Positions 1 to 64,000 of a DNA stretch of 64,000 nucleotides are shown piece by piece. The stretch covers positions 310,001 to 374,000 of the forward strand of contig JAMZAV010000962.1 in assembly GCA_024449915.1 (NCBI GenBank). The letters are read 5' to 3'. Position numbers and translations under genes: made by a program. Position 1 is the first letter of the stretch, and each line of letters opens with the position of its first letter. This DNA comes from Sweltsa coloradensis. Lineage: Eukaryota > Arthropoda > Insecta > Plecoptera > Chloroperlidae. The notes beneath the pieces are model-generated. The model was not told the origin of the DNA and ran no database searches. It saw nothing but the letters and a program-made list of their open reading frames with translations.

Positions 1-52
1 TCGTCCTTGACGCGCGGGGCCGAGCAGCCAGGCAATTCCAGCGGGTTCTTGT
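1..52 (-). CDS. Partial second copy of exon 5, cut by the window edge
   Basis: Bases 1-110 are almost identical to 3731-3840, so the acceptor-proximal 52 nt of exon 5 and its TTTATTTCAG acceptor are present again in the same orientation. Because exon 5 is symmetric (phase 1 in, phase 1 out), both copies could be spliced in series without a frameshift, or be used as alternatives. The rest of this copy lies outside the window, so it is unknown whether it is intact. The adjoining intron copy has many homopolymer-length differences from its partner, so an assembly duplicate is also possible. Confidence 0.6.
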
Positions 53-280
53 CTGAAATAAATAATGTAAGGTGGAGGTTAGCCTACAATGACAGGTCAG
101 GAAAAAGCAAAATGAGTGAATAATGGGGAAAATAAAGGCAAATAGTCTACTCATCTATTTGTGTGGGGCACCTACCAAAATATTTATTTGAAAAAAACTG
201 TCATCCTTCTGTACCTTCCTCCCCCCCCCCCCCCCACTGAAACAAAATAATTTTATGTTTCCCTTTAAATAAAATAGGAA

Positions 281-890
281 AAAGCTTAATCCCGCGCCTT
301 GTTTTTATGAGCGTAATTGGTGTATTGAGCTGCCCTGTGTTATGCCAATTTTTTGTTGTTCTGTGAAAAAAACATTTCTAAGTTGAAGATTTAAAAAAAA
401 TTAATTTAAATTAAATAAAAAATAACTTTTTTTTAGTTTTTTTAGTTTAAACGTAAATTTTTAAAAAAAAAATTTTTGTAAAATTGCGATTTTCATAAGA
501 AATAATTTTTCGATTACGCTCAATTTTCCCCGAATATATTAATTCATAAAATTTAAAGGGTTTTGTGAAAAAAAACATTCAATCGGGTAAAGCATGTAGG
601 TTTTTATAAGTCAAGAAATTTTTTTAAAAAGAAAAAAAACGTAAAAATGCGATTTTATGAAAAATAATTTTTTCCGATTGTGCTCAAAAACGTGGCATTC
701 TAAGTTTAGAGATTTCAAAGACCCCCTAAAATTTCATGCAATCGGAGTATCGGTTTTTCCGGAAACGTGTTAACAAACAGACAAAAAAAGAAAAAAAAAA
801 AAAGAAAAAAGAAAGAAGAAAAAAAAAAAATTCCGGATTTTTTTTTTCCAGTGTATGAAATGGAAACTTCGCTTCGCACTCCCAAAACCC
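281..890 (+). mobile_element. F1 element, degenerate copy
   Basis: Aligns with the F1 at 4024 over its first part (GCTTAATCCCGCGCC..., GAGCGTAATTGGTGTATTGA) and ends with a damaged CTTCGCTTCGCACTCCC. Homopolymers are longer than in every other copy. It lacks the two insertions present in the 4024 copy and so shows their empty sites. Confidence 0.65.
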
Positions 891-957
891 CAAATTTCCC
901 CGTTTTGGCAATTTTAAAAAAAAGTCAAAAAGGTAACTAAAAAAATTTAAAAAATTA

Positions 958-1718
958 ATAGGAAACGCTTAAGTCCCGCGCGTTGTTGGATGAGCGTAAT
1001 TGGTGCATTGAGCTGCCATTGTGTTATGCGAATTTTCTGTTGTTCTGAGAAAAAATAATTACTTAGTTGAAGATATTTTTGAAAATTAAATTAAATTAAA
1101 AATAAAAAATTCTCTTAATATTTTTTTAATTAATCGTAATTTTTTAAAAGGAAAAAATCGTTAATATTGAAATTTTCATAAGAATATTTATTCGATTACA
1201 GTGCACAAATTTCACACGAATATATTAATTCATAAAATTAAGGTTCTGTAAAAAAATCATTACAATCGATAAAGCATGTAGGTGTTATTCGCAGGAGAAA
1301 TTTAAAAAATTGAAAAAAGTCGTAAAATTGCGATTTTCGTAAAAAAAAGTTTTTTGATAACGCTCAAATTTCACATGAATATATCAATTCTTAAAATTAA
1401 GTATCTGTGAAAAAATCATTACAATCGGACAAATCATGTAGGTGTTGTAAGTCGAAGAAAGTTTCAAAAAATCGAAAAAAAAACGTAAAATTGCGATTTT
1501 CATGAGAAATAATTTTTCGATTACGCTCAAGAACGTGGCAGTTATAAGTTCAGAGATTTCGAAGACCTCCATAAAATTTCATGGCAATTGGAGTATTGGT
1601 TTAGCCGGAATCGTGCTAACAAACAGACAAAAAAAGAAAAAAAGAAAAAAAACATTCCGGATTTTTTTCTCCAGTGTAGTGAAATGGAATCTTCGCTTCG
1701 CTCGCTACGCTCATCCAA
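958..1718 (+). mobile_element. F1 element (Helitron/HINE-like)
   Basis: Starts TAGGAAACGCTTAAGTCCCG and ends CGCTACGCTCATCCAA before T. The subterminal words TTGGATGAGCG (left) and CGCTCATCCAA (right) are inverted copies. The interior shows the family order: ATTAAATTAAA tract, repeated ATTGCGATTTTCAT/AAAGCATGTAGGTGTTATAAG blocks, a coding-like segment (SSEISKTSIKFHGNWSIGLA), a poly-A tract and TTCCGGATTTTTTTCTCCAG. Confidence 0.75.
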
Positions 1719-1971
1719 TTAATCAATGCAAGCAAGTTGTCATGTGGTTTGAACGAGTCGGACTGATCCATATAGTTGCAGTGGGGTGTACAAGCAATGC
1801 ACAAAATTAATAATCGTCGTGTCGTCCTCGCCTCAAGAGCAGAGAGCTCAAGAGCTTTTCATGAATGCGTTCTCATCAATCGGATGGGTCTATATCGGTC
1901 CTCAACTATACCTTCATTTGTCGATCCCGCAAGTCTCGGTTGTAGCCCTCCCAAAACGTCTATATTCTAGA

Positions 1972-2761
1972 CTAGGAAAACGCTTAAGTCCCGCCGCGTT
2001 GTTGGATGAGCGTAATTGGTGCATTGAGCTGCCATGTGTTATGAGGATTTTCTGTTGTTCTGTGACAAAATTATTACAAAATCGAATAATTTTTTTAAAA
2101 TTAAATTAAATTAAATAAAAAAATTGACTTTTATTTTTTAATTTTTTTTTATGAATCGTAATTTTAAAAAAGGAAAAAATCGTAAAATTGCGATTTTCAT
2201 AAGAAATAATTATTCGATTGCGCTCAAATTTTACAAGAATATATTAATTCATAAAATTAAGGTTCTGTGAAAAATTCATTACAATAGGATAAAGCATGTA
2301 GGTGTTATAAGTCAAAGACTTGTTTAAAAAAAGAAAAAACGTGTAAAATTTCGATTTTCATGAGAAATAATTTTTCGATTGCGCTCAAATTTCACACGAA
2401 TATCTTAATTCATAAATAAAGGTTTTGTGAAAAAATCATTAAAATCGAATGAAGCATGTAGGTGTTATAAGTCGAAGAAATATTTTAAAAATTGAAAAAA
2501 TTCGTAAAATGGCGATTTTCATGAGAAATAATTTTCCGATTGCGCTCAAAAACGTGGCAGTTCTAAGTTCAGAGATTTCGAAGGTCTCCATAAAATTTCA
2601 TCGCAATCGGAGTATCGGTTTAGCCGGAATCGTGTTAACAAACAGACAAAAATACAGAAAGAAAGAAGAAAAAAAAAAAAAAAAAAAAAAAAAAACATTC
2701 CGGATTTTTTTCTTCAGTGTAGTGAAATGGAATCTTCGCTTCGCTCGCTACGCTCATCCAA
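1972..2761 (+). mobile_element. F1 element
   Basis: Flanks and termini are A|CTAGGAAAACGCTTAAG and GCTCATCCAA|T. Full-length with three AAAGCATGTAGGTGTTATAAG-type blocks and a 24-bp or longer poly-A before CATTCCGGA. Confidence 0.8.
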
Positions 2762-2865
2762 TTAATTTTTTTTAAATGGAGCCCCTTAAGCTAGGAATGA
2801 CATTGATTCCAAAAGTTAGAAGGCAATCATTGTGACCCAAGAATCTATTCAGAATCGATTCCCAA

Positions 2866-3583
2866 CAAAAAAAAATTGTACGCACCGTTATTTTTGTGGA
2901 CTTATTCGTGGAATCTGTGATACTCGCCGTTATTTGATGGATTTCCGTGAAGCCCGTGACATCACAATACGCTGTTGCGTTGTCGTCTGTTTACTGTACC
3001 GCCTAACCCCACGCGTAATATTCGGTCTGGACCGGCACTTCCACCACCCCCCTACATTTTGCAGACTTAAAGATTCAATTTCGCGAGTCGTCGGTGCGAC
3101 TTTTTTACCATTAGTTAGGTACTAGATGTGCGACTATTTAGTCACTAGTTATCTAGTAATACTTGGGTCTACAGAATTGGCAATGATCTTCCAACAGGCT
3201 GTTCCTGTGTGACATCATTAAGGAGGCTCATGAAGGGTATCATGGTCAAGAACCGATCAAGAAGAAGGCGGTTGTTATTTTGGAAGACAGATGAATGTCA
3301 CAAAAAAAAGATTAAGATGTAAAAAGGTTTTTGTTGGATCGGTTTGATTTAATAAATGAAGATAAATGTAAATTGTGTTCTCATTTTGAATATTACTTAG
3401 ACAACGTGTCAAGAGTTATTCGCGTTTTGACTAGTTTGATACAATTTTGTTCTTTATTCCGCGCTGTAGTAGGCCTACGCAAAATTTTGCAGAATTTGCG
3501 TTTTCAAAATGTGTTATTTCCAAGGACCAACACATTTTTTAAAAATCGCAAATTTCGCTATCACCACTTTTTCACTACTCTAT
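2866..3583. mobile_element. hAT MITE related to 60860-61401, left end lost
   Basis: Bases 2866-3110 match 60985-61200 (shared ATTCGGTCTGGACCGGCAC block). Bases 3410-3583 match the right part of that element, ending CACCACTTTTTCACTACTCT. A stretch of about 300 bp in the middle (3110-3410) has no partner there. I could not find the left terminal repeat. The right end lies about 25 bp from the exon 5 donor. Confidence 0.6.
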
Positions 3584-3608
3584 TAATAAATACAGAATAG
3601 TAGCCTAC

Positions 3609-3782
3609 CTTGGTCGCTCTGGGATCCACCTGTTGCACACGAAGGCTGGTCGCCGTCGATGATAGTCTCGTTGTCTGTAGGTTCCTGCTTCACGCTGACT
3701 AGCATCACCGGTTCCACGTCGTTTAGTATCTCGTCCTTGACGCGCGGGGCCGAGCAGCCAGGCAATTCCAGCGGGTTCTTGT
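3609..3782 (-). CDS. MULE-derived transposase gene, exon 5 (VKQEP segment)
   Basis: This 174-nt exon (a multiple of three) follows TTATTTATTTCAG and ends at CCAAG|GTAGGC. The first two nucleotides complete the codon begun in exon 4 (C plus AC gives His), giving ATAP-H-KNPLELPGCSAP. It continues RVKDEILNDVEPVMLVSVKQ and EPTDNETIIDGDQPSCATGG. VKQEP fits the SUMO attachment consensus (hydrophobic-K-x-E) seen in many nuclear regulators; that is an inference from the motif. The exon leaves one nucleotide for a further exon off the left edge. A hAT-type repeat ends about 25 bp beyond the donor. A second copy of this exon starts at 52. Confidence 0.72.
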
Positions 3783-4292
3783 CTGAAATAAATAATGTAA
3801 GGTGGAGGTTAGCCTACAATGACAGGTCAGGAGAAAAGCAGAGGTGAGTAGAACTAATTGGGGTGAAAATATAAGGCAACTAGTCTACTCATCTATTTGT
3901 GTTGGTGCGACCTACCAAACGTATTTATTTGAAAAAAAGCTGTCATCCTTCTGTACCTTCCTCCCCCCCCCCCCACCACCACCACCACTGAAACAAGTAA
4001 TTCATGTTTCCCGTTTAAGTAAACTAAGAAACGCTTAGTCCCGCGCCTTGTTGGATGAGCGTAATTGGTGTATTGAGCTGCCATGTGTTATGGCCGATTT
4101 TCTGTTGTTCTTTGAAAAAATCACTACTAAGTTGAAGATTTTTTAAAATTTAATTTAAATTAAATAAAAAATAAACTTAAATTTTAAATTTTTTTAGTTA
4201 ACCGTTATTTTAAAAAGAAAAAAATCGTAAAATTGCGATTTTCATAAGAAATAATTATTCGATTGCGCTCAAACTTCACACAAATATATTAA

Positions 4293-7200
4293 GAGGGTAC
4301 GCTGAGCTTGGCCCGCGCAAACAGGTGTTAATGATTTCTGCTGAACGGTTGCTTATACCATTACCGAATTTTGAATCGATGGAAATAAAGTTCTTTTATA
4401 TTGATATCCGTAATTGGTTGCACAAAATAAGCGGAAAAGATCCATTGCGAGACATAAGTTCAAAACGTGAAAAAATGGGAAATCCAAAACATGGATTACA
4501 ATTCTGGAAATTCCCACCAAACCGTTTATCTTACGACAAAACCAAATTAACCTGAGCGTTCACATTGATTTAAACCTTGGGTTCCATTATGAAAATTTGA
4601 GTTAAAAAAATCGGTTCACCTTGGAATAATTCCGAAGTTGACCAAATTGAGTAAATTTTGGTGATTTCACTAAATTTTAATTCAAAATCAATGAATTAAT
4701 TTAGGAATACGCATAATGGATAACATAGATTTCTTCTTTATAAACGTTAGTGTGAAATTTGATAATGGTGTTATAAACAGTTTACCCAAAAAATCCAGAA
4801 AGCTGAGCGCTTAAAACTCTCCTCCGTTCTAGCCTCATAGCCCAGGAGTGGAAGACTTTTACCCGGACAAAATTCCGAACAAGCTGAAAATTTGCACACA
4901 GGCTCAGATTAGCCTACTTAGCAATAATTGAAAAGTCCCCTAAGCTCCTCCGCGTGCGTCTTGAGATATAGTGGCAAAAGGGCGTAAGTGCCAAAAATGT
5001 TTTATTTTCAATTTCAACCTTTTTTTACACTAATATGTACAAATTATTAAATATTCCTACGTCGGAAACGTGAAATTGTTCCCTTTTCTTCGACCAGTGT
5101 GTCTTGACACATGGTGGCATAAGGGCGTAAGTGACAAAGATAAGTTATTTTCAATTTCAACAAACACAAATTGACATTCGTATACATGCAAATTATTTAG
5201 TATTTGTACGAGACAAAAGTAAACATCTTCCCCGAGCTTCGTTGCTGGCGTCTTGTTAAATGGTGGCAAAAGGGCGTAACTGACATCATAATTCTATATT
5301 ATATATAAAAAGAGCTTTTGACATTCAACTACGTTTATTGTAACATATTATGAATACCAAACAATGGACACTCAATGTAAAATCCATGCATGCTGACTGA
5401 CTTGCTATGGCCAGCTTGTATGTAAAGAACCATTACAAAATTGTTGTAAGTAGCAGACTGGACATTACCAAATCTATAAAATAATATTCTCCAGCATTCT
5501 CAAGCGGCTTGCATAGACGGATTTTGAAAGGGATTCGAGCACGAGCTGTGGACAACCTATCTTGGGCTTGACTATAGTATCACATCACGATAGATAGAGA
5601 GCATGAGCAAAGAAAGAATAAACATATTTCAATACCGATTTGATTTTTTAAATGTCCGAGTGGGAAATGAACGCTTACATAGCGGACTGAATTGCCCGAC
5701 TGGCATTGAACGCTACAAACTATGATACATCCCCTATGTTTGCCATCAAGCCTAGAGGGGATGGAAGGATAGATCCTGGTGGACTGGCAGCATATCAAAT
5801 CTAGAGCTCATAGTACGCAGTTGCAAATGAAGCGCTACTGCTCAATGAAGTAAACGGAATGTACCACAGCAAAATCTATTGTGATAAAACGGTAGAAAAA
5901 CATAAGCCAACTTATATCTTAAAAACTTCTGCATATATTTCATTAACTAATTCACTTTTGGTAACTGCAGCTCAGTAATTCCTACCAGCTTGGTACAAGA
6001 CGGTCTCCTGTGTCCGTCAAACACAACTGAACACACTGAGCCGCATGTATTCACAATCACAACATGAAACATGTATTTAGTATAGACTTCCTAGTATGGA
6101 AACAGGACGAGGTGGCGGCATCACTACACTTCATGCAAAGTTTGACCACTATACAGGAAAATATATGTTTCGGCATGGTAGTTTAATGTAAATGGGAGAT
6201 TGAGCCCGCAACTCTGTGACAATAATAATATGTGAATTTGTCGTAGTTTAACAAAAGAATACTTCGTCGCACAGTGAAAGTCGTCTTTGTGCCAAAAGCG
6301 TCCTACAGATCACCATTATCCAAATATTGCTATTAAATAGTGTTGATGTTGCAGATAAACTTCAATGTGAGTGATGCGCAGTTATGCTTTTTGTCAATGA
6401 AGAAATAAGGGACTTGTACTCTATCTTTACGCTTCACTATCGGTTTCATAGTATTACTTTTTAAGTACGACCAGGGTAACTGGACACCAAATTAATGTCA
6501 GTTAAGTGCCATGTTTGGGATTTATCTTGAGGATGATGACCTTCAAGTCTTCAATATGTTGCCGGCTGATAATCTGGCAAACGTACAAGCAAATATTTTA
6601 AATCATATGACTGAATTATTTAGTTTTGTGACTTACGTCATTTTGCCACTATATTACATCAAGAGTCACAGCTCATGATCTGTAGTGATGTGACATTCAG
6701 CCAAGCCCAAACTAGGTTGTCCAGAGCTCCTGCTCGAATCCTTTCAAAATCCATTTTATTATTTTTAACATGAGATGATTTTTCAAGCTTTGAATATGTT
6801 AAAACTTTCCAGCTCAAACACACCAGATCTTCGCCTAACTATGTCCCATGCATGCCGTTTGAGAATGTTGGGGTAAATAATTTATAAATTTGGTTATGTC
6901 CAATCTGCTACTTACAACAATTTTGTAATGGTTCTTTACATACAAGCTGGCCATAGCAAGTCAGTCAGCATGCATGGATTTTACATTGAGTGTTCATTGT
7001 ATGGTATTCATATGTTACAATAAACATAGTTGAATGTCAAAAGCCCTTTTTATATTAGATACTGAATTATGATGTCAGTTACGCCCTTTTGCCACCAATT
7101 ATCAAGACGCCAGCAACGAAGCTCGGGGAAGATGTTTACTTTTGTCTCGTACGAATACTAAAATAATTTGCATATCTATGAATGTCAATAAGTTTGTTGA

Positions 7201-7681
7201 AACTGAAAATAACATATCTTTGTCACTTACGCCCTTATGCCACCATGTGTCAAGACACACTGGTCGAAGAAAAGGGAACAATTTCACGTTTCCGTCGTAT
7301 GAATACATAATAATTTGCAGTTGCACATACGTATGTCAAAATGTATTGAAATTATTGAAAATATCATATTTTTGGCACTTACGCCCTTTTGCCACGCATA
7401 GGTTGAAGCTTATGACTGATTTCAACTTTACTTTCGTAAAAAAATTTAATAATTTATAGATATTAGTGCAAAAAAATGGTTGAAATTGAAAAGAAAACAT
7501 TTTTGGCACTTACGACCTTTTGTCACTATATCTCAAGACGCACGCGGCGGAGCTTAGGGGACTTTTCAACTATTGTTTAGAATGATCAACTAAACATGTG
7601 CAAATTTTCAGCTTGTTCGGAATTTTGTCCGGGTACACCATACAAAATTTTCTTCCACTCCTGGGCTATCAGCATACCCTC
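4293..7681. mobile_element. Kolobok-like TTAA element with long inverted arms
   Basis: The 3389-bp element lies between TTAA at 4289-4292 and 7682-7685. Ends are GAGGGTACGCTGA and, inward from the right, GAGGGTATGCTGA. The TTAA duplication together with purine-starting ends fits Kolobok better than piggyBac (which starts CCY). Long imperfect arms pair: about 4840-5560 with about 6720-7670. About 490 bp near the left end (4307-4800) has no partner. Each arm holds tandem copies of a ~145-bp unit with GGCAAAAGGGCGTAAGTG. I see no transposase. It is inserted in an F1 element. Confidence 0.8.
4972..5285 (+). repeat. Three ~145-bp subrepeats in the left arm
   Basis: The word GGCAAAAGGGCGTAAGTG (with small changes) occurs at 4972, 5115 and 5266, each preceded by a GCGTCTTGA-like word. 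The right arm has it inverted at 7075, 7222, 7374 and 7505. The spacing is 131-152 bp throughout. Confidence 0.8.
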
Positions 7682-7845
7682 TTAATTCATAAAATTAAGG
7701 TTCTGTGAAAAAATCATTACAATCGGATAAAGCTGTAGGTGTTATAAGTCAAAGAATTGTTTTAAAAAAGAAAAAACCCGTAAAAGTTTGATTTTCATGA
7801 GAAATAATTTTTCGATTGCGCTCAAATTTCACACGAATATCTTAA

Positions 7846-8483
7846 GGGGGATCCATGGACCCAATTAAAATTTAGTTTAACGAAACATCGGACATAGTTT
7901 ATCAATTATGATCATCTGACATTGCCAAAACTATTTTTGATTTATTTTTCGGTTGAGCGGTACGCCCAATATAGACGATTATAGTGAAATTTTTTACGTA
8001 TACACGGCACAGCTTTCTGCTCATAATTTTTGTGTTAGAAGGCTAATTTTTGTTTCTATTTGTAACACATACTCCTGGCTATAAACTGTATATGTTGGAA
8101 TTTGTTTCTTGTTAATATCTTGCACGGTACGATTTTTTACTTCCGCCGGTACAAACACTAACTTTGTACCGGCGGAAGTAAAAAATCGTTCCGTGCAAGA
8201 TATTAACGGGAAACAAATTCCAACATATACAGTTTATAGCCAGGAGTATGTGTTACAAATAGAAACAAACATTAGCCTTCTAACACAAAAATTATGAGCA
8301 GAAAGCTGTGCCGTGTATACGTAAAAAATTTCACTATAATCGTCTATATTGGGCGTACCGCTCAACCGAAAAATAAATCAAAAATAGTTTTGGCAATGTC
8401 AGATGATCATAATTGATAAACTATGTCCGATGTTTCGTTAAACTAATATTTAGGAAAATTTTAATTGGGTCCATGGATCCCCC
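7846..8483. mobile_element. TTAA-flanked fold-back MITE, near-perfect hairpin
   Basis: A 638-bp palindrome between TTAA at 7842-7845 and 8484-8487. Ends are GGGGGATCCATGGACCCAAT and its complement. The arms (~310 bp each) are almost identical and meet at CCGCCGGTAC...GTACCGGCGG near 8165. No coding capacity. It is nested in the F1 element starting at 4024. Confidence 0.9.
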
Positions 8484-9687
8484 TTAATTCATGAAATTAT
8501 GGTTCTGTGAAAAATCATAACAATCGGATAAAGCATGTAGGTGTTATAAGTAGAAGAAATTTTTCAAAAATCGGAAAAAATCGTAAAATTGCAATTTTAA
8601 TGAGAAATAAATTTTTGATTGTGCTCAAAAACGTGGCAGTTCTAAGTTCAGAGATTTCGAAGGCCTCCATAAAATTTCATCGCAATTGGAGTATCGGTTT
8701 AGTCGGAATCGTGCGGACAACACAAAAAAAAAAAATCTGGATTTTTTTCTCCAGTGTAGTGAAATGGAATCTTCGCTTCGTTTGCTACGCTCATCCAATT
8801 ATTCTGTTTTATGGGGACTTCCTCCCGTTCTTCCGATTTAATACACAGTTACCTACTTAGAGGTGATTTTGTTCGCTAATTTTCTACGCGATTTTTTGAC
8901 AAATGTTGAAGGTTCACTTAACCCAATCACGAAATGCAGAAAGGGCATAAGTCACATTTTTTGGCGAAATGAGTTAGACCCAGTTTTCATAAGTCAGTTC
9001 CAAGGGCCATCGTGTAGTGCAGAATGGGCATTAGTCCGAATGAATATGTGCATGATGGCAGGCCATTCAATTTCACGTTAAGAGCAGAAAGGTTCCAAGT
9101 CCGGGACTTGCACCCTTTCTGCACTTTACGTGTTTAAATTTCCAGTGATGACTTTAAATCATGGTGGCCACAATACTACAAGAAACAACAAGAAACAAAC
9201 AAACTCTGTAGAGACTGAATCGAGGCAGATTCCTCGGGAGAAAAAAGTGTTATTTGCTGTGTCAACGTTCCATTACTTTGAGTACAATAGTGCACAAGTC
9301 GGAGTTGTAAAAGCTTCTCCGTTCATTTAATGTGTCATAATGCATTCTTTTAAAATGAATGCTCCCCTGCGACAGACTGTAACGTTGCCTAGTGACAGAG
9401 CTTATGTTGGGGACAAAATTCCTATGAATCCCTTGAAAATTCAAGATATTCAAAAGGTATTACAATATGTCCCCGTAGAATTTGGCGCGTTCTACGATGA
9501 AATCGTGGCTTGGCCTGTCTGAATCTATCTTTATGACCTTCAATGAATTTCATTTGACCCTCTTAATGTTGGCATTATTCTCATTCTATCTTGAAGCTAT
9601 GGTCATAAAATGGTAGACAAGACACACATTCATAAAAAGACTCCGGTAGTTTTATGTAAGAATAAGTGACCGGCCTTATGTTACTTA

Positions 9688-10434
9688 CTAGGAAAACGCT
9701 AAAGTCCCGCCGCGTTGTTGGATGAGCGTATATGGTGCATTGAGCTGCAATGTGTTACGCGGATTTTCTGTTGTTCTGTGAAAAAAACATTACTTAGTCG
9801 AAGATTTATTTTAATTAAATTAAATTTTTTAAAAATAACTTAATTTTTTTAATTAAATTAAATTTTATAAAAATAATTATTCGATTGCGTTGCGCTCAAA
9901 TTTATTTCGAATATATATGTTCATGAAATTAAGGTTCTGTAAAAAAATCATTACAATCGGATAAAGCATGTAGGTGTTATAAGTCAAAGAATTGTTTTAA
10001 AAAAGAAAAAAAACCCGTAAAATTACGATTTTCATGAGAAATAATTTTTCTATTCCGCTCAAATTTCACACGAATAACTTAATTCATAAAATCAAGGTTC
10101 TGTGAAAAAATCATTACAATCAGATAAAGCATGTAGGTGTTATAAGTCGAAGAATTTTTTTAAAAATCGAAAAAAATCGTAAAATTGCGTTTTTTATGAG
10201 AAAAAATTTCCCGATTGCGCTCAAAAACGTGGCAGTTCTAAGTTCAGAGATTTCGAAGGCCTCCATAAAATTTCATCGCAATCGGAGTATCGGTTTAGCC
10301 GGAATCGTGTGGACAAACACACAAAAATACAAAAAAAAAAAAAAAAAAAAAAAAAAAACATTCCGGATTTTTTTTCTCCAGTGTAGTGAAATGGAATCTT
10401 CGCTTCGCTCGCTACGCTCGCTACGCTCATCCAA
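9688..10434 (+). mobile_element. F1 element
   Basis: A|CTAGGAAAACGCTAAAGTC to CGCTCATCCAA|T. The 3' palindromic tail has an extra CGCTACGCT unit. Coding-like segment NFPIALKNVAVLSSEISKAS. Nested in the 8925-11389 TIR element. Confidence 0.8.
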
Positions 10435-10498
10435 TAATGCACAATTGAGACATGTGTATTGTTTACTTACTTGTAATCAGTCTTATTACTTAAAATAA

Positions 10499-11078
10499 TT
10501 GGATGAGCAAAGCAAAGACTTCAATTTCACTGACCCCCCCAAAAATTTAGCTCGGGTGTTTTTTGTTGTTGTTTGTTTGTTTTTCTGTCTGTTTGTTCGC
10601 ACGATTCCGGGCAAACGGCAAAAGCGATCTTAATGAAAATTGAAGGGGACCTTCGAAATCTCTTTCCTTAGACGTGCCACGTTTTTTGGTACAATCGAAG
10701 AAATATTTCTCATCAATATCATACTTTTACGATTTTTTTCGATTTTTAGTACAATGTTTTCGTGACATTTGGGCTGATTGTGACCAAACGGGTGGGGCTA
10801 CAACGTTCATATTTCACATGGACATTCAGGCTATGGTGATGTAGTACCTTTTTTTTTTAAAAAAAATGAACAAGTTAGCATGAATTCTTAGAAAAAAAGG
10901 TTTTAATATGAATTTTTTTAGGTTTATAATAACAATTAACAAGTAACAATAGAAACTTGACAATAATAACCTACAATGCATTCAAAAAGCACTTGCAAAG
11001 AAAAAGTGGCTCTTCGCAAATTAAAAACTTACAAAATAGCTCATCCATCGACGCGGCGGGACTTTAGCGTTTTCCTAG
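10499..11078 (-). mobile_element. F4 element
   Basis: A|TTGGATGAGCAAAGC at the left and GCGTTTTCCTAG|T at the right. Interior (reverse strand): ACCAAACGGGTGGGGC on the plus strand, AAGTTTCTATTGTTACTTGT and the coding-like segment with a TNRQ-type end before a CAAACAAACAA tract. Confidence 0.78.
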
Positions 11079-11389
11079 TTATCAATAATATACATACTAA
11101 CGTGAATTTGAGGCTCTGTATCACAATACTTAATAAAAAAAATACAAAGTTGCTAATTTTACTTCTAATTGCAGAAAGGTCATGAGTCCAGCCATTTTAG
11201 TAGGCAACAGTAGGCTAACCAATGTGCAAATTAAAAAAAAAAATTCATTGGGTGGTCACATTATCTATAACTTCAATTGTGGTGAACAATTAATCTAAAT
11301 AAAGATTCACAATTTGCTTGCAGATAGTTTTTTGTCATTTACTCAAAACAATGTATCTTGGACTTACGCCCTTTCTGCATTTCGTGATT

Positions 11390-13196
11390 CACCACCCATT
11401 GGAGCCGACTTACGGAACCGTTCCGTATTCAACGCGTGTGGCCCAAAAACGGACATACGGAACAGTTCTGTGTCCGTTCCGTTCGTCTTTGAATAAGCGC
11501 CAAACCGGCGTAGTTCAGTCAATCTCACACAGATAGCAGCACTATATAAGGCTGACTCTTTTACCGACGTAATTGAGTTTTTTCCACAATAAATTCTCGA
11601 ACACGGCCATTTCACAAACGACTACAAATAATATGAAGGCCTACAAATTGTCAAGGCGGTGCGCCGTAACAGAAATAGGCTTCTCAGCTGTTGTTTACTT
11701 CGTAAAACTGACGTAAAGCTCCTGAATGTTACGAGATGGCGAATCTGAAGGCGATTGTGCTGAATTTCCAATGAGCGTGATATATTGTGAGATTCAGGAA
11801 GTGTTGTTGATTAGCTTGCAAATGATGCAAGCGATAATAATGATGTGGATGAAAACTAGAGTACTTCTAACCAAGATAAAATAAGACAATGACACAAGTA
11901 GGGTTAGGCCTAGGGCTGGCGGGAATATAAACTAGAAAAGCAAAGCATATGAACTAAAAACAATAGGCCTAGGCCTTCAATTTTGTGCATTCATGCGATT
12001 TTGGCCCGTAGGCAGGGTGCGGCCGAGTGCCATCCCCCGTAATACGGATTTAACTGGATCCGTACAGGCTAAATAAGCAAAATCAACTGGTGGCTCAATG
12101 GGTTTAAGGAACAAAGGTATTTTGTGGAGGTTCCTACTTTTTTAGAGGGACGACCCAGACGAAAACGTGTTTATTCCTTTTTTATGACTAATAACTTTTC
12201 AAACTTTTTTATTTTGGGGAACTTGCACAACACTGGTCTTACGCTACCTGCAGGCTGCAGTGAGATTTGTTACTTTGTCAAAAGTGTAAATGATAAAGTC
12301 GTAAATTTCTCGAAGAAATAATAATGTGTATCGACGATGAAGCCAAGTCTAGAAAGGTTTATCATTTTAACTACCATCTCAGGCAAACGTTGTGATTCGC
12401 ACCCAACCGACAAATGTGATGCTATCGCTCTACGTATGGAATGAGATCAACACTTTGAGGTATATAATATGTCATCTCTGTCTCCATTATTTACTAGTGC
12501 GGAGTGCCATCCTCATTTACTATGCGTTCTTTGGATGTGATTATTTCACCATTCACAAGAAACAGTAAGCCTGTCAATTTTCTTTTCTTGAAAATAATTT
12601 AAGTGCATGTTCAGATTGTGTTTGCTGCACATGGATCAAACGATTTAACAGAAGCTATAATAACTTTTGAAAGTATTGAGAAGTGTTTATCTTGCATCAA
12701 ATACTGCAATAAGTATTTGATAACATATGTCTATATCCACCAAAAAGCAGTGGCTAGATATAAGAGGCCGGAACACATTCAATGGTTCCTTGGGGACTTG
12801 TCACCCCCATCACTAGATGAAATCACATGCCATTGATCATCCGTCTTGGCCCGGGTTAGAATAGGAGTCCATCTTGCAAACATTAGCTAGCAAGTACGGG
12901 AGTATAGGCCTATATTACTCCCAGAAACTAGAGGCGAGCTCTAGAGTCGTTTGCGGGTATCCCCCCCTCCACCCACGAAGACCTTGCGCCGCCCCCGAGG
13001 ACAATGACAACAAGAACGATGACAAAAACGATGATGAAGATGACGACATGAAAACCCTCGGGTCTTTCCTCCTCACATCCCCTATAGTAGAAGCAATGAA
13101 CGATTTTTATCCCCACATATTGCAAGAGTTTTGTTTTTTGTATATTCATATTCTATATAGTATGCTGATCACTCACACATAAAGTCTACCCCTGAA
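11390..13196. other. Intronic, nothing recognised
   Basis: No gene or bounded element found. There is a CGGAAC/GTTCCG-rich stretch at 11400-11480 and an isolated CTATATAAGG at about 11549 without a downstream frame. The (GAC/GAT)-rich tract at 13000-13050 is low complexity. Confidence 0.5.
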
Positions 13197-14450
13197 CTGA
13201 TGTATCAGAACAATGTTTGAATAATTTTAAAAAATGCTCCATACAACAGCTATTGTACAAAAATTTCACGGATATAATAAGATTAGGGATGTGCGGTTCC
13301 ATGTTTTGGTTTCGGTTCCGGTTCCGGGTAGTAAAGTACACGATTTTTCGGTTCCGTTCCGGTTCTATCAAAATATGTATAAAAATGTTAATTTATGGAT
13401 TACTGAGATTAACCACTTGACAACTGAACAGGCCTATGTAAAAACATACAAATATCTACAAAATTGACAAATAATAGAAGTCTTTACGTGTATTACTTGA
13501 TTATCAATGATAACACAAAAAATTTACGTAACAGGACTAAAATATCTATAAAAGTCCAGCGCCGTTGCTGCATCGTGTGTTAACCCTTACGCGTAATGAG
13601 TGCGAGAGAGATAGCTGCGGGGCGATGTAACTCGTCATAGCCAAGGTCGGCTGGCTGAGAGGCGGGCCGGGCCGTGCGCACATCGATACGCGTACGATCC
13701 ACTTCACAGCTGACTGTTCACGGGTGGGGTGGGCGGGGAAGGTCGACTGAGAGGTGAGAGGGGACATGCGCTGAACCAAGTGCGCGCTCGATCCACCTGG
13801 ACCGGATGACTGTTCAAGTTGAAAGCCTTCTACTGGCGAGAAGTCGTGATTTGCGCGCGCGATTCAAATACCCGGAACCGAACCGAAGTCGGTTCCAAAT
13901 TTTCGCGCTTCGGTTCGGGTACTAAATACCCGAACCGACCCGAAATTTCGGGTACCCGCACACCCCTAAATAAGATGTTGACATACCTAGGTATTATTAT
14001 CCAGTAGCCAAATGATGTTAGATTATTTATTTTTATACATGTATCCGTTTGCGACATATTATTGTGTTACACTATCACTCTTAGTCTTAGTGATGCCTGC
14101 AATATCTTCGTCCTCATGAGTCTGCATGATCAATGGGAGTGATTTAAGTGTGGTTAAAATGGTGCGTCAACCGTTAATTCATAATGCTCCACTCTAGCCT
14201 AGTAGTAGAAGCAACAAAGGCAAAAAATCGGTTTATCCACCACTAATTGCAAGAGTTTTGTTTTTGTGTAACACAATAATATGCCGCAAACGGATGTAGT
14301 AGGTATAAAAATAAATAATCAAACATCATATGGCTACTGGATATTAATACCTAGGTATGTCAACATCTTATTATATCCGTGATTTTTTTTACAATAGCTG
14401 TTGTATGGGGCATATTTTAAAATTATTCAAACATTGTTCTGATAAATCAG
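13197..14450. repeat. Inverted repeat, about 190-bp arms
   Basis: The left arm (13197-13283 continued at 13969-14080) is the reverse complement of 14262-14450, with a spacer of about 180 bp. The left arm is split by the hAT MITE. In addition, 13075-13145 and 14197-14265 are similar in direct orientation (both contain TTGCAAGAGTTTTGTTTTT). The structure resembles a fold-back element, but I could not define its termini. Confidence 0.7.
13284..13968. mobile_element. hAT MITE with GGTTCCG-type subterminal repeats
   Basis: The 685-bp element has a perfect 8-bp duplication AATAAGAT (13276-13283 and 13969-13976). It begins TAGGGATGTGCGGTTCC and ends GGTACCCGCACACCCCTA. Both ends carry repeated GGTTCCG/CCGAACC motifs. 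It is inserted in one arm of a larger inverted repeat whose other arm keeps the empty site. Confidence 0.9.
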
Positions 14451-14522
14451 TAAATTGAAGATTAATTGACAAATTAAATCATGATCCTTTATAACCTTAA
14501 ACTTTTAGACTGATCCGTTTAA

Positions 14523-15211
14523 TTAAGCGAGCGAAGCGAGCGTTTAAATTTGACTCTGCCGGAAAAATTAGTCACTGGTTTTGTTTTTGTTTTTGTTTTT
14601 TTTGTTTGTATGTCTCGCCATAACGTTCGAACGGAGGCTCGGATCGATTTGAAATTTTGACCATCCACAAGCTTTGTTCTCGATTGAATGCCATTAGTTT
14701 TGTGGCAAAATCGTTCAAAAAGTTAAAAAGTTACATTAAAGTTAATCAAAAGTTTTTTTCAAACTAAACGGCGACAAAATCTGAGGTGGCCAAATCATTT
14801 AGAATGTCCGTCCGGTCAAGAATATGTTAATTTTATTTTGATCCGATAAGTAGTGTAAATGGAAATTACATTATAACAAAAGTAACGTTGCCATGGCAAC
14901 GAAAAGACGCGCAATGTTTCTAATGCACTGCCACCTAGAAGTAATCAAAATACTTTTGTATTATTTGTCACCAAAGAGTTTAAATAGTTTTTCCAATGAG
15001 TCAAGGTCCTCTAGATGGCGGTGGATTTTATCCACAAAGTAAAGGTTTACACATGGATTTACCCAAATACCTTGGGAATAATAAATAATATTGGAAACAT
15101 GGCCCTGTGGACAGCGAACGTCGCAAATTTAAAAATTTAAAAAAATGTGCAATGTGGGTCTAGCTATAGCACGTGCTCGCTTATCAACGCGTCCAACTGA
15201 GCGTTTCCTAG
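14523..15211 (-). mobile_element. F2 element
   Basis: A|TTAAGCGAGCGAAGCGAGCG to GAGCGTTTCCTAG|T. Interior includes TTGCCATGGCAACGAAAAG, CTGCCACCTAGAAGTAATCA and CTAGATGGCGGTGGATTTT. Confidence 0.82.
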
Positions 15212-15225
15212 TTTACTAAAGGTAC

Positions 15226-15882
15226 TAGAGGTGGTCGCGTGATCAATTTTTCACTCATGTCGCGTCACCTCACGTAAACTCATTTTCTGATCACGCACAG
15301 TCACGCACGAATAACATAATTTTTATTTTACTCACGCATGATCACATAATATTTTTCAAGTAGCTATACTCGCTCACGCGGACGCCCGACAAATAACGTT
15401 TTCAAGCACTCACGCACAACCACGATTACTCAATTGTTGGTATTTTGAGGAGCACCCTTCTAATCCGATCGCCACCAACCTGGTCATGTTCGCATTGTCA
15501 GATGGCAGACATCCTGCCGTCACTTGCTCCTCTCGAGAGAGTGGTGAACAAATAAATAACTAGAGATGAATACAAGTGATTGGCTGACAATAAATTTAAG
15601 CGATTGTTGGTTTATTACTCTCTCGTCCGCGTATTCATGGGTGAATTTTAGAGCAGGGTGCGACTCAAGGCATGTTAAGACGAGGGTGGCCTGGCCTAGA
15701 GGATTTGATGGGCTCGTTCCACACAAGAGCATTTAGTGTCACGCACGATCACGTGCGTCACGATACACACGTGACTGGAACATTATCACGCAAATTCACG
15801 GTACCTATTCACAGCATTCAGGTTCACGCACAATCACGAGAAAAGTCGTGACTCACGCGTGACTCACTTCACGGACCGCCTA
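15226..15882. mobile_element. Probable hAT MITE with TCACGCA-type repeats
   Basis: Begins TAGAGGTGGTCGCGTGA and ends TTCACGGACCGCCTA, an imperfect inverted pair. Both ends carry arrays of TCACGCA/GATCACG words, the same design as the other hAT MITEs here. I cannot find a matching 8-bp target duplication, so the borders are provisional. Confidence 0.55.
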
Positions 15883-15963
15883 ATAGGATACTGATGGGAC
15901 TACGTCAAAACAAGAGCATTTGTGTCAAACACGGAACCAAGGAATATTAAACAGAAAGTTCAC

Positions 15964-16815
15964 GGACGCGTTGATAAGCAGCATCAGGTTCACAGCCCAA
16001 TGCACATTTAAAAAATTGGACGTACGCGTGCCCAGGCATTTTCGCAAATCTATATTATAGCAGGATTTGGGATAAAGTACCTTACGTGATAAAACCACGA
16101 GCCATTAGGTTTGCTCTTGGAAAAACTTAACGTTTTGGACAAATAATCACTCCTCAAAAGTTTGTACTTCTGGAGCAGTGATAGAACTGCCGTCTTTCGT
16201 GCCAATTGCAACATTATTTTTTATAATTATTTAAAATTTTGGATCAAATAAATACATTTCGTGACCAGGACCATGTCTAAATTATTTATGGCCACAGATT
16301 TGGGTCCGTTGTAGTTTTGGGGAAAAAAATTCGATCTTAATGACTTTTGAACTTTGCAACAAAACTAATTTAAACTTTGTGAGCAAAATAATCATCGGCT
16401 CCTCGTAATTTTGCAGTTACTACAAACAAGCAAGGACAAAAAACAATCGCGTGACTTTTTCCGTTGCACATGGAACATACTCGCTTGTTGTTATAATGTA
16501 ATTTCAAAAGTACTTACCTCGTCCAAAAAAAGAGACTATTTTCACAGGGGCAACACAAATGAACGGCCCACCTCAAGAATTGTGTCCTTTATTGAAAAAA
16601 ATTCGTTATTTAAATCGACATAATAGAAATTTTGGCACACAGCTATTGCATTCAATGGAAAAACGAGTGTTGCGGACTTCGTAAATTTCAGCTCGTTACG
16701 AGCCACGTTTCCAATGTTACCAATGTACTATATCAAACAAACAAACAAAATGATACAAAACAAATAAAACAAGACTATTTTCGGCAGAGTCAGGGACTCG
16801 TTCGCTGATGCATTA
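15964..16815 (+). mobile_element. F2 element, old and degenerate
   Basis: Starts with GGACGCGTTGATAAGC lacking the CTAGG end and finishes CGGCAGAGTCAGGGACTCGT. Interior words of F2 (GACCAGGACCATGTCTAAAT, ACAAACAAACAAA) remain in order. About 300 bp of extra sequence lies near 16390-16720. Confidence 0.55.
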
Positions 16816-18692
16816 ATAAAAATCATAACAACAAGTATACCCGTCGATAAAATTAGAGACCTATATACAAAAGGCCCAGCCTCTAAAATAATCCCCCCAC
16901 TACGAAAATATCTATTGGGAATCATTCTACTGATGCTAACCATTCTGCACAACCTTCGGCATTTGAGCCAACTACCCTTTGTCACTAGTACGGAGAAAGG
17001 TGGGCCTTCTGGCTTAGGCTAGACACTGTCCTTAGTTTAGTACACTGTTACCGACCACGTAATTCCTAAAATGTATACAATTCTATACATTTACAACATA
17101 ATGACGAAGTTTTATATAATGTATACTAGAACAACGAGTAAAACATGAAAAGAATTTTTGCTGGTGTGCCGTACGATTTCAATAGGCATAACCAACGAAC
17201 TTCTACTAAAAACATAAAAACACAATACCTCTAGGCAGACGCAGTACACAATTAGAATACAAATACAAGGTCTGGCCTCTCATAATCAACTAGGTTGGCA
17301 CCAACTACTCCTTACCGAAATAATAATCGTAAGCGTCAATATGTGCTAGGCTGATGCGTCACTAAGGAAGACGGCTACACAGACAAAGGTATTATTTCAG
17401 GCCATCTTGACCAATTAACAATAGGTTATGCACCAACGTAGAAACTTTCACGTTAGTAAATAATAAGGTAGGACCAATACTGGGCTTAGGTAGCACTGGT
17501 CCACAGTAAAACAGGTACAACATGACAAGTAAATTAGTTTGTCTGTACTGACAAAATAATAATACCAATCTATTACCAGTTACTCAAAATCAATAATCGA
17601 TAAGCGACAAATGCCTTCGTAGGCTAGGTACGCATGTCACACTATAAGAGACCGGCTACAAACATGACAAAGGTAATTATGTTTGCTAGGCCTGTGACGT
17701 ACCATTAAATCAATCGGCCATATGGGCTCTCAGGAATATAGGCCTACTGAAGGTAGGCACGAAAAATATGGTTCAAGCGTTCTTCTAATAGTCAAGTCCT
17801 GGACTACTAGGAAAATAAATGCCGGGTGGGACTATATATAAAGCCAAAGCCCTAATCAAAAAGTCCAACGTAAGACTAGCCGACTAGAAATAGGCTAGGC
17901 CTACTCTCAAGCTACTAGTAAATCTGAAGCCTGGCTTTATAATCTAGTTTATCAAATTCTAGTTTGGGCCTAAAGGGGTTCTTTCAGAAAACTAGTTCAT
18001 GGGCCAACTGTAGGGCCTAGGCCTAGTGGGGACTGTAGCAAAAGTTCAACAAGGGAAACGTCAAAGCTGGTGATGTGGGCTAAAACACCCAGGGACACAA
18101 ATACCATGAGTAGGTGTGAAATCCACAGCTTCCATCCTTCGAACCCAGGAACATGTCACGAAATCTTGATTCTCTTCTCCTACCCTAGCAGGCGTTAGAA
18201 GACTAGAATCTTGGGCAAAGTCGCCGTGCGTCTTCCCCTGAGATATCCAACATGGTCCGGAACAAAGGTGAATCCTACTTCCGTGTAAGTTCTGGTCCGT
18301 ACTACGACCCCAACAGGGGACTAGACGTGCAAAACTCCCACATCACCACACGAGGCGTCGAACCAAAGCCTTTCTCGTAGAAAGATGACTGTATTCGATG
18401 AGAATCTGGCTGGAAAGAACTTCAGTTCTCAACCGGAACAGCTGAACGCCCCTTTGACATCCCACCGCCGTAGCAGGGCTCACCGCCTACCATCCGCGTC
18501 GCGAGACAGGTGTGCCAACCAACACTTTCCCGCGGAATAGGAGCCAATTCAAATGGGTGTACAGAGCAAATAGTCAGATCGGAGCAGTATGCTGTGAGTA
18601 GTTCTGGCAAACTACGCGCAACAGTATTAGTGATACCTAGAACCTTAATAGATGCCAGTCTATTAATTTTCTAGGTGTCACAATTTGTTTCA
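16816..18692. other. Intronic, nothing recognised
   Basis: Ordinary AT-rich sequence with many TAGGCCTA words. Short frames have no recognisable content. Confidence 0.5.
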
Positions 18693-20545
18693 ATCATGTA
18701 GTACCTTTCGAGGAAAACATGGGCATTTTTGTAGCATATTTGGGTGTAGGGGTCCTCTTAGAGTAATGTTGTTATATATTTTTGAACTCGAGACATCATC
18801 CTGGTTCGTTAAGACACCATTTTTAAGTGTGTACTTCGTTCGATAAAAAAGGGCTTCTTCCCCCCAAAAAAGGCGTCTGAAACGCAAAAATCCCCCCAAA
18901 AACGCATCTTATTATACATATTCCTAATCTGCACACATCAAAGAACAAAATGGCATTTATTTCAATCATGTACCTTATGAGGTAATAAACGACCTTTTTT
19001 TGGCCCTTTTTGGGGGCGTATTTTGGGTGTAAGGGTCCTCTGAAAGTCATGTTGTTATACATTTTTGAACTCTGTACATCATCCCGGTTCGTTAGACACC
19101 ATTTTTAAGTGTGTACCGCGTCCGTTAAAAAAGGGCATCTGAAACGCAAAAAGCCCCCCAAAAACGCGTCTTATTATATTCGTAATCTGTACACATCACA
19201 GCATAAAATGGCGTTGGTTTCAATCATGTACCTTATGAGGTAATAGACAGTCTTTTTGGGCCCTTTCTAGGGGCATCTGGTTCGGTAACGGCCCCCAAGT
19301 AGGGCGTCTTACGTTATAATTCCAAACTCCGGACAAGTTTCCGCTAGGGTTGCCGTTTGATAATCGATATATCGATCGATACGATTATTTCCCGAAACGA
19401 TCGATAATCGATTCAGTCATCCAGAATCGATTATCGATATTTCGATAATCGAATAGCTCGCCCGCCCGAAATTTTGTAATTTACCGCCCGCTCTGCAGAA
19501 CTTCATAAAATAGTACCAGTCAACACATTAATCGCTTTATTCCGTGAAAAATGCGTCCACTGCGAGATCTACAACACTCGTAAGGCGTGAAGTACGAAGC
19601 GCCTGCACTGTGCAGTAGGCCTATAGGCCACCAGCATGACGCGTGTGTGTTACGGGCCGGCTCGGCTCGGGCGGCAGGCGGGCTGCATTCCCGCGCCGAT
19701 CAGGCGCTGATTGCACAACCTCGGCGCGTCACGGCCAATCAAGGTCAACAAGTATTTTGTCGAGATGCATTCCTCCCCAGTCCACGCCAACTCGTAATCG
19801 CTTTTCTTCTTTCCGTAGTGCTACGATAATATTATCTTATCAGTTCTCTCACACCAATATTACTTTGTCTTCCAAACTTATGTCTAACAATATTCATCTC
19901 GTCACGGAATAAATATCGGAGCATTGAATAGTTAAACTGATAATATCTCGTAAATGAATGAACGACAATCTCAACAAAAGCTGAAATGAAACTTCACAGA
20001 ACCACGATTTCCAAGAAGAACGACCTTCACAAAGACAACACTCAAGCCGGGTAGCATAGCGCGGTCTGTCTACTCCACTTAGCTCGCTCTCGTCGCGCCG
20101 GCCAGACGCGTGGGGTGGGGGGGAGGGGGAGCTCGGGAAAAAACCTGTTCTGAGCAAATAGAAGGAACAAAAGGATGCACTCGCAAAAGGTCCACGGTCC
20201 GCGTCGGTAGGCTATACCAGCAAGTTTAGGCCTAATTTTGATTCGATTATCGATTATCGATCGATATTTTTTTAAAACGATTATCGCGATCGATAATCGA
20301 TTTCACTGGTCCGATTATCGATACTGAAATTCGCATCGAACGGCAACCCTAGTTTCCGCATATAATGGCGTTTAGTCTCGTCATGTACCTTATGAGTCAA
20401 TAGACGGCCCTTTTTGGCCTTTTTAGGGGCCCAATGAGGCCCAAACGCCCACAAGTTGGTGCTTAAGACGCGGGTTTTGTAAAATCTCATAAATCCGCAT
20501 ATATTCCAAAAGTCAAAACATATGTACCTTATGAGGCCATAGAAA
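18693..20545. repeat. Tandem repeat (~265-bp unit), interrupted by a hAT
   Basis: The word CATGTACCTTATGAGG (with variants) recurs at 18696, 18966, 19227, 20386 and 20521. The first intervals are about 265 bp. After removing the hAT and its duplication, later ones are about 140 bp. Units share TTTTTGGCCCTTTTTGGGG and AAAACGCRTCTTATTATA words. Confidence 0.75.
19345..20351. mobile_element. hAT MITE with ATCGAT-type subterminal repeats
   Basis: The 1007-bp element is flanked by GTTTCCGC on both sides (19337-19344 and 20352-20359). It begins TAGGGTTGCCGTTTGATAAT and ends ATCGAACGGCAACCCTA. The first and last ~100 bp are dense in ATCGAT/GATTATCG words. The middle is GC-richer, with no convincing coding frame. 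It interrupts a tandem repeat. Confidence 0.9.
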
Positions 20546-20597
20546 CTGTCACTGGCTCTCCGTCTATTATGATAAAGAAACACACATGAACGTACAT

Positions 20598-20614
20598 GGG
20601 GGGGGGGGGGGGGG
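20598..20614. repeat. Poly-G tract
   Basis: About 17 consecutive G. Similar C runs lie at 222-236, 3963-3973 and 46661-46671. Confidence 0.9.
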
Positions 20615-20629
20615 ATACAAATAATTTGA

Positions 20630-20935
20630 CACGTCCAAGAGATAGATGGAGGAGCTTAAAAAACAGAGTATAGAAGAAAGTGGGAAATCATGGGAAAGTA
20701 TTAACAAAGAAAGACTCAGGGAGGGCAGAAAGAAATGGAGAGAACTTGTAGAAATGTCGGTCATATAGAAAACAGCAAAGAAGGGGGGAATGTGCCGAAC
20801 CTTCAGTGTGATTCTCGAGGCCTACAGGGTTGGCTTGGTCGCTTTGATTTACTGTCCCCCACTGAAAATCAGTTATGTAACTGAGTGGGTAGACTCTAAA
20901 TACAATTTATTTATTATTTATTTATTTATTTATTA
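20630..20935 (+). mobile_element. LINE 3'-end remnant with (TTTA)n tail
   Basis: A short frame ends GRKKWRELVEMSVI, like the last residues of endonuclease-RT proteins, and is followed about 130 bp later by a TTTATTTATT tail. Weak but consistent with a truncated LINE. Confidence 0.4.
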
Positions 20936-21977
20936 ATAATAGTGTGAATGTCACTACGACACGCTATAACAACTACGGTTGATTGAAATTAATGTAGGTG
21001 ACCTGGGTTCAATCGCCTGCCCGGAATTCTTTTTGCAATTTTTGGATTGTATTTAAAAAATTATAAAACATGTTTTGAAATGCGTATAATGTAATGTAGT
21101 CTATCATCTGTGACAATACCTACTACGGAAAACAGCCAGTACGAAATACGTGTAAAGATCGCAAGGTTTACTCAATCTCTGAGCGGAATTATGGGGTACC
21201 TTGAGCGTGCAAGATTCGATACACCTTAATCTTTGAGCATCAGTGATCACGAAATATCAAATCATTCACACAAGACACAAATTGAATAATACGATGGCAG
21301 TCTTGGTGAAAGAGGAGCAATGGTGTGCGAGTTACTACGGTATCGTACCGAATATAGGCCGGCCACTTTTTTCATTATTTTAAGTCTCAAAATCCCTCCT
21401 CGGTCCATATGCGAGCATCGGCTTTTTTGCGTCAATTTCAAACACTAAGTTACGCCAGGGCCGTGACAAGGAAATACGTATAGTTCACTGCTTATGGCAG
21501 GCATGGAGGACGCGACACTATCTCCATAGAAGTTTCAGGCCTACTGAACAGTGATGTGTGATGCAGAAAAGCGGACTGGGCGATAAGAATCGGTCCGCGT
21601 AGAGATAGCGCTAAGTCACCTCACCACGGGCTCCGCGGAAATAGGCCGCGGGAAAAATGGATAGAAAAAAATAAATATATATATATATATTTCAGCCAAG
21701 TCCGAATTATCCCAAATTAACGGAGCTCAACTGTAATTTATTTTCTCTTATACCTACAATACTTTGCATAAACTTTGTAGATAATGTGCATATTTTCTTT
21801 CAATTTCATAAAATAAATGGATTGTTGATTGTAAATTGTTTGATTTTTTCAATTTTCCTTAAATATTCCTTTTTTTAATTTTGATGACTATCTGGGGTCG
21901 GCCTTTATTTGGGACAATACGGTAATTTAACATTTGTGCATATAAATCGTTCCCGAAGAAGAACCTACTAAACTCAC
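20936..21977. other. Intronic, little recognised
   Basis: A lone tRNA-like B box GGGTTCAATCGCC near 21005 and a short (TA)n at about 21677. No frames of note. Confidence 0.45.
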
Positions 21978-22268
21978 GCGGTGCCGTTGCATTGTGTTGC
22001 GTTACATTGCTGGCGAGTCCCACAGCCGCTGGTTCTATCTCTTCCTCGGAGTCGGGATCCGGCAACACCTCCATGTTAACGTGGAAGACTTGTAGGAGGT
22101 GCTCGCTGGCCGCGAGGAGGAAACTCCCGACGCCCCCGGACGCCAGGCTTCGGTACGCCTCGCTCAAGAAGGCGCTCCCAAGCTGTGTGCTAGGCGCTAG
22201 GGGTTCGTTCGCAGACTCCAGGATGTCCAGCTCTTCGCTCTTTATCGAATCCAAGGAACAGAGGCGGC
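21978..22268 (-). CDS. MULE-derived transposase gene, exon 4 (acidic tail)
   Basis: This 291-nt exon follows TTGTCCAG. Its first two nucleotides complete the codon left by exon 3, giving WLFT-S-RLCSLDSIKSEEL. The donor CACCGC|GTGAGT leaves one nucleotide. Readable residues include LDILESANEPLAPSTQLGSA, FLSEAYRSLASGGVGSFLLA and MEVLPDPDSEEEIEPAAVGL. There is no known catalytic motif. The composition is acidic and low-complexity, suiting a linker or interaction region after the transposase core. If the donor were skipped, the frame would run on to a stop at 21859, so an alternative terminal exon is possible. The phase match on both sides supports the internal-exon reading. Confidence 0.75.
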
Positions 22269-24250
22269 CTGGACAAGTGTATTCTCATTAGGAGTGGTAT
22301 TATTAAACATTTAAACACTCTTATTATTCAAAATTGAAATCATAGGACTAAAAAAGTTGATATTTTTATTACGCTAAATTAACAAAGTAATATTTGGACT
22401 ACTTTACAGCAGTGTTTATCAAACAAATACCTAAGCAAACAAACCACAATAAGGTAGACAAGACAAAAACATTTCCCAAATAGTTAATATGGCTGTGTTT
22501 ATCTTAGTAGTATATATATTTCAAGCCTGCCGATTTTACGGATATTGTCCGTTTTAACGGATATTTAGAGTGAAAAACGGACAGCAGGGTTTTCACAGTC
22601 ATTTAGGGATTTTCCTGAAAATCTTGCAATTTTTTAAATTTGAATTTGGCGGGCAATTCCGACATTAACGAGCCATCGATAAAAGAAGTCTACAACGTGA
22701 TCGACTGCTACCGGAAGTATTATGTGACACGATGGGTCGGTCGCACGGTCGTCGAGTTGAGTAGGCGGAGGATTGAACAACAGCTGGTTAGCTATGACGT
22801 CAATACCAACGAGAAAATAAAACGTAGTCTCAGACGGGAATTCCTAAATGTTCTTCTCTTGGCTCAAATTACTTCCAACGCTATAAATCGGAATGGGAAA
22901 GGGACTACAATTGGATAAAATGAGGCACAAACGATACCAAGGTAGTGTGTAGGCAATAGTGATCGCGCATGTACCGCTCAGGGCAATTTACGAGACATAT
23001 CGCCGCATCTATCTCTCTTGCATTCGTAGACACGGGTGTTTCTCCCTGGGCGGTGGACAGACGGACGGAAGGCTGATCAAACGCGGAGCGCGACTGGTTG
23101 ATTGATTGGATATTGCCTTACGTCTCATATTAATGCACATTGGCTATTCAAGACGAAGCGTGCGACTGGTTTAGCGTACGAAAATGCAAAAATACGGATG
23201 GTGGGAAACGTATATAATAAGTCGGAAGTATACTTTTTGACCAATTTTTGAATGTAATATGCATTGTCTGGGAAAATGTATTAAAAACAAACATTTTAGG
23301 CAGTGTAACATACAATTTAAAAAAAAGCCTAAATTGAGACGTTTTGTACAGGAAAACGTCTTTGCAGGGAATGTTTCAGCAGGGTTTCACTGTATTTTGA
23401 TGATTTTAGGCTAGGCCTTGGACCTCGGAAGAAGATGAACAGTAGGCCTCTGGCCCATTGGGTGTGTTGGTTGGCCTACTGATGTACAGTTGCACCTAAT
23501 TCACGATTATGGTCAAAATGTGCAAAAGCTAAGCTAAATTTGCAAGTTTTGCATAACGAAATATAGATTATATATTTTACAGGATTTTTTCATAGAAGGA
23601 ATAAGATTTTTAAAATCATTGGTGGCTGGCCTGATATATTTGTATCTATGTTGGTTGTGATAGAATGCCTTCGGTTAGATAAGTGTGTATAAGTTGGCCG
23701 AAACGTTCGACATTGTGTATCTGTTTTGTATATATTTGTATCTATGTTGGTTGTGATAGAATGCCTATTGGCTAGATAAGTGTGTATAAGTTGGCCGAAA
23801 CGTTCGACATCACATAATGTATCTGTTTTGTGTATATTTGTTTAACTAGCAAGTTTCATGCAGCTGCCCACCTTGTTTAAGGTAAGCTGTTGGTCCCCTT
23901 TCTTCTTTCCCCAATCACATACACTAATATATTTGTATCAATGTAGGCCTACTTACATACTGGCCAATAAAACTTTACTTTACTTACTACTGTACAAATA
24001 ACTAGGTACTAACAAAGATGTTTTAATAAAATAAAAATAAAAATACCAAAAACCAGAACAATAAAATCATAAAATGACATCGTGAATGAAATAACACTGT
24101 TGACCTATGTAATTCTAGTGAAGATATTGGAGGATATAAACTCTTCCAAATGGCTTGATAGTGCAAACAAGCAACACACTTATATTATTGTGACAGACAT
24201 TTTATCTATCTATGCCATATATGAATAGGCCTACTTAACATACCGAAAAG
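22269..24250. other. Intron 3 sequence between exons 4 and 3
   Basis: A plus-strand frame at 22640-22918 (92 codons; CYRKYYVTRWVGRTVVELSR) has no family I know. A LINE-like AATAAAACTTTACTTTACTT tail is at about 23965. Confidence 0.4.
23635..23838 (+). repeat. Two tandem ~100-bp units
   Basis: TTTGTATCTATGTTGGTTGT to GGCCGAAACGTTCGACAT is repeated once with small changes. The GCCGAAACGTT word is often seen near Penelope-like and related elements, but no ribozyme fold could be built. Confidence 0.7.
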
Positions 24251-24490
24251 CCTTGGCACTTCTTTACTGGGGAGGTCCAACTTTTCAACAACGATTTTTT
24301 GCTGTTAAATTAAAAAAAAAACTTCAAAACCTTAAGTCGCTATTTTAACGAAAGTCCTTGTCGATTAAAGTACTTCATATTTAAAATAGCAACGTTAAAG
24401 GTTTGGTAAGGTAGTATATTTTTTGAAACGTTGCAAAAAATCGTTGTTGAAAATTGGACCCCCAGGTAAAGAATGCCCAAGCCTTGACAA
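24251..24490. repeat. Fold-back repeat, about 95-bp arms
   Basis: The left arm includes AAAGCCTTGGCACTTCTTTA and CAACAACGATTTTTTGC. The right arm is the approximate reverse complement (GCAAAAAATCGTTGTTG, then AAAGAATGCCCAAGCCTTG). Probably a small MITE; the termini are not resolved. Confidence 0.6.
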
Positions 24491-24566
24491 TTCCACTCGC
24501 AAGCTCGCAATTTGCGAGTGAAAATTTGTTGCTTGCGAGTTGGGAAATTGACACTCGCAGGTAACT

Positions 24567-25832
24567 CATTAGGTTTGTTCTTTTGTCCACCTCAAATTGT
24601 GGTAATTACACCTAGGTGTAAAATTCAGAATCAGAAATTGGGTTAAAAGGTGTAATATTTCACGGATGGACAAAAGAAAGATTTTTGTTGTAATTTGACA
24701 GCAAATTTCGAGGTTATGTTGCCAGCTGTCATTCAATTCAACACTTTCAGAAGATATCTCACTCAATAACACAGCTTTGTGCATTTTCTACAATTCGATT
24801 CCATATTATTTTATTACTACCAGTTTTATCTTCTATTTTGAATGAGCGTAGCGAGCGAAGCGAAGATTCCATTTCACTACACTGGAGAAAAAAATCCGGA
24901 TTTTTTTTTTTTTTTTTTGTATTTTTGTGTTTGTGAACACGATTCCGGCTAAACCAATACTCCAATTGCCATGAAATTTTATGGAGGTCTTCGAAATCTT
25001 CGAACTTAGAACTGCCACGTTTTTTAGCGCAATCGGAAAATTTTTTCTCATGAAAATCACAATTTTACGACTTTTTTCGATTTTTTAAACATTTCTTCGA
25101 CTTATAACACCTTCATGCTTTATCCGATTTCAATTATTTTTTCACAGAACCTTAATTTTATAAATTAAGATATTGGTGTGAAATTTGAGCGCAATCGAAA
25201 AATTATTTTTCATGAAAATAGAAATTTTGCGGGTTTTTTCTTTTTAAAAACAATGTTTTGACGTATAACACCTACATGCTTTATCCTATTGTAATGATTT
25301 TTTCACAGAACCTTAATTTTATGAATTTATATATTTGTGTGAAATTTGAGCGCAAACAAATAATTATTTCTTATAAACATCGCAATTTTTCGATTTTTTT
25401 CTTTTTTTAAAATCATGATTAATTAAAAAAAAAAAAAGAAGTTTATTTTTAATTTAATTAAATTTAAATTTAATAAAAATCTTGAACTTAGTAATAATTT
25501 TTTTACAGAACAACAGAAAATCCGCATAACACATGGCAGCTCAATGCACCAATTACGCTCATCCAACAACGCGGCGGGACTTAAGCGTTTTCCTAGTTAT
25601 TAAACAATCGCACATTATAACAGGGTTACTTTTGAAATTGGTGCGAATTTCCATAGCTACACCTTTTACACCTCCTCAAGAGGCAGGTGCAAAAAGTGTA
25701 AAAGTTGTAATTACCCCCTGGACAAAAGAACACGTTTTTGGAAGAAATACTGTAATTACACCTGGACAAAAGAAAGCTTTTTTCTTCAAAGGTGCAAAAG
25801 GTGTAAAAATTGATGGACAAAAGAACAGACCT
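24567..25832. mobile_element. Possible TIR element TAGGTYTGTTCTTTTGTCCA around an F1
   Basis: The left end TAGGTTTGTTCTTTTGTCCA (24567) and the inverted right end TAGGTCTGTTCTTTTGTCCA (complement of 25813-25832) match at 19 of 20 positions. The right part holds tandem TGGACAAAAGAA and TAATTACACC words. An F1 element (24838-25596) fills the middle. No target duplication is apparent. Confidence 0.45.
24838..25596 (-). mobile_element. F1 element
   Basis: Minus orientation: ends TTGAATGAGCGTAGCGAGCG at the left and AAGCGTTTTCCTAG|T at the right. Full-length, with the poly-A (poly-T on plus) at 24901-24918. Confidence 0.8.
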
Positions 25833-26317
25833 ATTGCGAGACCGCGATATTTTAACGGTCTAGAGCATTTGAATCGCCGCGCCTGCAATTCAACTACCAC
25901 GCATTACCTACTGCGCATCTTCAGCCCACCATAGCCAGTTACCAACCACTCGCCAAAAACAAACTATTAAGAAGTCAAGGTCAAGTTCAAGGCTGCCAAC
26001 AACGCATGTAACAAAGAGACACCTAAACTCTAAGCCTAAACCAGGCGTCATATCGACGCGAACGACGAAAACAATATTAATTATGTTTTTAACTTCATCT
26101 GACGTTATTAGAGAGAAATATGAGAATCCACCGACAATCCTAGATCCCGCGAAACATCTTCCTGATAGGCCTAATAATAAGTGTTTTATATCTTTAAGAA
26201 ATATTAATGAAATCGTGAAACTTGAAAAGAATCTTGCAGACTCGCAAACGTCAGCTGCTAGGTTGAAACCGCGATCATGGATTCAGTTTTGTTAATCATA
26301 AAAAATAATAATATGAA

Positions 26318-26600
26318 AATGATGTTATTTGCTGACGATCTTTCAGTGTGGGGAGAGGATGAAGTGGAGGTGCAATCTCAAGTTGATGTGTGGAGTGTGG
26401 TGGCAGAGAATATGGTCTGGTGTTTGGAAGTGGCAAGAGTGAAACAATGCTGATGACACGAGATAAAGCGAAGAATGTCAGGATTCTACTAGGACAGATT
26501 TTAAAGCAAGTTGAGAATTTTAAGTACGTGGGGAGTATAGTAGCATGCGATGGAAGGATTCAACCAGAGATAGGAAGAAGGACGCAGCAAGCTGTTGTCT
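26318..26600 (+). pseudogene. Non-LTR reverse transcriptase fragment
   Basis: One frame gives MMLFADDLSVWGEDEVEVQS. After a frame change come YGLVFGSGKSETMLMTRDKA and LKQVENFKYVGSIVACDGRI then EIGRRTQQA, the FADD, KTE-like and FKYLGS-like blocks of RTE/Proto2-type elements. A short, dead fragment. Confidence 0.7.
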
Positions 26601-26868
26601 GTCTGACTACAATTGCTGTTTTTCTATTGCAGTCTTCAAACATTTCAGTGTCGGATCCCAAGATGCACTTAATTTGAATCCATCTCCTCCATTGAAATAA
26701 TTTTTGTTTTTTTCGGATTTCCACCGCCTCTCTGATATATCTTGGCAAAAAATGGGTATTGGAGTTGAGGACTCGTGTGTTTTCAAACTGAATTTGGTGT
26801 CTTGGGTTTGAAATATTCTTCTGAGCGTGTTGAGCCAGCGCAGAGTTGTTTGAGTCACCTTTCCTGCA
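26560..26868 (-). pseudogene. Penelope-like GIY-YIG endonuclease, C-terminal part
   Basis: Minus-strand frame SNNSALAQHAQKNISNPRHQ, FLPRYIREAVEIRKKQKLFQ matches the SALAxHxxxxxHxIxF...RxxREaIEIxK pattern of Penelope-like endonucleases. It runs head to head with 26868-26960. Confidence 0.7.
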
Positions 26869-26960
26869 GTGGGCCACTTTGTGAGTGTGGTAAAGTGTAC
26901 ATCGGACAGATGGGACGAACAATTAGAACACGAATAATCGAACACAAGTCCCTTTGCACT
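26868..26960 (+). pseudogene. Penelope-like GIY-YIG endonuclease, N-terminal part
   Basis: Frame CECGKVYIGQMGRTIRTRII then EHKS, the YIGQTxRxLxxRIxEH core. It is in the opposite orientation to the downstream part of the same domain, which adjoins on the left. Confidence 0.75.
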
Positions 26961-27017
26961 GTTATTATATAATTGGTTTCACGATTATATAATATGTACG
27001 CCTTCCTGTTCTAAATA

Positions 27018-27604
27018 CTAGGAAAACGCTTAAGTCCCGCCGCGTTGATGGATGAGCTTTTTTGTAAGTTTCTAGTTTGCGTAGGACCACTTTTCCTTTG
27101 CAAGTGCTTTTTTAATGCATTGTAGGTGATTGTTGTCAAGTTTCTATTGTCACTTGTTAATTGTTATTATAAACCAAAAAAAAACTCATATTAAAACCTT
27201 TATTCTATGGATTCTGGCTAACTTTTTCAACTTTTTCTTTCAGAAAGCAATACATCACCATTACCGTAATGTCCATGTGAAATATGAACGTTGTAGCCCC
27301 ACCCGTTTGGTCAGAATCGGCCCAAATGTCACAAAAATATCGCACTAAAAATCGAAAAAAATCGTAAAAGTACGATATTCATGAGATGAGAAATATTTCT
27401 TTGATTGTACCCAAAAACATAGCAAGTCTAAGTTCAGAGATTTCGAAGGTCCCCTTCAATTTTCATCAAGATCGCATATGCCGTTTTTTCCGGAATCATG
27501 CGAACAAACGGACAGAAAAACAAGAAAAACAAAAAACAAAAAAACATTGGAGTTAAATTTTTTGAGGGGTCAGTGAAATTGAAGTCTTTGCTTCGCTTAT
27601 CCAA
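27018..27604 (+). mobile_element. F4 element next to the exon 3 donor
   Basis: A|CTAGGAAAACGCTTAAG to TTCGCTTATCCAA|T. Internally TTCGAAGGTCCCCTTCAATT, CCGGAATCATGCGAACAAAC and an A/C-rich tract. It lies about 24 bp inside the intron from the GT of exon 3. Confidence 0.8.
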
Positions 27605-27628
27605 TAAATATTGTATTGGTGTGCCTAC

Positions 27629-27971
27629 TTGTAAAAAGCCATAAATTAGATTGCCATTTATGCATGTGTTCTGCAAAGAACTTGAGATACAGCCCCTTGG
27701 CGTTGCGGGCTCTGGACGGCATGCCGTAGACGGAGAGGTGTTTTGGCCCGATCTGCTGGATCCAGGTGTCCCGGAAGTAGACGAGGAAGGAGTCGAGCGG
27801 CTCCGTGATCAAGTCGCTCTGGGCAAGGTGTACGATCTCTTTGAAACCATCTGCGATGAGGTCGGGCGGGAGGAACGGGACGGCCATGCACATCCACACC
27901 AACTGTCTCCAGCGTAGAACCTCATTGAGGGCGGCTTTCAGGCCGAGGGAGCGACACTTCTTACAGATTGC
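27629..27971 (-). CDS. MULE-derived transposase gene, exon 3
   Basis: This 343-nt exon starts after CTTGCTCCCCAG in phase 0 and ends at ACAA|GTAGGC in phase 1. It begins AICKKCRSLGLKAALNEVLR, so the junction with exon 2 reads YGCWYSFAD-AICKKCRSLGL, the GC-FHF-qAi-rk motif of MULEs split by an intron. It continues with VPFLPPDLIADGFKEIVHLA, then FLVYFRDTWIQQIGPKHLSV and YGMPSRARNAKGLYLKFFAE, and ends HKWQSNLWLFT. MULEs usually have R-T-N-N-x-x-E here and this copy reads RARNAKG, with no acidic residue. A non-autonomous F4 element ends only about 24 bp beyond the donor. The plus-strand open frame over this exon is a shadow. Confidence 0.85.
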
Positions 27972-28549
27972 CTGGGGAGCAAGGAACAAACATTTTATTT
28001 TGATGAGTGGCCCTACAAAACCTAGCATAGGATGGAATAACACGAGTGTTCAGCCCTTTTTGCTTAAATTGTTTTACGTATTTGGCAGCTAGCAAGTGTG
28101 TCGGCACATTCGTTGAAATTTAGAAATTTAAAATAACTATTAACTGATAAGTCATGCTTGCATAGATAGGCCTAACAACATTACAAGCAGAGAAGTTATG
28201 CCCTTCCATTTTATAATTATTATTATTATAATCAATATCAAATCAAATCAAATCATTTTATTTGCCATTATCAAACTTACATTGATTTGGGCTTCGTCAT
28301 ACCAGTACAATACAATACACACACAATACAGACGATACATACAGTAAGTTATACATACATAGGTACACACATAAGATATACATATATACAAGTTATATAA
28401 TTCAAGTAAAGAGTAAAAACAGTTATTTGGTTAAAAACCCATTTCAGTTGTACAGTTATATTAAAAAATGAGATAGTGAAACTAATTTTGTTGACATACT
28501 ACTGTGTTTTTAACTGTCACTAGGCTTTAATGTAGGTACTCATCCAGGT

Positions 28550-29448
28550 GATACATAGGTCTGTCGAGAAGATATTTTTTTTGTTTTAGTTTTAAAAGTA
28601 GCTACCTTATCCACATTTTTCAAATCTGGGGGTAACTTGTTAAAGACTTTTCTTGCCATGTAATAGAGATGTTTTTCAAATTGTTTAGTGTTATGTGTAG
28701 GGTATTGTAGAAGCAATTTGTGTTTTGTCTCATGTGGATGGTGAATAGAGTTTTTAAAAAGGTCGGGATGCATTTTAACAAAACAGGCTGCTTTATATAT
28801 ATACGTGTTGGATACAGTAAGTATTTGAAGCTCTTGAAATTTCTCTCGACAGCTTTCATTTTTTTAAAAATTTCCCAGTATCCTTACCGCTCTTTTTTGT
28901 ACAATTTGCACTCGTTGAATCAAGGACTTAATTGCGGTTCCCCAGGACAGTATGCCGTACGTCAATATGGAGTGAAAGTTTGCAAAATATGCTACTCGTA
29001 GTGTGGTTGGAGTTGCTAGAGAGGAAAGTATTCGAAGAGCGTACACACTTGAGTTTAGCCGCCTACACAATCCATCAATATGAGGCTGCCAAGACAGGAT
29101 CTCATCCAGTACAAGGCCTAAGAAGTTGGCCATAGTTACTGGATGAATTACTTTATTGACTATTGAGATACTGGTTGGCTCAAGGCTCGCAGAAGATTTC
29201 CACTTAAAGTGTAGTAGCTTTGTTTTCTTTTCATTTAAATATAATTTATTAGCCTGGAACCAATTGCTTATGATGCCAACCAGCTTCTCAGCTATCATTT
29301 TAGTTAGACAAAGCTGCGGACACGACAGTATTATACTGGTATCGTCCGCAAACAAAATCATAAAGAAAACGAAGACGAAAAGAATGTCATGCTTATATTT
29401 TGCACAGTAGAGTGGCAGATCGTTAATTAAAACAAGAAAAAGTAGAGG
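28550..29448 (-). pseudogene. LINE reverse transcriptase, C-terminal part
   Basis: Continues from PLLF at the hAT junction to MILFADDTSIIL, the catalytic FADD motif, then NWFQANKLYLNEKKTKLLHF, FLGLVLDEILSWQPHIDGLC and LTYGILSWGTAIKSLIQRVQ. The tail ESCREKF...RKVFNKLPPDLKNV is normal for jockey/CR1 elements. A frame change near 28860 is present. Confidence 0.87.
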
Positions 29449-29455
29449 TCCTAAT

Positions 29456-30465
29456 TAGGGATGTCAACGGGTACCCGTTACCCGCCCGTTGCCCGCAGGT
29501 ACGGGTCCAATTTTCCATTACCCGTTACCCGGAATTACCCGTTCTTTCCTTTGTCCATCGCGATCTTTTTCACGGAACAGACAATACATCGCGTCATTAT
29601 ACCCCTCCCCCTACCGCTCATGGCTGGCTGCTGTGATTGTAGCGACGAGTGATTGAGTGAGATTGTTGAAGGATCTAATACGGAATTCGGCGCGGGTTGG
29701 GGGGGGGGGCTTAGAGATAGCGGCGAACAAGGCTTGACCTTGAAGCAAACTTTACGATTTGGTTGCTCGAGACAAAACAGATGCCAATGCACCAAATTTC
29801 GTAATCGGGAGCGCAGAAACACTAAAAAATGAGTGTTATCTGCCTGGTTGTAATGACGTTTGACTGAAGACCTACGAGTTTGCGATGACTCAAAGCTGCC
29901 GATGTGAAGACGGGAAGGGTGTTGAAATTGGACACTACTCGCGTGTATGAATGAAACAATGACCGTAGACCTAAATTGATTCATAAGAAACTACAGTTCG
30001 GCTGGTCGCACACAGGATAAAAACAGCATAAAATAAAAATAGTTTACTGATCAAGGATAATTAGTCAACGTGTACACGTACCATCCCTAATTTCGTGTAA
30101 AGTGGAAGATCACTTTGAATGAACTGATACGGAAATAGTGCGCGGGGAGTGGGAGATCATGCATTGGGATAAAGACAAAGATTGACCTTGATCAGCCTAC
30201 GATCCGATTTCGGTTGCGTACATATGCGCATGAAAGGAATGAAAATAATCAATCAGTGTTCCTTTCCGCTTGATGTAGTTGCTCCGAACCCATTAAGTCA
30301 TCGTACACTAAAACATACGTGGCCTTTTACCAATACTACTTTTCAACTGCCAATGCTTTTCTGAATCATTTGACACCCATGACGATAAATCAAACATTTA
30401 CTACCCGCGGGTATCTCGGGTATCGATCGCGGGTACCCGGGTACGAAAATTTCCGGGTATCCCTA
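29456..30465. mobile_element. hAT MITE with TACCCG-type subterminal repeats
   Basis: The 1010-bp element has an 8-bp duplication GTCCTAAT (29448-29455 and 30466-30473). The left end begins TAGGGATGTCAACGGGTACC and the right end closes CCGGGTATCCCTA. Both ends are packed with GGGTACCCG/TACCCG words. It split the reverse transcriptase of a LINE between GVPQGSVLG and the FADD motif. Confidence 0.92.
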
Positions 30466-30474
30466 GTCCTAATA

Positions 30475-31535
30475 CAGATCCTTGTGGCACGCCTACATGA
30501 TTCTCCCTCCAACTTGAGTGAGCGTCTGAATTATCATTCTGATTTTTTATCACCACCTTTTGTTTGCGATTTACCAAGTACGAGGTAAACCAGTTTTCCG
30601 AGGTACCTCTTATTCCATAATAGTTTAATTTCCGTAAAAGCAATTTGTGATCCACACAATCAAAGGCCTTGCTAAGGTCAAAAACACCCCTAAAGTGTCA
30701 CATCCTTCGTCAAGTGATTTGTAAATCTTTTCCGTCATTTCCGCAAAAGCAGATTCGGTAGATTTCCCCGGCAAAAAGCCATGTTGGCAACTGGAAATCA
30801 GATTATATTTCTGTAGGAAATTAAGGAGGCGTTTAGCTACTAATTTCTCAAGAACCTTAGAAAATATTGGGAGTATGCTAATGGGGCGTTTATTATTTAA
30901 TTTGCTGCGATCACCATTCTTAAAAATCGGAATCACTTGGGCAAGTTTCATTTGGTCAGGAAATTCACCTGCGGAGAGAGAGCTGTTATAAATCTCCTCT
31001 AGGGGCAGTAATAGGTGATCTATACTGCGTTTTATTATTTTAGCAGAAAGCTCATTTACATCTAGTGAGGCTTTCGGGGTTAGATCTAAAAATATTGATT
31101 TTATTTCCTCTATAGACGTAGGATGCATATACATTGTATGAGGGTTTTCTGAGTAGCTATTCCGTAACATTTGTAAGGGATCCGTCAAAGATGATGCATC
31201 ATATGAGTTGGGTTTATGGTTTGACAATTCTGACGGAATGTTGATGAAAAACCGGTTGAAAGCTTCTGCTATGTCCTTTCCCTTGGTTACTATTTCATTA
31301 TCTATATTCATTTTATCTAGTTTGTGTCTGCTAATGGAATCGCCTTTCTGTAAGTTAGTGTTCGTCTTTATTATGTTCCACATTGCCTTACTTTTATTAG
31401 CAGACTGACCAATATAATTGGCCACATAGTGTGCTTTAGCTGCCTTTACTACCCGTTTATAGATAAGTTTATATTCTTTTACATAGGTAATAAACCCATT
31501 TGAGCAATGCCTTGATTTAAGTATTTTGGTCAGCA
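30475..31535 (-). pseudogene. LINE reverse transcriptase, N-terminal part
   Basis: The frame includes YKRVVKAAKAHYVANYIGQS (linker before RT), FPDQMKLAQVIPIFKNGDRS, PISILPIFSKVLEKLVAKRL, and SCQHGFLPGKSTESAFAEMT, the standard RT blocks of non-LTR elements. A one-base shift near 30690 separates GVF from the expected DLSKAFDCVDHKLL, after which the frame continues to GVPQGSVLG at the hAT insertion. Confidence 0.88.
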
Positions 31536-31538
31536 TTA

Positions 31539-31913
31539 CACACACATAACAAAAACTTGTAGAAATACAGCCAAACCTTACACACTCAAAAGGAATGAGA
31601 TCTAAAAAAGGGCCAAGCTCATCTACCCTTCCACATAAACGTACAGTGTCCCATAACAGCATCCTCGAAAAGCTTGGCAAAATAGAATTTGCGATTATTA
31701 ATTTAACGTAATAGTTTATCCAAGTTCTTTTTTTCTAATTAATTTAAACGTAATAACATGCAAATTCTATTTTGCCAAGCTTTTCGAGGATGCTGTTATG
31801 GGACACTGTACGTTTATGTGGAAGGGTAGATGAGCTTGGCCCTTTTTTAGATCTCATTCCTTTTGAGTGTGTAAGGTTTGGCTGTATTTCTACAAGTTTT
31901 TGTTATGTGTGTG
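31539..31913. repeat. Fold-back block, 153-bp arms, copy 1
   Basis: 31539-31691 and 31761-31913 are virtually perfect inverted copies around a 69-bp spacer. Each arm starts CACACACATAACAAAAAC. Each arm encodes the same ~48-residue open frame (MPSFSRMLLWDTVRLCGRVD...). In the left arm this frame runs on into the LINE RT frame, which looks accidental. Confidence 0.85.
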
Positions 31914-33621
31914 ATCTCATTACTTTTTCAAGTTCCATTACAAAATTATTTGCTAAAATATAATATTTTTATCAAAGTTGATTTTAATTCTATGGTATTA
32001 GCAGTAACAATATAGGATGTAAAATATCTAGACCCGGATTCATGTACATCCTGGGTATAGGTGGTATAACCATGGTATAACGACGGTATAAGGACTGGAC
32101 CCCAATTCTTGAGTTCGTGGGAGATGAGTTGAAAACGCAATTTGAAAACAAAGTCGTTTTCGTTTTCGAAGGAATTGATATTCTTGAACGGTATCGTGGA
32201 AAACGTCATGGGTTGTGAGTTGAAAGCATTGATATTAATTAAACCCCTATAGTAGGCTAGATTAGCAGTCTCCTATACCTCCGCACAGGCGCGAGCGTAG
32301 CAAATTGAAGACTCAACCGGCCCATTTCAAGATGGCGATTTGGTGTTTTAATTTATGCTTTTTTAATGCAATAAAGTATTTTACTGGATTGTTTGATATG
32401 GTTTTAGCTTGTGCAGCATGGTATTAAACAAAAGAAACAATACGAAGTGATTGCATAAGGGAATTTAGTAATCATTTGGTGTTAAAGGCTAGTATGCTTA
32501 CCTGTCAACCTGGCGGCAATCTTGAGAACTATTTGACCACAAATCGCTCCCATTTGATTAACATGTAAACTGTCATTTTAAGATGGCTTCTAATTGTACC
32601 GGAAGTGGACCACCGACTGCTGGTCTAGCCAATTATATAGGATGTCTATGGTTGAAAGAGTATCACGAAATCCAAACACTTTAAAAAGATTTGCGTATAG
32701 CAAAGAGCTCGAAAAAGTTCTATATTTATTCTAGATGGCAGTGCCTTCATAAACGCGGGCCAATCGAAAGACAAGTTGTATGAAATGATTTGATTGTTGC
32801 AATTATGTAAACAAACAGTTGAGCAAGTTCATATCAGAACTATGTTGTGCTGGCCTAGGGTTGGCTAGGCTTGTCAAACATGTAATGTAAGTAAAAATTT
32901 TATCTAGTCCTATAGCCAAATGGAACTTTAGTCCTACACTTTTGCATTATAAATAATTTTCCACATCTGGGCCTAGGCCTGGGACGGTTTCTGATTTGTT
33001 TTATGAGAGTATAATGACACCTTTTCTCGTTCCACACAAAGAAGAAAAATTTTAAATGTCCGCTATTTGTTTACGTATCGCACTTTCCCGCCTAACTCTG
33101 CTTATACCGTCAACAAGTGTCAAGTAACTATGGTTACTTGTTGATTGTATGCCAAGTGTTTAAGGCTTATTTTAAAACCTTTATTTGGAAGCCTTCCAAC
33201 AAACTTTTTCAACTTTTTTTTTCAAAAGAGACTATATTTCTATAACCTTAATGTCCATGTAAAATATGAACATTGTAGTCCCACCCGTCTGGTCAGAATC
33301 GCGGGCCGACGTATTAGATGTTAGCAGTAGCAGTAGTAGGCAGTAGTAGGCAGTAGTAGGCAGTAGCTAACATCCTTAAAGTGATTTTGAGCATGTTTCA
33401 AGCCATTTTTTCACCAAGAAGGAATAATCGTACCCCAATAAAATTTGGCATGTGTTGTCAGGTACCTAAATCCCCTCGATTGTGATAGTTTTCAAGTTCA
33501 CATCACGTTACATGACGGCTGGGTAACACCTCGAAATCACCCCAACTCTGCTTGGTGTATAAGGTGCTTGAGTGTGTAGCGCACCGCGGCTTGGCTGCGG
33601 CGCCTTAACGGGCACCTAGAT
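31539..33621 (+). repeat. Segmental repeat A + C, copy 1
   Basis: Block A (31539-33039) recurs at 47079-48550, and block C (33241-33621, with a TAGTAGGCAG minisatellite) at 50512-50884. Here A and C are 200 bp apart, and part of that gap (33150-33240) resembles the inside of an F4 element. Confidence 0.8.
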
Positions 33622-34149
33622 TAACCTAGAAGTAGAGACTTTTATACCTTTGGTAATCCAGTTAAGAGTCTACCGGAGTTTGGCCTGTAGGCCTAAGTTG
33701 GTGATAATGGGAGCTTGAAAGAGGCACTGGAGGTGGGATTTCGCAAATGTCACTCAGAATATTCTAAAAATAGCCGTCCAATAGACGGCCGCAGGTGCAA
33801 TGTACGGCTGTGGCTGCACGATGTACTGCAGAAGCTCCGATACGGTGCGGCGCCGTGAGTCCGGTCTACGGCCCGCGAGGCGCGAAGCACTATTATTTCA
33901 CATCGTTCGCAGTCTCGCTCCGTGGACGAGTTACAACAGAGGGTGCTAGATCTAGGGTGATTGAGTAAATTTTATGATCAGGAAATTCCAAATTGGTTAT
34001 TAATGTATGTGATGAATGAAAAAAAGTGTATAAATCTTACCGACTGAAAACTGTGGAATCGAAACACACCCGTAAGAAGTATATGTATATTATACTCAGG
34101 CTTGTAATATTAACTGGTAACTGCTTTTTATGTAAATTAATTAATTTTT
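33622..34149. other. Intronic, nothing recognised
   Basis: A GC-richer patch at 33780-33900 with no open frame. Confidence 0.4.
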
Positions 34150-34315
34150 AATTTTAAATTTTAAGTCTGATTTTAGTTTTTATTTTGGTTGAGTTTTATT
34201 AATTGTATATGTATTTTATTGTGTGTATATTGTATGAAATATTAATATGTCTGTATGGCTACTAGCGCAGAGTCGCTAAATAAAGACTGAATTGAATTGA
34301 ATTGAATTGAATTCG
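34150..34315 (+). mobile_element. LINE 3'-end remnant with (GAATT)n tail
   Basis: AGCGCAGAGTCGCTAAATAA followed by AGACTGAATTGAATTGAATT is a typical 3' end with polyadenylation signal and microsatellite tail. Related ends occur near 39998-40033 and 63783. Confidence 0.55.
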
Positions 34316-34477
34316 AAACGCTGATTTAAGACCACAAGACATACTTGAGGCATGATTGGTACATATTTTAATCTACTTATTATTACAATTTATTATGCGT
34401 GCGTACGTGTAACGTGCCGTTTATTGCGCTATAGCTACGTACATAAGTATACCATAAAATTAATATGGTTATGAATA

Positions 34478-35576
34478 GGGTAAGGGAACTAGTTCTGGAT
34501 CGGGGTTGAGTGTGGATCAAATCTTTGGGCTTGTGTAAGTTCTACATGTAATGTACTAGTTGCACTGTCAGTATATTTTTCTGATGAATTGATCCAAGGA
34601 GCATTGGAATTGCACACTGTCATCACCAGGTTGAGTCATTTGTCAACTTAAGTAGAAATAGTCAACAATGATATCAAAATGGTTGCCGTTTGCAACAGAC
34701 GCAATTGATATACACATGCATTTATCATTGTAACATTTCATCAGTTATTAGCACAGCTTTCAAACTTTGTCAGAATTTTTATTATTAGTTTTGCTAAAAA
34801 TTGACTGTAATAGGTTTACTGTACAACTACTCAAAGCACCCTTGCGGGTGTCTACAAATAAGAGGTTTTTGTCCGTTTTTTTAGATCGTAACACCATGTT
34901 AAATGAATAGGACATATGCAGCAAGCCTAATAGTGTTTAAAAACCAAGTTAAAAGTAATTTAGGCACACTTATTTTTAGAGCTTGTCTTAACAGATGCAA
35001 ATCTAAAAAAAAAAAAAAAATGTTTTGGTCTAGCCTAATTTTTTAAATATTTTTTTTCAAAATTTTGAATTTGATATAAATTTGTGTTAAGAATATTTGG
35101 CTTATAAAATTTATACTCAGGTGTTAGCTCTTGTCTTTGTCTTTAAATTTTGTATTGAAAAAAAAATTGTGGTTAGCATAATTGCTGCAAATAATTCACA
35201 ATTACAATTTTGATCCACAACTAATCCGGGGACTGATTGTGGATCAATGCTGATACCGGGCGTCCAGAATCAAATTTGTCAGGTGCGGCTGCATCACTAC
35301 TTATGAAACATATCAATGAACCCCTGATATCAATTTGAAAAGTTTTAGGCTGATGATCCACAACTGATACCCAGGTATCAGTTCTGGACCAAAGCACTAC
35401 TTTTTTTAATTGGCTCATTTTAGTACCTTCGTAAACTTTTTTTAAATTTTTTCTTTTGCAAACATTGTCGGAAAGTTAATCAATAAGAATATAGTATGTG
35501 GGAGTAACAAAAAAAAAATCCTGATACTCAAAATGTGAATATTGCTTAACCCGATCCAGAACTAGTTCCCTTACCC
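34478..35576. mobile_element. MITE with perfect 27-bp TIR and TA flanks
   Basis: The two ends are exact inverted copies over 27 bp, beginning GGGTAAGGGAACTAGTTCTG. TA flanks both sides, which would suit a Tc1/mariner-type insertion, but a longer duplication cannot be excluded. The interior repeats TGTGGATCA words and has no coding frame. Confidence 0.7.
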
Positions 35577-37681
35577 TACATTTAATCAGGATGATATTTT
35601 AGCTAGCTGTGCAAAGCCACCTCCTGATGCAACCATGCACTGATCCATTGATGACTGGTATATAAGAATGGGAATTTGAAATGGCTTCTGAAGAAAGTGC
35701 TGTTTTTTATTATTCATTTGACATTTGAATATTCAATACGATTGAAACTCGTCACATTTTCTTCTATCAAGTCCGTATCCATAAAAGTACAGTATGTATA
35801 GTGTACAACAATAGTACCTATCATTGAGTTTATGCTTCCGATTATTTTCTGACTGCATTGAACGGAAAGATGAAAAGAGTCAACTATTCTCCGGCCTTTT
35901 GATTATGACATTTTGTTCTGTAGGTGGCGGCCTAACATAAACATTTAAATAAAACAAATAAACATAAATATTTAATATTCGTACAAACTATTTCCATGAT
36001 ATACCTATACATTCAATTCATTCAAATGTATTTCTTCAATACCTATACCCAATAGCTGTACCCAATGGCATCCAATGTAATGCACGTATGCTACAACGAC
36101 GGCAAGGCACGTATGTTAATTAATGACGTGAAAAAATAATTGTGAAAGGAGAAGGAACACCAATGTAATGTGTGTTGAAATTATGAAACGGTAACGAATT
36201 TCTTTCGAAGTATATTTTTGTTTTCTTAATTGCGTTATTATATTATTATTTCTCGGGACATTTGAAATAACCTTTCACATTATTTTCTCTATTCAAAAAT
36301 GCATTAATAAATTTTAAAGCAACACCATTTCTCGCTAAGTCAAATACGTAACGAAGTACATCATTGATACAGAATGAACATTGCTGCCTTCATTTGTTGT
36401 GTCAATATTATTATTACTTGCCTTTTATAGTCACATGTTTACAAAAATTATGATATTTTGATCAGTATATAACCATTGTGTAAATGTTGAAGTACAACTT
36501 CAATTCGGCTTTCGATTTCGATTCACTGGTGTGACCGTTTTGCTGTAATGAGCCAATGAGTGCATGAGAGCTCGAACCAAGTCCATTTGGATTAAAGAAA
36601 AAACTGTATTTTTACTACATGGAATCAACTCTCTGGCATTATTCCCTTCCGCCTTGCATTGACGTACTAGACCATCCTCGGAAGGTCGGTAGAAGTGCGT
36701 AAAGGTTGTATATAAAATTATACTTATTAAAGTGTTGAATGACTCATCGCCGGGCATAGGCAATGTGTTCTGTTATTGGATCACTCGAGGCGGCAGGCCG
36801 CAAATGCATATTACACGAAAACACGTCTCTATGTTTGTTGTGTCCGTTTGGAACAAATTTTCCAGACCATAAATATTTCGACATGTCTCCAGCATCTCTG
36901 ACATGGCATTTGTCGAACCCTGCATGGCTTACCGTTAGAGGTAGCTCATGCATAACGCGTGAGACTCTGATTTGGAAGGAAACGGTTGAATCCCGTCACC
37001 AGCAATCCTAGCTGAAAGTTTCATCCGGGAATTCTTGAGCCCTTAGGCGAATGCCGGGATGCAAGCCTATTTTAGTTTTTATTTCTAGTGCAGTGCGTAC
37101 AATGTTTTCACTCATATTCAATTAACAAATTCTGTAATCAGCAAAATACATACTAAATATGTACGTCGTCTCTAATGCTTAGTTGGTTGGAATCCGCCCG
37201 GAGAGTGAAAATCCTGAGATCTATAATATGGCCGTGGAGACAATTTTTAATTTCTGTTTCATGATAACCCACCAATGCACTTCTCAGGGCTAAACAAAAT
37301 TATACGAACATGTCAATCGTGTGGATGTGTGCGTGTGTCAATACAGTGGATCTACTGAAACACGCGCCATCGAAATAATGGATGGTCCTGTAGAATCGAA
37401 CACAAAATAATTCCAAAACTGAGCCCTACTCATATTTTTATATGCACATTACAACAAACTACAATCACTGCGTGAAATGGTCCCCCTATCTCGAGCGGAA
37501 AATTTATTAGTTATGTTTTATTTTATTAAATCCACACAAATATTAAGTTCCATTAAAAAAAGTAAATACGGCCTAATACAAAATTTTAATAGTAGACCGT
37601 ATAATACATTACCGTTAGACTACGTTTTAGCATTGTTTTCCAACGAAAATAATATCGACTCTAATACATTATATTTACGAG

Positions 37682-37682
<1 letters not shown>
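35577..37682. other. Intronic, nothing recognised
   Basis: AT-rich. Short frames at 36500-37010 and 37477-37680 show no known motif. Confidence 0.45.
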
Positions 37683-37713
<31 letters not shown>

Positions 37714-37735
37714 TATATATATATATATATATAAT
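37683..37735. repeat. (TA)n microsatellite
   Basis: Two runs of TATATA separated by AATTA, at the 3' end of the minus-strand SINE. Confidence 0.9.
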
Positions 37736-37742
37736 TCAAAAA

Positions 37743-37818
37743 GTGACTACACCGGGGTTTGAACCCGGTACCTTAGCTGTCCGGGCTATGCTCTTACCAA
37801 CTGAACTATGCAGCCACC
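37743..37818 (-). repeat. tRNA-derived SINE head, copy 1
   Basis: The reverse strand has an A box TAGTTCAGTTGG and a B box GGTTCAAACCC at normal spacing. GGCTGCA and TGTAGTC can pair as an acceptor stem, and TAGC/GCTA as a short anticodon stem. Loop position 33 is not T, so it is a derived sequence, not a working tRNA. It ends in the (TA)n tract at 37683. Confidence 0.65.
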
Positions 37819-37861
37819 AATTTAAAACTGTCTTATTCTTGGTCTATTTTGTACATTACAT

Positions 37862-37990
37862 GTACGGACAGCTAAGATCCCGGGTTCAAACCCTGGTGTA
37901 GTCACTTTTTTAATTTTTGTCTAAAGAGCTAACATAACAGAGTCATAGTCGCCTACTTATAAAGCCAAGGTTAAACATCGTATATCCCAA
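37862..37990 (+). repeat. tRNA-derived SINE, copy 2 (3' half)
   Basis: Starts inside the tRNA part (GGACAGCTAAGATCCCGGG), includes the B box, then the shared body GTAGTCACTTTTTTAATTTT, GTCTAAAGAGCTAACATAAC and AAAGCCAAGGTTAAACAT. Confidence 0.6.
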
Positions 37991-38056
37991 CTCTAGGGTT
38001 ATAGAGATGGTTTGTATTCTCTAGTTTTTTTCAGTGCTACTCTACGCACGTTATTA

Positions 38057-38250
38057 ACAATGTACAAAACAGACCAAGAATTAGACAAATTTAAATTGGT
38101 GGCTGCATAGCTCAGTTGGTAAGACAAGCCCGGACAGCTAAGGTCCCGGCCCGGGTTCAAACCCCGGTGTAGTCACTTTTTAATTTCTGTCTAAAGTACT
38201 AACATAACAGCGTCATTGTCGCCTACTATAAAGCCAAGGTTAAACATATA
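38057..38250 (+). repeat. tRNA-derived SINE, copy 3
   Basis: 5' leader AATGTACAAAACAGACCAAG shared (inverted) with copy 1, then GGCTGCATAGCTCAGTTGG, B box GGGTTCAAACCCCGG and the body ending AAGCCAAGGTTAAACATATA. A body fragment also occurs inverted near 40500-40570. Confidence 0.65.
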
Positions 38251-38254
38251 TATA

Positions 38255-39059
38255 CTAGGAAAACGCTTAAGTCCCGCCGCGTTGTTGGATGAGCGTAATT
38301 GGTGCATTGAGCTGCCATGTGTTATGCGGATTTTCTGTTGTTCTGTGAAAAAATCACTACCGGTACTAAGTTAAAGATATTTTTAAAATTAAATTAAATT
38401 TAATAAAAAATTTAATTTAATTTAATAAAAAATTAACTTAAATTTTAATTTTTTTTAATTAATCGTAATTTTAAAAAAGGAAAAAATCGTAATATTGAAA
38501 TTTTCATAAGAAATAATTATTTGATTGCGCACAAATTTTACAAGAATATATTAATTCATAAAATTAAGGTTCTGTATAAAAATCATCACAATAGGATAAA
38601 GCATGTAGGTGTTATAAGCTGGAGAAATTTTAAAAATTGAAAAAAGGCGTAAAATTGCGATTTTCGTAAAAAATATTTTTTTGATAACGCTCAAATTTTA
38701 CATGAATATATCAATTCATAAAATTAAGGTTCTGTGAAAAAATCATTACAATCGGACAAAGCATGTAGGTGTTGTAAGTCGAAGAAATTTTAAAAAAATC
38801 GAAAAAAATCGTAAAATTGCGATTTTCATGAGAAATTTTTTTTCGATTGTGCTCAAAAACGTGGCAGTTCTAAGTTCAGAGATTTCGAAGACCTCCATAT
38901 AATTTCATCGCAATCGGAGTATCGGTTTAGCCAGAATCGTGCTAACAAACAGACAAAAATACAAAAAAAAAGAAAAAAAAAAAACTTTCCGGATTTTTTT
39001 CTCCAGTGTAGTGAAATGGAATCTTCGCTTCGCTCGCTACGCTCGCTACGCTCATCCAA
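38255..39059 (+). mobile_element. F1 element
   Basis: A|CTAGGAAAACGCTTAAGTCC to CGCTCATCCAA|T, with a duplicated CGCTACGCT in the tail. It inserted beside the tRNA-derived SINE. Confidence 0.83.
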
Positions 39060-39132
39060 TAAAACCATCGACCCAAGTCAAATATTATTACACACACAAC
39101 ACGAAATGTCTTACATTTACCGTATTCTATAA

Positions 39133-39890
39133 CTAGGAAAACGCTTAAGTCCCGCCGCGTTGTTGGATGAGCGTAATTGGTGCATTGAGCTGCCATGTGT
39201 TATGCGAATTTTCTGTTGTTCTGTGGAAAAATCATTACTAAGTTGAAATTTTTTTTAAATTAAATTAAATTAAATTAAAAATTAACTTAATTTTAATTTT
39301 TTTTTAATTCATCGTAATTGTTAAAAAAATCGTAAAATTGCGATTTTTATAAGAAATAATTTCTTGATTGCGCTCAAATCTAACACTAATATATAAATTC
39401 ATAAAATTAAGGTTCTGCGAAAAAATAATTACAATCGGATAAAGCATGTAGGTGTTATAAGTCAAAGAATTGTTTAAAAAAAGAAAAATCCTGTAAAATT
39501 TCGATTTTTATGATAAATATTTTTTCAATTGCGCTCAAATTTCACAAGAATATCTTAATTCATAAATAAAGGTTCTGTGCAAAAATCATTAAAATCGGAT
39601 AAAGCATGTAGGTGTTATAAGTCGAAGAAATTTTTAAAAAATCGAAAAAAAATCGTAAAATTTCGATTTTCATGAGAAAAAATTTTCCGATTGCGCTCAA
39701 AAACGTGGCAGTTCTAAGTTCAGAGATTTCGAAGGCCTCCATAAAATTTCATCGCAATCGGAGTATCGGTTTAGCCGGAATCGTGTGGACAAACAGACAA
39801 AAATACAAAAAAAAAAAAAAAAAACATTCCGGATTTTTTTCTCCAGTGTAGTGAAATGGAATCTTCGCTTCGCTCGCTACGCTCATCCAA
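39133..39890 (+). mobile_element. F1 element
   Basis: A|CTAGGAAAACGCTTAAGTCC to GCTCATCCAA|T, only about 70 bp from the previous copy in the same orientation. Same internal order of modules. Confidence 0.83.
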
Positions 39891-41195
39891 TAAACACGCA
39901 TGTGACCAATTGTTTTTTCAACATTAACCCTACACACCTACACCACACACTTCTTATAGCTTATTTTTCATTGGAGATCACACACTTTCTAAGTATGATA
40001 ACTAGCACAGAGTCACGAAAAATAATTGAATGAACATAAACCAGATTTGCCTATATCTCGATGTGACAGAATTGCGTCGGTTACAAGGTCACTGCATGTT
40101 ACGAAACAAAATGAACGTCTAGCTGGTGTCCGCTTGACACTGGTAATTTACGACTCGGTGGCTGTCATCGGCCTACAGTTGTGCAATGTTGCACAAAAAT
40201 AATAGCGGTATGCGATTGATGCGTAATTATATTTGATAAATCTTCAAATATAAGTAGTATAATAGGCAGATAGCTTATCCAGATAAAATGAGGAAATACG
40301 ATTTTAATTTCCTTTATATTTTTGGAACACAGAGATTGATTTTTTAAATTCTTCTCGTTAATTACTGTTTCCTTCCAGAAGAGTTAGAGTAAGAGAGAGA
40401 GTAAGAGAACAGTTAAAATATTTACTTTTCATAACATCGTGGGTAGGCCTACAAGTGAACCAAAGGCGAATTCACATCAGAGCGCTTTACTTTTGCTTGA
40501 TGTCCAGATATTATTTATAGTTGGCGACTATGACGCTGTTATGATGGTAGTCTTATCATAGACATAAATTAAAAAAAGGTGCCTTCAACTTCAAATAAAA
40601 ATGGTCCCGTGCCGTGGTTGAAATAAAAAATATAATTTCATCTACCAAAATTTAATATTCAAGCAATAGCCAACAATAAAGCCTTTTGTTACGACTTATC
40701 TCATTTTAATTTGACAGCCATGGTTCAATCCCCGGTGGTAACACTGTTTTAAAACCATTATAATATATACAATGTTAATTGAAATTGCCAAATAAAGTCG
40801 AATAAAATACTGTATTTAGATTATGTTTATTATCATCCTGGAAAGTGGTTTTCCGCGTGCTTCAACCCATTTTTGTCTCCTATTAGAGATGTTTATGTTT
40901 GTATCCCAACAAATGGAGTTGTTGCCATGAACCCTCCTCCCTCCCTCCCCCACCCCCACTTCCACCTCAACTTCATATTAGTACATCACACGCTTTCAAT
41001 GGGCGATACACTAAAAATTATCTTACTTCAATTCACGTGCAGTTAAACTTGAAAGACTCAGAGATGCATAAATGTAATAACGCGCCGTGGCTGGATGTAT
41101 TAATAATTGTTTCATTCTGTTGTGTTGTGAAATAATAAACAAAATTGTCACGACTGGGGATCGAACTCAAAACATACTGGTCCCTGTACATATAA
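39891..41195. other. Intronic, tRNA-like scraps only
   Basis: B-box-like GGTTCAATCCCCGG at about 40722, and an inverted GAGTTCGATCCCC at about 41155 just before an F2 element. Otherwise nothing. Confidence 0.45.
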
Positions 41196-41911
41196 CTAGG
41201 AAACGCTCAGTTGGACGCGTTGATAAGCGAGCACGTGCTATAGCTAGACCCACATTGCACATTTTTTAAATTTTAAAATTTGCGACGTTCGCTGTCCACA
41301 GGGCCATGTTTCCAATATTATTTATTATTGCCAAGGTATTTGGGTAAACCCATGTGTAAACCTTTACTTTGTGAATAAAATCCACCGCCATCTAGAGGAT
41401 CTTGACTCCTTGGGAAAACTATTTGTTGACAAATAATAGACTGCTTCCTCGAAAGTATTTTGATTACTTCTAGGTGGCAGTGCATTAGAAACTTCGCGCG
41501 TCTTTTCGTTGCCATGGCAACGTTACTTTGTTATAATGTAATTTCCATCTACACTACTTATCGGATCAAAATAAAATTAACATATTCGTGACCGGACGGA
41601 CATTCTAAATGATTTGGCTATCTCAGATTTTGTCCCCGTTAAGTTTTTAAAAAAAACTTTCGATTAACTTTAATGTAACTTTTTAACTTTTTGAACGATT
41701 TTGCCACAAAACTAATGGCATTCAATCGAGAACGAAGCTTGCGGATGGTCAAAATTTCAACTCGACCCGAGCCTCCGTTCGAACGTTATGGCGAGACATA
41801 CAAACAAACAAAAAAAAAAAAAACAAACAAACAAACAAACAAAAAAAAAACAAAACCAGTGACTATTTTTTCCGGCAGAGTCAAATGGAAACGCTCGCTT
41901 CGCTCGCTTAA
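41196..41911 (+). mobile_element. F2 element
   Basis: A|CTAGGAAACGCTCAGTTGGA to GCTCGCTTCGCTCGCTTAA|T, full-length. The tract before the 3' tail is (CAAA)n. Confidence 0.85.
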
Positions 41912-41930
41912 TAACTAGTATTGTAGTAAC

Positions 41931-43573
41931 TAGGGATGTCAAACGATTAAATTATTACTAGGAAGCTTCGCAAACGCTTTTTTTAGTCACGTTGATGGAT
42001 GAGCTTTTTACTTATAAAATGTTAATATTAATTTAAAATAATAAAAAACATATTAACACGGCCCATACAAAGCAATCATAAGGTCTGTTGGATCTTTGAT
42101 TGTTTGTAACAAGGCTGTGAGTAAGGTATAAAATCTCCTGTGAAGTTTTCATACAAGGCTGTGAGAAAGATCTAAAATCTATATTTTCGTGCTATTTGGG
42201 CGTATTCTGACCAAACGGGTGGGGCTACTACGTTCATATTTCACATGGACATTAAGGTAATGGTAATGTATTGACTTTGGAAAGAAAAAGTTGAAAAAGT
42301 TAGCCAGAATCTATAAAAATAAAGGTTTTAATATTTAACACCTCAAAAAACTCAAATTAAAACCTTTGTTTCTATAGATTCTGGCTAACTTTTTCAACTT
42401 TTTCTTTCAAACATCAATACATCACCATAACCTTAATGTGCATGTGAAATATGAACGTTTTAGCCTTACCCGTTTGGTCAGAATCGGCCCAAATGTCACA
42501 AAAATATTGCACTAAAAATCGAAAAAAATCGTAAAAGTACGATATTCATTAGAAATATTTCTTCGATTGTACCCAAAAACATAGCAAGTCTAAGTTCAGA
42601 GATTTCGAAGGTCCCCTCCAATTTTGATCAAGATCGAATATGCCGTTTGTCCGGTAGAGAGCGAACAAACAGACAGAAAAACAAACAAAAAAAAAAAAAA
42701 AAAAAAAAAAACACCCGAGGTAAATTTTTTGGGGGGTCGGTGAAATTGAAGTCATCGCTTCGGTCATCCAATAATCGATAATCGAATTCACTTTCACCTC
42801 CATAATCGATTTTAATCGTTTTGTACAATGTCGGTATAGTAGCAAGTTTCTTTCAAATTTCGGTCTGGTTTCGGTTAGTTTGAATCGCCCGCGCATGGCA
42901 CGAGTTCGCATCGGCGCCGTGGCGGGGACTTGAGCCCGCACAACAATCTCAAAGAAGAGAGTCGGGAGCATAATTAAGAGGAAGTGGCGGGGTAGATAAA
43001 GCATACGAGATGAAATTGGCATCAATGCGGTGATCAAATTCAATTGTTTGATGCCATGTTGTCGAAAACTCTTGGCCTAGGCCGAAACACAACACCAGAG
43101 CAATCACTTTTGTCACACTCAAGACGCCATGTTACGTAAAGGTGCAATTACTGCTCGGCGTTTCAGGCGCGTTGAGGAACAGAATGCAGCTTTAACTCCG
43201 CCCACTCCTTCCGACCTTGCACGGCCAGCTCATGCGCACATGATGGATGACAAGGCAAGGCTGGTACGAACAATGTATTTTGCGATGTAGCTTCAATCAT
43301 ATGTGGATTGGGAACAATCTCGCGTGCTAGAAATTGATGGAAACGTATCTCACGGGCGAGCAAGACATTAAATCGGCGGTTATCACGGCGTATTTGACGG
43401 GAAAACGTAACGTACGGGAACGTTTCTCGTGGGTAATAGGCGGCGGATCTTGAAAACTAAATTTTAAAAAGCGCAAAAATTTAGAATCGATTTTTTTGTA
43501 AAAAATAGATTAATCGTTTTCGATTAATAATCGATTAATCGAATCGATTTAATCGTAATCGTTGACACCCCTA
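41931..43573. mobile_element. hAT element with AATCGATT-type subterminal repeats
   Basis: The 1643-bp element is flanked by GTAGTAAC (41923-41930 and 43574-43581). It begins TAGGGATGTCAAACGATT and ends AATCGTTGACACCCCTA. The right end is a run of CGATTAAT/AATCGATT words. An F4 element (41957-42771) is nested 26 bp from the left end. No transposase frame was found in the remainder. Confidence 0.9.
41957..42771 (+). mobile_element. F4 element nested in a hAT
   Basis: Starts CTAGGAAGCTTCGCAAACGC (a variant left end) and ends TCGGTCATCCAA|T. It contains an inverted pair of the ACCTTTGTTTCTATAGATTC module (about 42295-42335 and 42360-42400). Confidence 0.75.
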
Positions 43574-43631
43574 GTAGTAACTATCTTGTTTCCAAACTTT
43601 TCTTTATTCTTATCCTAAGTCAGAGCATCGG

Positions 43632-43788
43632 CTAACTTTTCTGTCCAACGTAGAATGAATGTTTTGACTTTTGGCTTAGTGGAATTGCTACATCAATAAT
43701 AAATGTTTTCCTGTTTGATTCATAAGTTAAAATAATATCTGGCCGATTATGTTGTTTTATCTTATCATCTGTAATAAGGGGCTGTCCT
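43632..43788 (-). pseudogene. R2-like LINE C-terminal fragment, interrupted by piggyBac
   Basis: The minus-strand frame reads GQPLITDDKIKQHNRPDIIL and TYESNRKTFIIDVAIPLSQK. The NRPDI...IIDVAIP pattern is common in the region after reverse transcriptase in non-LTR elements with a restriction-like endonuclease (PD...D/E signature). The frame is cut at its right end by the piggyBac insertion. Short fragment, no intact element. Confidence 0.5.
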
Positions 43789-43809
43789 TTAACCCTTTTA
43801 ATGCGGAGA

Positions 43810-43914
43810 GCGACTATAGTCGCAGTCGTAAAATAACCATTGGATGCGAAATTCGACTTTAGTCGATCACTCTGAAAAAACGTGAGGCTGTCAGGCGACG
43901 ATCGACTATAGTCG
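43810..43914. repeat. Three palindromes inside the piggyBac left end
   Basis: The palindromes are GCGACTATAGTCGC at 43810-43823, CGACTTTAGTCG at 43854-43865 and CGACTATAGTCG at 43903-43914, spaced about 45-50 bp apart. Their position just inside the terminal repeat suggests transposase binding sites. The right end has only a weaker palindrome (GACGTTTATAACGTC near 46599). Confidence 0.75.
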
Positions 43915-44141
43915 CAGTGTTCATAAAAGTTCATTTTTCACTGTTAGATCGCAGCAGCGTGCAGACGCAACGGCACGTACAATTGCGCGCTCTGTCATTT
44001 GCAGCGCGGACTGCTGCGAGCCACGGGAACACACACATGGCGTGATGACGAGCTTGGCATTTTAGGCCTACATTTTGATATTGTGTTTGTTTATATTATG
44101 TTCTGCAACGTTTCAAAAGCCAGTAAGTGAATGTTTTTAAA

Positions 44142-45932
44142 ATGGCATCAACTAGCAAGGTGAACGATAATGCTATTGCATCAACAAGCAAGGTGAACAA
44201 TAACTCTATTCAATCTATTTTGGAAGAAAGTGACGACAGTGATTTTGATTTTGAGAGTGACCGTGGAAGCCCAGTTCCAAGTGATTTTGAAATCGAAGAA
44301 AGCAGTTCCGAGGACGAAGATGATGTGGAAACAGGTATTTGGAAACTGGTGAAAGATGTGAACAATGGTCACACCATTGTACTAGATTCTGTTCCTCCCT
44401 TTGTTGGTAGAAACAAGGTGAATGATTTAGAAGGACTAACACCTGTTGAATGTTTTGAAAAGTTTTTCCCCTCTGATATTTACGGTATTGTTGCAAAGGA
44501 GACAAACAACTATGCTTCCCTTCACTTGGACAGCACGGTACCCTTTCCTCCAAGAAGCCGTTTTTGGAGATGGACCGATGTCGATGCCGCGGAAATCCGC
44601 GCATTTATTGCTGTGGAAATAGGCATGGGCCTGTGTAATAAGCCCTCACTAGATTCTTACTTCAACACTGCGTCCTGGCTGACAAACACACCAGGCTTTC
44701 GTCAAGTTTTTTCTAGGGATCGATATCTCGTTATAAGGTCATTCATACATTTCAATGACAATGCTAATCAACCACTGAAGGGGCAACCAGGGTATGATGC
44801 CCTGTATAAAATTCGGCCCATAATCTTTCACACTGAGGACACATATATTCAAATTTACGAGCCACATAAAGAGCTGTCGATAGATGAGACCATGATAAAG
44901 TTCAAAGGACGCTTGTCGTTCAAGCAATATATGCCAAACAAGCCTTCAACCAAATGGGGCATAAAGATGTGGTCAATGTGCGATTCAAAGACTGGGTTTC
45001 TGCTCAGGTTCAATGTTTACACTGGAAAGAGTGATGACGTTGCTCGTGGGGATGGATTGAGCTCTCGAGTTGTCAAAGAATTACTTCATGGATTTGACAA
45101 CTTAGGCCATGATGTTTACATGGACAACTTTTACTCAGGCATTGACCTGTTCCTTGACCTGCTAGAAAAAAAAATTGGGGCCTGTGGAACAGTGCGAGCA
45201 AACAGGAGGGGCCTACCAGATGAAATTAAAAAAATGAAAATGAAACGTGGAGACCCCCCAGCTATTTGGCTGCATGAGAATAAAAAGATCCTGGCTTGCT
45301 CTTGGCAAGATACGGGTAAAGTTAACATGCTTTCGACGGTGGGTAATTGTGGGGTGACACAAGTCGAAGTGAATTCGAAGGCTGGAAAAAGAAACGTTAT
45401 GAAGCCAAACGTACAAGTCATGTACAATAAAAACATGGGTGGCGTCGACAGGTTCGACCATTACTGCAGCACCTACCCATTCAACCACAAATCAATTCGT
45501 TGGTACCAAGTCATTTGGCATTTCATAATTGATACTGCGTTAGTAAATGGATGTATTGCATACAACATGGAAAACCCAGGAGCGAAGATGACCCACAGGG
45601 CTTTTAGAATGAAGGTAGCTGATGGGCTTCTGGCTGATTTCAACAAACTAGAAATGCCAAAGGGCCGAAAATCGGTCAACCCGCTGGCTAACAGGCTTGT
45701 AGAGAGGCATTTTATTATGCCAAATGAGAATAAAAAGTTCAAACCAAACTGTGTGGTTTGTTCAATTACAAAAGGACAATGCAAAGTGGATGGAGGAGAA
45801 TGCAAGAGGAAACAAACATCATTCCACTGTGCAGACTGCCCAGAGAAACCAGCTCTGTGTGTTGGTGAATGCTTTCGTGCTTACCACACTGCAAAACGGT
45901 ACAAAAAGCAGTGCGAGTGTGTGCCAGCGTAA
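44142..45932 (+). CDS. piggyBac transposase, 596 aa
   Basis: DDE-type piggyBac transposase that cuts and pastes its element at TTAA. I chose the ATG at 44142 (MASTSK); the frame is open slightly further upstream but only from a GTG. Residues ~25-65 form an acidic Ser/Asp/Glu-rich N-terminus. The catalytic domain contains the expected three aspartates: D248 in SIDETM, D328 in VYMDNFYSG and D436 in GGVDRFD, with spacings (80 and 108) close to the family pattern. Residues ~537-596 are a cysteine-rich zinc-binding tail starting CVVCSITKGQ and ending KKQCECVPA, as in other piggyBac proteins. There is no internal stop or frameshift. An AATAAA lies at 46028, about 95 bp past the stop. Minus-strand frames over it are shadows. 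Confidence 0.95.
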   Translation: MASTSKVNDNAIASTSKVNNNSIQSILEESDDSDFDFESDRGSPVPSDFEIEESSSEDEDDVETGIWKLVKDVNNGHTIVLDSVPPFVGRNKVNDLEGLTPVECFEKFFPSDIYGIVAKETNNYASLHLDSTVPFPPRSRFWRWTDVDAAEIRAFIAVEIGMGLCNKPSLDSYFNTASWLTNTPGFRQVFSRDRYLVIRSFIHFNDNANQPLKGQPGYDALYKIRPIIFHTEDTYIQIYEPHKELSIDETMIKFKGRLSFKQYMPNKPSTKWGIKMWSMCDSKTGFLLRFNVYTGKSDDVARGDGLSSRVVKELLHGFDNLGHDVYMDNFYSGIDLFLDLLEKKIGACGTVRANRRGLPDEIKKMKMKRGDPPAIWLHENKKILACSWQDTGKVNMLSTVGNCGVTQVEVNSKAGKRNVMKPNVQVMYNKNMGGVDRFDHYCSTYPFNHKSIRWYQVIWHFIIDTALVNGCIAYNMENPGAKMTHRAFRMKVADGLLADFNKLEMPKGRKSVNPLANRLVERHFIMPNENKKFKPNCVVCSITKGQCKVDGGECKRKQTSFHCADCPEKPALCVGECFRAYHTAKRYKKQCECVPA

Positions 45933-46628
45933 GCCTACAGTCCACCCAACAATGACCAATAAACATTCGGTAACTATATATATCCAATACCTATACAAAG
46001 AAAAACACCAAATGTGTGGACAATTGCAATAAAAAATGTCTAATGCTCAAATTGTTTCCAGACGATCCTCAAATCAGAGACAAACAGCCGTCAAGACAAC
46101 AATGCAATGTCAACAATATAAACACAATACATAGTGTAACAATTATTCATGTGGTACAGTCTCTATAATGCAGTAAAATAATGAAAATAATTGCAAAATA
46201 ATGAGTGAGAACATTTTCCAGGGAATTGACATTTTTATCTAATGATTATTGTACGCCCTCGATTTTTCAACAATACTTGTAAATAAAATAAATACATTAG
46301 GCCTGTGAAAACTTTCTTATTTTTTATTTGGAACTTTCTTGAGAGATTAAAATATTAACTTTATAATTTAGGTCAGAATACAAGTGTTATTTTTTATTTT
46401 TTTTTAATGATGACCAAATCACTGAATTACTACATTTTTAAACTTTAAAAAATCATAACAATGAAAAAAATGTGTAAAATTTAAAAAAAAAAATATGATG
46501 TTGTGAGGAAGACCTGAAATAACAATAAAAAAATATGTGAGGTACAAATTTGAAATTTCATTTTTGGAGTGTTTTAGTGTAATTTACCAGACATACGGAC
46601 GTTTATAACGTCGCGGCGAAAGGGTTAA

Positions 46629-47078
46629 TGAAGTTACCCACTTTTCACCAAATTGCCCCCCCCCCCCTTGTTACAGTTTATGTTTGTGTGACCCCCTCCT
46701 AATAATGTCACAAAAAATCATTTTCACCCCTCACCAACATACCGCCCCGCCAGTCCCCATAAACCATGTTCTGGTGAAAATTTTACTGGAAAAAACCAGT
46801 CACATTTCGATTAAATATTTTACTAATATTTTTCATTAGAGCGTCAAAATATCAAATCAATTTTTTTTAAATTATTGTTATAATTAAAATTTAGATTTTG
46901 TCTTCTGTATACCTTTTTTGTGTTTCATTTTCTGTATTTGTAAATAATGGTTACAATTTACAAAACACTTCAATGAATACACTATGTCGTCATACTCAGA
47001 CCTTGCATTTTTTTACCAAAATTTTAAAAAATTTTATGACAAGATTTCATTGATAAGGTGTCCTCCTGTATACCAGAA
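46629..47078. other. Intronic, nothing recognised
   Basis: Right flank of the piggyBac insertion. It probably continues the R2-like fragment for a short distance, then AT-rich sequence. Confidence 0.4.
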
Positions 47079-47450
47079 CACACATAACAAAAACTTGTAG
47101 AAATACAGCCAAACCTTACACACTCAAAAGGAATGAGATCTAAAAAAGGGCCAAGCTCATCTACCCTTCCACATAAACGTACAGTGTCCCATAACAGCAT
47201 CCTCGAAAAGCTTGGCAAAATAGAATTTGCGATTATTAATTTAACGTAATAGTTTATCCAAGTTCTTTTTTTCTAATTAATTTAAACGTAATAACATGCA
47301 AATTCTATTTTGCCAAGCTTTTCGAGGATGCTGTTATGGGACACTGTACGTTTATGTGGAAGGGTAGATGAGCTTGGCCCTTTTTTAGATCTCATTCCTT
47401 TTGAGTGTGTAAGGTTTGGCTGTATTTCTACAAGTTTTGTTATGTGTGTG
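47079..47450. repeat. Fold-back block, copy 2
   Basis: Arms 47079-47229 and 47299-47450 are nearly identical to copy 1. It is followed by the same 1.1 kb of sequence as at 31914-33039. Confidence 0.85.
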
Positions 47451-49500
47451 ATCTCATTACTTTTTCAAGTTCCATTACAAAATTATTTGCTAAAATATAA
47501 TATTTTTATCAAAGTTGATTTAAATTCTATGGTTTTTAGCAGTAACAATATAGGATGTAAAATATCTAGACCGGATTCATGTACATCCTGGGTATAGGTG
47601 GTATAACCATGGTATAACGACGGTATAAGGACTGGACCCCAATTCTTGAGTTCGTGGGAGATGAGTTGAAAACGCAATTTGAAAACGAAGTCGTTTTTGT
47701 TTTCGAAGGAATTGGTATTCTTGAACGGTATCGTGGAAAACGTCATGGGTTGTGAGTTGAAAGCATTGATATTAATTAAACCCCTATAGTAGGCTAGATT
47801 AGCAGTCTCCTATACCTCCGCACAGGCGCGAGCGTAGCAAATTGAAGACTCAACCGGCCCATTTCAAGATGGCGATTTGGTGTTTTAATTTATGCTTTTT
47901 TAATGCAATAAAGTATGTTACTGGATTTGTGGATATGGTTTTAGCGTGTGCAGCATGGTATTAAACAAAAGAAACAATACGAAGTGATTGCATAAGGGAA
48001 TTTAGTAATCATTAGGCTAGTATGCTTACCTGTCAACCTGGCGGCAATCTTGAGAACTATTTGGCCACAAATCGCTCCCATTTGATTAACATGTAAACTG
48101 TCATTTTAAGATGGCTTCTAATTGTACCGGAAGTGGACCACCGACTGCTGGTCTAGCCAATTATATAGGATGTCTATGGTTGAAAGAGTATCACGAAATC
48201 CAAACACTTTAAAAAGATTTGCGTATAGCAAAGAGCTCGAAAAAGTTCTATATTTATTCTAGATGGCAGTGCCTTCATAAACGCGGGCCAATCGAAAGAC
48301 AAGTTGTATGAAATGATTTGATTGTTGCAATTATGTAAACAAACAGTTGAGCAAGTCCAATGTTGTGCTGGCATAGGGTTGGCTAGGCTTGTCAAACATG
48401 TAATGTAAGTATGAATTTTACTAGTCCTATAGCCAAATGGAACTTTAGACCTACACTTTTGCATTATAAATAATTTTCCACATCTGGGCTAGGCCAGGGA
48501 CGGTTTTGATTTGTTTTATGAGAGTATATGAATTTTCTCGTTCCACACAACCTATGCAGGGCAATTGTACATGTAAATAATAGTCTGACAGTACAAGCAA
48601 GACAAACTAACAAGGTGTATGTATAGTGTAATGAAATTTACTCATTTCAAGGATGATTAAACATTTTAATAAGTTAAATATTACTATCAAAATACAAGTG
48701 AGGAAATTGACTTTTGTCAAAAATAACCAGCACTGGGGTGTTGGGTGCTCCGTTCAAACCCAGCATGAAAAGGTAAATAAAATGCACTCGTCACCAATAG
48801 GGAGGTAGGGCCTATACTATTCGGATTCGGTTCCAGACCTTCTGGGAATAGGGTATCTCAAATCCAGAAAGACTAAATTATGTTACTACATCCTGCTAAT
48901 GTACAGAAAGCGTTGTTATCTGCCCTGGGGCTGGAGATTAGGGACGGGCAAATGCGTGGACTCCTAAACCTGTAGCCCTACACTAGCGGCTATCAGAGCG
49001 TGTACACCTGCACAAGTTTGTTTTGGATAAATATGAAGTTTAAAAAATATGTGTATGCTTAGTAGTAGGGCTGGGCAATGAAATCGATATTTTGATACAA
49101 TATCGATATGACCCGATTTATTCCCGATATTTGATTGAATATCTAAATAAAAAATTTATTTAAAAAATAAATGTAAAATTTTTATTTGAAAAATCAAGTT
49201 TTAATTTCTAATGTTCCACATTTCAATTGCCCGAGCAAAATTATTATAACTTGTAAACTCTGTTCTCGTCACCTTCATCCCCTCCCCTTCCCACTCGTCG
49301 CTACGCTTGTCCATCGCCCCCCTTCACCCGCTGTGTGCGCTTCTACCTGTCGGCCGGGCGTGTGCGAAGAATAACTGGAGCAATCTGCCAGTCACATTTA
49401 TCACCAAGATGTCTGTCAAAGATAGAGCGATCGGGGTAGGGATGTGCGAACGTTCAAAATTAGAACGCGAACTCGAACTTAAAGAAATTTCGAGTTTGCA

Positions 49501-50262
49501 ATGGAAATGCTGGTGACTGTCCCACCATTAAGTGCTAGGAGAAGCAAGGCAGCGATATGCCTACATGAGAAACTTCTGAGACTTGACGAAGAGGAATGGG
49601 ACAGAGAGCCGGTAGAGAGGCTGAAGACACAAACTACATTTATCACAGCAGCGAAGCAACTAATGAAGCAAATTTTGGGTAAGGTGGATTTACGAGATCG
49701 AATGGAGCTTCCTACACCTGATATGAGGGTCGCTGTACTGGAAGTCCAACATGAGCTAACGGTGGAAGGAATTGAGAAGAAAAAGGCGGGTTATACTGAG
49801 GATGAACTTCGATGTCTGACAGTTGCTCATATAGCGAAGCACTACCCCACCCCAGAATGGGTACTTGTATATACAGACGGGTCTGCTACCCAGGGGAGGG
49901 AAAAGCAGGGGCTGGGGTATACTGCAATGCATTCCAGCAAGCATTGCCAGCAGGACGTAATGGAAGCAGTTATGACGGAGAAATCAAGGCAATCAAAGTA
50001 GCACTTACTAAAATAAAGGAACAGCAAATACCAAAAGCAGTACCATTGTGAGTAAGGACATGAGAGACAGTGAGACGTTGGAGTGTAATAGACTACTGGT
50101 CTGGCTGGTAAACAGGAAAAAACAGGTGACCTTACAGTGGGTGCCAGCACACTGTAACATACAAGGGAACGAAGAAGCAGACAGACTCGCGAAAGAGGGG
50201 AGCAGGATGAAGCAGAACAAGAAGCCCCTATCCTTCAATGCCGTCAAATCTCATGTGAACAC
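49501..50262 (+). pseudogene. LINE pol C-terminus with RNase H, copy 1
   Basis: Same sequence as 53352-54120, with an additional one-base loss in the C-run after GSAT (YTDGSATQGREKQGLG) that shifts the frame, and an extra A in GTGAAAAAAC. It lacks the CxxC tail because homology stops at 50375. Confidence 0.83.
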
Positions 50263-51276
50263 CGCAGTGAAAAAACAACATCAAAAAAGGTATGGGAGAA
50301 GGCAAGTAAAGGCAAACAGTGGCAAGGAGCAGTCACAAAAAAAACGAAGTGGAGAAATCGGCAGACTGAGACGGTACACAACATCAAAAGGTATGGGGAG
50401 GCAAGTAAGCAACAGTGGCAAGGAAGCAGTCACAAAAAAAACGAAGTGGAGAAATCGGCAGATGAGCGGCACAGTCAGAACTTGTTTTTTGCCAGAAGCT
50501 ATTAGATGTTTCATAACCTTATGTCCATGTAAAATATGAACATTGTAGTCCCACCGTCTGGTCAGAATCGCGGGCCGACGTATTAGATGTTAGCAGTAGC
50601 AGTAGTAGGCAGTAGTAGGCAGTAGCAGTACAACATCCTTAAAGTGATTTTGAGCATGTTTCAAGCCATTTTTTCACCAAGAAGGAATAATCGTACCCCA
50701 ATAAAATTTGGCATGTGTTGTCAGGTACCTAAATCCCCTCGATTGTGATAGTTTTCAAGTTCACATCACGTTACATGACGGCTGGGTAACACCTCGAAAT
50801 CACTCCAACTCTGCTTGGTGTATAAGGTGCTTGAGTGTGTAGCGCACCGCGGCTTGGCTGCGGCGCCCTAACGGGCACCTAGATACTATCTCGTCATTGT
50901 TGTTCGCAAGTGTACATTATTCTTTGCTTTTTGACCCTTGGGCACCCCTGTACCCCGCACCCATCACTGGCCAACAAGTGGATTTCTACTCCAAAATAAT
51001 CAACCTATCATAATATATGGGTCTCCATTTCTCCACAGGGGGGAGGGGAGGGTTTTCCTACCTGGGAGCTGCTCTAACTGTTTTGCATAGGCATTTACAA
51101 TGGCCGAATTCTGGTTGTTTGTAATTTTGTTATTTAATACATAATTAAAATATAATAAAGAGATTTAAATTCAATTAATAGTAATGAAGAGGTTGAAATA
51201 GGGCCAAACAGTTGCACTGTCTCGTCATGTGACAGGTAAGAATACACTAAAACTAACTAACTATACCAGTACTCAC

Positions 51277-51474
51277 ATCAGCAAAGCTATACCAGCAACC
51301 GTACGCCTGGGCCTCAGGGAAGCACTGTTGAATGGCCTGCTGCAAGGCAGCCTCGTAATCACAGATGATTTGTTGGGGTTGCATGGCCGGCAGTAAGGTC
51401 TTCACGTAGTTTAAAACGGCCACGTACGCCTTGGTGGTTCTCATCTCCATTGCAACGATGACTAGAGGAAATGC
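51277..51474 (-). CDS. MULE-derived transposase gene, exon 2
   Basis: This 198-nt exon encodes the middle of the MULE core. The acceptor is TTGATTATTGTTGTAG and the donor is GAT|GTGAGT, both strong, and both borders are phase 0. The translation starts AFPLVIVAMEMRTTKAYVAV and continues LNYVKTLLPAMQPQQIICDY, then EAALQQAIQQCFPEAQAYGC and WYSFAD. ICDYE carries the second catalytic aspartate. FPEAQAYGCWYSF matches the family's FPxAxxxGCxFHF motif, although the usual histidine is replaced by serine. The intron upstream is 10.7 kb and the intron downstream 23.3 kb, both filled with mobile DNA. A 5S-rRNA-like sequence sits about 35 bp upstream of the acceptor. Confidence 0.87.
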
Positions 51475-51509
51475 CTACAACAATAATCAATTGTATCAAA
51501 CAACAACAA

Positions 51510-51629
51510 ACCAACGGCCTTGCCATGTTGAATACACCAGTTCTCGACTGATCACCAAAGTTAAGCAACATCGAGCGTGGTCAATACTTGGATGGGTGAC
51601 CACTTGGGAACACCATGTGCCCTTGGTAA
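51510..51629 (+). rRNA. 5S rRNA-like sequence (pseudogene or SINE3 head)
   Basis: About 120 nt aligned to eukaryotic 5S rRNA: CCATGTTGAATACACCAGTT, AAGTTAAGCAACATCGAGC (A box), TTGGATGGGTGACCACTTGG (C box), GGAACACCATGTGCCC. Several changes from the usual sequence suggest a pseudogene or the head of a 5S-derived SINE. It is on the plus strand in intron 1, about 35 bp before the exon 2 acceptor. Confidence 0.78.
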
Positions 51630-51919
51630 ATGGGGTGCAGCAGATCGCCAAAGTGTGCCCTGTTAGAAAACGATCCTTGCATTGTCACCCTTAGCCACTT
51701 GCGGAGAGCAATGTTTACAAGTTCTAGTGTTAGTCAAAATTAAAATTTAAAATTTAAAGCGTGTTTAGCGATAACGCAGAGGTAGACAAGTAGAAGTAGG
51801 AAAGAGTCCCTGGAATGGTTAAGATGAGACATGAATACTGCAAATAATATCCACTGGTGAGTGACAAATACTATACTTAGGTAGCAAAGTGAAAACAAAA
51901 GTCCGCAGGATGATATTAA

Positions 51920-52618
51920 CCTTTTCTGTGCGGCCATCGAGTATACTCGATGCCGCCATCTTGTTTCCCCAGTGCGGCCGTCGAGTATACTCGATCTGGG
52001 GTTGTTTCGAAACGCGCGCGCTTGTTGCTGCTGATAGATATAATCGATTGTAAAAAGTCGATTTTTAAACTGTGCTGCACTCTATGTGCAAGCTGTTTAA
52101 CCATCTTCTAGTTTGGTAGTTTGACCACAGATGGCTCTGTCAGTTATTTCAGTAGTGAAAATTGGCAAAAACTACAAGTGAAGATAATAATGTCGTCTGG
52201 AAAAGGTTAGGATGATGAAAGAACACAGTTTTCAGGCAAAATAGGTTGTAATTAGGAGGTTTATGATCACTATTCCGACTTGGTTAGCAATCATAGACTT
52301 TGAAGTAAAGGTTGAAGTAATAGAAAAGTAGAGGACGTTGCCAGTAGGCCTAGGTGACGAAAACCAGCTCACACTTACGTAGGCCTATGCTAGGGCAATT
52401 GTCACATGTAAATAATAGTCTTGACAGTATCAAAGCAAGACAAACTAAACAAGGTGTATGTATAGTGTAATGAAATTTACTTCATTTCAAGGATGATTAA
52501 ACATTTTAATAAGTTAAATATTACTATCAAAATACAAGTGAGAGAAATTGACTTTTTGCTCAAAATAACCCAGCACTGGGGTGTTGGGTGCTCCGTTCAA
52601 AACCCAGCATTGAAAAGG
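51920..52618 (+). mobile_element. piggyBac-type MITE, copy 1
   Basis: The 699-bp element is flanked by TTAA (51916-51919 and 52619-52622). Ends are CCTTTTCTGTGCGG and, inward from the right, CCTTTTCAATGCTGG. Just inside the left end are two copies of the palindrome CGAGTATACTCG. No coding capacity is evident. The layout (CCYTTT, TGCGG, then CGA-TATA-TCG palindromes) matches the autonomous piggyBac at 43793 with different bases. Confidence 0.85.
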
Positions 52619-54225
52619 TTAAATAAAATGCACTCGTCACAATAGGGAGGTAGGGCCTATACTATTCGGATTCGGTTCCAGACCTTCTGGGAATAGGGTA
52701 TCTCAAATCCAGAAAGACTAAATTATGTTACTACATCCTGCTAATGTACAGAAAGCGTTGTTATCTGCCCTGGGGCTGGAGATTAGGGACGGGCAAATGC
52801 GTGGACTCCTAAACCTGTAGCCCTACACTAGCGGCTATCAGAGCGTGTACACCTGCACAATGTTTGTTTATGGATAAATACTGAAGTTTAAAAAATATGT
52901 GTATGCTTAGTAGTAGGGCTGGGCAATGAAATCGATATTTTGATACAATATCGATATGACCCGATTTATTCCCGATATTTGATTGAATATCTAAATAAAA
53001 ATTTTTATTTAAAAAATAAATGTAAAATTTTTATTTGAAAAATCAAGTTTTAATTTCTAATGTTCCACATTTCAATTGCCCGTGCAAAATTATTATAACT
53101 TGTAAACTCTTGTTCTCGTCACCTTTCATCCCCTCCCCTTCCCACTCGTCGCTACGCTTGTCCATCGCCCCCCTTCACCCGCTGTGTGCGCTTCTACCTG
53201 TCGGCCGGGCGTGTGCGAAGAATAACTGGAGCAATCTGCCAGTCACATTTATCACCAAGATGTCTGTCAAAGATAGAGCGATCGGGGTAGGGATGTGCGA
53301 ACGTTCAAAATTAGAACGCGAACTCGAACTTAAAGAAATTTCGAGTTTGCAATGGAAATGCTGGTGACTGTCCCACCATTAAGTGCTAGGAGAAGCAAGG
53401 CAGCGATATGCCTACATGAGAAACTTCTGAGACTTGACGAAGAGGAATGGGACAGAGAGCCGGTAGAGAGGCTGAAGACACAAACTACATTTATCACAGC
53501 AGCGAAGCAACTAATGAAGCAAATTTTGGGTAAGGTGGATTTACGAGATCGAATGGAGCTTCCTACACCTGATATGAGGGTCGCTGTACTGGAAGTCCAA
53601 CATGAGCTAACGGTGGAAGGAATTGAGAAGAAAAAGGCGGGTTATACTGAGGATGAACTTCGATGTCTGACAGTTGCTCATATAGCGAAGCACTACCCCA
53701 CCCCAGAATGGGTACTTGTATATACAGACGGGTCTGCTACCCCAGGGGAGGGAAAAGCAGGGGCTGGGGTATACTGGAATGCATTCCAGCAAGCATTGCC
53801 AGCAGGACGTAATGGAAGCAGTTATGACGGAGAAATCAAGGCAATCAAAGTAGCACTTACTAATATAAAGGAACAGCAAATACCAAAAGCAGTGCCATTG
53901 TGAGTAAGGACATGAGAGACAGTGAGACGTTGGAGTGTAATAGACTACTGGTCTGGCTGGTAAACAGGAAAAAACAGGTGACCTTACAGTGGGTGCCAGC
54001 ACACTGTAACATACAAGGGAACGAAGAAGCAGACAGACTCGCGAAAGAGGGGAGCAGGATGAAGCAGAACAAGAAGCCCCTATCCTTCAATGCCGTCAAA
54101 TCTCATGTGAACACCGCAGTGAAAAACAACATCAAAAAGGTATGGGAGAAGGCAAGTAAAGGCAAACAGTGGCAAGGAGCAGTCACAAAAAAAACGAAGT
54201 GGAGAAATCGGCAGACTGAGACGGC
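52384..54225 (+). repeat. Block D, second copy
   Basis: Near-identical to 48551-50375. The first 450 bp differ mainly by one-base deletions in the other copy; the rest is almost exact. It holds two isolated hAT left ends (TAGGGCTGGGCAATG at about 52914 and TAGGGATGTGCGAACG at about 53289) and the RNase-H LINE fragment. Confidence 0.85.
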
Positions 54226-54403
54226 ACAATTCAGATTGGAAACCGGTCATGACCTGCTAGCTACACACCTTCATAAACTAGGGATAACTGACTCAAGCAC
54301 ATGTACACTATGTGCTACAGAACAGCATACCAGGGAGCACCTACGCAGATGCCCGGTACTTCAAGAAATAAGAGACGCAATGCCAAAAGATACCCAAATA
54401 TGA
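53352..54403 (+). pseudogene. LINE pol C-terminus with RNase H, copy 2
   Basis: Frames read VTVPPLSARRSKAAICLHEK, then WVLVYTDGSATPGEGKAGAG (RNase H YTDGS), SSYDGEIKAIKVAL, and after a stop and frame change QVTLQWVPAHCNIQGNEEAD and RLAKEGS (RNase H WxPxHxxIxGNExAD). The end GITDSSTCTLCATEQHTREH then LRRCPVL is the CxxC-H-C tail of many non-LTR polyproteins. The break after AVPL lacks the usual SDSQ segment, so part is deleted. Both copies share the break. Confidence 0.85.
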
Positions 54404-54995
54404 TTTCTTAAGAATGCAGTAATACGTCTGAAAAGTCAGTAGAATGTAAGAGGGGCTTAATAAAAGAGCGGATTATTTTTTTGAATTTTTTTTGACGGGA
54501 CATAACTTCAGAATCAACAATTGTATTCAAATTACTGGAATCAGTTGCTCAAGTTCAAAATTGTATTTTTAGCAGCAGTTTTTTGTATATTATTTCTACA
54601 CTCCTTTATCTACAACCTAAATAAAAGGATTTTTGTATTTATATGGTTTGTTGCATTGCACAATTTTTTTCGCCTGCCGGTACAATTTCAAATTTTGTAC
54701 CGTTTAACGGAAAAAATCGTGCAACGCCTGAAATCATATAAAACCAATAATACTTATATTTAGGTTGTAGATAAAGGAGTGTAGAAATAATATACAAAAA
54801 ACCGCTGCTAAAAATTCAATTTTAAACTTGAGCAACTGATTCCAGTAATTTGAATAAAATTGTTGATTCTGAGGTTATGTGCTGTCAAAAAAATTTCAAA
54901 AAAATTATCCGCTCTTTTATTAAGCCCCTCTTACATTCTACTTACTTTTCAGACGTCTTTGCTGCATTCTTTAGAAATCATATTTGGGTCTAGGG
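54391..54995. mobile_element. Fold-back element related to 7846-8483, left end truncated
   Basis: Bases 54391-54690 are the reverse complement of about 54700-54990. The centre again reads GCCGGTAC...GTACC, as in the 7846 hairpin, and the right outer end is followed by GGGATTCCCC then TTAA (55004). The left end lacks the corresponding terminal bases and abuts an RNase-H LINE fragment, so this copy is truncated or rearranged on that side. Confidence 0.75.
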
Positions 54996-55050
54996 ATTCC
55001 CCTTAAATGATGTTATGTTCTAGGGGCACTAGAAATAGCAATAAGATACA

Positions 55051-55708
55051 CTAGGGAAACGCCAAAGTCGTTGTTAAACGAGTGAGCGCCAAATATAGAG
55101 TACCAGGTATCATTCCCCATACTGGGCTAGATCCAGCCTTGGGTATATGGGAGAAAATGGGATGTTCCCGGGTACTCAACACTTTGCTCACTCACTCGTT
55201 TATCAACAACTTTGGCGTTTCCCTAGTTATTTAAATTGAACATTTAAAATGCTAATCGTGTTTCAAACATATTAGCATGAAACATTAACAAATTTCCAAG
55301 ATAAAAGAAAATCAATTTAATTTTTATTTCCCATTTAACACCCTTCAAAAATAATATGTGGGTGTAAAAATATAAAAAACTTTGAACTATCGGGTATCGA
55401 ACCCCAACCCTCCGTGCTAAATGCTTACCACTAGCCTGGTAGACCTTGTCCCGCTAGCTGCTACTAAACAAATGCTATTGATATTAAAAAAATCACATTT
55501 TTATTTATTGTCGGCTTAAATCGCAATGGATCTAGCTGATTTTGTTAACAGTTCTCAGTCAACTCGTACCGGATGTCTGTATAAAATTTCAGCGCAATCT
55601 GTTCAGCGGTTTGGCTGATTTTCGATGTACAGACAGACAGACAGACACACAGAATGAGAGCCGTTTGAGTTGAAAGGAGACACGCGGTCGCTCCGCTCCC
55701 TCGTTTAA
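55051..55708 (+). mobile_element. F3 element with tRNA-like segment
   Basis: A|CTAGGGAAACGCCAAAGTCG to GCTCCGCTCCCTCGTTTAA|T. The left 180 bp is itself an inverted pair: the same left end recurs inverted at about 55187-55227. At 55386-55448 (minus) there is a tRNA-like stretch with CTAGTGGTAAGCA and GGTTCGATACCCG. The 3' part carries (ACAG)n before the palindromic tail. Confidence 0.78.
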
Positions 55709-56658
55709 TAAAGAAGAAGATGGCGTTAACTCTTTACCTTATATTGTACTAGGAAAACGCTAAAGTCCCGTTGCGTTGTTGAGCGAGCACCGGTACGTGC
55801 AACACGACCCGAGTACGACATTCCCATAATTGGATGAGAGTAGCGAGCGAAGCGAAGATTCCATTTCACTACACTGGAGAAAAAAATCCGGAATGTTTTT
55901 TTTTTTTTGTAATTTTGGCTGTTTGTTAACACGATTCCGGCTAAACTGATACTCCAATAATTACAATGAAATTTTATGGAGGCCTTTGAAATCTCTGAAC
56001 TTAGAACTGCCACGTTTTTGAGCAAAATCGAAAAATTATTTCTCATGAAAATCGCAATTTTACGATTTTTAAAAAATTTCTTCGACTTGTAACACCTACA
56101 TGCTTTATCCGATTTTAATGATTTTTTCACAGAACCATAATTTTATGAATTAAGATATTCTTGTGAAATTTGAGAGCAATCGAAAAATTATTTCTTAAGA
56201 AAATCAAAATTTTACGTTTTTTTTTCTTTTAAAACAATTCTTTGACTTATAACACATGCTTTATCCGATTGTAATGATTTTTTCACAGAACCATACAGGG
56301 GCGCCGGATTTTGAAAATTCCGAGGGGTGCTCAACTTCGTGGAGAAGGGACCAAGCACGGGGGGTTTGGGGGGCGAGCCCCCCAACATAGCGCCGCAGGC
56401 GAAAATTTTGAAAATCACGTTTTTAGAGTGCGTTTAGTGCGTTTTAGACAAAATTAGGGGGCTGGATGCAATATCGAAATACTGTAGTTTTTGTACCGCA
56501 AAAACTAGAAAACTACCAACAAGAGAATTGGAACACTAACGAGATAGATCATCATGTTACCAAAATAATGCAATTTTTTACAGTAAAAACTAGAAAACCG
56601 TAAAAAAAATATGGAAGTGCGAGATAGACCATGTTACAACCATCGAATATGCATATCA

Positions 56659-57929
56659 CTAGGAAAACGCTTAAGTCCCGCCTCGTTGATGGATGAGCTT
56701 TTTTGTAAGTTTTTAGGGTAATTATGCCGTATAGCGCCTCACGCCAAAATCACCATAATTTTCACCCAAAAAGGCATTGAAAAGCATTATTATGTTACCT
56801 TTATCTATTTATTACTGTTTTTGGTGTAAAAGGTGAGTATCTTCCCATTTTTATGTTATTTCAATTGTGTTTATGTGTTGTTGTATAATACATCAGTTGT
56901 CATCACGCCATGTTGGAGCATGGTTGCCAACTGTCATTTTGGTAAAACTACCGTAGGGTACCCCGCTTCCAATCAATCAATCAAGTCAATTGTTATTGTA
57001 GGTGCGGCTGTCCACTTATGTAAGACTAGCTGGGGTCCAGGGACGAAGCCCCGGTGGGGGGGTTAAAGACAACAAAATAATAAATTATTCGGTACAGAAG
57101 TACCGAAACGGAAAGAATTTCGGGTGTTTTATTGTCTAAAGTGTTCTCAGTTTATGTTTCAACAGTCGGTAGGCCTACATGGCTTGTGTGTGTTTACATT
57201 AAAATGGCTGCTCAGTGCAGCTACTATCACTACGTAGGCCTGGTCATATTTAAGAGGTTAGTACTTTGTAAATGCTTTTGAAAATAAATTTCGTTTATTG
57301 TAAATCGTGATTTCATTATTGATTATGTGATTCACAGTGAAAATTGTCTTTTTGGGTGAAAATTATGGTGATTTTCGCGTGAGGCGCTATACGGCATAAT
57401 TACCGTTTTTAGTTTGCGTAGGACCACTTTTCCTTTGCAAATGCTTTTTGAATACATTGTAGGTGATTGTTGTCAAGTTTCTATTGTTACTTGTTTATTG
57501 TTATTATAAACCACAAAAAATCATATTAAAACCTTTATTTCTATGTATTCTGTGTAACTTTTTCAACTTTTTCTTTTAAAAGGTACTACATCACCATTAC
57601 CTTAATGTCCATGTGAAATATGAACGTTGTAGCCCCATCCGTTTGGTCAGAATTGGCCCAAATGTCACGAAAATATCACACTAAAAATCGAAAAAATCGT
57701 AAAAGTACCATATTCATGAGAAATATTTCTTCGATTGTACCCAAAAACGTGGCACGTCTAAGTTTAGAGATTTCAAAGGTTCCCTCCAATTTTCATCAAG
57801 ATCGCATATGCCGTTTGCCCGGAATCGTGCGAACAAACAGACAGAAAAACAAACAAACAAACAAAAAAACATTGGAGCTAAATGTTTTGAGGGGTCAGTG
57901 AAATTGAAGTCTTCGCTTCGCTCATCCAA
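56659..57929 (+). mobile_element. F4 element, third level of the nest
   Basis: A|CTAGGAAAACGCTTAAG to CGCTCATCCAA|T, interrupted by the TIR element 56717-57404. Its coding-like segment reads ISKVPSNFHQDRICRLPGIV then RTNRQKNKQ. Confidence 0.83.
56717..57404. mobile_element. TIR element GGTAATTATGCC, class uncertain
   Basis: The 688-bp element has a perfect 8-bp duplication GTTTTTAG (56709-56716 and 57405-57412). The terminal inverted repeats are long, about 55 bp, starting GGTAATTATGCCGTATAGCG. An 8-bp duplication with GG-starting ends could be Merlin-like; hAT ends would normally start CA or TA. No transposase. It is the innermost of four nested elements. Confidence 0.85.
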
Positions 57930-58559
57930 TAACGTTCGCAATCGCGTCCAACAATCATGAGCCTTGCTGCATGACTCAAGTGAGTTTGACGTTTGACTAG
58001 CTCTAGCATAGCATATCAGTTCTCAGCGCGAGCACTGTCGAGTGTCGAGCATGGCCACTCTTTTGGTGGGGATTCCGGTTCGAGCATATGGAAGTGGAGA
58101 AGGGCATGTGTACAAGTGAAAAATAGAAACTTTTTTTTTAATACCTCAAAACTTAGATAGTTATAGGCCTAACTTTTATTTCGTCAGGATTTTTGGAGGG
58201 GTGCTGCGCACCCCTCCAAACAATCTGAGGGGTGCTTCAGCCCCTGAGCACCCACATAATCGGCGCCCCTGGAACCTTAATTTTATGAATTAATATATTC
58301 GTGTGAAATTTGAGCGCAATCGAATAATTATTTCTTATGAAAATCACAATTTTAAGTTTTTTTTTTAAATTACGATTAATTAAAAAAATTAAAAATTTGA
58401 GTTTATTTTTTATTTAATTGAAATTAAATTTAAGAAAATCTTCAACTTGGTAATGATTTTTTCACAGAACAACAGAAAATCCGCATAACACATGGCAGCT
58501 CAATGCACCAATTACGCTCATCCAACAACGCGGCGGGACTTAAGCGTTTTCCTAGTGTT

Positions 58560-59152
58560 ACATACCAATAAGTCTTTAAGGTCTTGATCGATTTAGCTGA
58601 AAATTTGTAAAATAGGAGAGAATGGATAAAATCCACCGCCATCTAGAGGACCTTGACATCATTTCTTTGGGAAAACTATTTTAACTCTTTGACAACAAAT
58701 AATACACTGCTTCCTCGATAGTATTTTGATTACTTCTAGGTGGCAGTGCATAGTGACCAGAATTCTCGTGCGACTTTTCGTTGCCATGGTAACGTTACTT
58801 TTGTTAAAATGTAATTTCTATCTTCACTACTTAAGGTCTTGACCGATTTTGCTGAAAATTTGTAAAATAGGAGACAATGGTGTACTTATTCACCCTGCAA
58901 AATTTCATAACGATCGGAACATTTTAATTTTTTTACTTCTTTATTTAATTTTCAATTTTTTATAACCAACGATCGGATTTTGTTCAAAAACTATACAGCA
59001 ACCCGCATAGGTGGTATGTACATGTGTGCAAAATTTTAGGTCGATCAGAGAAACAGTGCAACCTGTACCGAAGCAGTAACAGGAAAAAAAAAAAAAAAAA
59101 CAGACATTCGAGCCATAAGAGTCAAGTGGAGACGCTCGCTATGCTCGCTCAA
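58560..59152 (+). mobile_element. F2-related variant, left end truncated
   Basis: Shares CTAGATGGCGGTGGATTTT-type, TTGCCATGG and CTTCTAGGTGGCAGTGCA blocks with F2 but has a different middle (CCTGCAAAATTTCATAACGA, GATCGGA). It ends GACGCTCGCTATGCTCGCTC before AA|T. It directly abuts the F1 end at 58555. Confidence 0.6.
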
Positions 59153-59439
59153 TTAACAGAACACTAAAAGATCAAATTACATTAATATCAACGATTTCTC
59201 CTGTCAGAAACATATATCAACTACTCCTTCACTTCTTTTCCCCGTTGTCATGGCATTGCACTGCCTCCTTGAACAGCGAAAAAATGTTCAAAGTTCGGTG
59301 TTTTTTTTATTTTTTACTAATTTGTAGTAGTGCAGGCACCCCTTATTTGACATGTCAAAAAATGGTCCTCAGTTTATAGGTACAAATTTTAAAACAAAAA
59401 TTAAATGATGGAGGTGCCGGTCCAGACTTATCACTATTT

Positions 59440-60026
59440 TTAAACGATGGAGCGGAGCGACTGAGAGACTCCAGTCAATTCAAACGGCATATTATTCTGT
59501 GATTCTGTCTGTCTGTCTGTACGTCGAAAATCAGCCGAACCGCTCAACAGATTGCGCTGAAATTTTAAACAGACATCCGGTACAAGTTTACTTTGAACTG
59601 TTAACAAAATCAGCTAGATCCATTGCGATTTAATCCTACAATAAATAAAAATGTGATTTTCTAAAATATCGATAGCATTTGTTTAGTTTGTTTTGGCATG
59701 ACCTAGTGGTAAGCATTTAGCCTACCGCACGGAGGCTTAGGGTTTGATGCCCGTTTGAACTTTTTTATATTTTTACACCCACATATTATATTTTGAGTGG
59801 TGTTAATTGGTAAATAAAAATTAGGTGATTTTGTTTTATCTTGAATATTTGTTAATGTTTCACGCCAATACGTTTTGAACACGATTCGCATTTTGAATGT
59901 TCAATTTAAATAATTATTGTTGCAAAGTGAGTTCCAGTTTAAATAAGGTGACCAGACGGACCGGTTTTAGAAGTCAGAACACTTTGCTCACTCACTCGTT
60001 TACCAACGACTTTGACGTTTCCCTAG
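59440..60026 (-). mobile_element. F3 element
   Basis: Minus orientation: TTTAAACGATGGAGCGGAGC to TTTGACGTTTCCCTAG|T, with the same CTGT microsatellite, GCTAGATCCATTGCGATTTA block and tRNA-like CTAGTGGTAAGCATTTAG stretch. Confidence 0.78.
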
Positions 60027-60542
60027 TACTTACTATAATAACTGTTTGATATCCCTTTTTAAGTTTGGTTCGAGTTCGAGTTAGTTCAAAATTTTTGTGA
60101 AGTTTGAAGTTCGTTTTTTAACTGAAGGTGTATAAACCCTAAAATAGCACTCAAGATGCACTACGCAATTTAATAATCACTGCAATATTTTTAGTAAAGT
60201 CAGCTACGAACACCCAATGTGACAGATCACTCGCATACTTCGGACGACGCAGAGAGATAGAGCGTGAGAGAGAGGCTCGCTCTCTCGGGGAGCGAGCGAG
60301 GGAGAGCAGCCGATGAGTGCAAGTGAGACGAGATTACGGGCCGTCCTACACGGCGAGCACATGACGTGAAACTCGGAGACTCGGGAACATTTGCGACGCC
60401 GCGGCGGGTGGTACAAGTCAGTTTGCAATGCCGACTTTACGTGGTACTGAGACTGCTGGCGTCGCAACTAAAAAAGATGCGCAAATATCACGCTAAGGCT
60501 ACCAAAATTGTAGCATGCTACAGCTACAATATGCTCTCTTAA

Positions 60543-61794
60543 CCTTTTCTGTGCGGCCATCGAGTATTCTCGATGCCGCCATCTTGTTTCCCCAGTGCGG
60601 CCGTCGAGTATACTCGAGCTGAGGTTGTTTCGAAACACGCGCGCTTGTTGCTGCTGATAGGCATAATCGATTGTAAAAAGTCGTTTTTTTCAACTGTGCT
60701 GCACTCTATGTGCAAGCTATTCAACCATCTTCTAGTTTGGTAGTTTGACCACAGATGGCTCTGTCAGTTACTTTAGTAGTGCAAATTGACAGAAACAACA
60801 AGTGAAGATAATAATGGCATCTGGAAAAGGTTAGGATGATGAAATGACACAGTTATTAGTAGAGGTAATGAGAAATGGTGATATAAAAACCCAAATTTCG
60901 TTTTAAAAAACCCAAATTTCGCGTTTTTCGCGATTTCAAAAAAATTGTCAATACCGTTACTAAAAAATAAAAAAATCACAAAAAAAAAATTGTACGCACT
61001 GTTATTTTGGTATACTATTTTCGCGGAAGCCGTGATACGCGCCGTTATTTTGGAGGTATATTTCCGTGAAGCTCGTGACGTCACGGTACCCCGCCTACCG
61101 CGCGCGTAATATTCGGTCTGGACCGGCACCTCCACCAAAACTGGACCGGCACCTCCACATCACTTTACATTTTGCACACTAAAAGGTCCAATTTCGCGAT
61201 TTAATTCGCGTTTTGACCAGTTTGATGTAATTTCGTTCGTTATTTCGCGCTATACACGAAATTTCGCAAAATTCGCGTTTTCAAAATGTTTTTTTTCCAT
61301 CACTAAATGATGTAATTCGGTGACAGTATTACATTATTGGCAATAAAACGGACATCGAGAAATTTTGCGAATTTCATTATCACCATTTTTCACTACCTCT
61401 AGTTATTAGGCAAAATGGGTTGTAATAAAGAGGTTTATGATTCATATTCGGACTTGTTTAGCAATCATAGACTTTGAAGTAAAGGTTGAAATAATAGAGA
61501 AGTAGATGACATTGCTAGTAGGCCTAGGTGACGAAAACCAGCTCACTTTTACGTAGGCCTATGCTAGGGCAATTGACACATGTAAATAATAGTCTTGACA
61601 GGATAAAAGCAAGACAATCTAAACAAGGTGTATAGGCCTAGTGTAATGAAATCTACTTTCATTTCAAGGATAAGGAAACATTTTGATAAGTTAAATTTTA
61701 CTATCAAATACAAGTGACAGAAATTTACTTTTTTCTCAAAATAACCCAGCACTGGGGTGTTGGGTGCTCTGTTCAAAACCCAACATTGAAAAGG
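60543..61794 (+). mobile_element. piggyBac-type MITE, copy 2, with a nested hAT
   Basis: Second copy of the 51920-52618 family, flanked by TTAA at 60539-60542 and 61795-61798, with ends CCTTTTCTGTGCGG and inward CCTTTTCAATGTTGG. One of the two palindromes has a point change (CGAGTATTCTCG). A 542-bp hAT element (60860-61401) interrupts it. Without that insert it aligns end to end with copy 1. Confidence 0.85.
60860..61401. mobile_element. hAT MITE nested in a piggyBac MITE
   Basis: Perfect 8-bp target duplication GTTATTAG at 60852-60859 and 61402-61409. Ends are TAGAGGTAATGAGAAATGG and, inward from the right, TAGAGGTAGTGAAAAATGG. The interior is rich in AATTTCGC-type motifs. The copy-1 piggyBac MITE shows the empty site. 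Confidence 0.88.
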
Positions 61795-62162
61795 TTAAGA
61801 AAGGAGTGCGCTACTGGTTCCGCTAGAGGTAAAAGTAGCATGCTACTTGTAGCGCGCTTCTCCCCAAGAGTGCCATTTAGATGTTGACATGTTGTTGTCC
61901 TAATGCATCTGTCATAGGATGTTTGGATATTGAATCCCAAATCACGACTAATGTGGCGTTGCGGAAGAATTGTCGGACAAGCTTTGAAATGCCCTATTGC
62001 TTAGCGTGCAACAGCAACCACAGTCAAAACAGGGGTAGATGGACCTCAGCCGCAAACTTTAGGACAGCCGGTGGTCGGTCGCACACAACATAATACTACA
62101 TGGGTTAAACGTGTACACCCATAAAAGACGTGACAGGTACACTGTAGTGGAGCTGGGCTTAC

Positions 62163-62403
62163 CTGATCAGAGCGGATTGCCATGATCGTGAGGAGGTGTC
62201 CGACGGGCGGGTAAGCGGGCACCGCCTGGTAGGACCCGTCCATGTGGATCTCCTCGCACCCCGCCAGCGACTGTGCCACCGAGCGAGACAAGAACACGGC
62301 GCTGTACCCCTCCTCCCCGCCTACCCCCACCGACCCCTGGAAGAATGCGTCGTTAAATACGCACCTTGGCGGCGTACGCATCTGACGGCCTAGCTCCGCG
62401 AGG
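62163..62403 (-). CDS. MULE-derived transposase gene, exon 1 of 5 seen
   Basis: This exon encodes the start of a MULE-type (Mutator-like) transposase core. The acceptor is a T-rich tract ending TTATTTTAG at 62404. The donor is CAG|GTAAGC at 62162. The 241-nt exon begins with one nucleotide of a split codon, so at least one upstream exon lies to the right. Readable residues are LAELGRQMRTPPRCVFNDAF, then VFLSRSVAQSLAGCEEIHMD and GSYQAVPAYPPVGHLLTIMA. HMDGS matches the first catalytic aspartate (DGTF) of MULE transposases, and the HLLTIMA stretch matches the family's QLLTIHA strand. It joins exon 2 in phase 0 to give IRSDQ-AFPLVIVAMEM, exactly the order found in MULE proteins. A FLYWCH or other zinc finger, common in animal MULE genes, would be expected upstream but is not in the window. 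Confidence 0.85.
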
Positions 62404-62897
62404 CTAAAATAACATAATAAAAACAAAAACATATTCTTTAATTTAAAAACTTCACAATATAAAAAATTTCAAACAGGATCACAGGACAACTTACTGTTTA
62501 TCGTATAATGAGCATTTGTGAGCATAGTAAGCATATTCTTTCTTAATTATTGGCTTATTGCCAACCTTATTTACCTGATTGCAAGCCTACCTTTTGTGAC
62601 ACATTTTTTTAGTTCAAAAAGGCACATCGGCTTGAAATCGATGGCAAGCTTAAGAACATTTACATGATACACTTTTTAGTAAGGCTATGACATAAAGTTA
62701 AATTATTGATATTACTCAAAAATTTTGATATCGATATATCAAAATCAATACACATATTTTAATATCCCCTCTCCCTTAGTAGTTTGTAGTGAAATGAAAA
62801 ACAAAGTACTGTATTTTCTAAATCATTGTATTTATGGATTAATTACACTTGGATGTGGTTATTAGCTTATTAAACTTTTAATGAAGGGTATTTTTAA
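62404..62897. other. Intron upstream of exon 1, nothing recognised
   Basis: AT-rich intron sequence leading to the acceptor of exon 1. No further exon is visible here or at 63609-64000, where only a LINE-like AATAAAGAACTGAACT end occurs. Confidence 0.5.
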
Positions 62898-62957
62898 TTA
62901 AGCGAGCGAAGCGAGCGTTTCCATTTGACTCTGCCGGAAAAATTAGTCACTGGTTTT

Positions 62958-63010
<53 letters not shown>

Positions 63011-63608
63011 TTTGTATGTCTCGCCATAACGTTCGAACGGAGGCTCGGATCGAGTTGAAATTTTGACCATCCGCAAGCTTCGTTCTCGATTGAATGCCAT
63101 TAGTTTTGTGGCAAAATCGTTCAAAAAGTTAAAAAGTTACATTAAAGTTAATCGAAAGTTTTTTTTTCAAACTAAACGGCGACAAAATCTGAGATAGCCA
63201 AATCATTTAGAATGTCCGTCCGGTCACGAATATGTTAATTTTATTTTGATCCGATAAGTAGTGTAGATGGAAATTACATTATAACAAAAGTAACGTTGCC
63301 ATGGCAACGAAAAGACGCGCGAAGTTTCTAATGCACTGCCACCTAGAAGTAATCAAAATACTTTCGAGGAAGCAGTCTATTATTAAATTGTCAACAAAGA
63401 GTTTAAATAGTTAACCCAAGGAGTCAGGTTCTCTAGATGGCGGTGGATTTTGTTTATATCCAAATACCTTGGTAATAATAAATAATTTTGGATACATGGC
63501 CCTGTGGACAGCGAACGTCGCAAATTTAAAAATATAAAAAAATGTGCAATGTGGGTCTAGCTATAGCACGTGCTCGCTAATCAACGCGTCCAACTGAGCG
63601 TTTCCTAG
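62898..63608 (-). mobile_element. F2 element with a ~50-bp poly-T
   Basis: A|TTAAGCGAGCGAAGCGAGCG to GAGCGTTTCCTAG|T. The same site that holds (CAAA)n in other copies is an uninterrupted T run (62960-63009) here. Confidence 0.85.
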
Positions 63609-64000
63609 TATTAATATTGAAGTACATAGTGTGTAGAAAAGTCTTCCTTCCTTCTTCGTCGTAATTCGAATGTAATTTTAATTGTATTACCGTGTAAGCT
63701 AATGCTTTACTGTAAATGTTTACTGTAACCAATAATTTGCTGACCATGTACCATGTATAAGTGTTATCACACATAATACCTATGTACAATAAAGAACTGA
63801 ACTATGAACTAAGAACACTCAACATGCCCGGATTCTGCATCAAGAAAAGAGGCAAACATTAGTGTAGGCCTAGTTCTTTGTGTGTACAGCTTGGCAATGT
63901 AGTCAAAATATAAATGTTTGTGGTTTTTAAGTTACAACATAAATAAAAGTTATCACACTTATCATAATAATAATAAATTAACAAGACATTTCATGATAAG

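Follow-up and report, generated by a model that had tools for sequence, protein, structure and literature searches.

The window, a stretch of 64,000 nucleotides from Sweltsa coloradensis contig JAMZAV010000962.1 (C962), contains five minus-strand exons of a gene derived from a MULE transposase (Table 1). These exons, A to E, are separated by introns of 10,688, 23,305, 5,360 and 18,195 bp, every acceptor is AG and every donor is GT, and the phases are 0,0,1,1. When joined the exons encoded 415 amino acids without a stop in the frame that starts at base 62402, and the other two frames were stop-rich; base 62403 is the last base of a codon begun in an exon preceding exon A. The ordered exons with their borders and phases had been proposed in a preliminary description of this DNA and were borne out, as was the reading of the locus as a coding gene of MULE origin, divided into several exons by long introns. 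The MULE core expected in the joined protein was recovered at 37.9 bits against PF10551 (residues 69-143, gathering cut-off 27.6). Under simulated neutral change of 5, 10 and 15% a stop-free frame survived in 10%, 1.6% and 0.2% of cases.

Exons A to D were found in the same order in paralogue unit 309 on contig C1062 (307-321 kb). Across 17 distinct exon B loci, window included, the exon was preceded by AG in 16 and followed by GT in all 17. This collinearity and the maintenance of the splice borders indicate that the five exons are not a chance arrangement. Very long introns are no trait of the family, as the introns of unit 309, the nearest paralogue, are far shorter (about 1.0, 7.8 and 2.7 kb) and those of the window gene contain piggyBac and retrotransposon sequence. 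Exon E is present in five tandem copies on C962, one of which is cut by the left edge of the window; its VKQEP motif is a sumoylation-like consensus. The exons had been described as single-copy in the window, which holds there but not in the genome, where in addition to these exon E copies exon B occurs in ten other places at 86-94% nucleotide identity to the window copy.

Table 1. Exons of the MULE-derived gene and tandem copies of exon E. Positions are those of the window unless C962 is given.
Feature	Position	Strand	Description
Exon A	62163..62403	-	241 bp; start of MULE core, first catalytic Asp (IHMDGSY); acceptor AG|CCTCGCG, donor GTAAGC
Exon B	51277..51474	-	198 bp; core MULE exon, second Asp (CDYE)
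Exon C	27629..27971	-	343 bp; C-terminal MULE part; donor A|GTAGGC
Exon D	21978..22268	-	291 bp; acidic residues abundant near its end; donor GTGAGT
Exon E, copy 1 of 5	3609..3782	-	174 bp; symmetric phase 1-1; carries VKQEP
Exon E, copy 2, 5' part	1..52 (C962:309879-310052)	-	at left window edge
Exon E, copies 3-5	starts C962:305769, 303805, 300155		left of window

The window gene belongs to a large family

In the genome, whose COX1 is that of a stonefly, 59 of 137 PF10551 matches began at profile position 25-31, placing the window gene in a large MULE family sharing an intron. The top eight single-frame MULE loci (L001-L008) were rejected as its direct source, matching at 23-39% over 28-61 aa. 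Contig C1062 carries six exon B units (309, 355, 389, 407, 416 and 426), all in one orientation, and orientation was uniform on 8 of the 9 contigs with at least two exon B matches, as in tandem arrays. In fuller members a FLYWCH zinc finger is followed by exons A, B, C and D in this order, and a tail exon bearing a KQEP motif was present in one unit. The FLYWCH exon was detected upstream in units 407 and 426 (26 bits, cut-off 23.6), and unit 309 gave no FLYWCH match in Pfam. At least one catalytic residue is missing in the window copy and in 4 of the 6 C1062 units; among distant members three retain the Glu and one the first Asp.

One FLYWCH exon of the family recurs at 26 further sites with 75-100% identity (ten at 97-100% on ten contigs), accompanied by repeated flanking pieces. 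It looks like a dispersed repeat, which weakens a pure host-gene reading. The FLYWCH stretch at C962:295465-295830 is 86% identical to this repeat and is only a possible first exon of the next gene in the array. The dispersed copies, the catalytic residues kept in distant members and the broken copies (GA instead of the GT donor in 4 of 7 members of a second subfamily, one of these with a stop) would fit a still-spreading, intron-bearing MULE transposon rather than host genes. We consider this unlikely, as it is opposed by the tandem-like uniform orientation, by the best-studied array being without catalytic residues and by an inverted-repeat scan of locus L066, which gave one weak 35-nt pair and no long inverted repeat.

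The window copy has lost parts

Both Asp residues are kept in the window protein (IHMDG, CDYE). The third catalytic Glu is missing from exon C, which reads RARNAKG vs RTNN..E in three relatives, and GCWYS is found where relatives read GCWFH. The window copy thus lacks the complete DDE triad and C..H motif of a catalytically active MULE transposase. Its exon A is without about 32 codons present at the 5' end in the nearest paralogue, and the 18 kb between it and the end of C962 gave no convincing match to this missing part or to the FLYWCH exon. On the sister contig C16227 a FLYWCH-like stretch is broken across frames. The differences in exon A of C16227 were rejected as protein changes; all six replace another base by G within a G-rich run and are probably errors.

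The dN/dS ratio, whose calculation the preliminary description had proposed, was low in exon B and only weakly below 1 in exons A and C against unit 309 (about 0.5 in exon A and 0.8 in exon C; pN 0.17 and pS 0.25 for the two together, p=0.046). The window probably carries a family member that is shortened at its 5' end or decaying, and this copy may be dead. An intact, working and essentially single domesticated gene would agree with the in-frame exons, the good splice sites throughout and the rarity of a stop-free frame under simulated neutral change. It is nevertheless improbable given the many loci of the family, the shortened exon A, the want of a FLYWCH match as far as the contig end, the broken FLYWCH-like stretch on C16227, and the dN/dS of exons A and C. 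Of the domesticated host gene first proposed, the coding capacity and MULE origin stand; a single copy in the genome is not supported.

Exon B is more alike than its surroundings

Between C1062 units exon B is far more alike than exons A, C and introns. Across the 15 pairs of the six units dS was 0.07-0.21 in exon B and 0.80-2.22 in exon C, which exceeded exon B in 15/15 pairs with no overlap between the ranges. In exon A, dS was 0.34-1.39 (6 pairs, from the four units whose exon A was available). Exon B dN/dS was 0.04-0.36 across subfamily I pairs. The 400-bp intron flanks of exon B, compared without the acceptor AG and the six bases that open the following intron, could be partially aligned in only 2 of 15 pairs (407/389 upstream over 108 bp at 98%, 309/389 downstream over 24 bp at 92%). 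Units 407 and 416 share 162 bp of exon A with one mismatch, whereas 16/66 sites differ to the left of this stretch and 34/72 to its right.

Two of three sister-segment pairs of C1062 showed the reverse pattern. In two pairs with contig C3397 exon B had 14/198 and 14/198 mismatches vs 6/324 and 6/313 in exon C (8/337 in a third unit), and differences reached 7.1% in exon B, 1.9% in exon C and 3.9% in non-exon sequence. The third pair (389 and C6274) had no exon B excess, with mismatches of 7/198 in exon B, 7/329 in exon C and 48/1478 elsewhere. Because sites inside one tract are not independent, the p values come out too favourable; they were 4e-5 for exon B against exon C (28/396 vs 12/637) and 0.005 against all non-exon blocks (208/5314) in the first two pairs, and 8e-5 (35/594 vs 19/966) and 0.015 (vs 256/6792) with all three pooled. 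Exon B was not alone in this, as differences were likewise raised in exon A between unit 416 and its sister (19/333, 5.7%). The exon C tree joined 426 and its sister copy with support of 1.0, whereas the exon B tree grouped 426 with 416 (0.86), apart from its own sister copy. C3397 may be a diverged duplicate and not the other haplotype. The signs of concerted evolution, paralogues more alike than sisters, limitation to a tract and conflicting trees, were thus seen in two of the three sister pairs, and an exact donor was identified for none of the putative conversion tracts.

The mismatch between exon B and its flanks recurs in the second subfamily. Exon B of C5041 and C4027 is 94.4% identical (dS 0.05), and the 200-bp flanks are 42% and 49% identical. 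C5902 and C4691 have a downstream flank that is 92% alike, yet exon B dS is 1.09. A simple crossover within exon B was rejected for C5902, as dS was 0.91 from C4027 and 1.09 from C4691, the two flank donors; lying far from both, its exon must derive from a third source.

Proposed exchange limited to exon B

The likeness of exon B is best fitted by exon-limited gene conversion or ectopic recombination. We consider it likely that the window gene is a member of a large intron-bearing MULE-derived stonefly family in which exon B is homogenised by ectopic exchange. The 198-bp exon would be kept alike by ectopic gene conversion with occasional crossover between paralogues. With introns diverged past recognition, exchange would be mostly confined to exon B, which would stay similar enough for it to continue; exons A and C would have dropped under the similarity limit and would now mostly diverge. 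Given its clean borders, the exon could also have been copied from an RNA or cDNA template. DNA-level exchange is favoured because some intron beside exon B is common to two pairs.

Overwriting of exon B by misplaced reads from similar exons during assembly or polishing is very unlikely. Assembly errors exist, as the G-rich part of exon A in C16227 suggests, but mis-mapping requires exons that are already much alike and hence trims the last differences only. It would leave unexplained the contrast between dS of about 0.1 and neighbouring dS that is close to 1 or higher, as well as C5902, where the flank matches better than the exon. Selection on every base, protein and silent sites included, is hardly credible as the sole cause: exon B is also the best-conserved exon in several distant members (in C5468 61% vs 40% for exon C), but in two of three sister pairs it differs more than either exon C or the sequence outside exons, its silent sites are free to change given the dS of 0.91 between C5902 and C4027, and constraint fails to explain the likeness of C5041 and C4027 as the C5041 donor is broken and 9 of 11 changes replace amino acids.

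Discussion

Protocadherin clusters show concerted evolution confined to one part of the gene, and in silkmoth chorion genes gene conversion is localized. In the tandem human red and green opsin genes gene conversion homogenises one part and another diverges (PMC3924837). The opsins have homogenised introns and a diverging exon, whereas in the stonefly family the exon would be the homogenised part, set among diverging introns and adjacent exons. No printed precedent for exon-limited conversion in a transposase-derived family was found in a literature search without most subscription journals.

FAR1/FHY3/FRS proteins of plants carry a zinc finger and a MULE domain, and FAR1/FHY3 proteins act as DNA-binding regulators. 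With less certainty than for exchange, we infer by analogy that the stonefly proteins have given up DNA cleavage and serve as regulators that bind DNA. We know of no exon-limited homogenisation in FAR1/FHY3/FRS. These plant genes are presented as an expanded family derived from MULE transposases (PMC8599713, PMC12112247). The stonefly family, likewise derived and expanded, belongs to another kingdom and has another zinc finger. The only named relatives found were decapod crab genes (Chionoecetes GWK47_033651, Scylla LOC135090589), whose proteins join a FLYWCH part to a MULE-like one as the stonefly family does, but which are only 25-29% identical, along a portion of the protein, and of which the Scylla entry is annotated as FLYWCH only. 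Arthropod Phantom and Muta are animal MULE transposons, some with a FLYWCH finger (PMC6446971); the stonefly units differ in having several introns and in the loss of catalytic residues in several. A screen of arthropod MULEs states that it may have missed domesticated copies and those without terminal repeats (PMC13359780).

It is conceivable, and we suggest it tentatively, that exon B (perhaps exon E) serves as an exchange cassette between loci, also across contigs, and that crossovers recombine halves and diversify DNA-binding proteins combinatorially. Crossovers at exon B would then pair the N-terminal half of one unit, which recognises DNA through FLYWCH and exon A, with the C-terminal half (exons C-E) of another. 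The family demonstrates a large set of transposase-derived loci in a little-studied insect order. If exchange is the cause, it would be a natural case of gene conversion on one 198-bp exon amid far-diverged introns and neighbouring exons, offering a direct test of the length and similarity that ectopic exchange requires in the germ line of an animal, and of whether exchange of this kind joins DNA-binding and effector parts in new ways.

Exon structure and state of the window gene

Exons A-E of the window gene (window at C962:310001-374000) join into 415 aa with AG/GT borders and phases of 0,0,1,1, the sole open frame among the three, and the joined protein matched the MULE profile PF10551 at 37.9 bits (cut-off 27.6). 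The exons, phases and length of the preliminary description were thus correct. Its view of a single gene was not, as a search of the genome (1.449 Gb, 16,871 contigs) returned at least 137 PF10551 matches (150 scored of 356 candidates) and a DNA search found exon B, the core MULE exon, at 11 places with 86-100% identity, window included.

Locations of family exons (C-numbers are contigs of this genome)
Feature	Location	Strand	Remark
Exon A	window 62403-62163	-	minus-strand reading, AG/GT borders
Exon B	window 51474-51277	-	minus-strand reading, AG/GT borders
Exon C	window 27971-27629	-	minus-strand reading, AG/GT borders
Exon D	window 22268-21978	-	minus-strand reading, AG/GT borders
Exon E	window 3782-3609	-	minus-strand reading, AG/GT borders
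Exon B, 11 DNA places	C962, C1062 (six), C3397 (two), C6274, C3572		
First unit, C1062:400-440 kb	FLYWCH 405.9, A 406.8, B 407.3, C 411.2, D 412.2 kb		
Middle unit, C1062	A 412.6, B 416.4, C 417.0, D 418.1, KQEP tail exon 419.6 kb		
Third unit, C1062	FLYWCH 421.7, A 424.9, B 426.6, C 427.9, D 429.2 kb		
Exon E copies 1-5 (starts)	C962:313782, 310052, 305769, 303805, 300155		174 bp each, AG/GT intact

The closest paralogue is unit 309, one of six units on C1062 named by exon-B position in kb. Between the two, dS and dN were 0.41 and 0.21 in exon A, 0.19 and 0.03 in exon B, and 0.23 and 0.18 in exon C; with exons A and C pooled, pS was 0.25 and pN 0.17 (p=0.046). Selection probably acted on the window frame through much of its past, because exons A-E stayed free of stops in only 10%, 1.6% and 0.2% of neutral simulations at 5, 10 and 15% change. 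Three observations count against a working gene. Exon A starts ~32 codons later than in unit 309, and neither the absent part nor a FLYWCH exon (a zinc-finger exon upstream of exon A in fuller members) was found in the 18 kb up to the end of C962. The sister contig C16227, which matches the window around exon A (98.7% across 1.5 kb), carries a FLYWCH-like stretch 15 kb upstream that is broken across frames, though this contig has G-run errors. In unit 309 itself, exon D contains a frame change.

The B-C intron holds an open 596-aa transposase frame (44142-45932, plus strand; DDE_Tnp_1_7, 275 bits), which we take to be of piggyBac type, and reverse transcriptase pieces (28867-29454 and 30628-31734, minus strand; RVT_1 25-27 bits, cut-off 29.6) that are probably non-LTR. 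Two near-identical retrotransposon-like pieces 3.85 kb apart (49483-50539 and 53334-54403, plus strand) flank exon B; RNase H was found in the second, the one scanned. Short arrays of a ~160-bp minisatellite occur at 1206-1530, 2163-2550, 9920-10225, 25022-25406, 38467-38847 and 39325-39701. Elsewhere in the assembly, a bacterial-looking stretch (C13:885-890 kb) with what are presumably terminal-oxidase genes is either symbiont or contaminant. A COX1 stretch on C3557 encodes protein 97-98% identical to Suwallia and Isoptena (Chloroperlidae, Plecoptera; best 3 of 120 listed) and may be a nuclear copy, because it lies within a contig of at least 68 kb. It gives good support for placing the genome in Plecoptera.

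Using an eight-row alignment and the exon readings, we assessed the residues presumed catalytic from the MULE literature. The first Asp is retained in the window and unit 309 and is Asn in units 407, 416 and 426; the second is retained in 8/8 rows. C5468, C6586 and C6891 carry the Glu (RTNN..E), as do units 355 and 389 at the corresponding position, but it is missing from the window, 309, 407, 416 and 426. Subfamily I (the window copy, the C1062 units and kin) has GCWYS at the site that is GCWFH in relatives.

Family organization

Nine contigs had two or more exon-B matches, and by our reading of the search results all matches shared one orientation in eight: C1062 (6), C2457 (4), C4064 (3), and C3397, C3771, C5049, C9777 and C6615 (two each). 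The exception, C4721, has one per strand. Among 17 distinct loci, window included, exon B has a donor GT in all and an acceptor AG in 16, the remaining one, C3572, being alignable only with frame changes. PF10551 matches began at profile position 25-31 in 59/137 and at 1-7 in 47/137; the former group is what a common intron separating exons A and B would give.

Units 407 and 426 each scored 26 bits for FLYWCH (PF04500); the FLYWCH-like exon of unit 309 has 32-34% identity and no Pfam score. No FLYWCH exon lies between the exon A of the middle unit and the preceding exon D. These two exons form one open frame (C1062:412101-413084), as on C3397; the two units may be a two-core fusion gene or may simply lie side by side.

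The five exon E copies differ by 0 or 3 bases, their 300-bp upstream flanks by 0-19% and their 300-bp downstream flanks by 3-35%. The top downstream values all involve the last copy, which may lack homology on that side. The exon-flank difference was significant in 8 of 10 pairs and not in the other 2. Copies 1-3 read EPTDNE and copies 4-5 EPPDPE; because the exons are phase 1-1, they could be spliced in series. A FLYWCH exon lies left of the array (C962:295.5-295.8 kb).

Similarity of exon B relative to the rest of the gene

Pairwise dS (Nei-Gojobori) among the six C1062 units (309, 355, 389, 407, 416 and 426) was 0.07-0.21 in exon B and 0.80-2.22 in exon C over the same 15 pairs (279 bp only of exon C in unit 389), and 0.34-1.39 in exon A (6 pairs, four units). 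The 400-bp exon-B flanks, splice bases excluded, were alignable in just two of 15 pairs, 407/389 over 108 bp upstream (98%) and, weakly, 309/389 over 24 bp downstream (92%), so introns are mostly unrelated between units with very similar exons B. In exon A, units 407 and 416 differ by 1 mismatch in 162 bp, with 16/66 to the left and 34/72 to the right, a pattern that shows apparent exchange here too.

The second subfamily shares another exon B among C5041 and six further places (C4691, C6127, C5333, C4027, C2457 and C5902; C3135, C12743 and C210 were left out). C5041 and C4027 are 94.4% identical in exon B (dS 0.05; 2 silent and 9 replacing changes) and unrelated in their 200-bp flanks (42% and 49%). 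C5902 resembles C4027 upstream (79%) and C4691 downstream (92%; crosswise only 46% and 52%), yet despite these similar flanks its exon B has dS of 0.91 and 1.09 to them, respectively, and apparently derives from some third copy or locus. C4691, C6127 and C5333 are 95-99% alike in both exon and flanks, like ordinary duplicates. Donor GT is replaced by GA in 4 of 7 copies (C5041, C4691, C6127 and C5333), C5333 also having a stop, so constraint does not account for the exon-B likeness in this subfamily.

Sister segments showed the opposite pattern to the C1062 units. Blocks of C3397:44-72 kb, a duplicate of C1062:411-428 kb or its other haplotype, are ~92-99% identical to that segment. Exon B had 14/198 mismatches in each of the 416 and 426 pairs, and exon C 6/324 and 6/313. 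Unit 407 differed from its sister, whose exon B lies outside the comparison, by 8/337 in exon C and 18/470 in exon D; exon A of 416 differed by 19/333. Non-exon blocks differed by 0.8-7.9% each, summing to 208/5314 (3.9%) with exon D of 416 included and second matches in a short tandem repeat near 418.6 kb excluded. The third sister pair, 389/C6274, had no exon-B excess (B 7/198, C 7/329, outside 48/1478). In the two pairs exon B exceeded exon C (28/396 vs 12/637, p=4e-5) and non-exon sequence (28/396 vs 208/5314, p=0.005), as it did with the third pair added (35/594 vs 19/966, p=8e-5; 35/594 vs 256/6792, p=0.015), these p values being optimistic because sites within one tract are not independent. 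A test on fewer blocks gave similar values. The exon C tree joined unit 426 with its sister (support 1.0); the exon B tree joined it with 416 (0.86).

Dispersal, relatives and interpretation

The C5041 FLYWCH exon had at least 40 genome matches (40 scored of 67 candidates), and at least 26 other places align over 230 or more of its 401 bases at 75-100%, ten of these at 97-100% on ten contigs. Its flanking pieces are repeated too. The exon looks like a dispersed repeat, which would mean that something besides tandem duplication has moved part of the family or one of its pieces; this evidence fits a tidy host family poorly. A retrotransposon-like endonuclease frame (coding-strand 1194-2160 of C5041:71201-78400) adjoins this exon and contains GDVETNPGP, which to us resembles a 2A peptide.

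A protein search identified a distant Chionoecetes crab gene with FLYWCH and MULE (26% over 77%) along with a single unnamed relative. A further profile search gave another crab gene, Scylla LOC135090589, and eight more matches, mostly short and unnamed; the profile already contained the Chionoecetes protein, inflating the scores of its kin.

These data are explained most simply by an old gene family of MULE origin that would have undergone tandem amplification and partial dispersal, in which exon B above all may have stayed alike enough for continued exchange. The proteins may act as DNA-binding regulators.

In the available sections of each source, a screen of 4268 arthropod genomes reports complete MULEs in two Plecoptera and cautions that some domesticated copies could have escaped it (PMC13359780), two papers describe expanded MULE domains in clams (PMC7826175, PMC9993606), and one on animal transposon-derived factors describes FLYWCH expansions in ctenophores (PMC10027918). 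Part-gene likeness by gene conversion is known in kind from opsins, where, inversely to the stonefly case, introns are homogenised and one exon is divergent (reviewed in PMC3924837). Exon-limited homogenisation is not described in those sections of the five papers. What is unusual here is the contrast inside single genes, repeated in two subfamilies.
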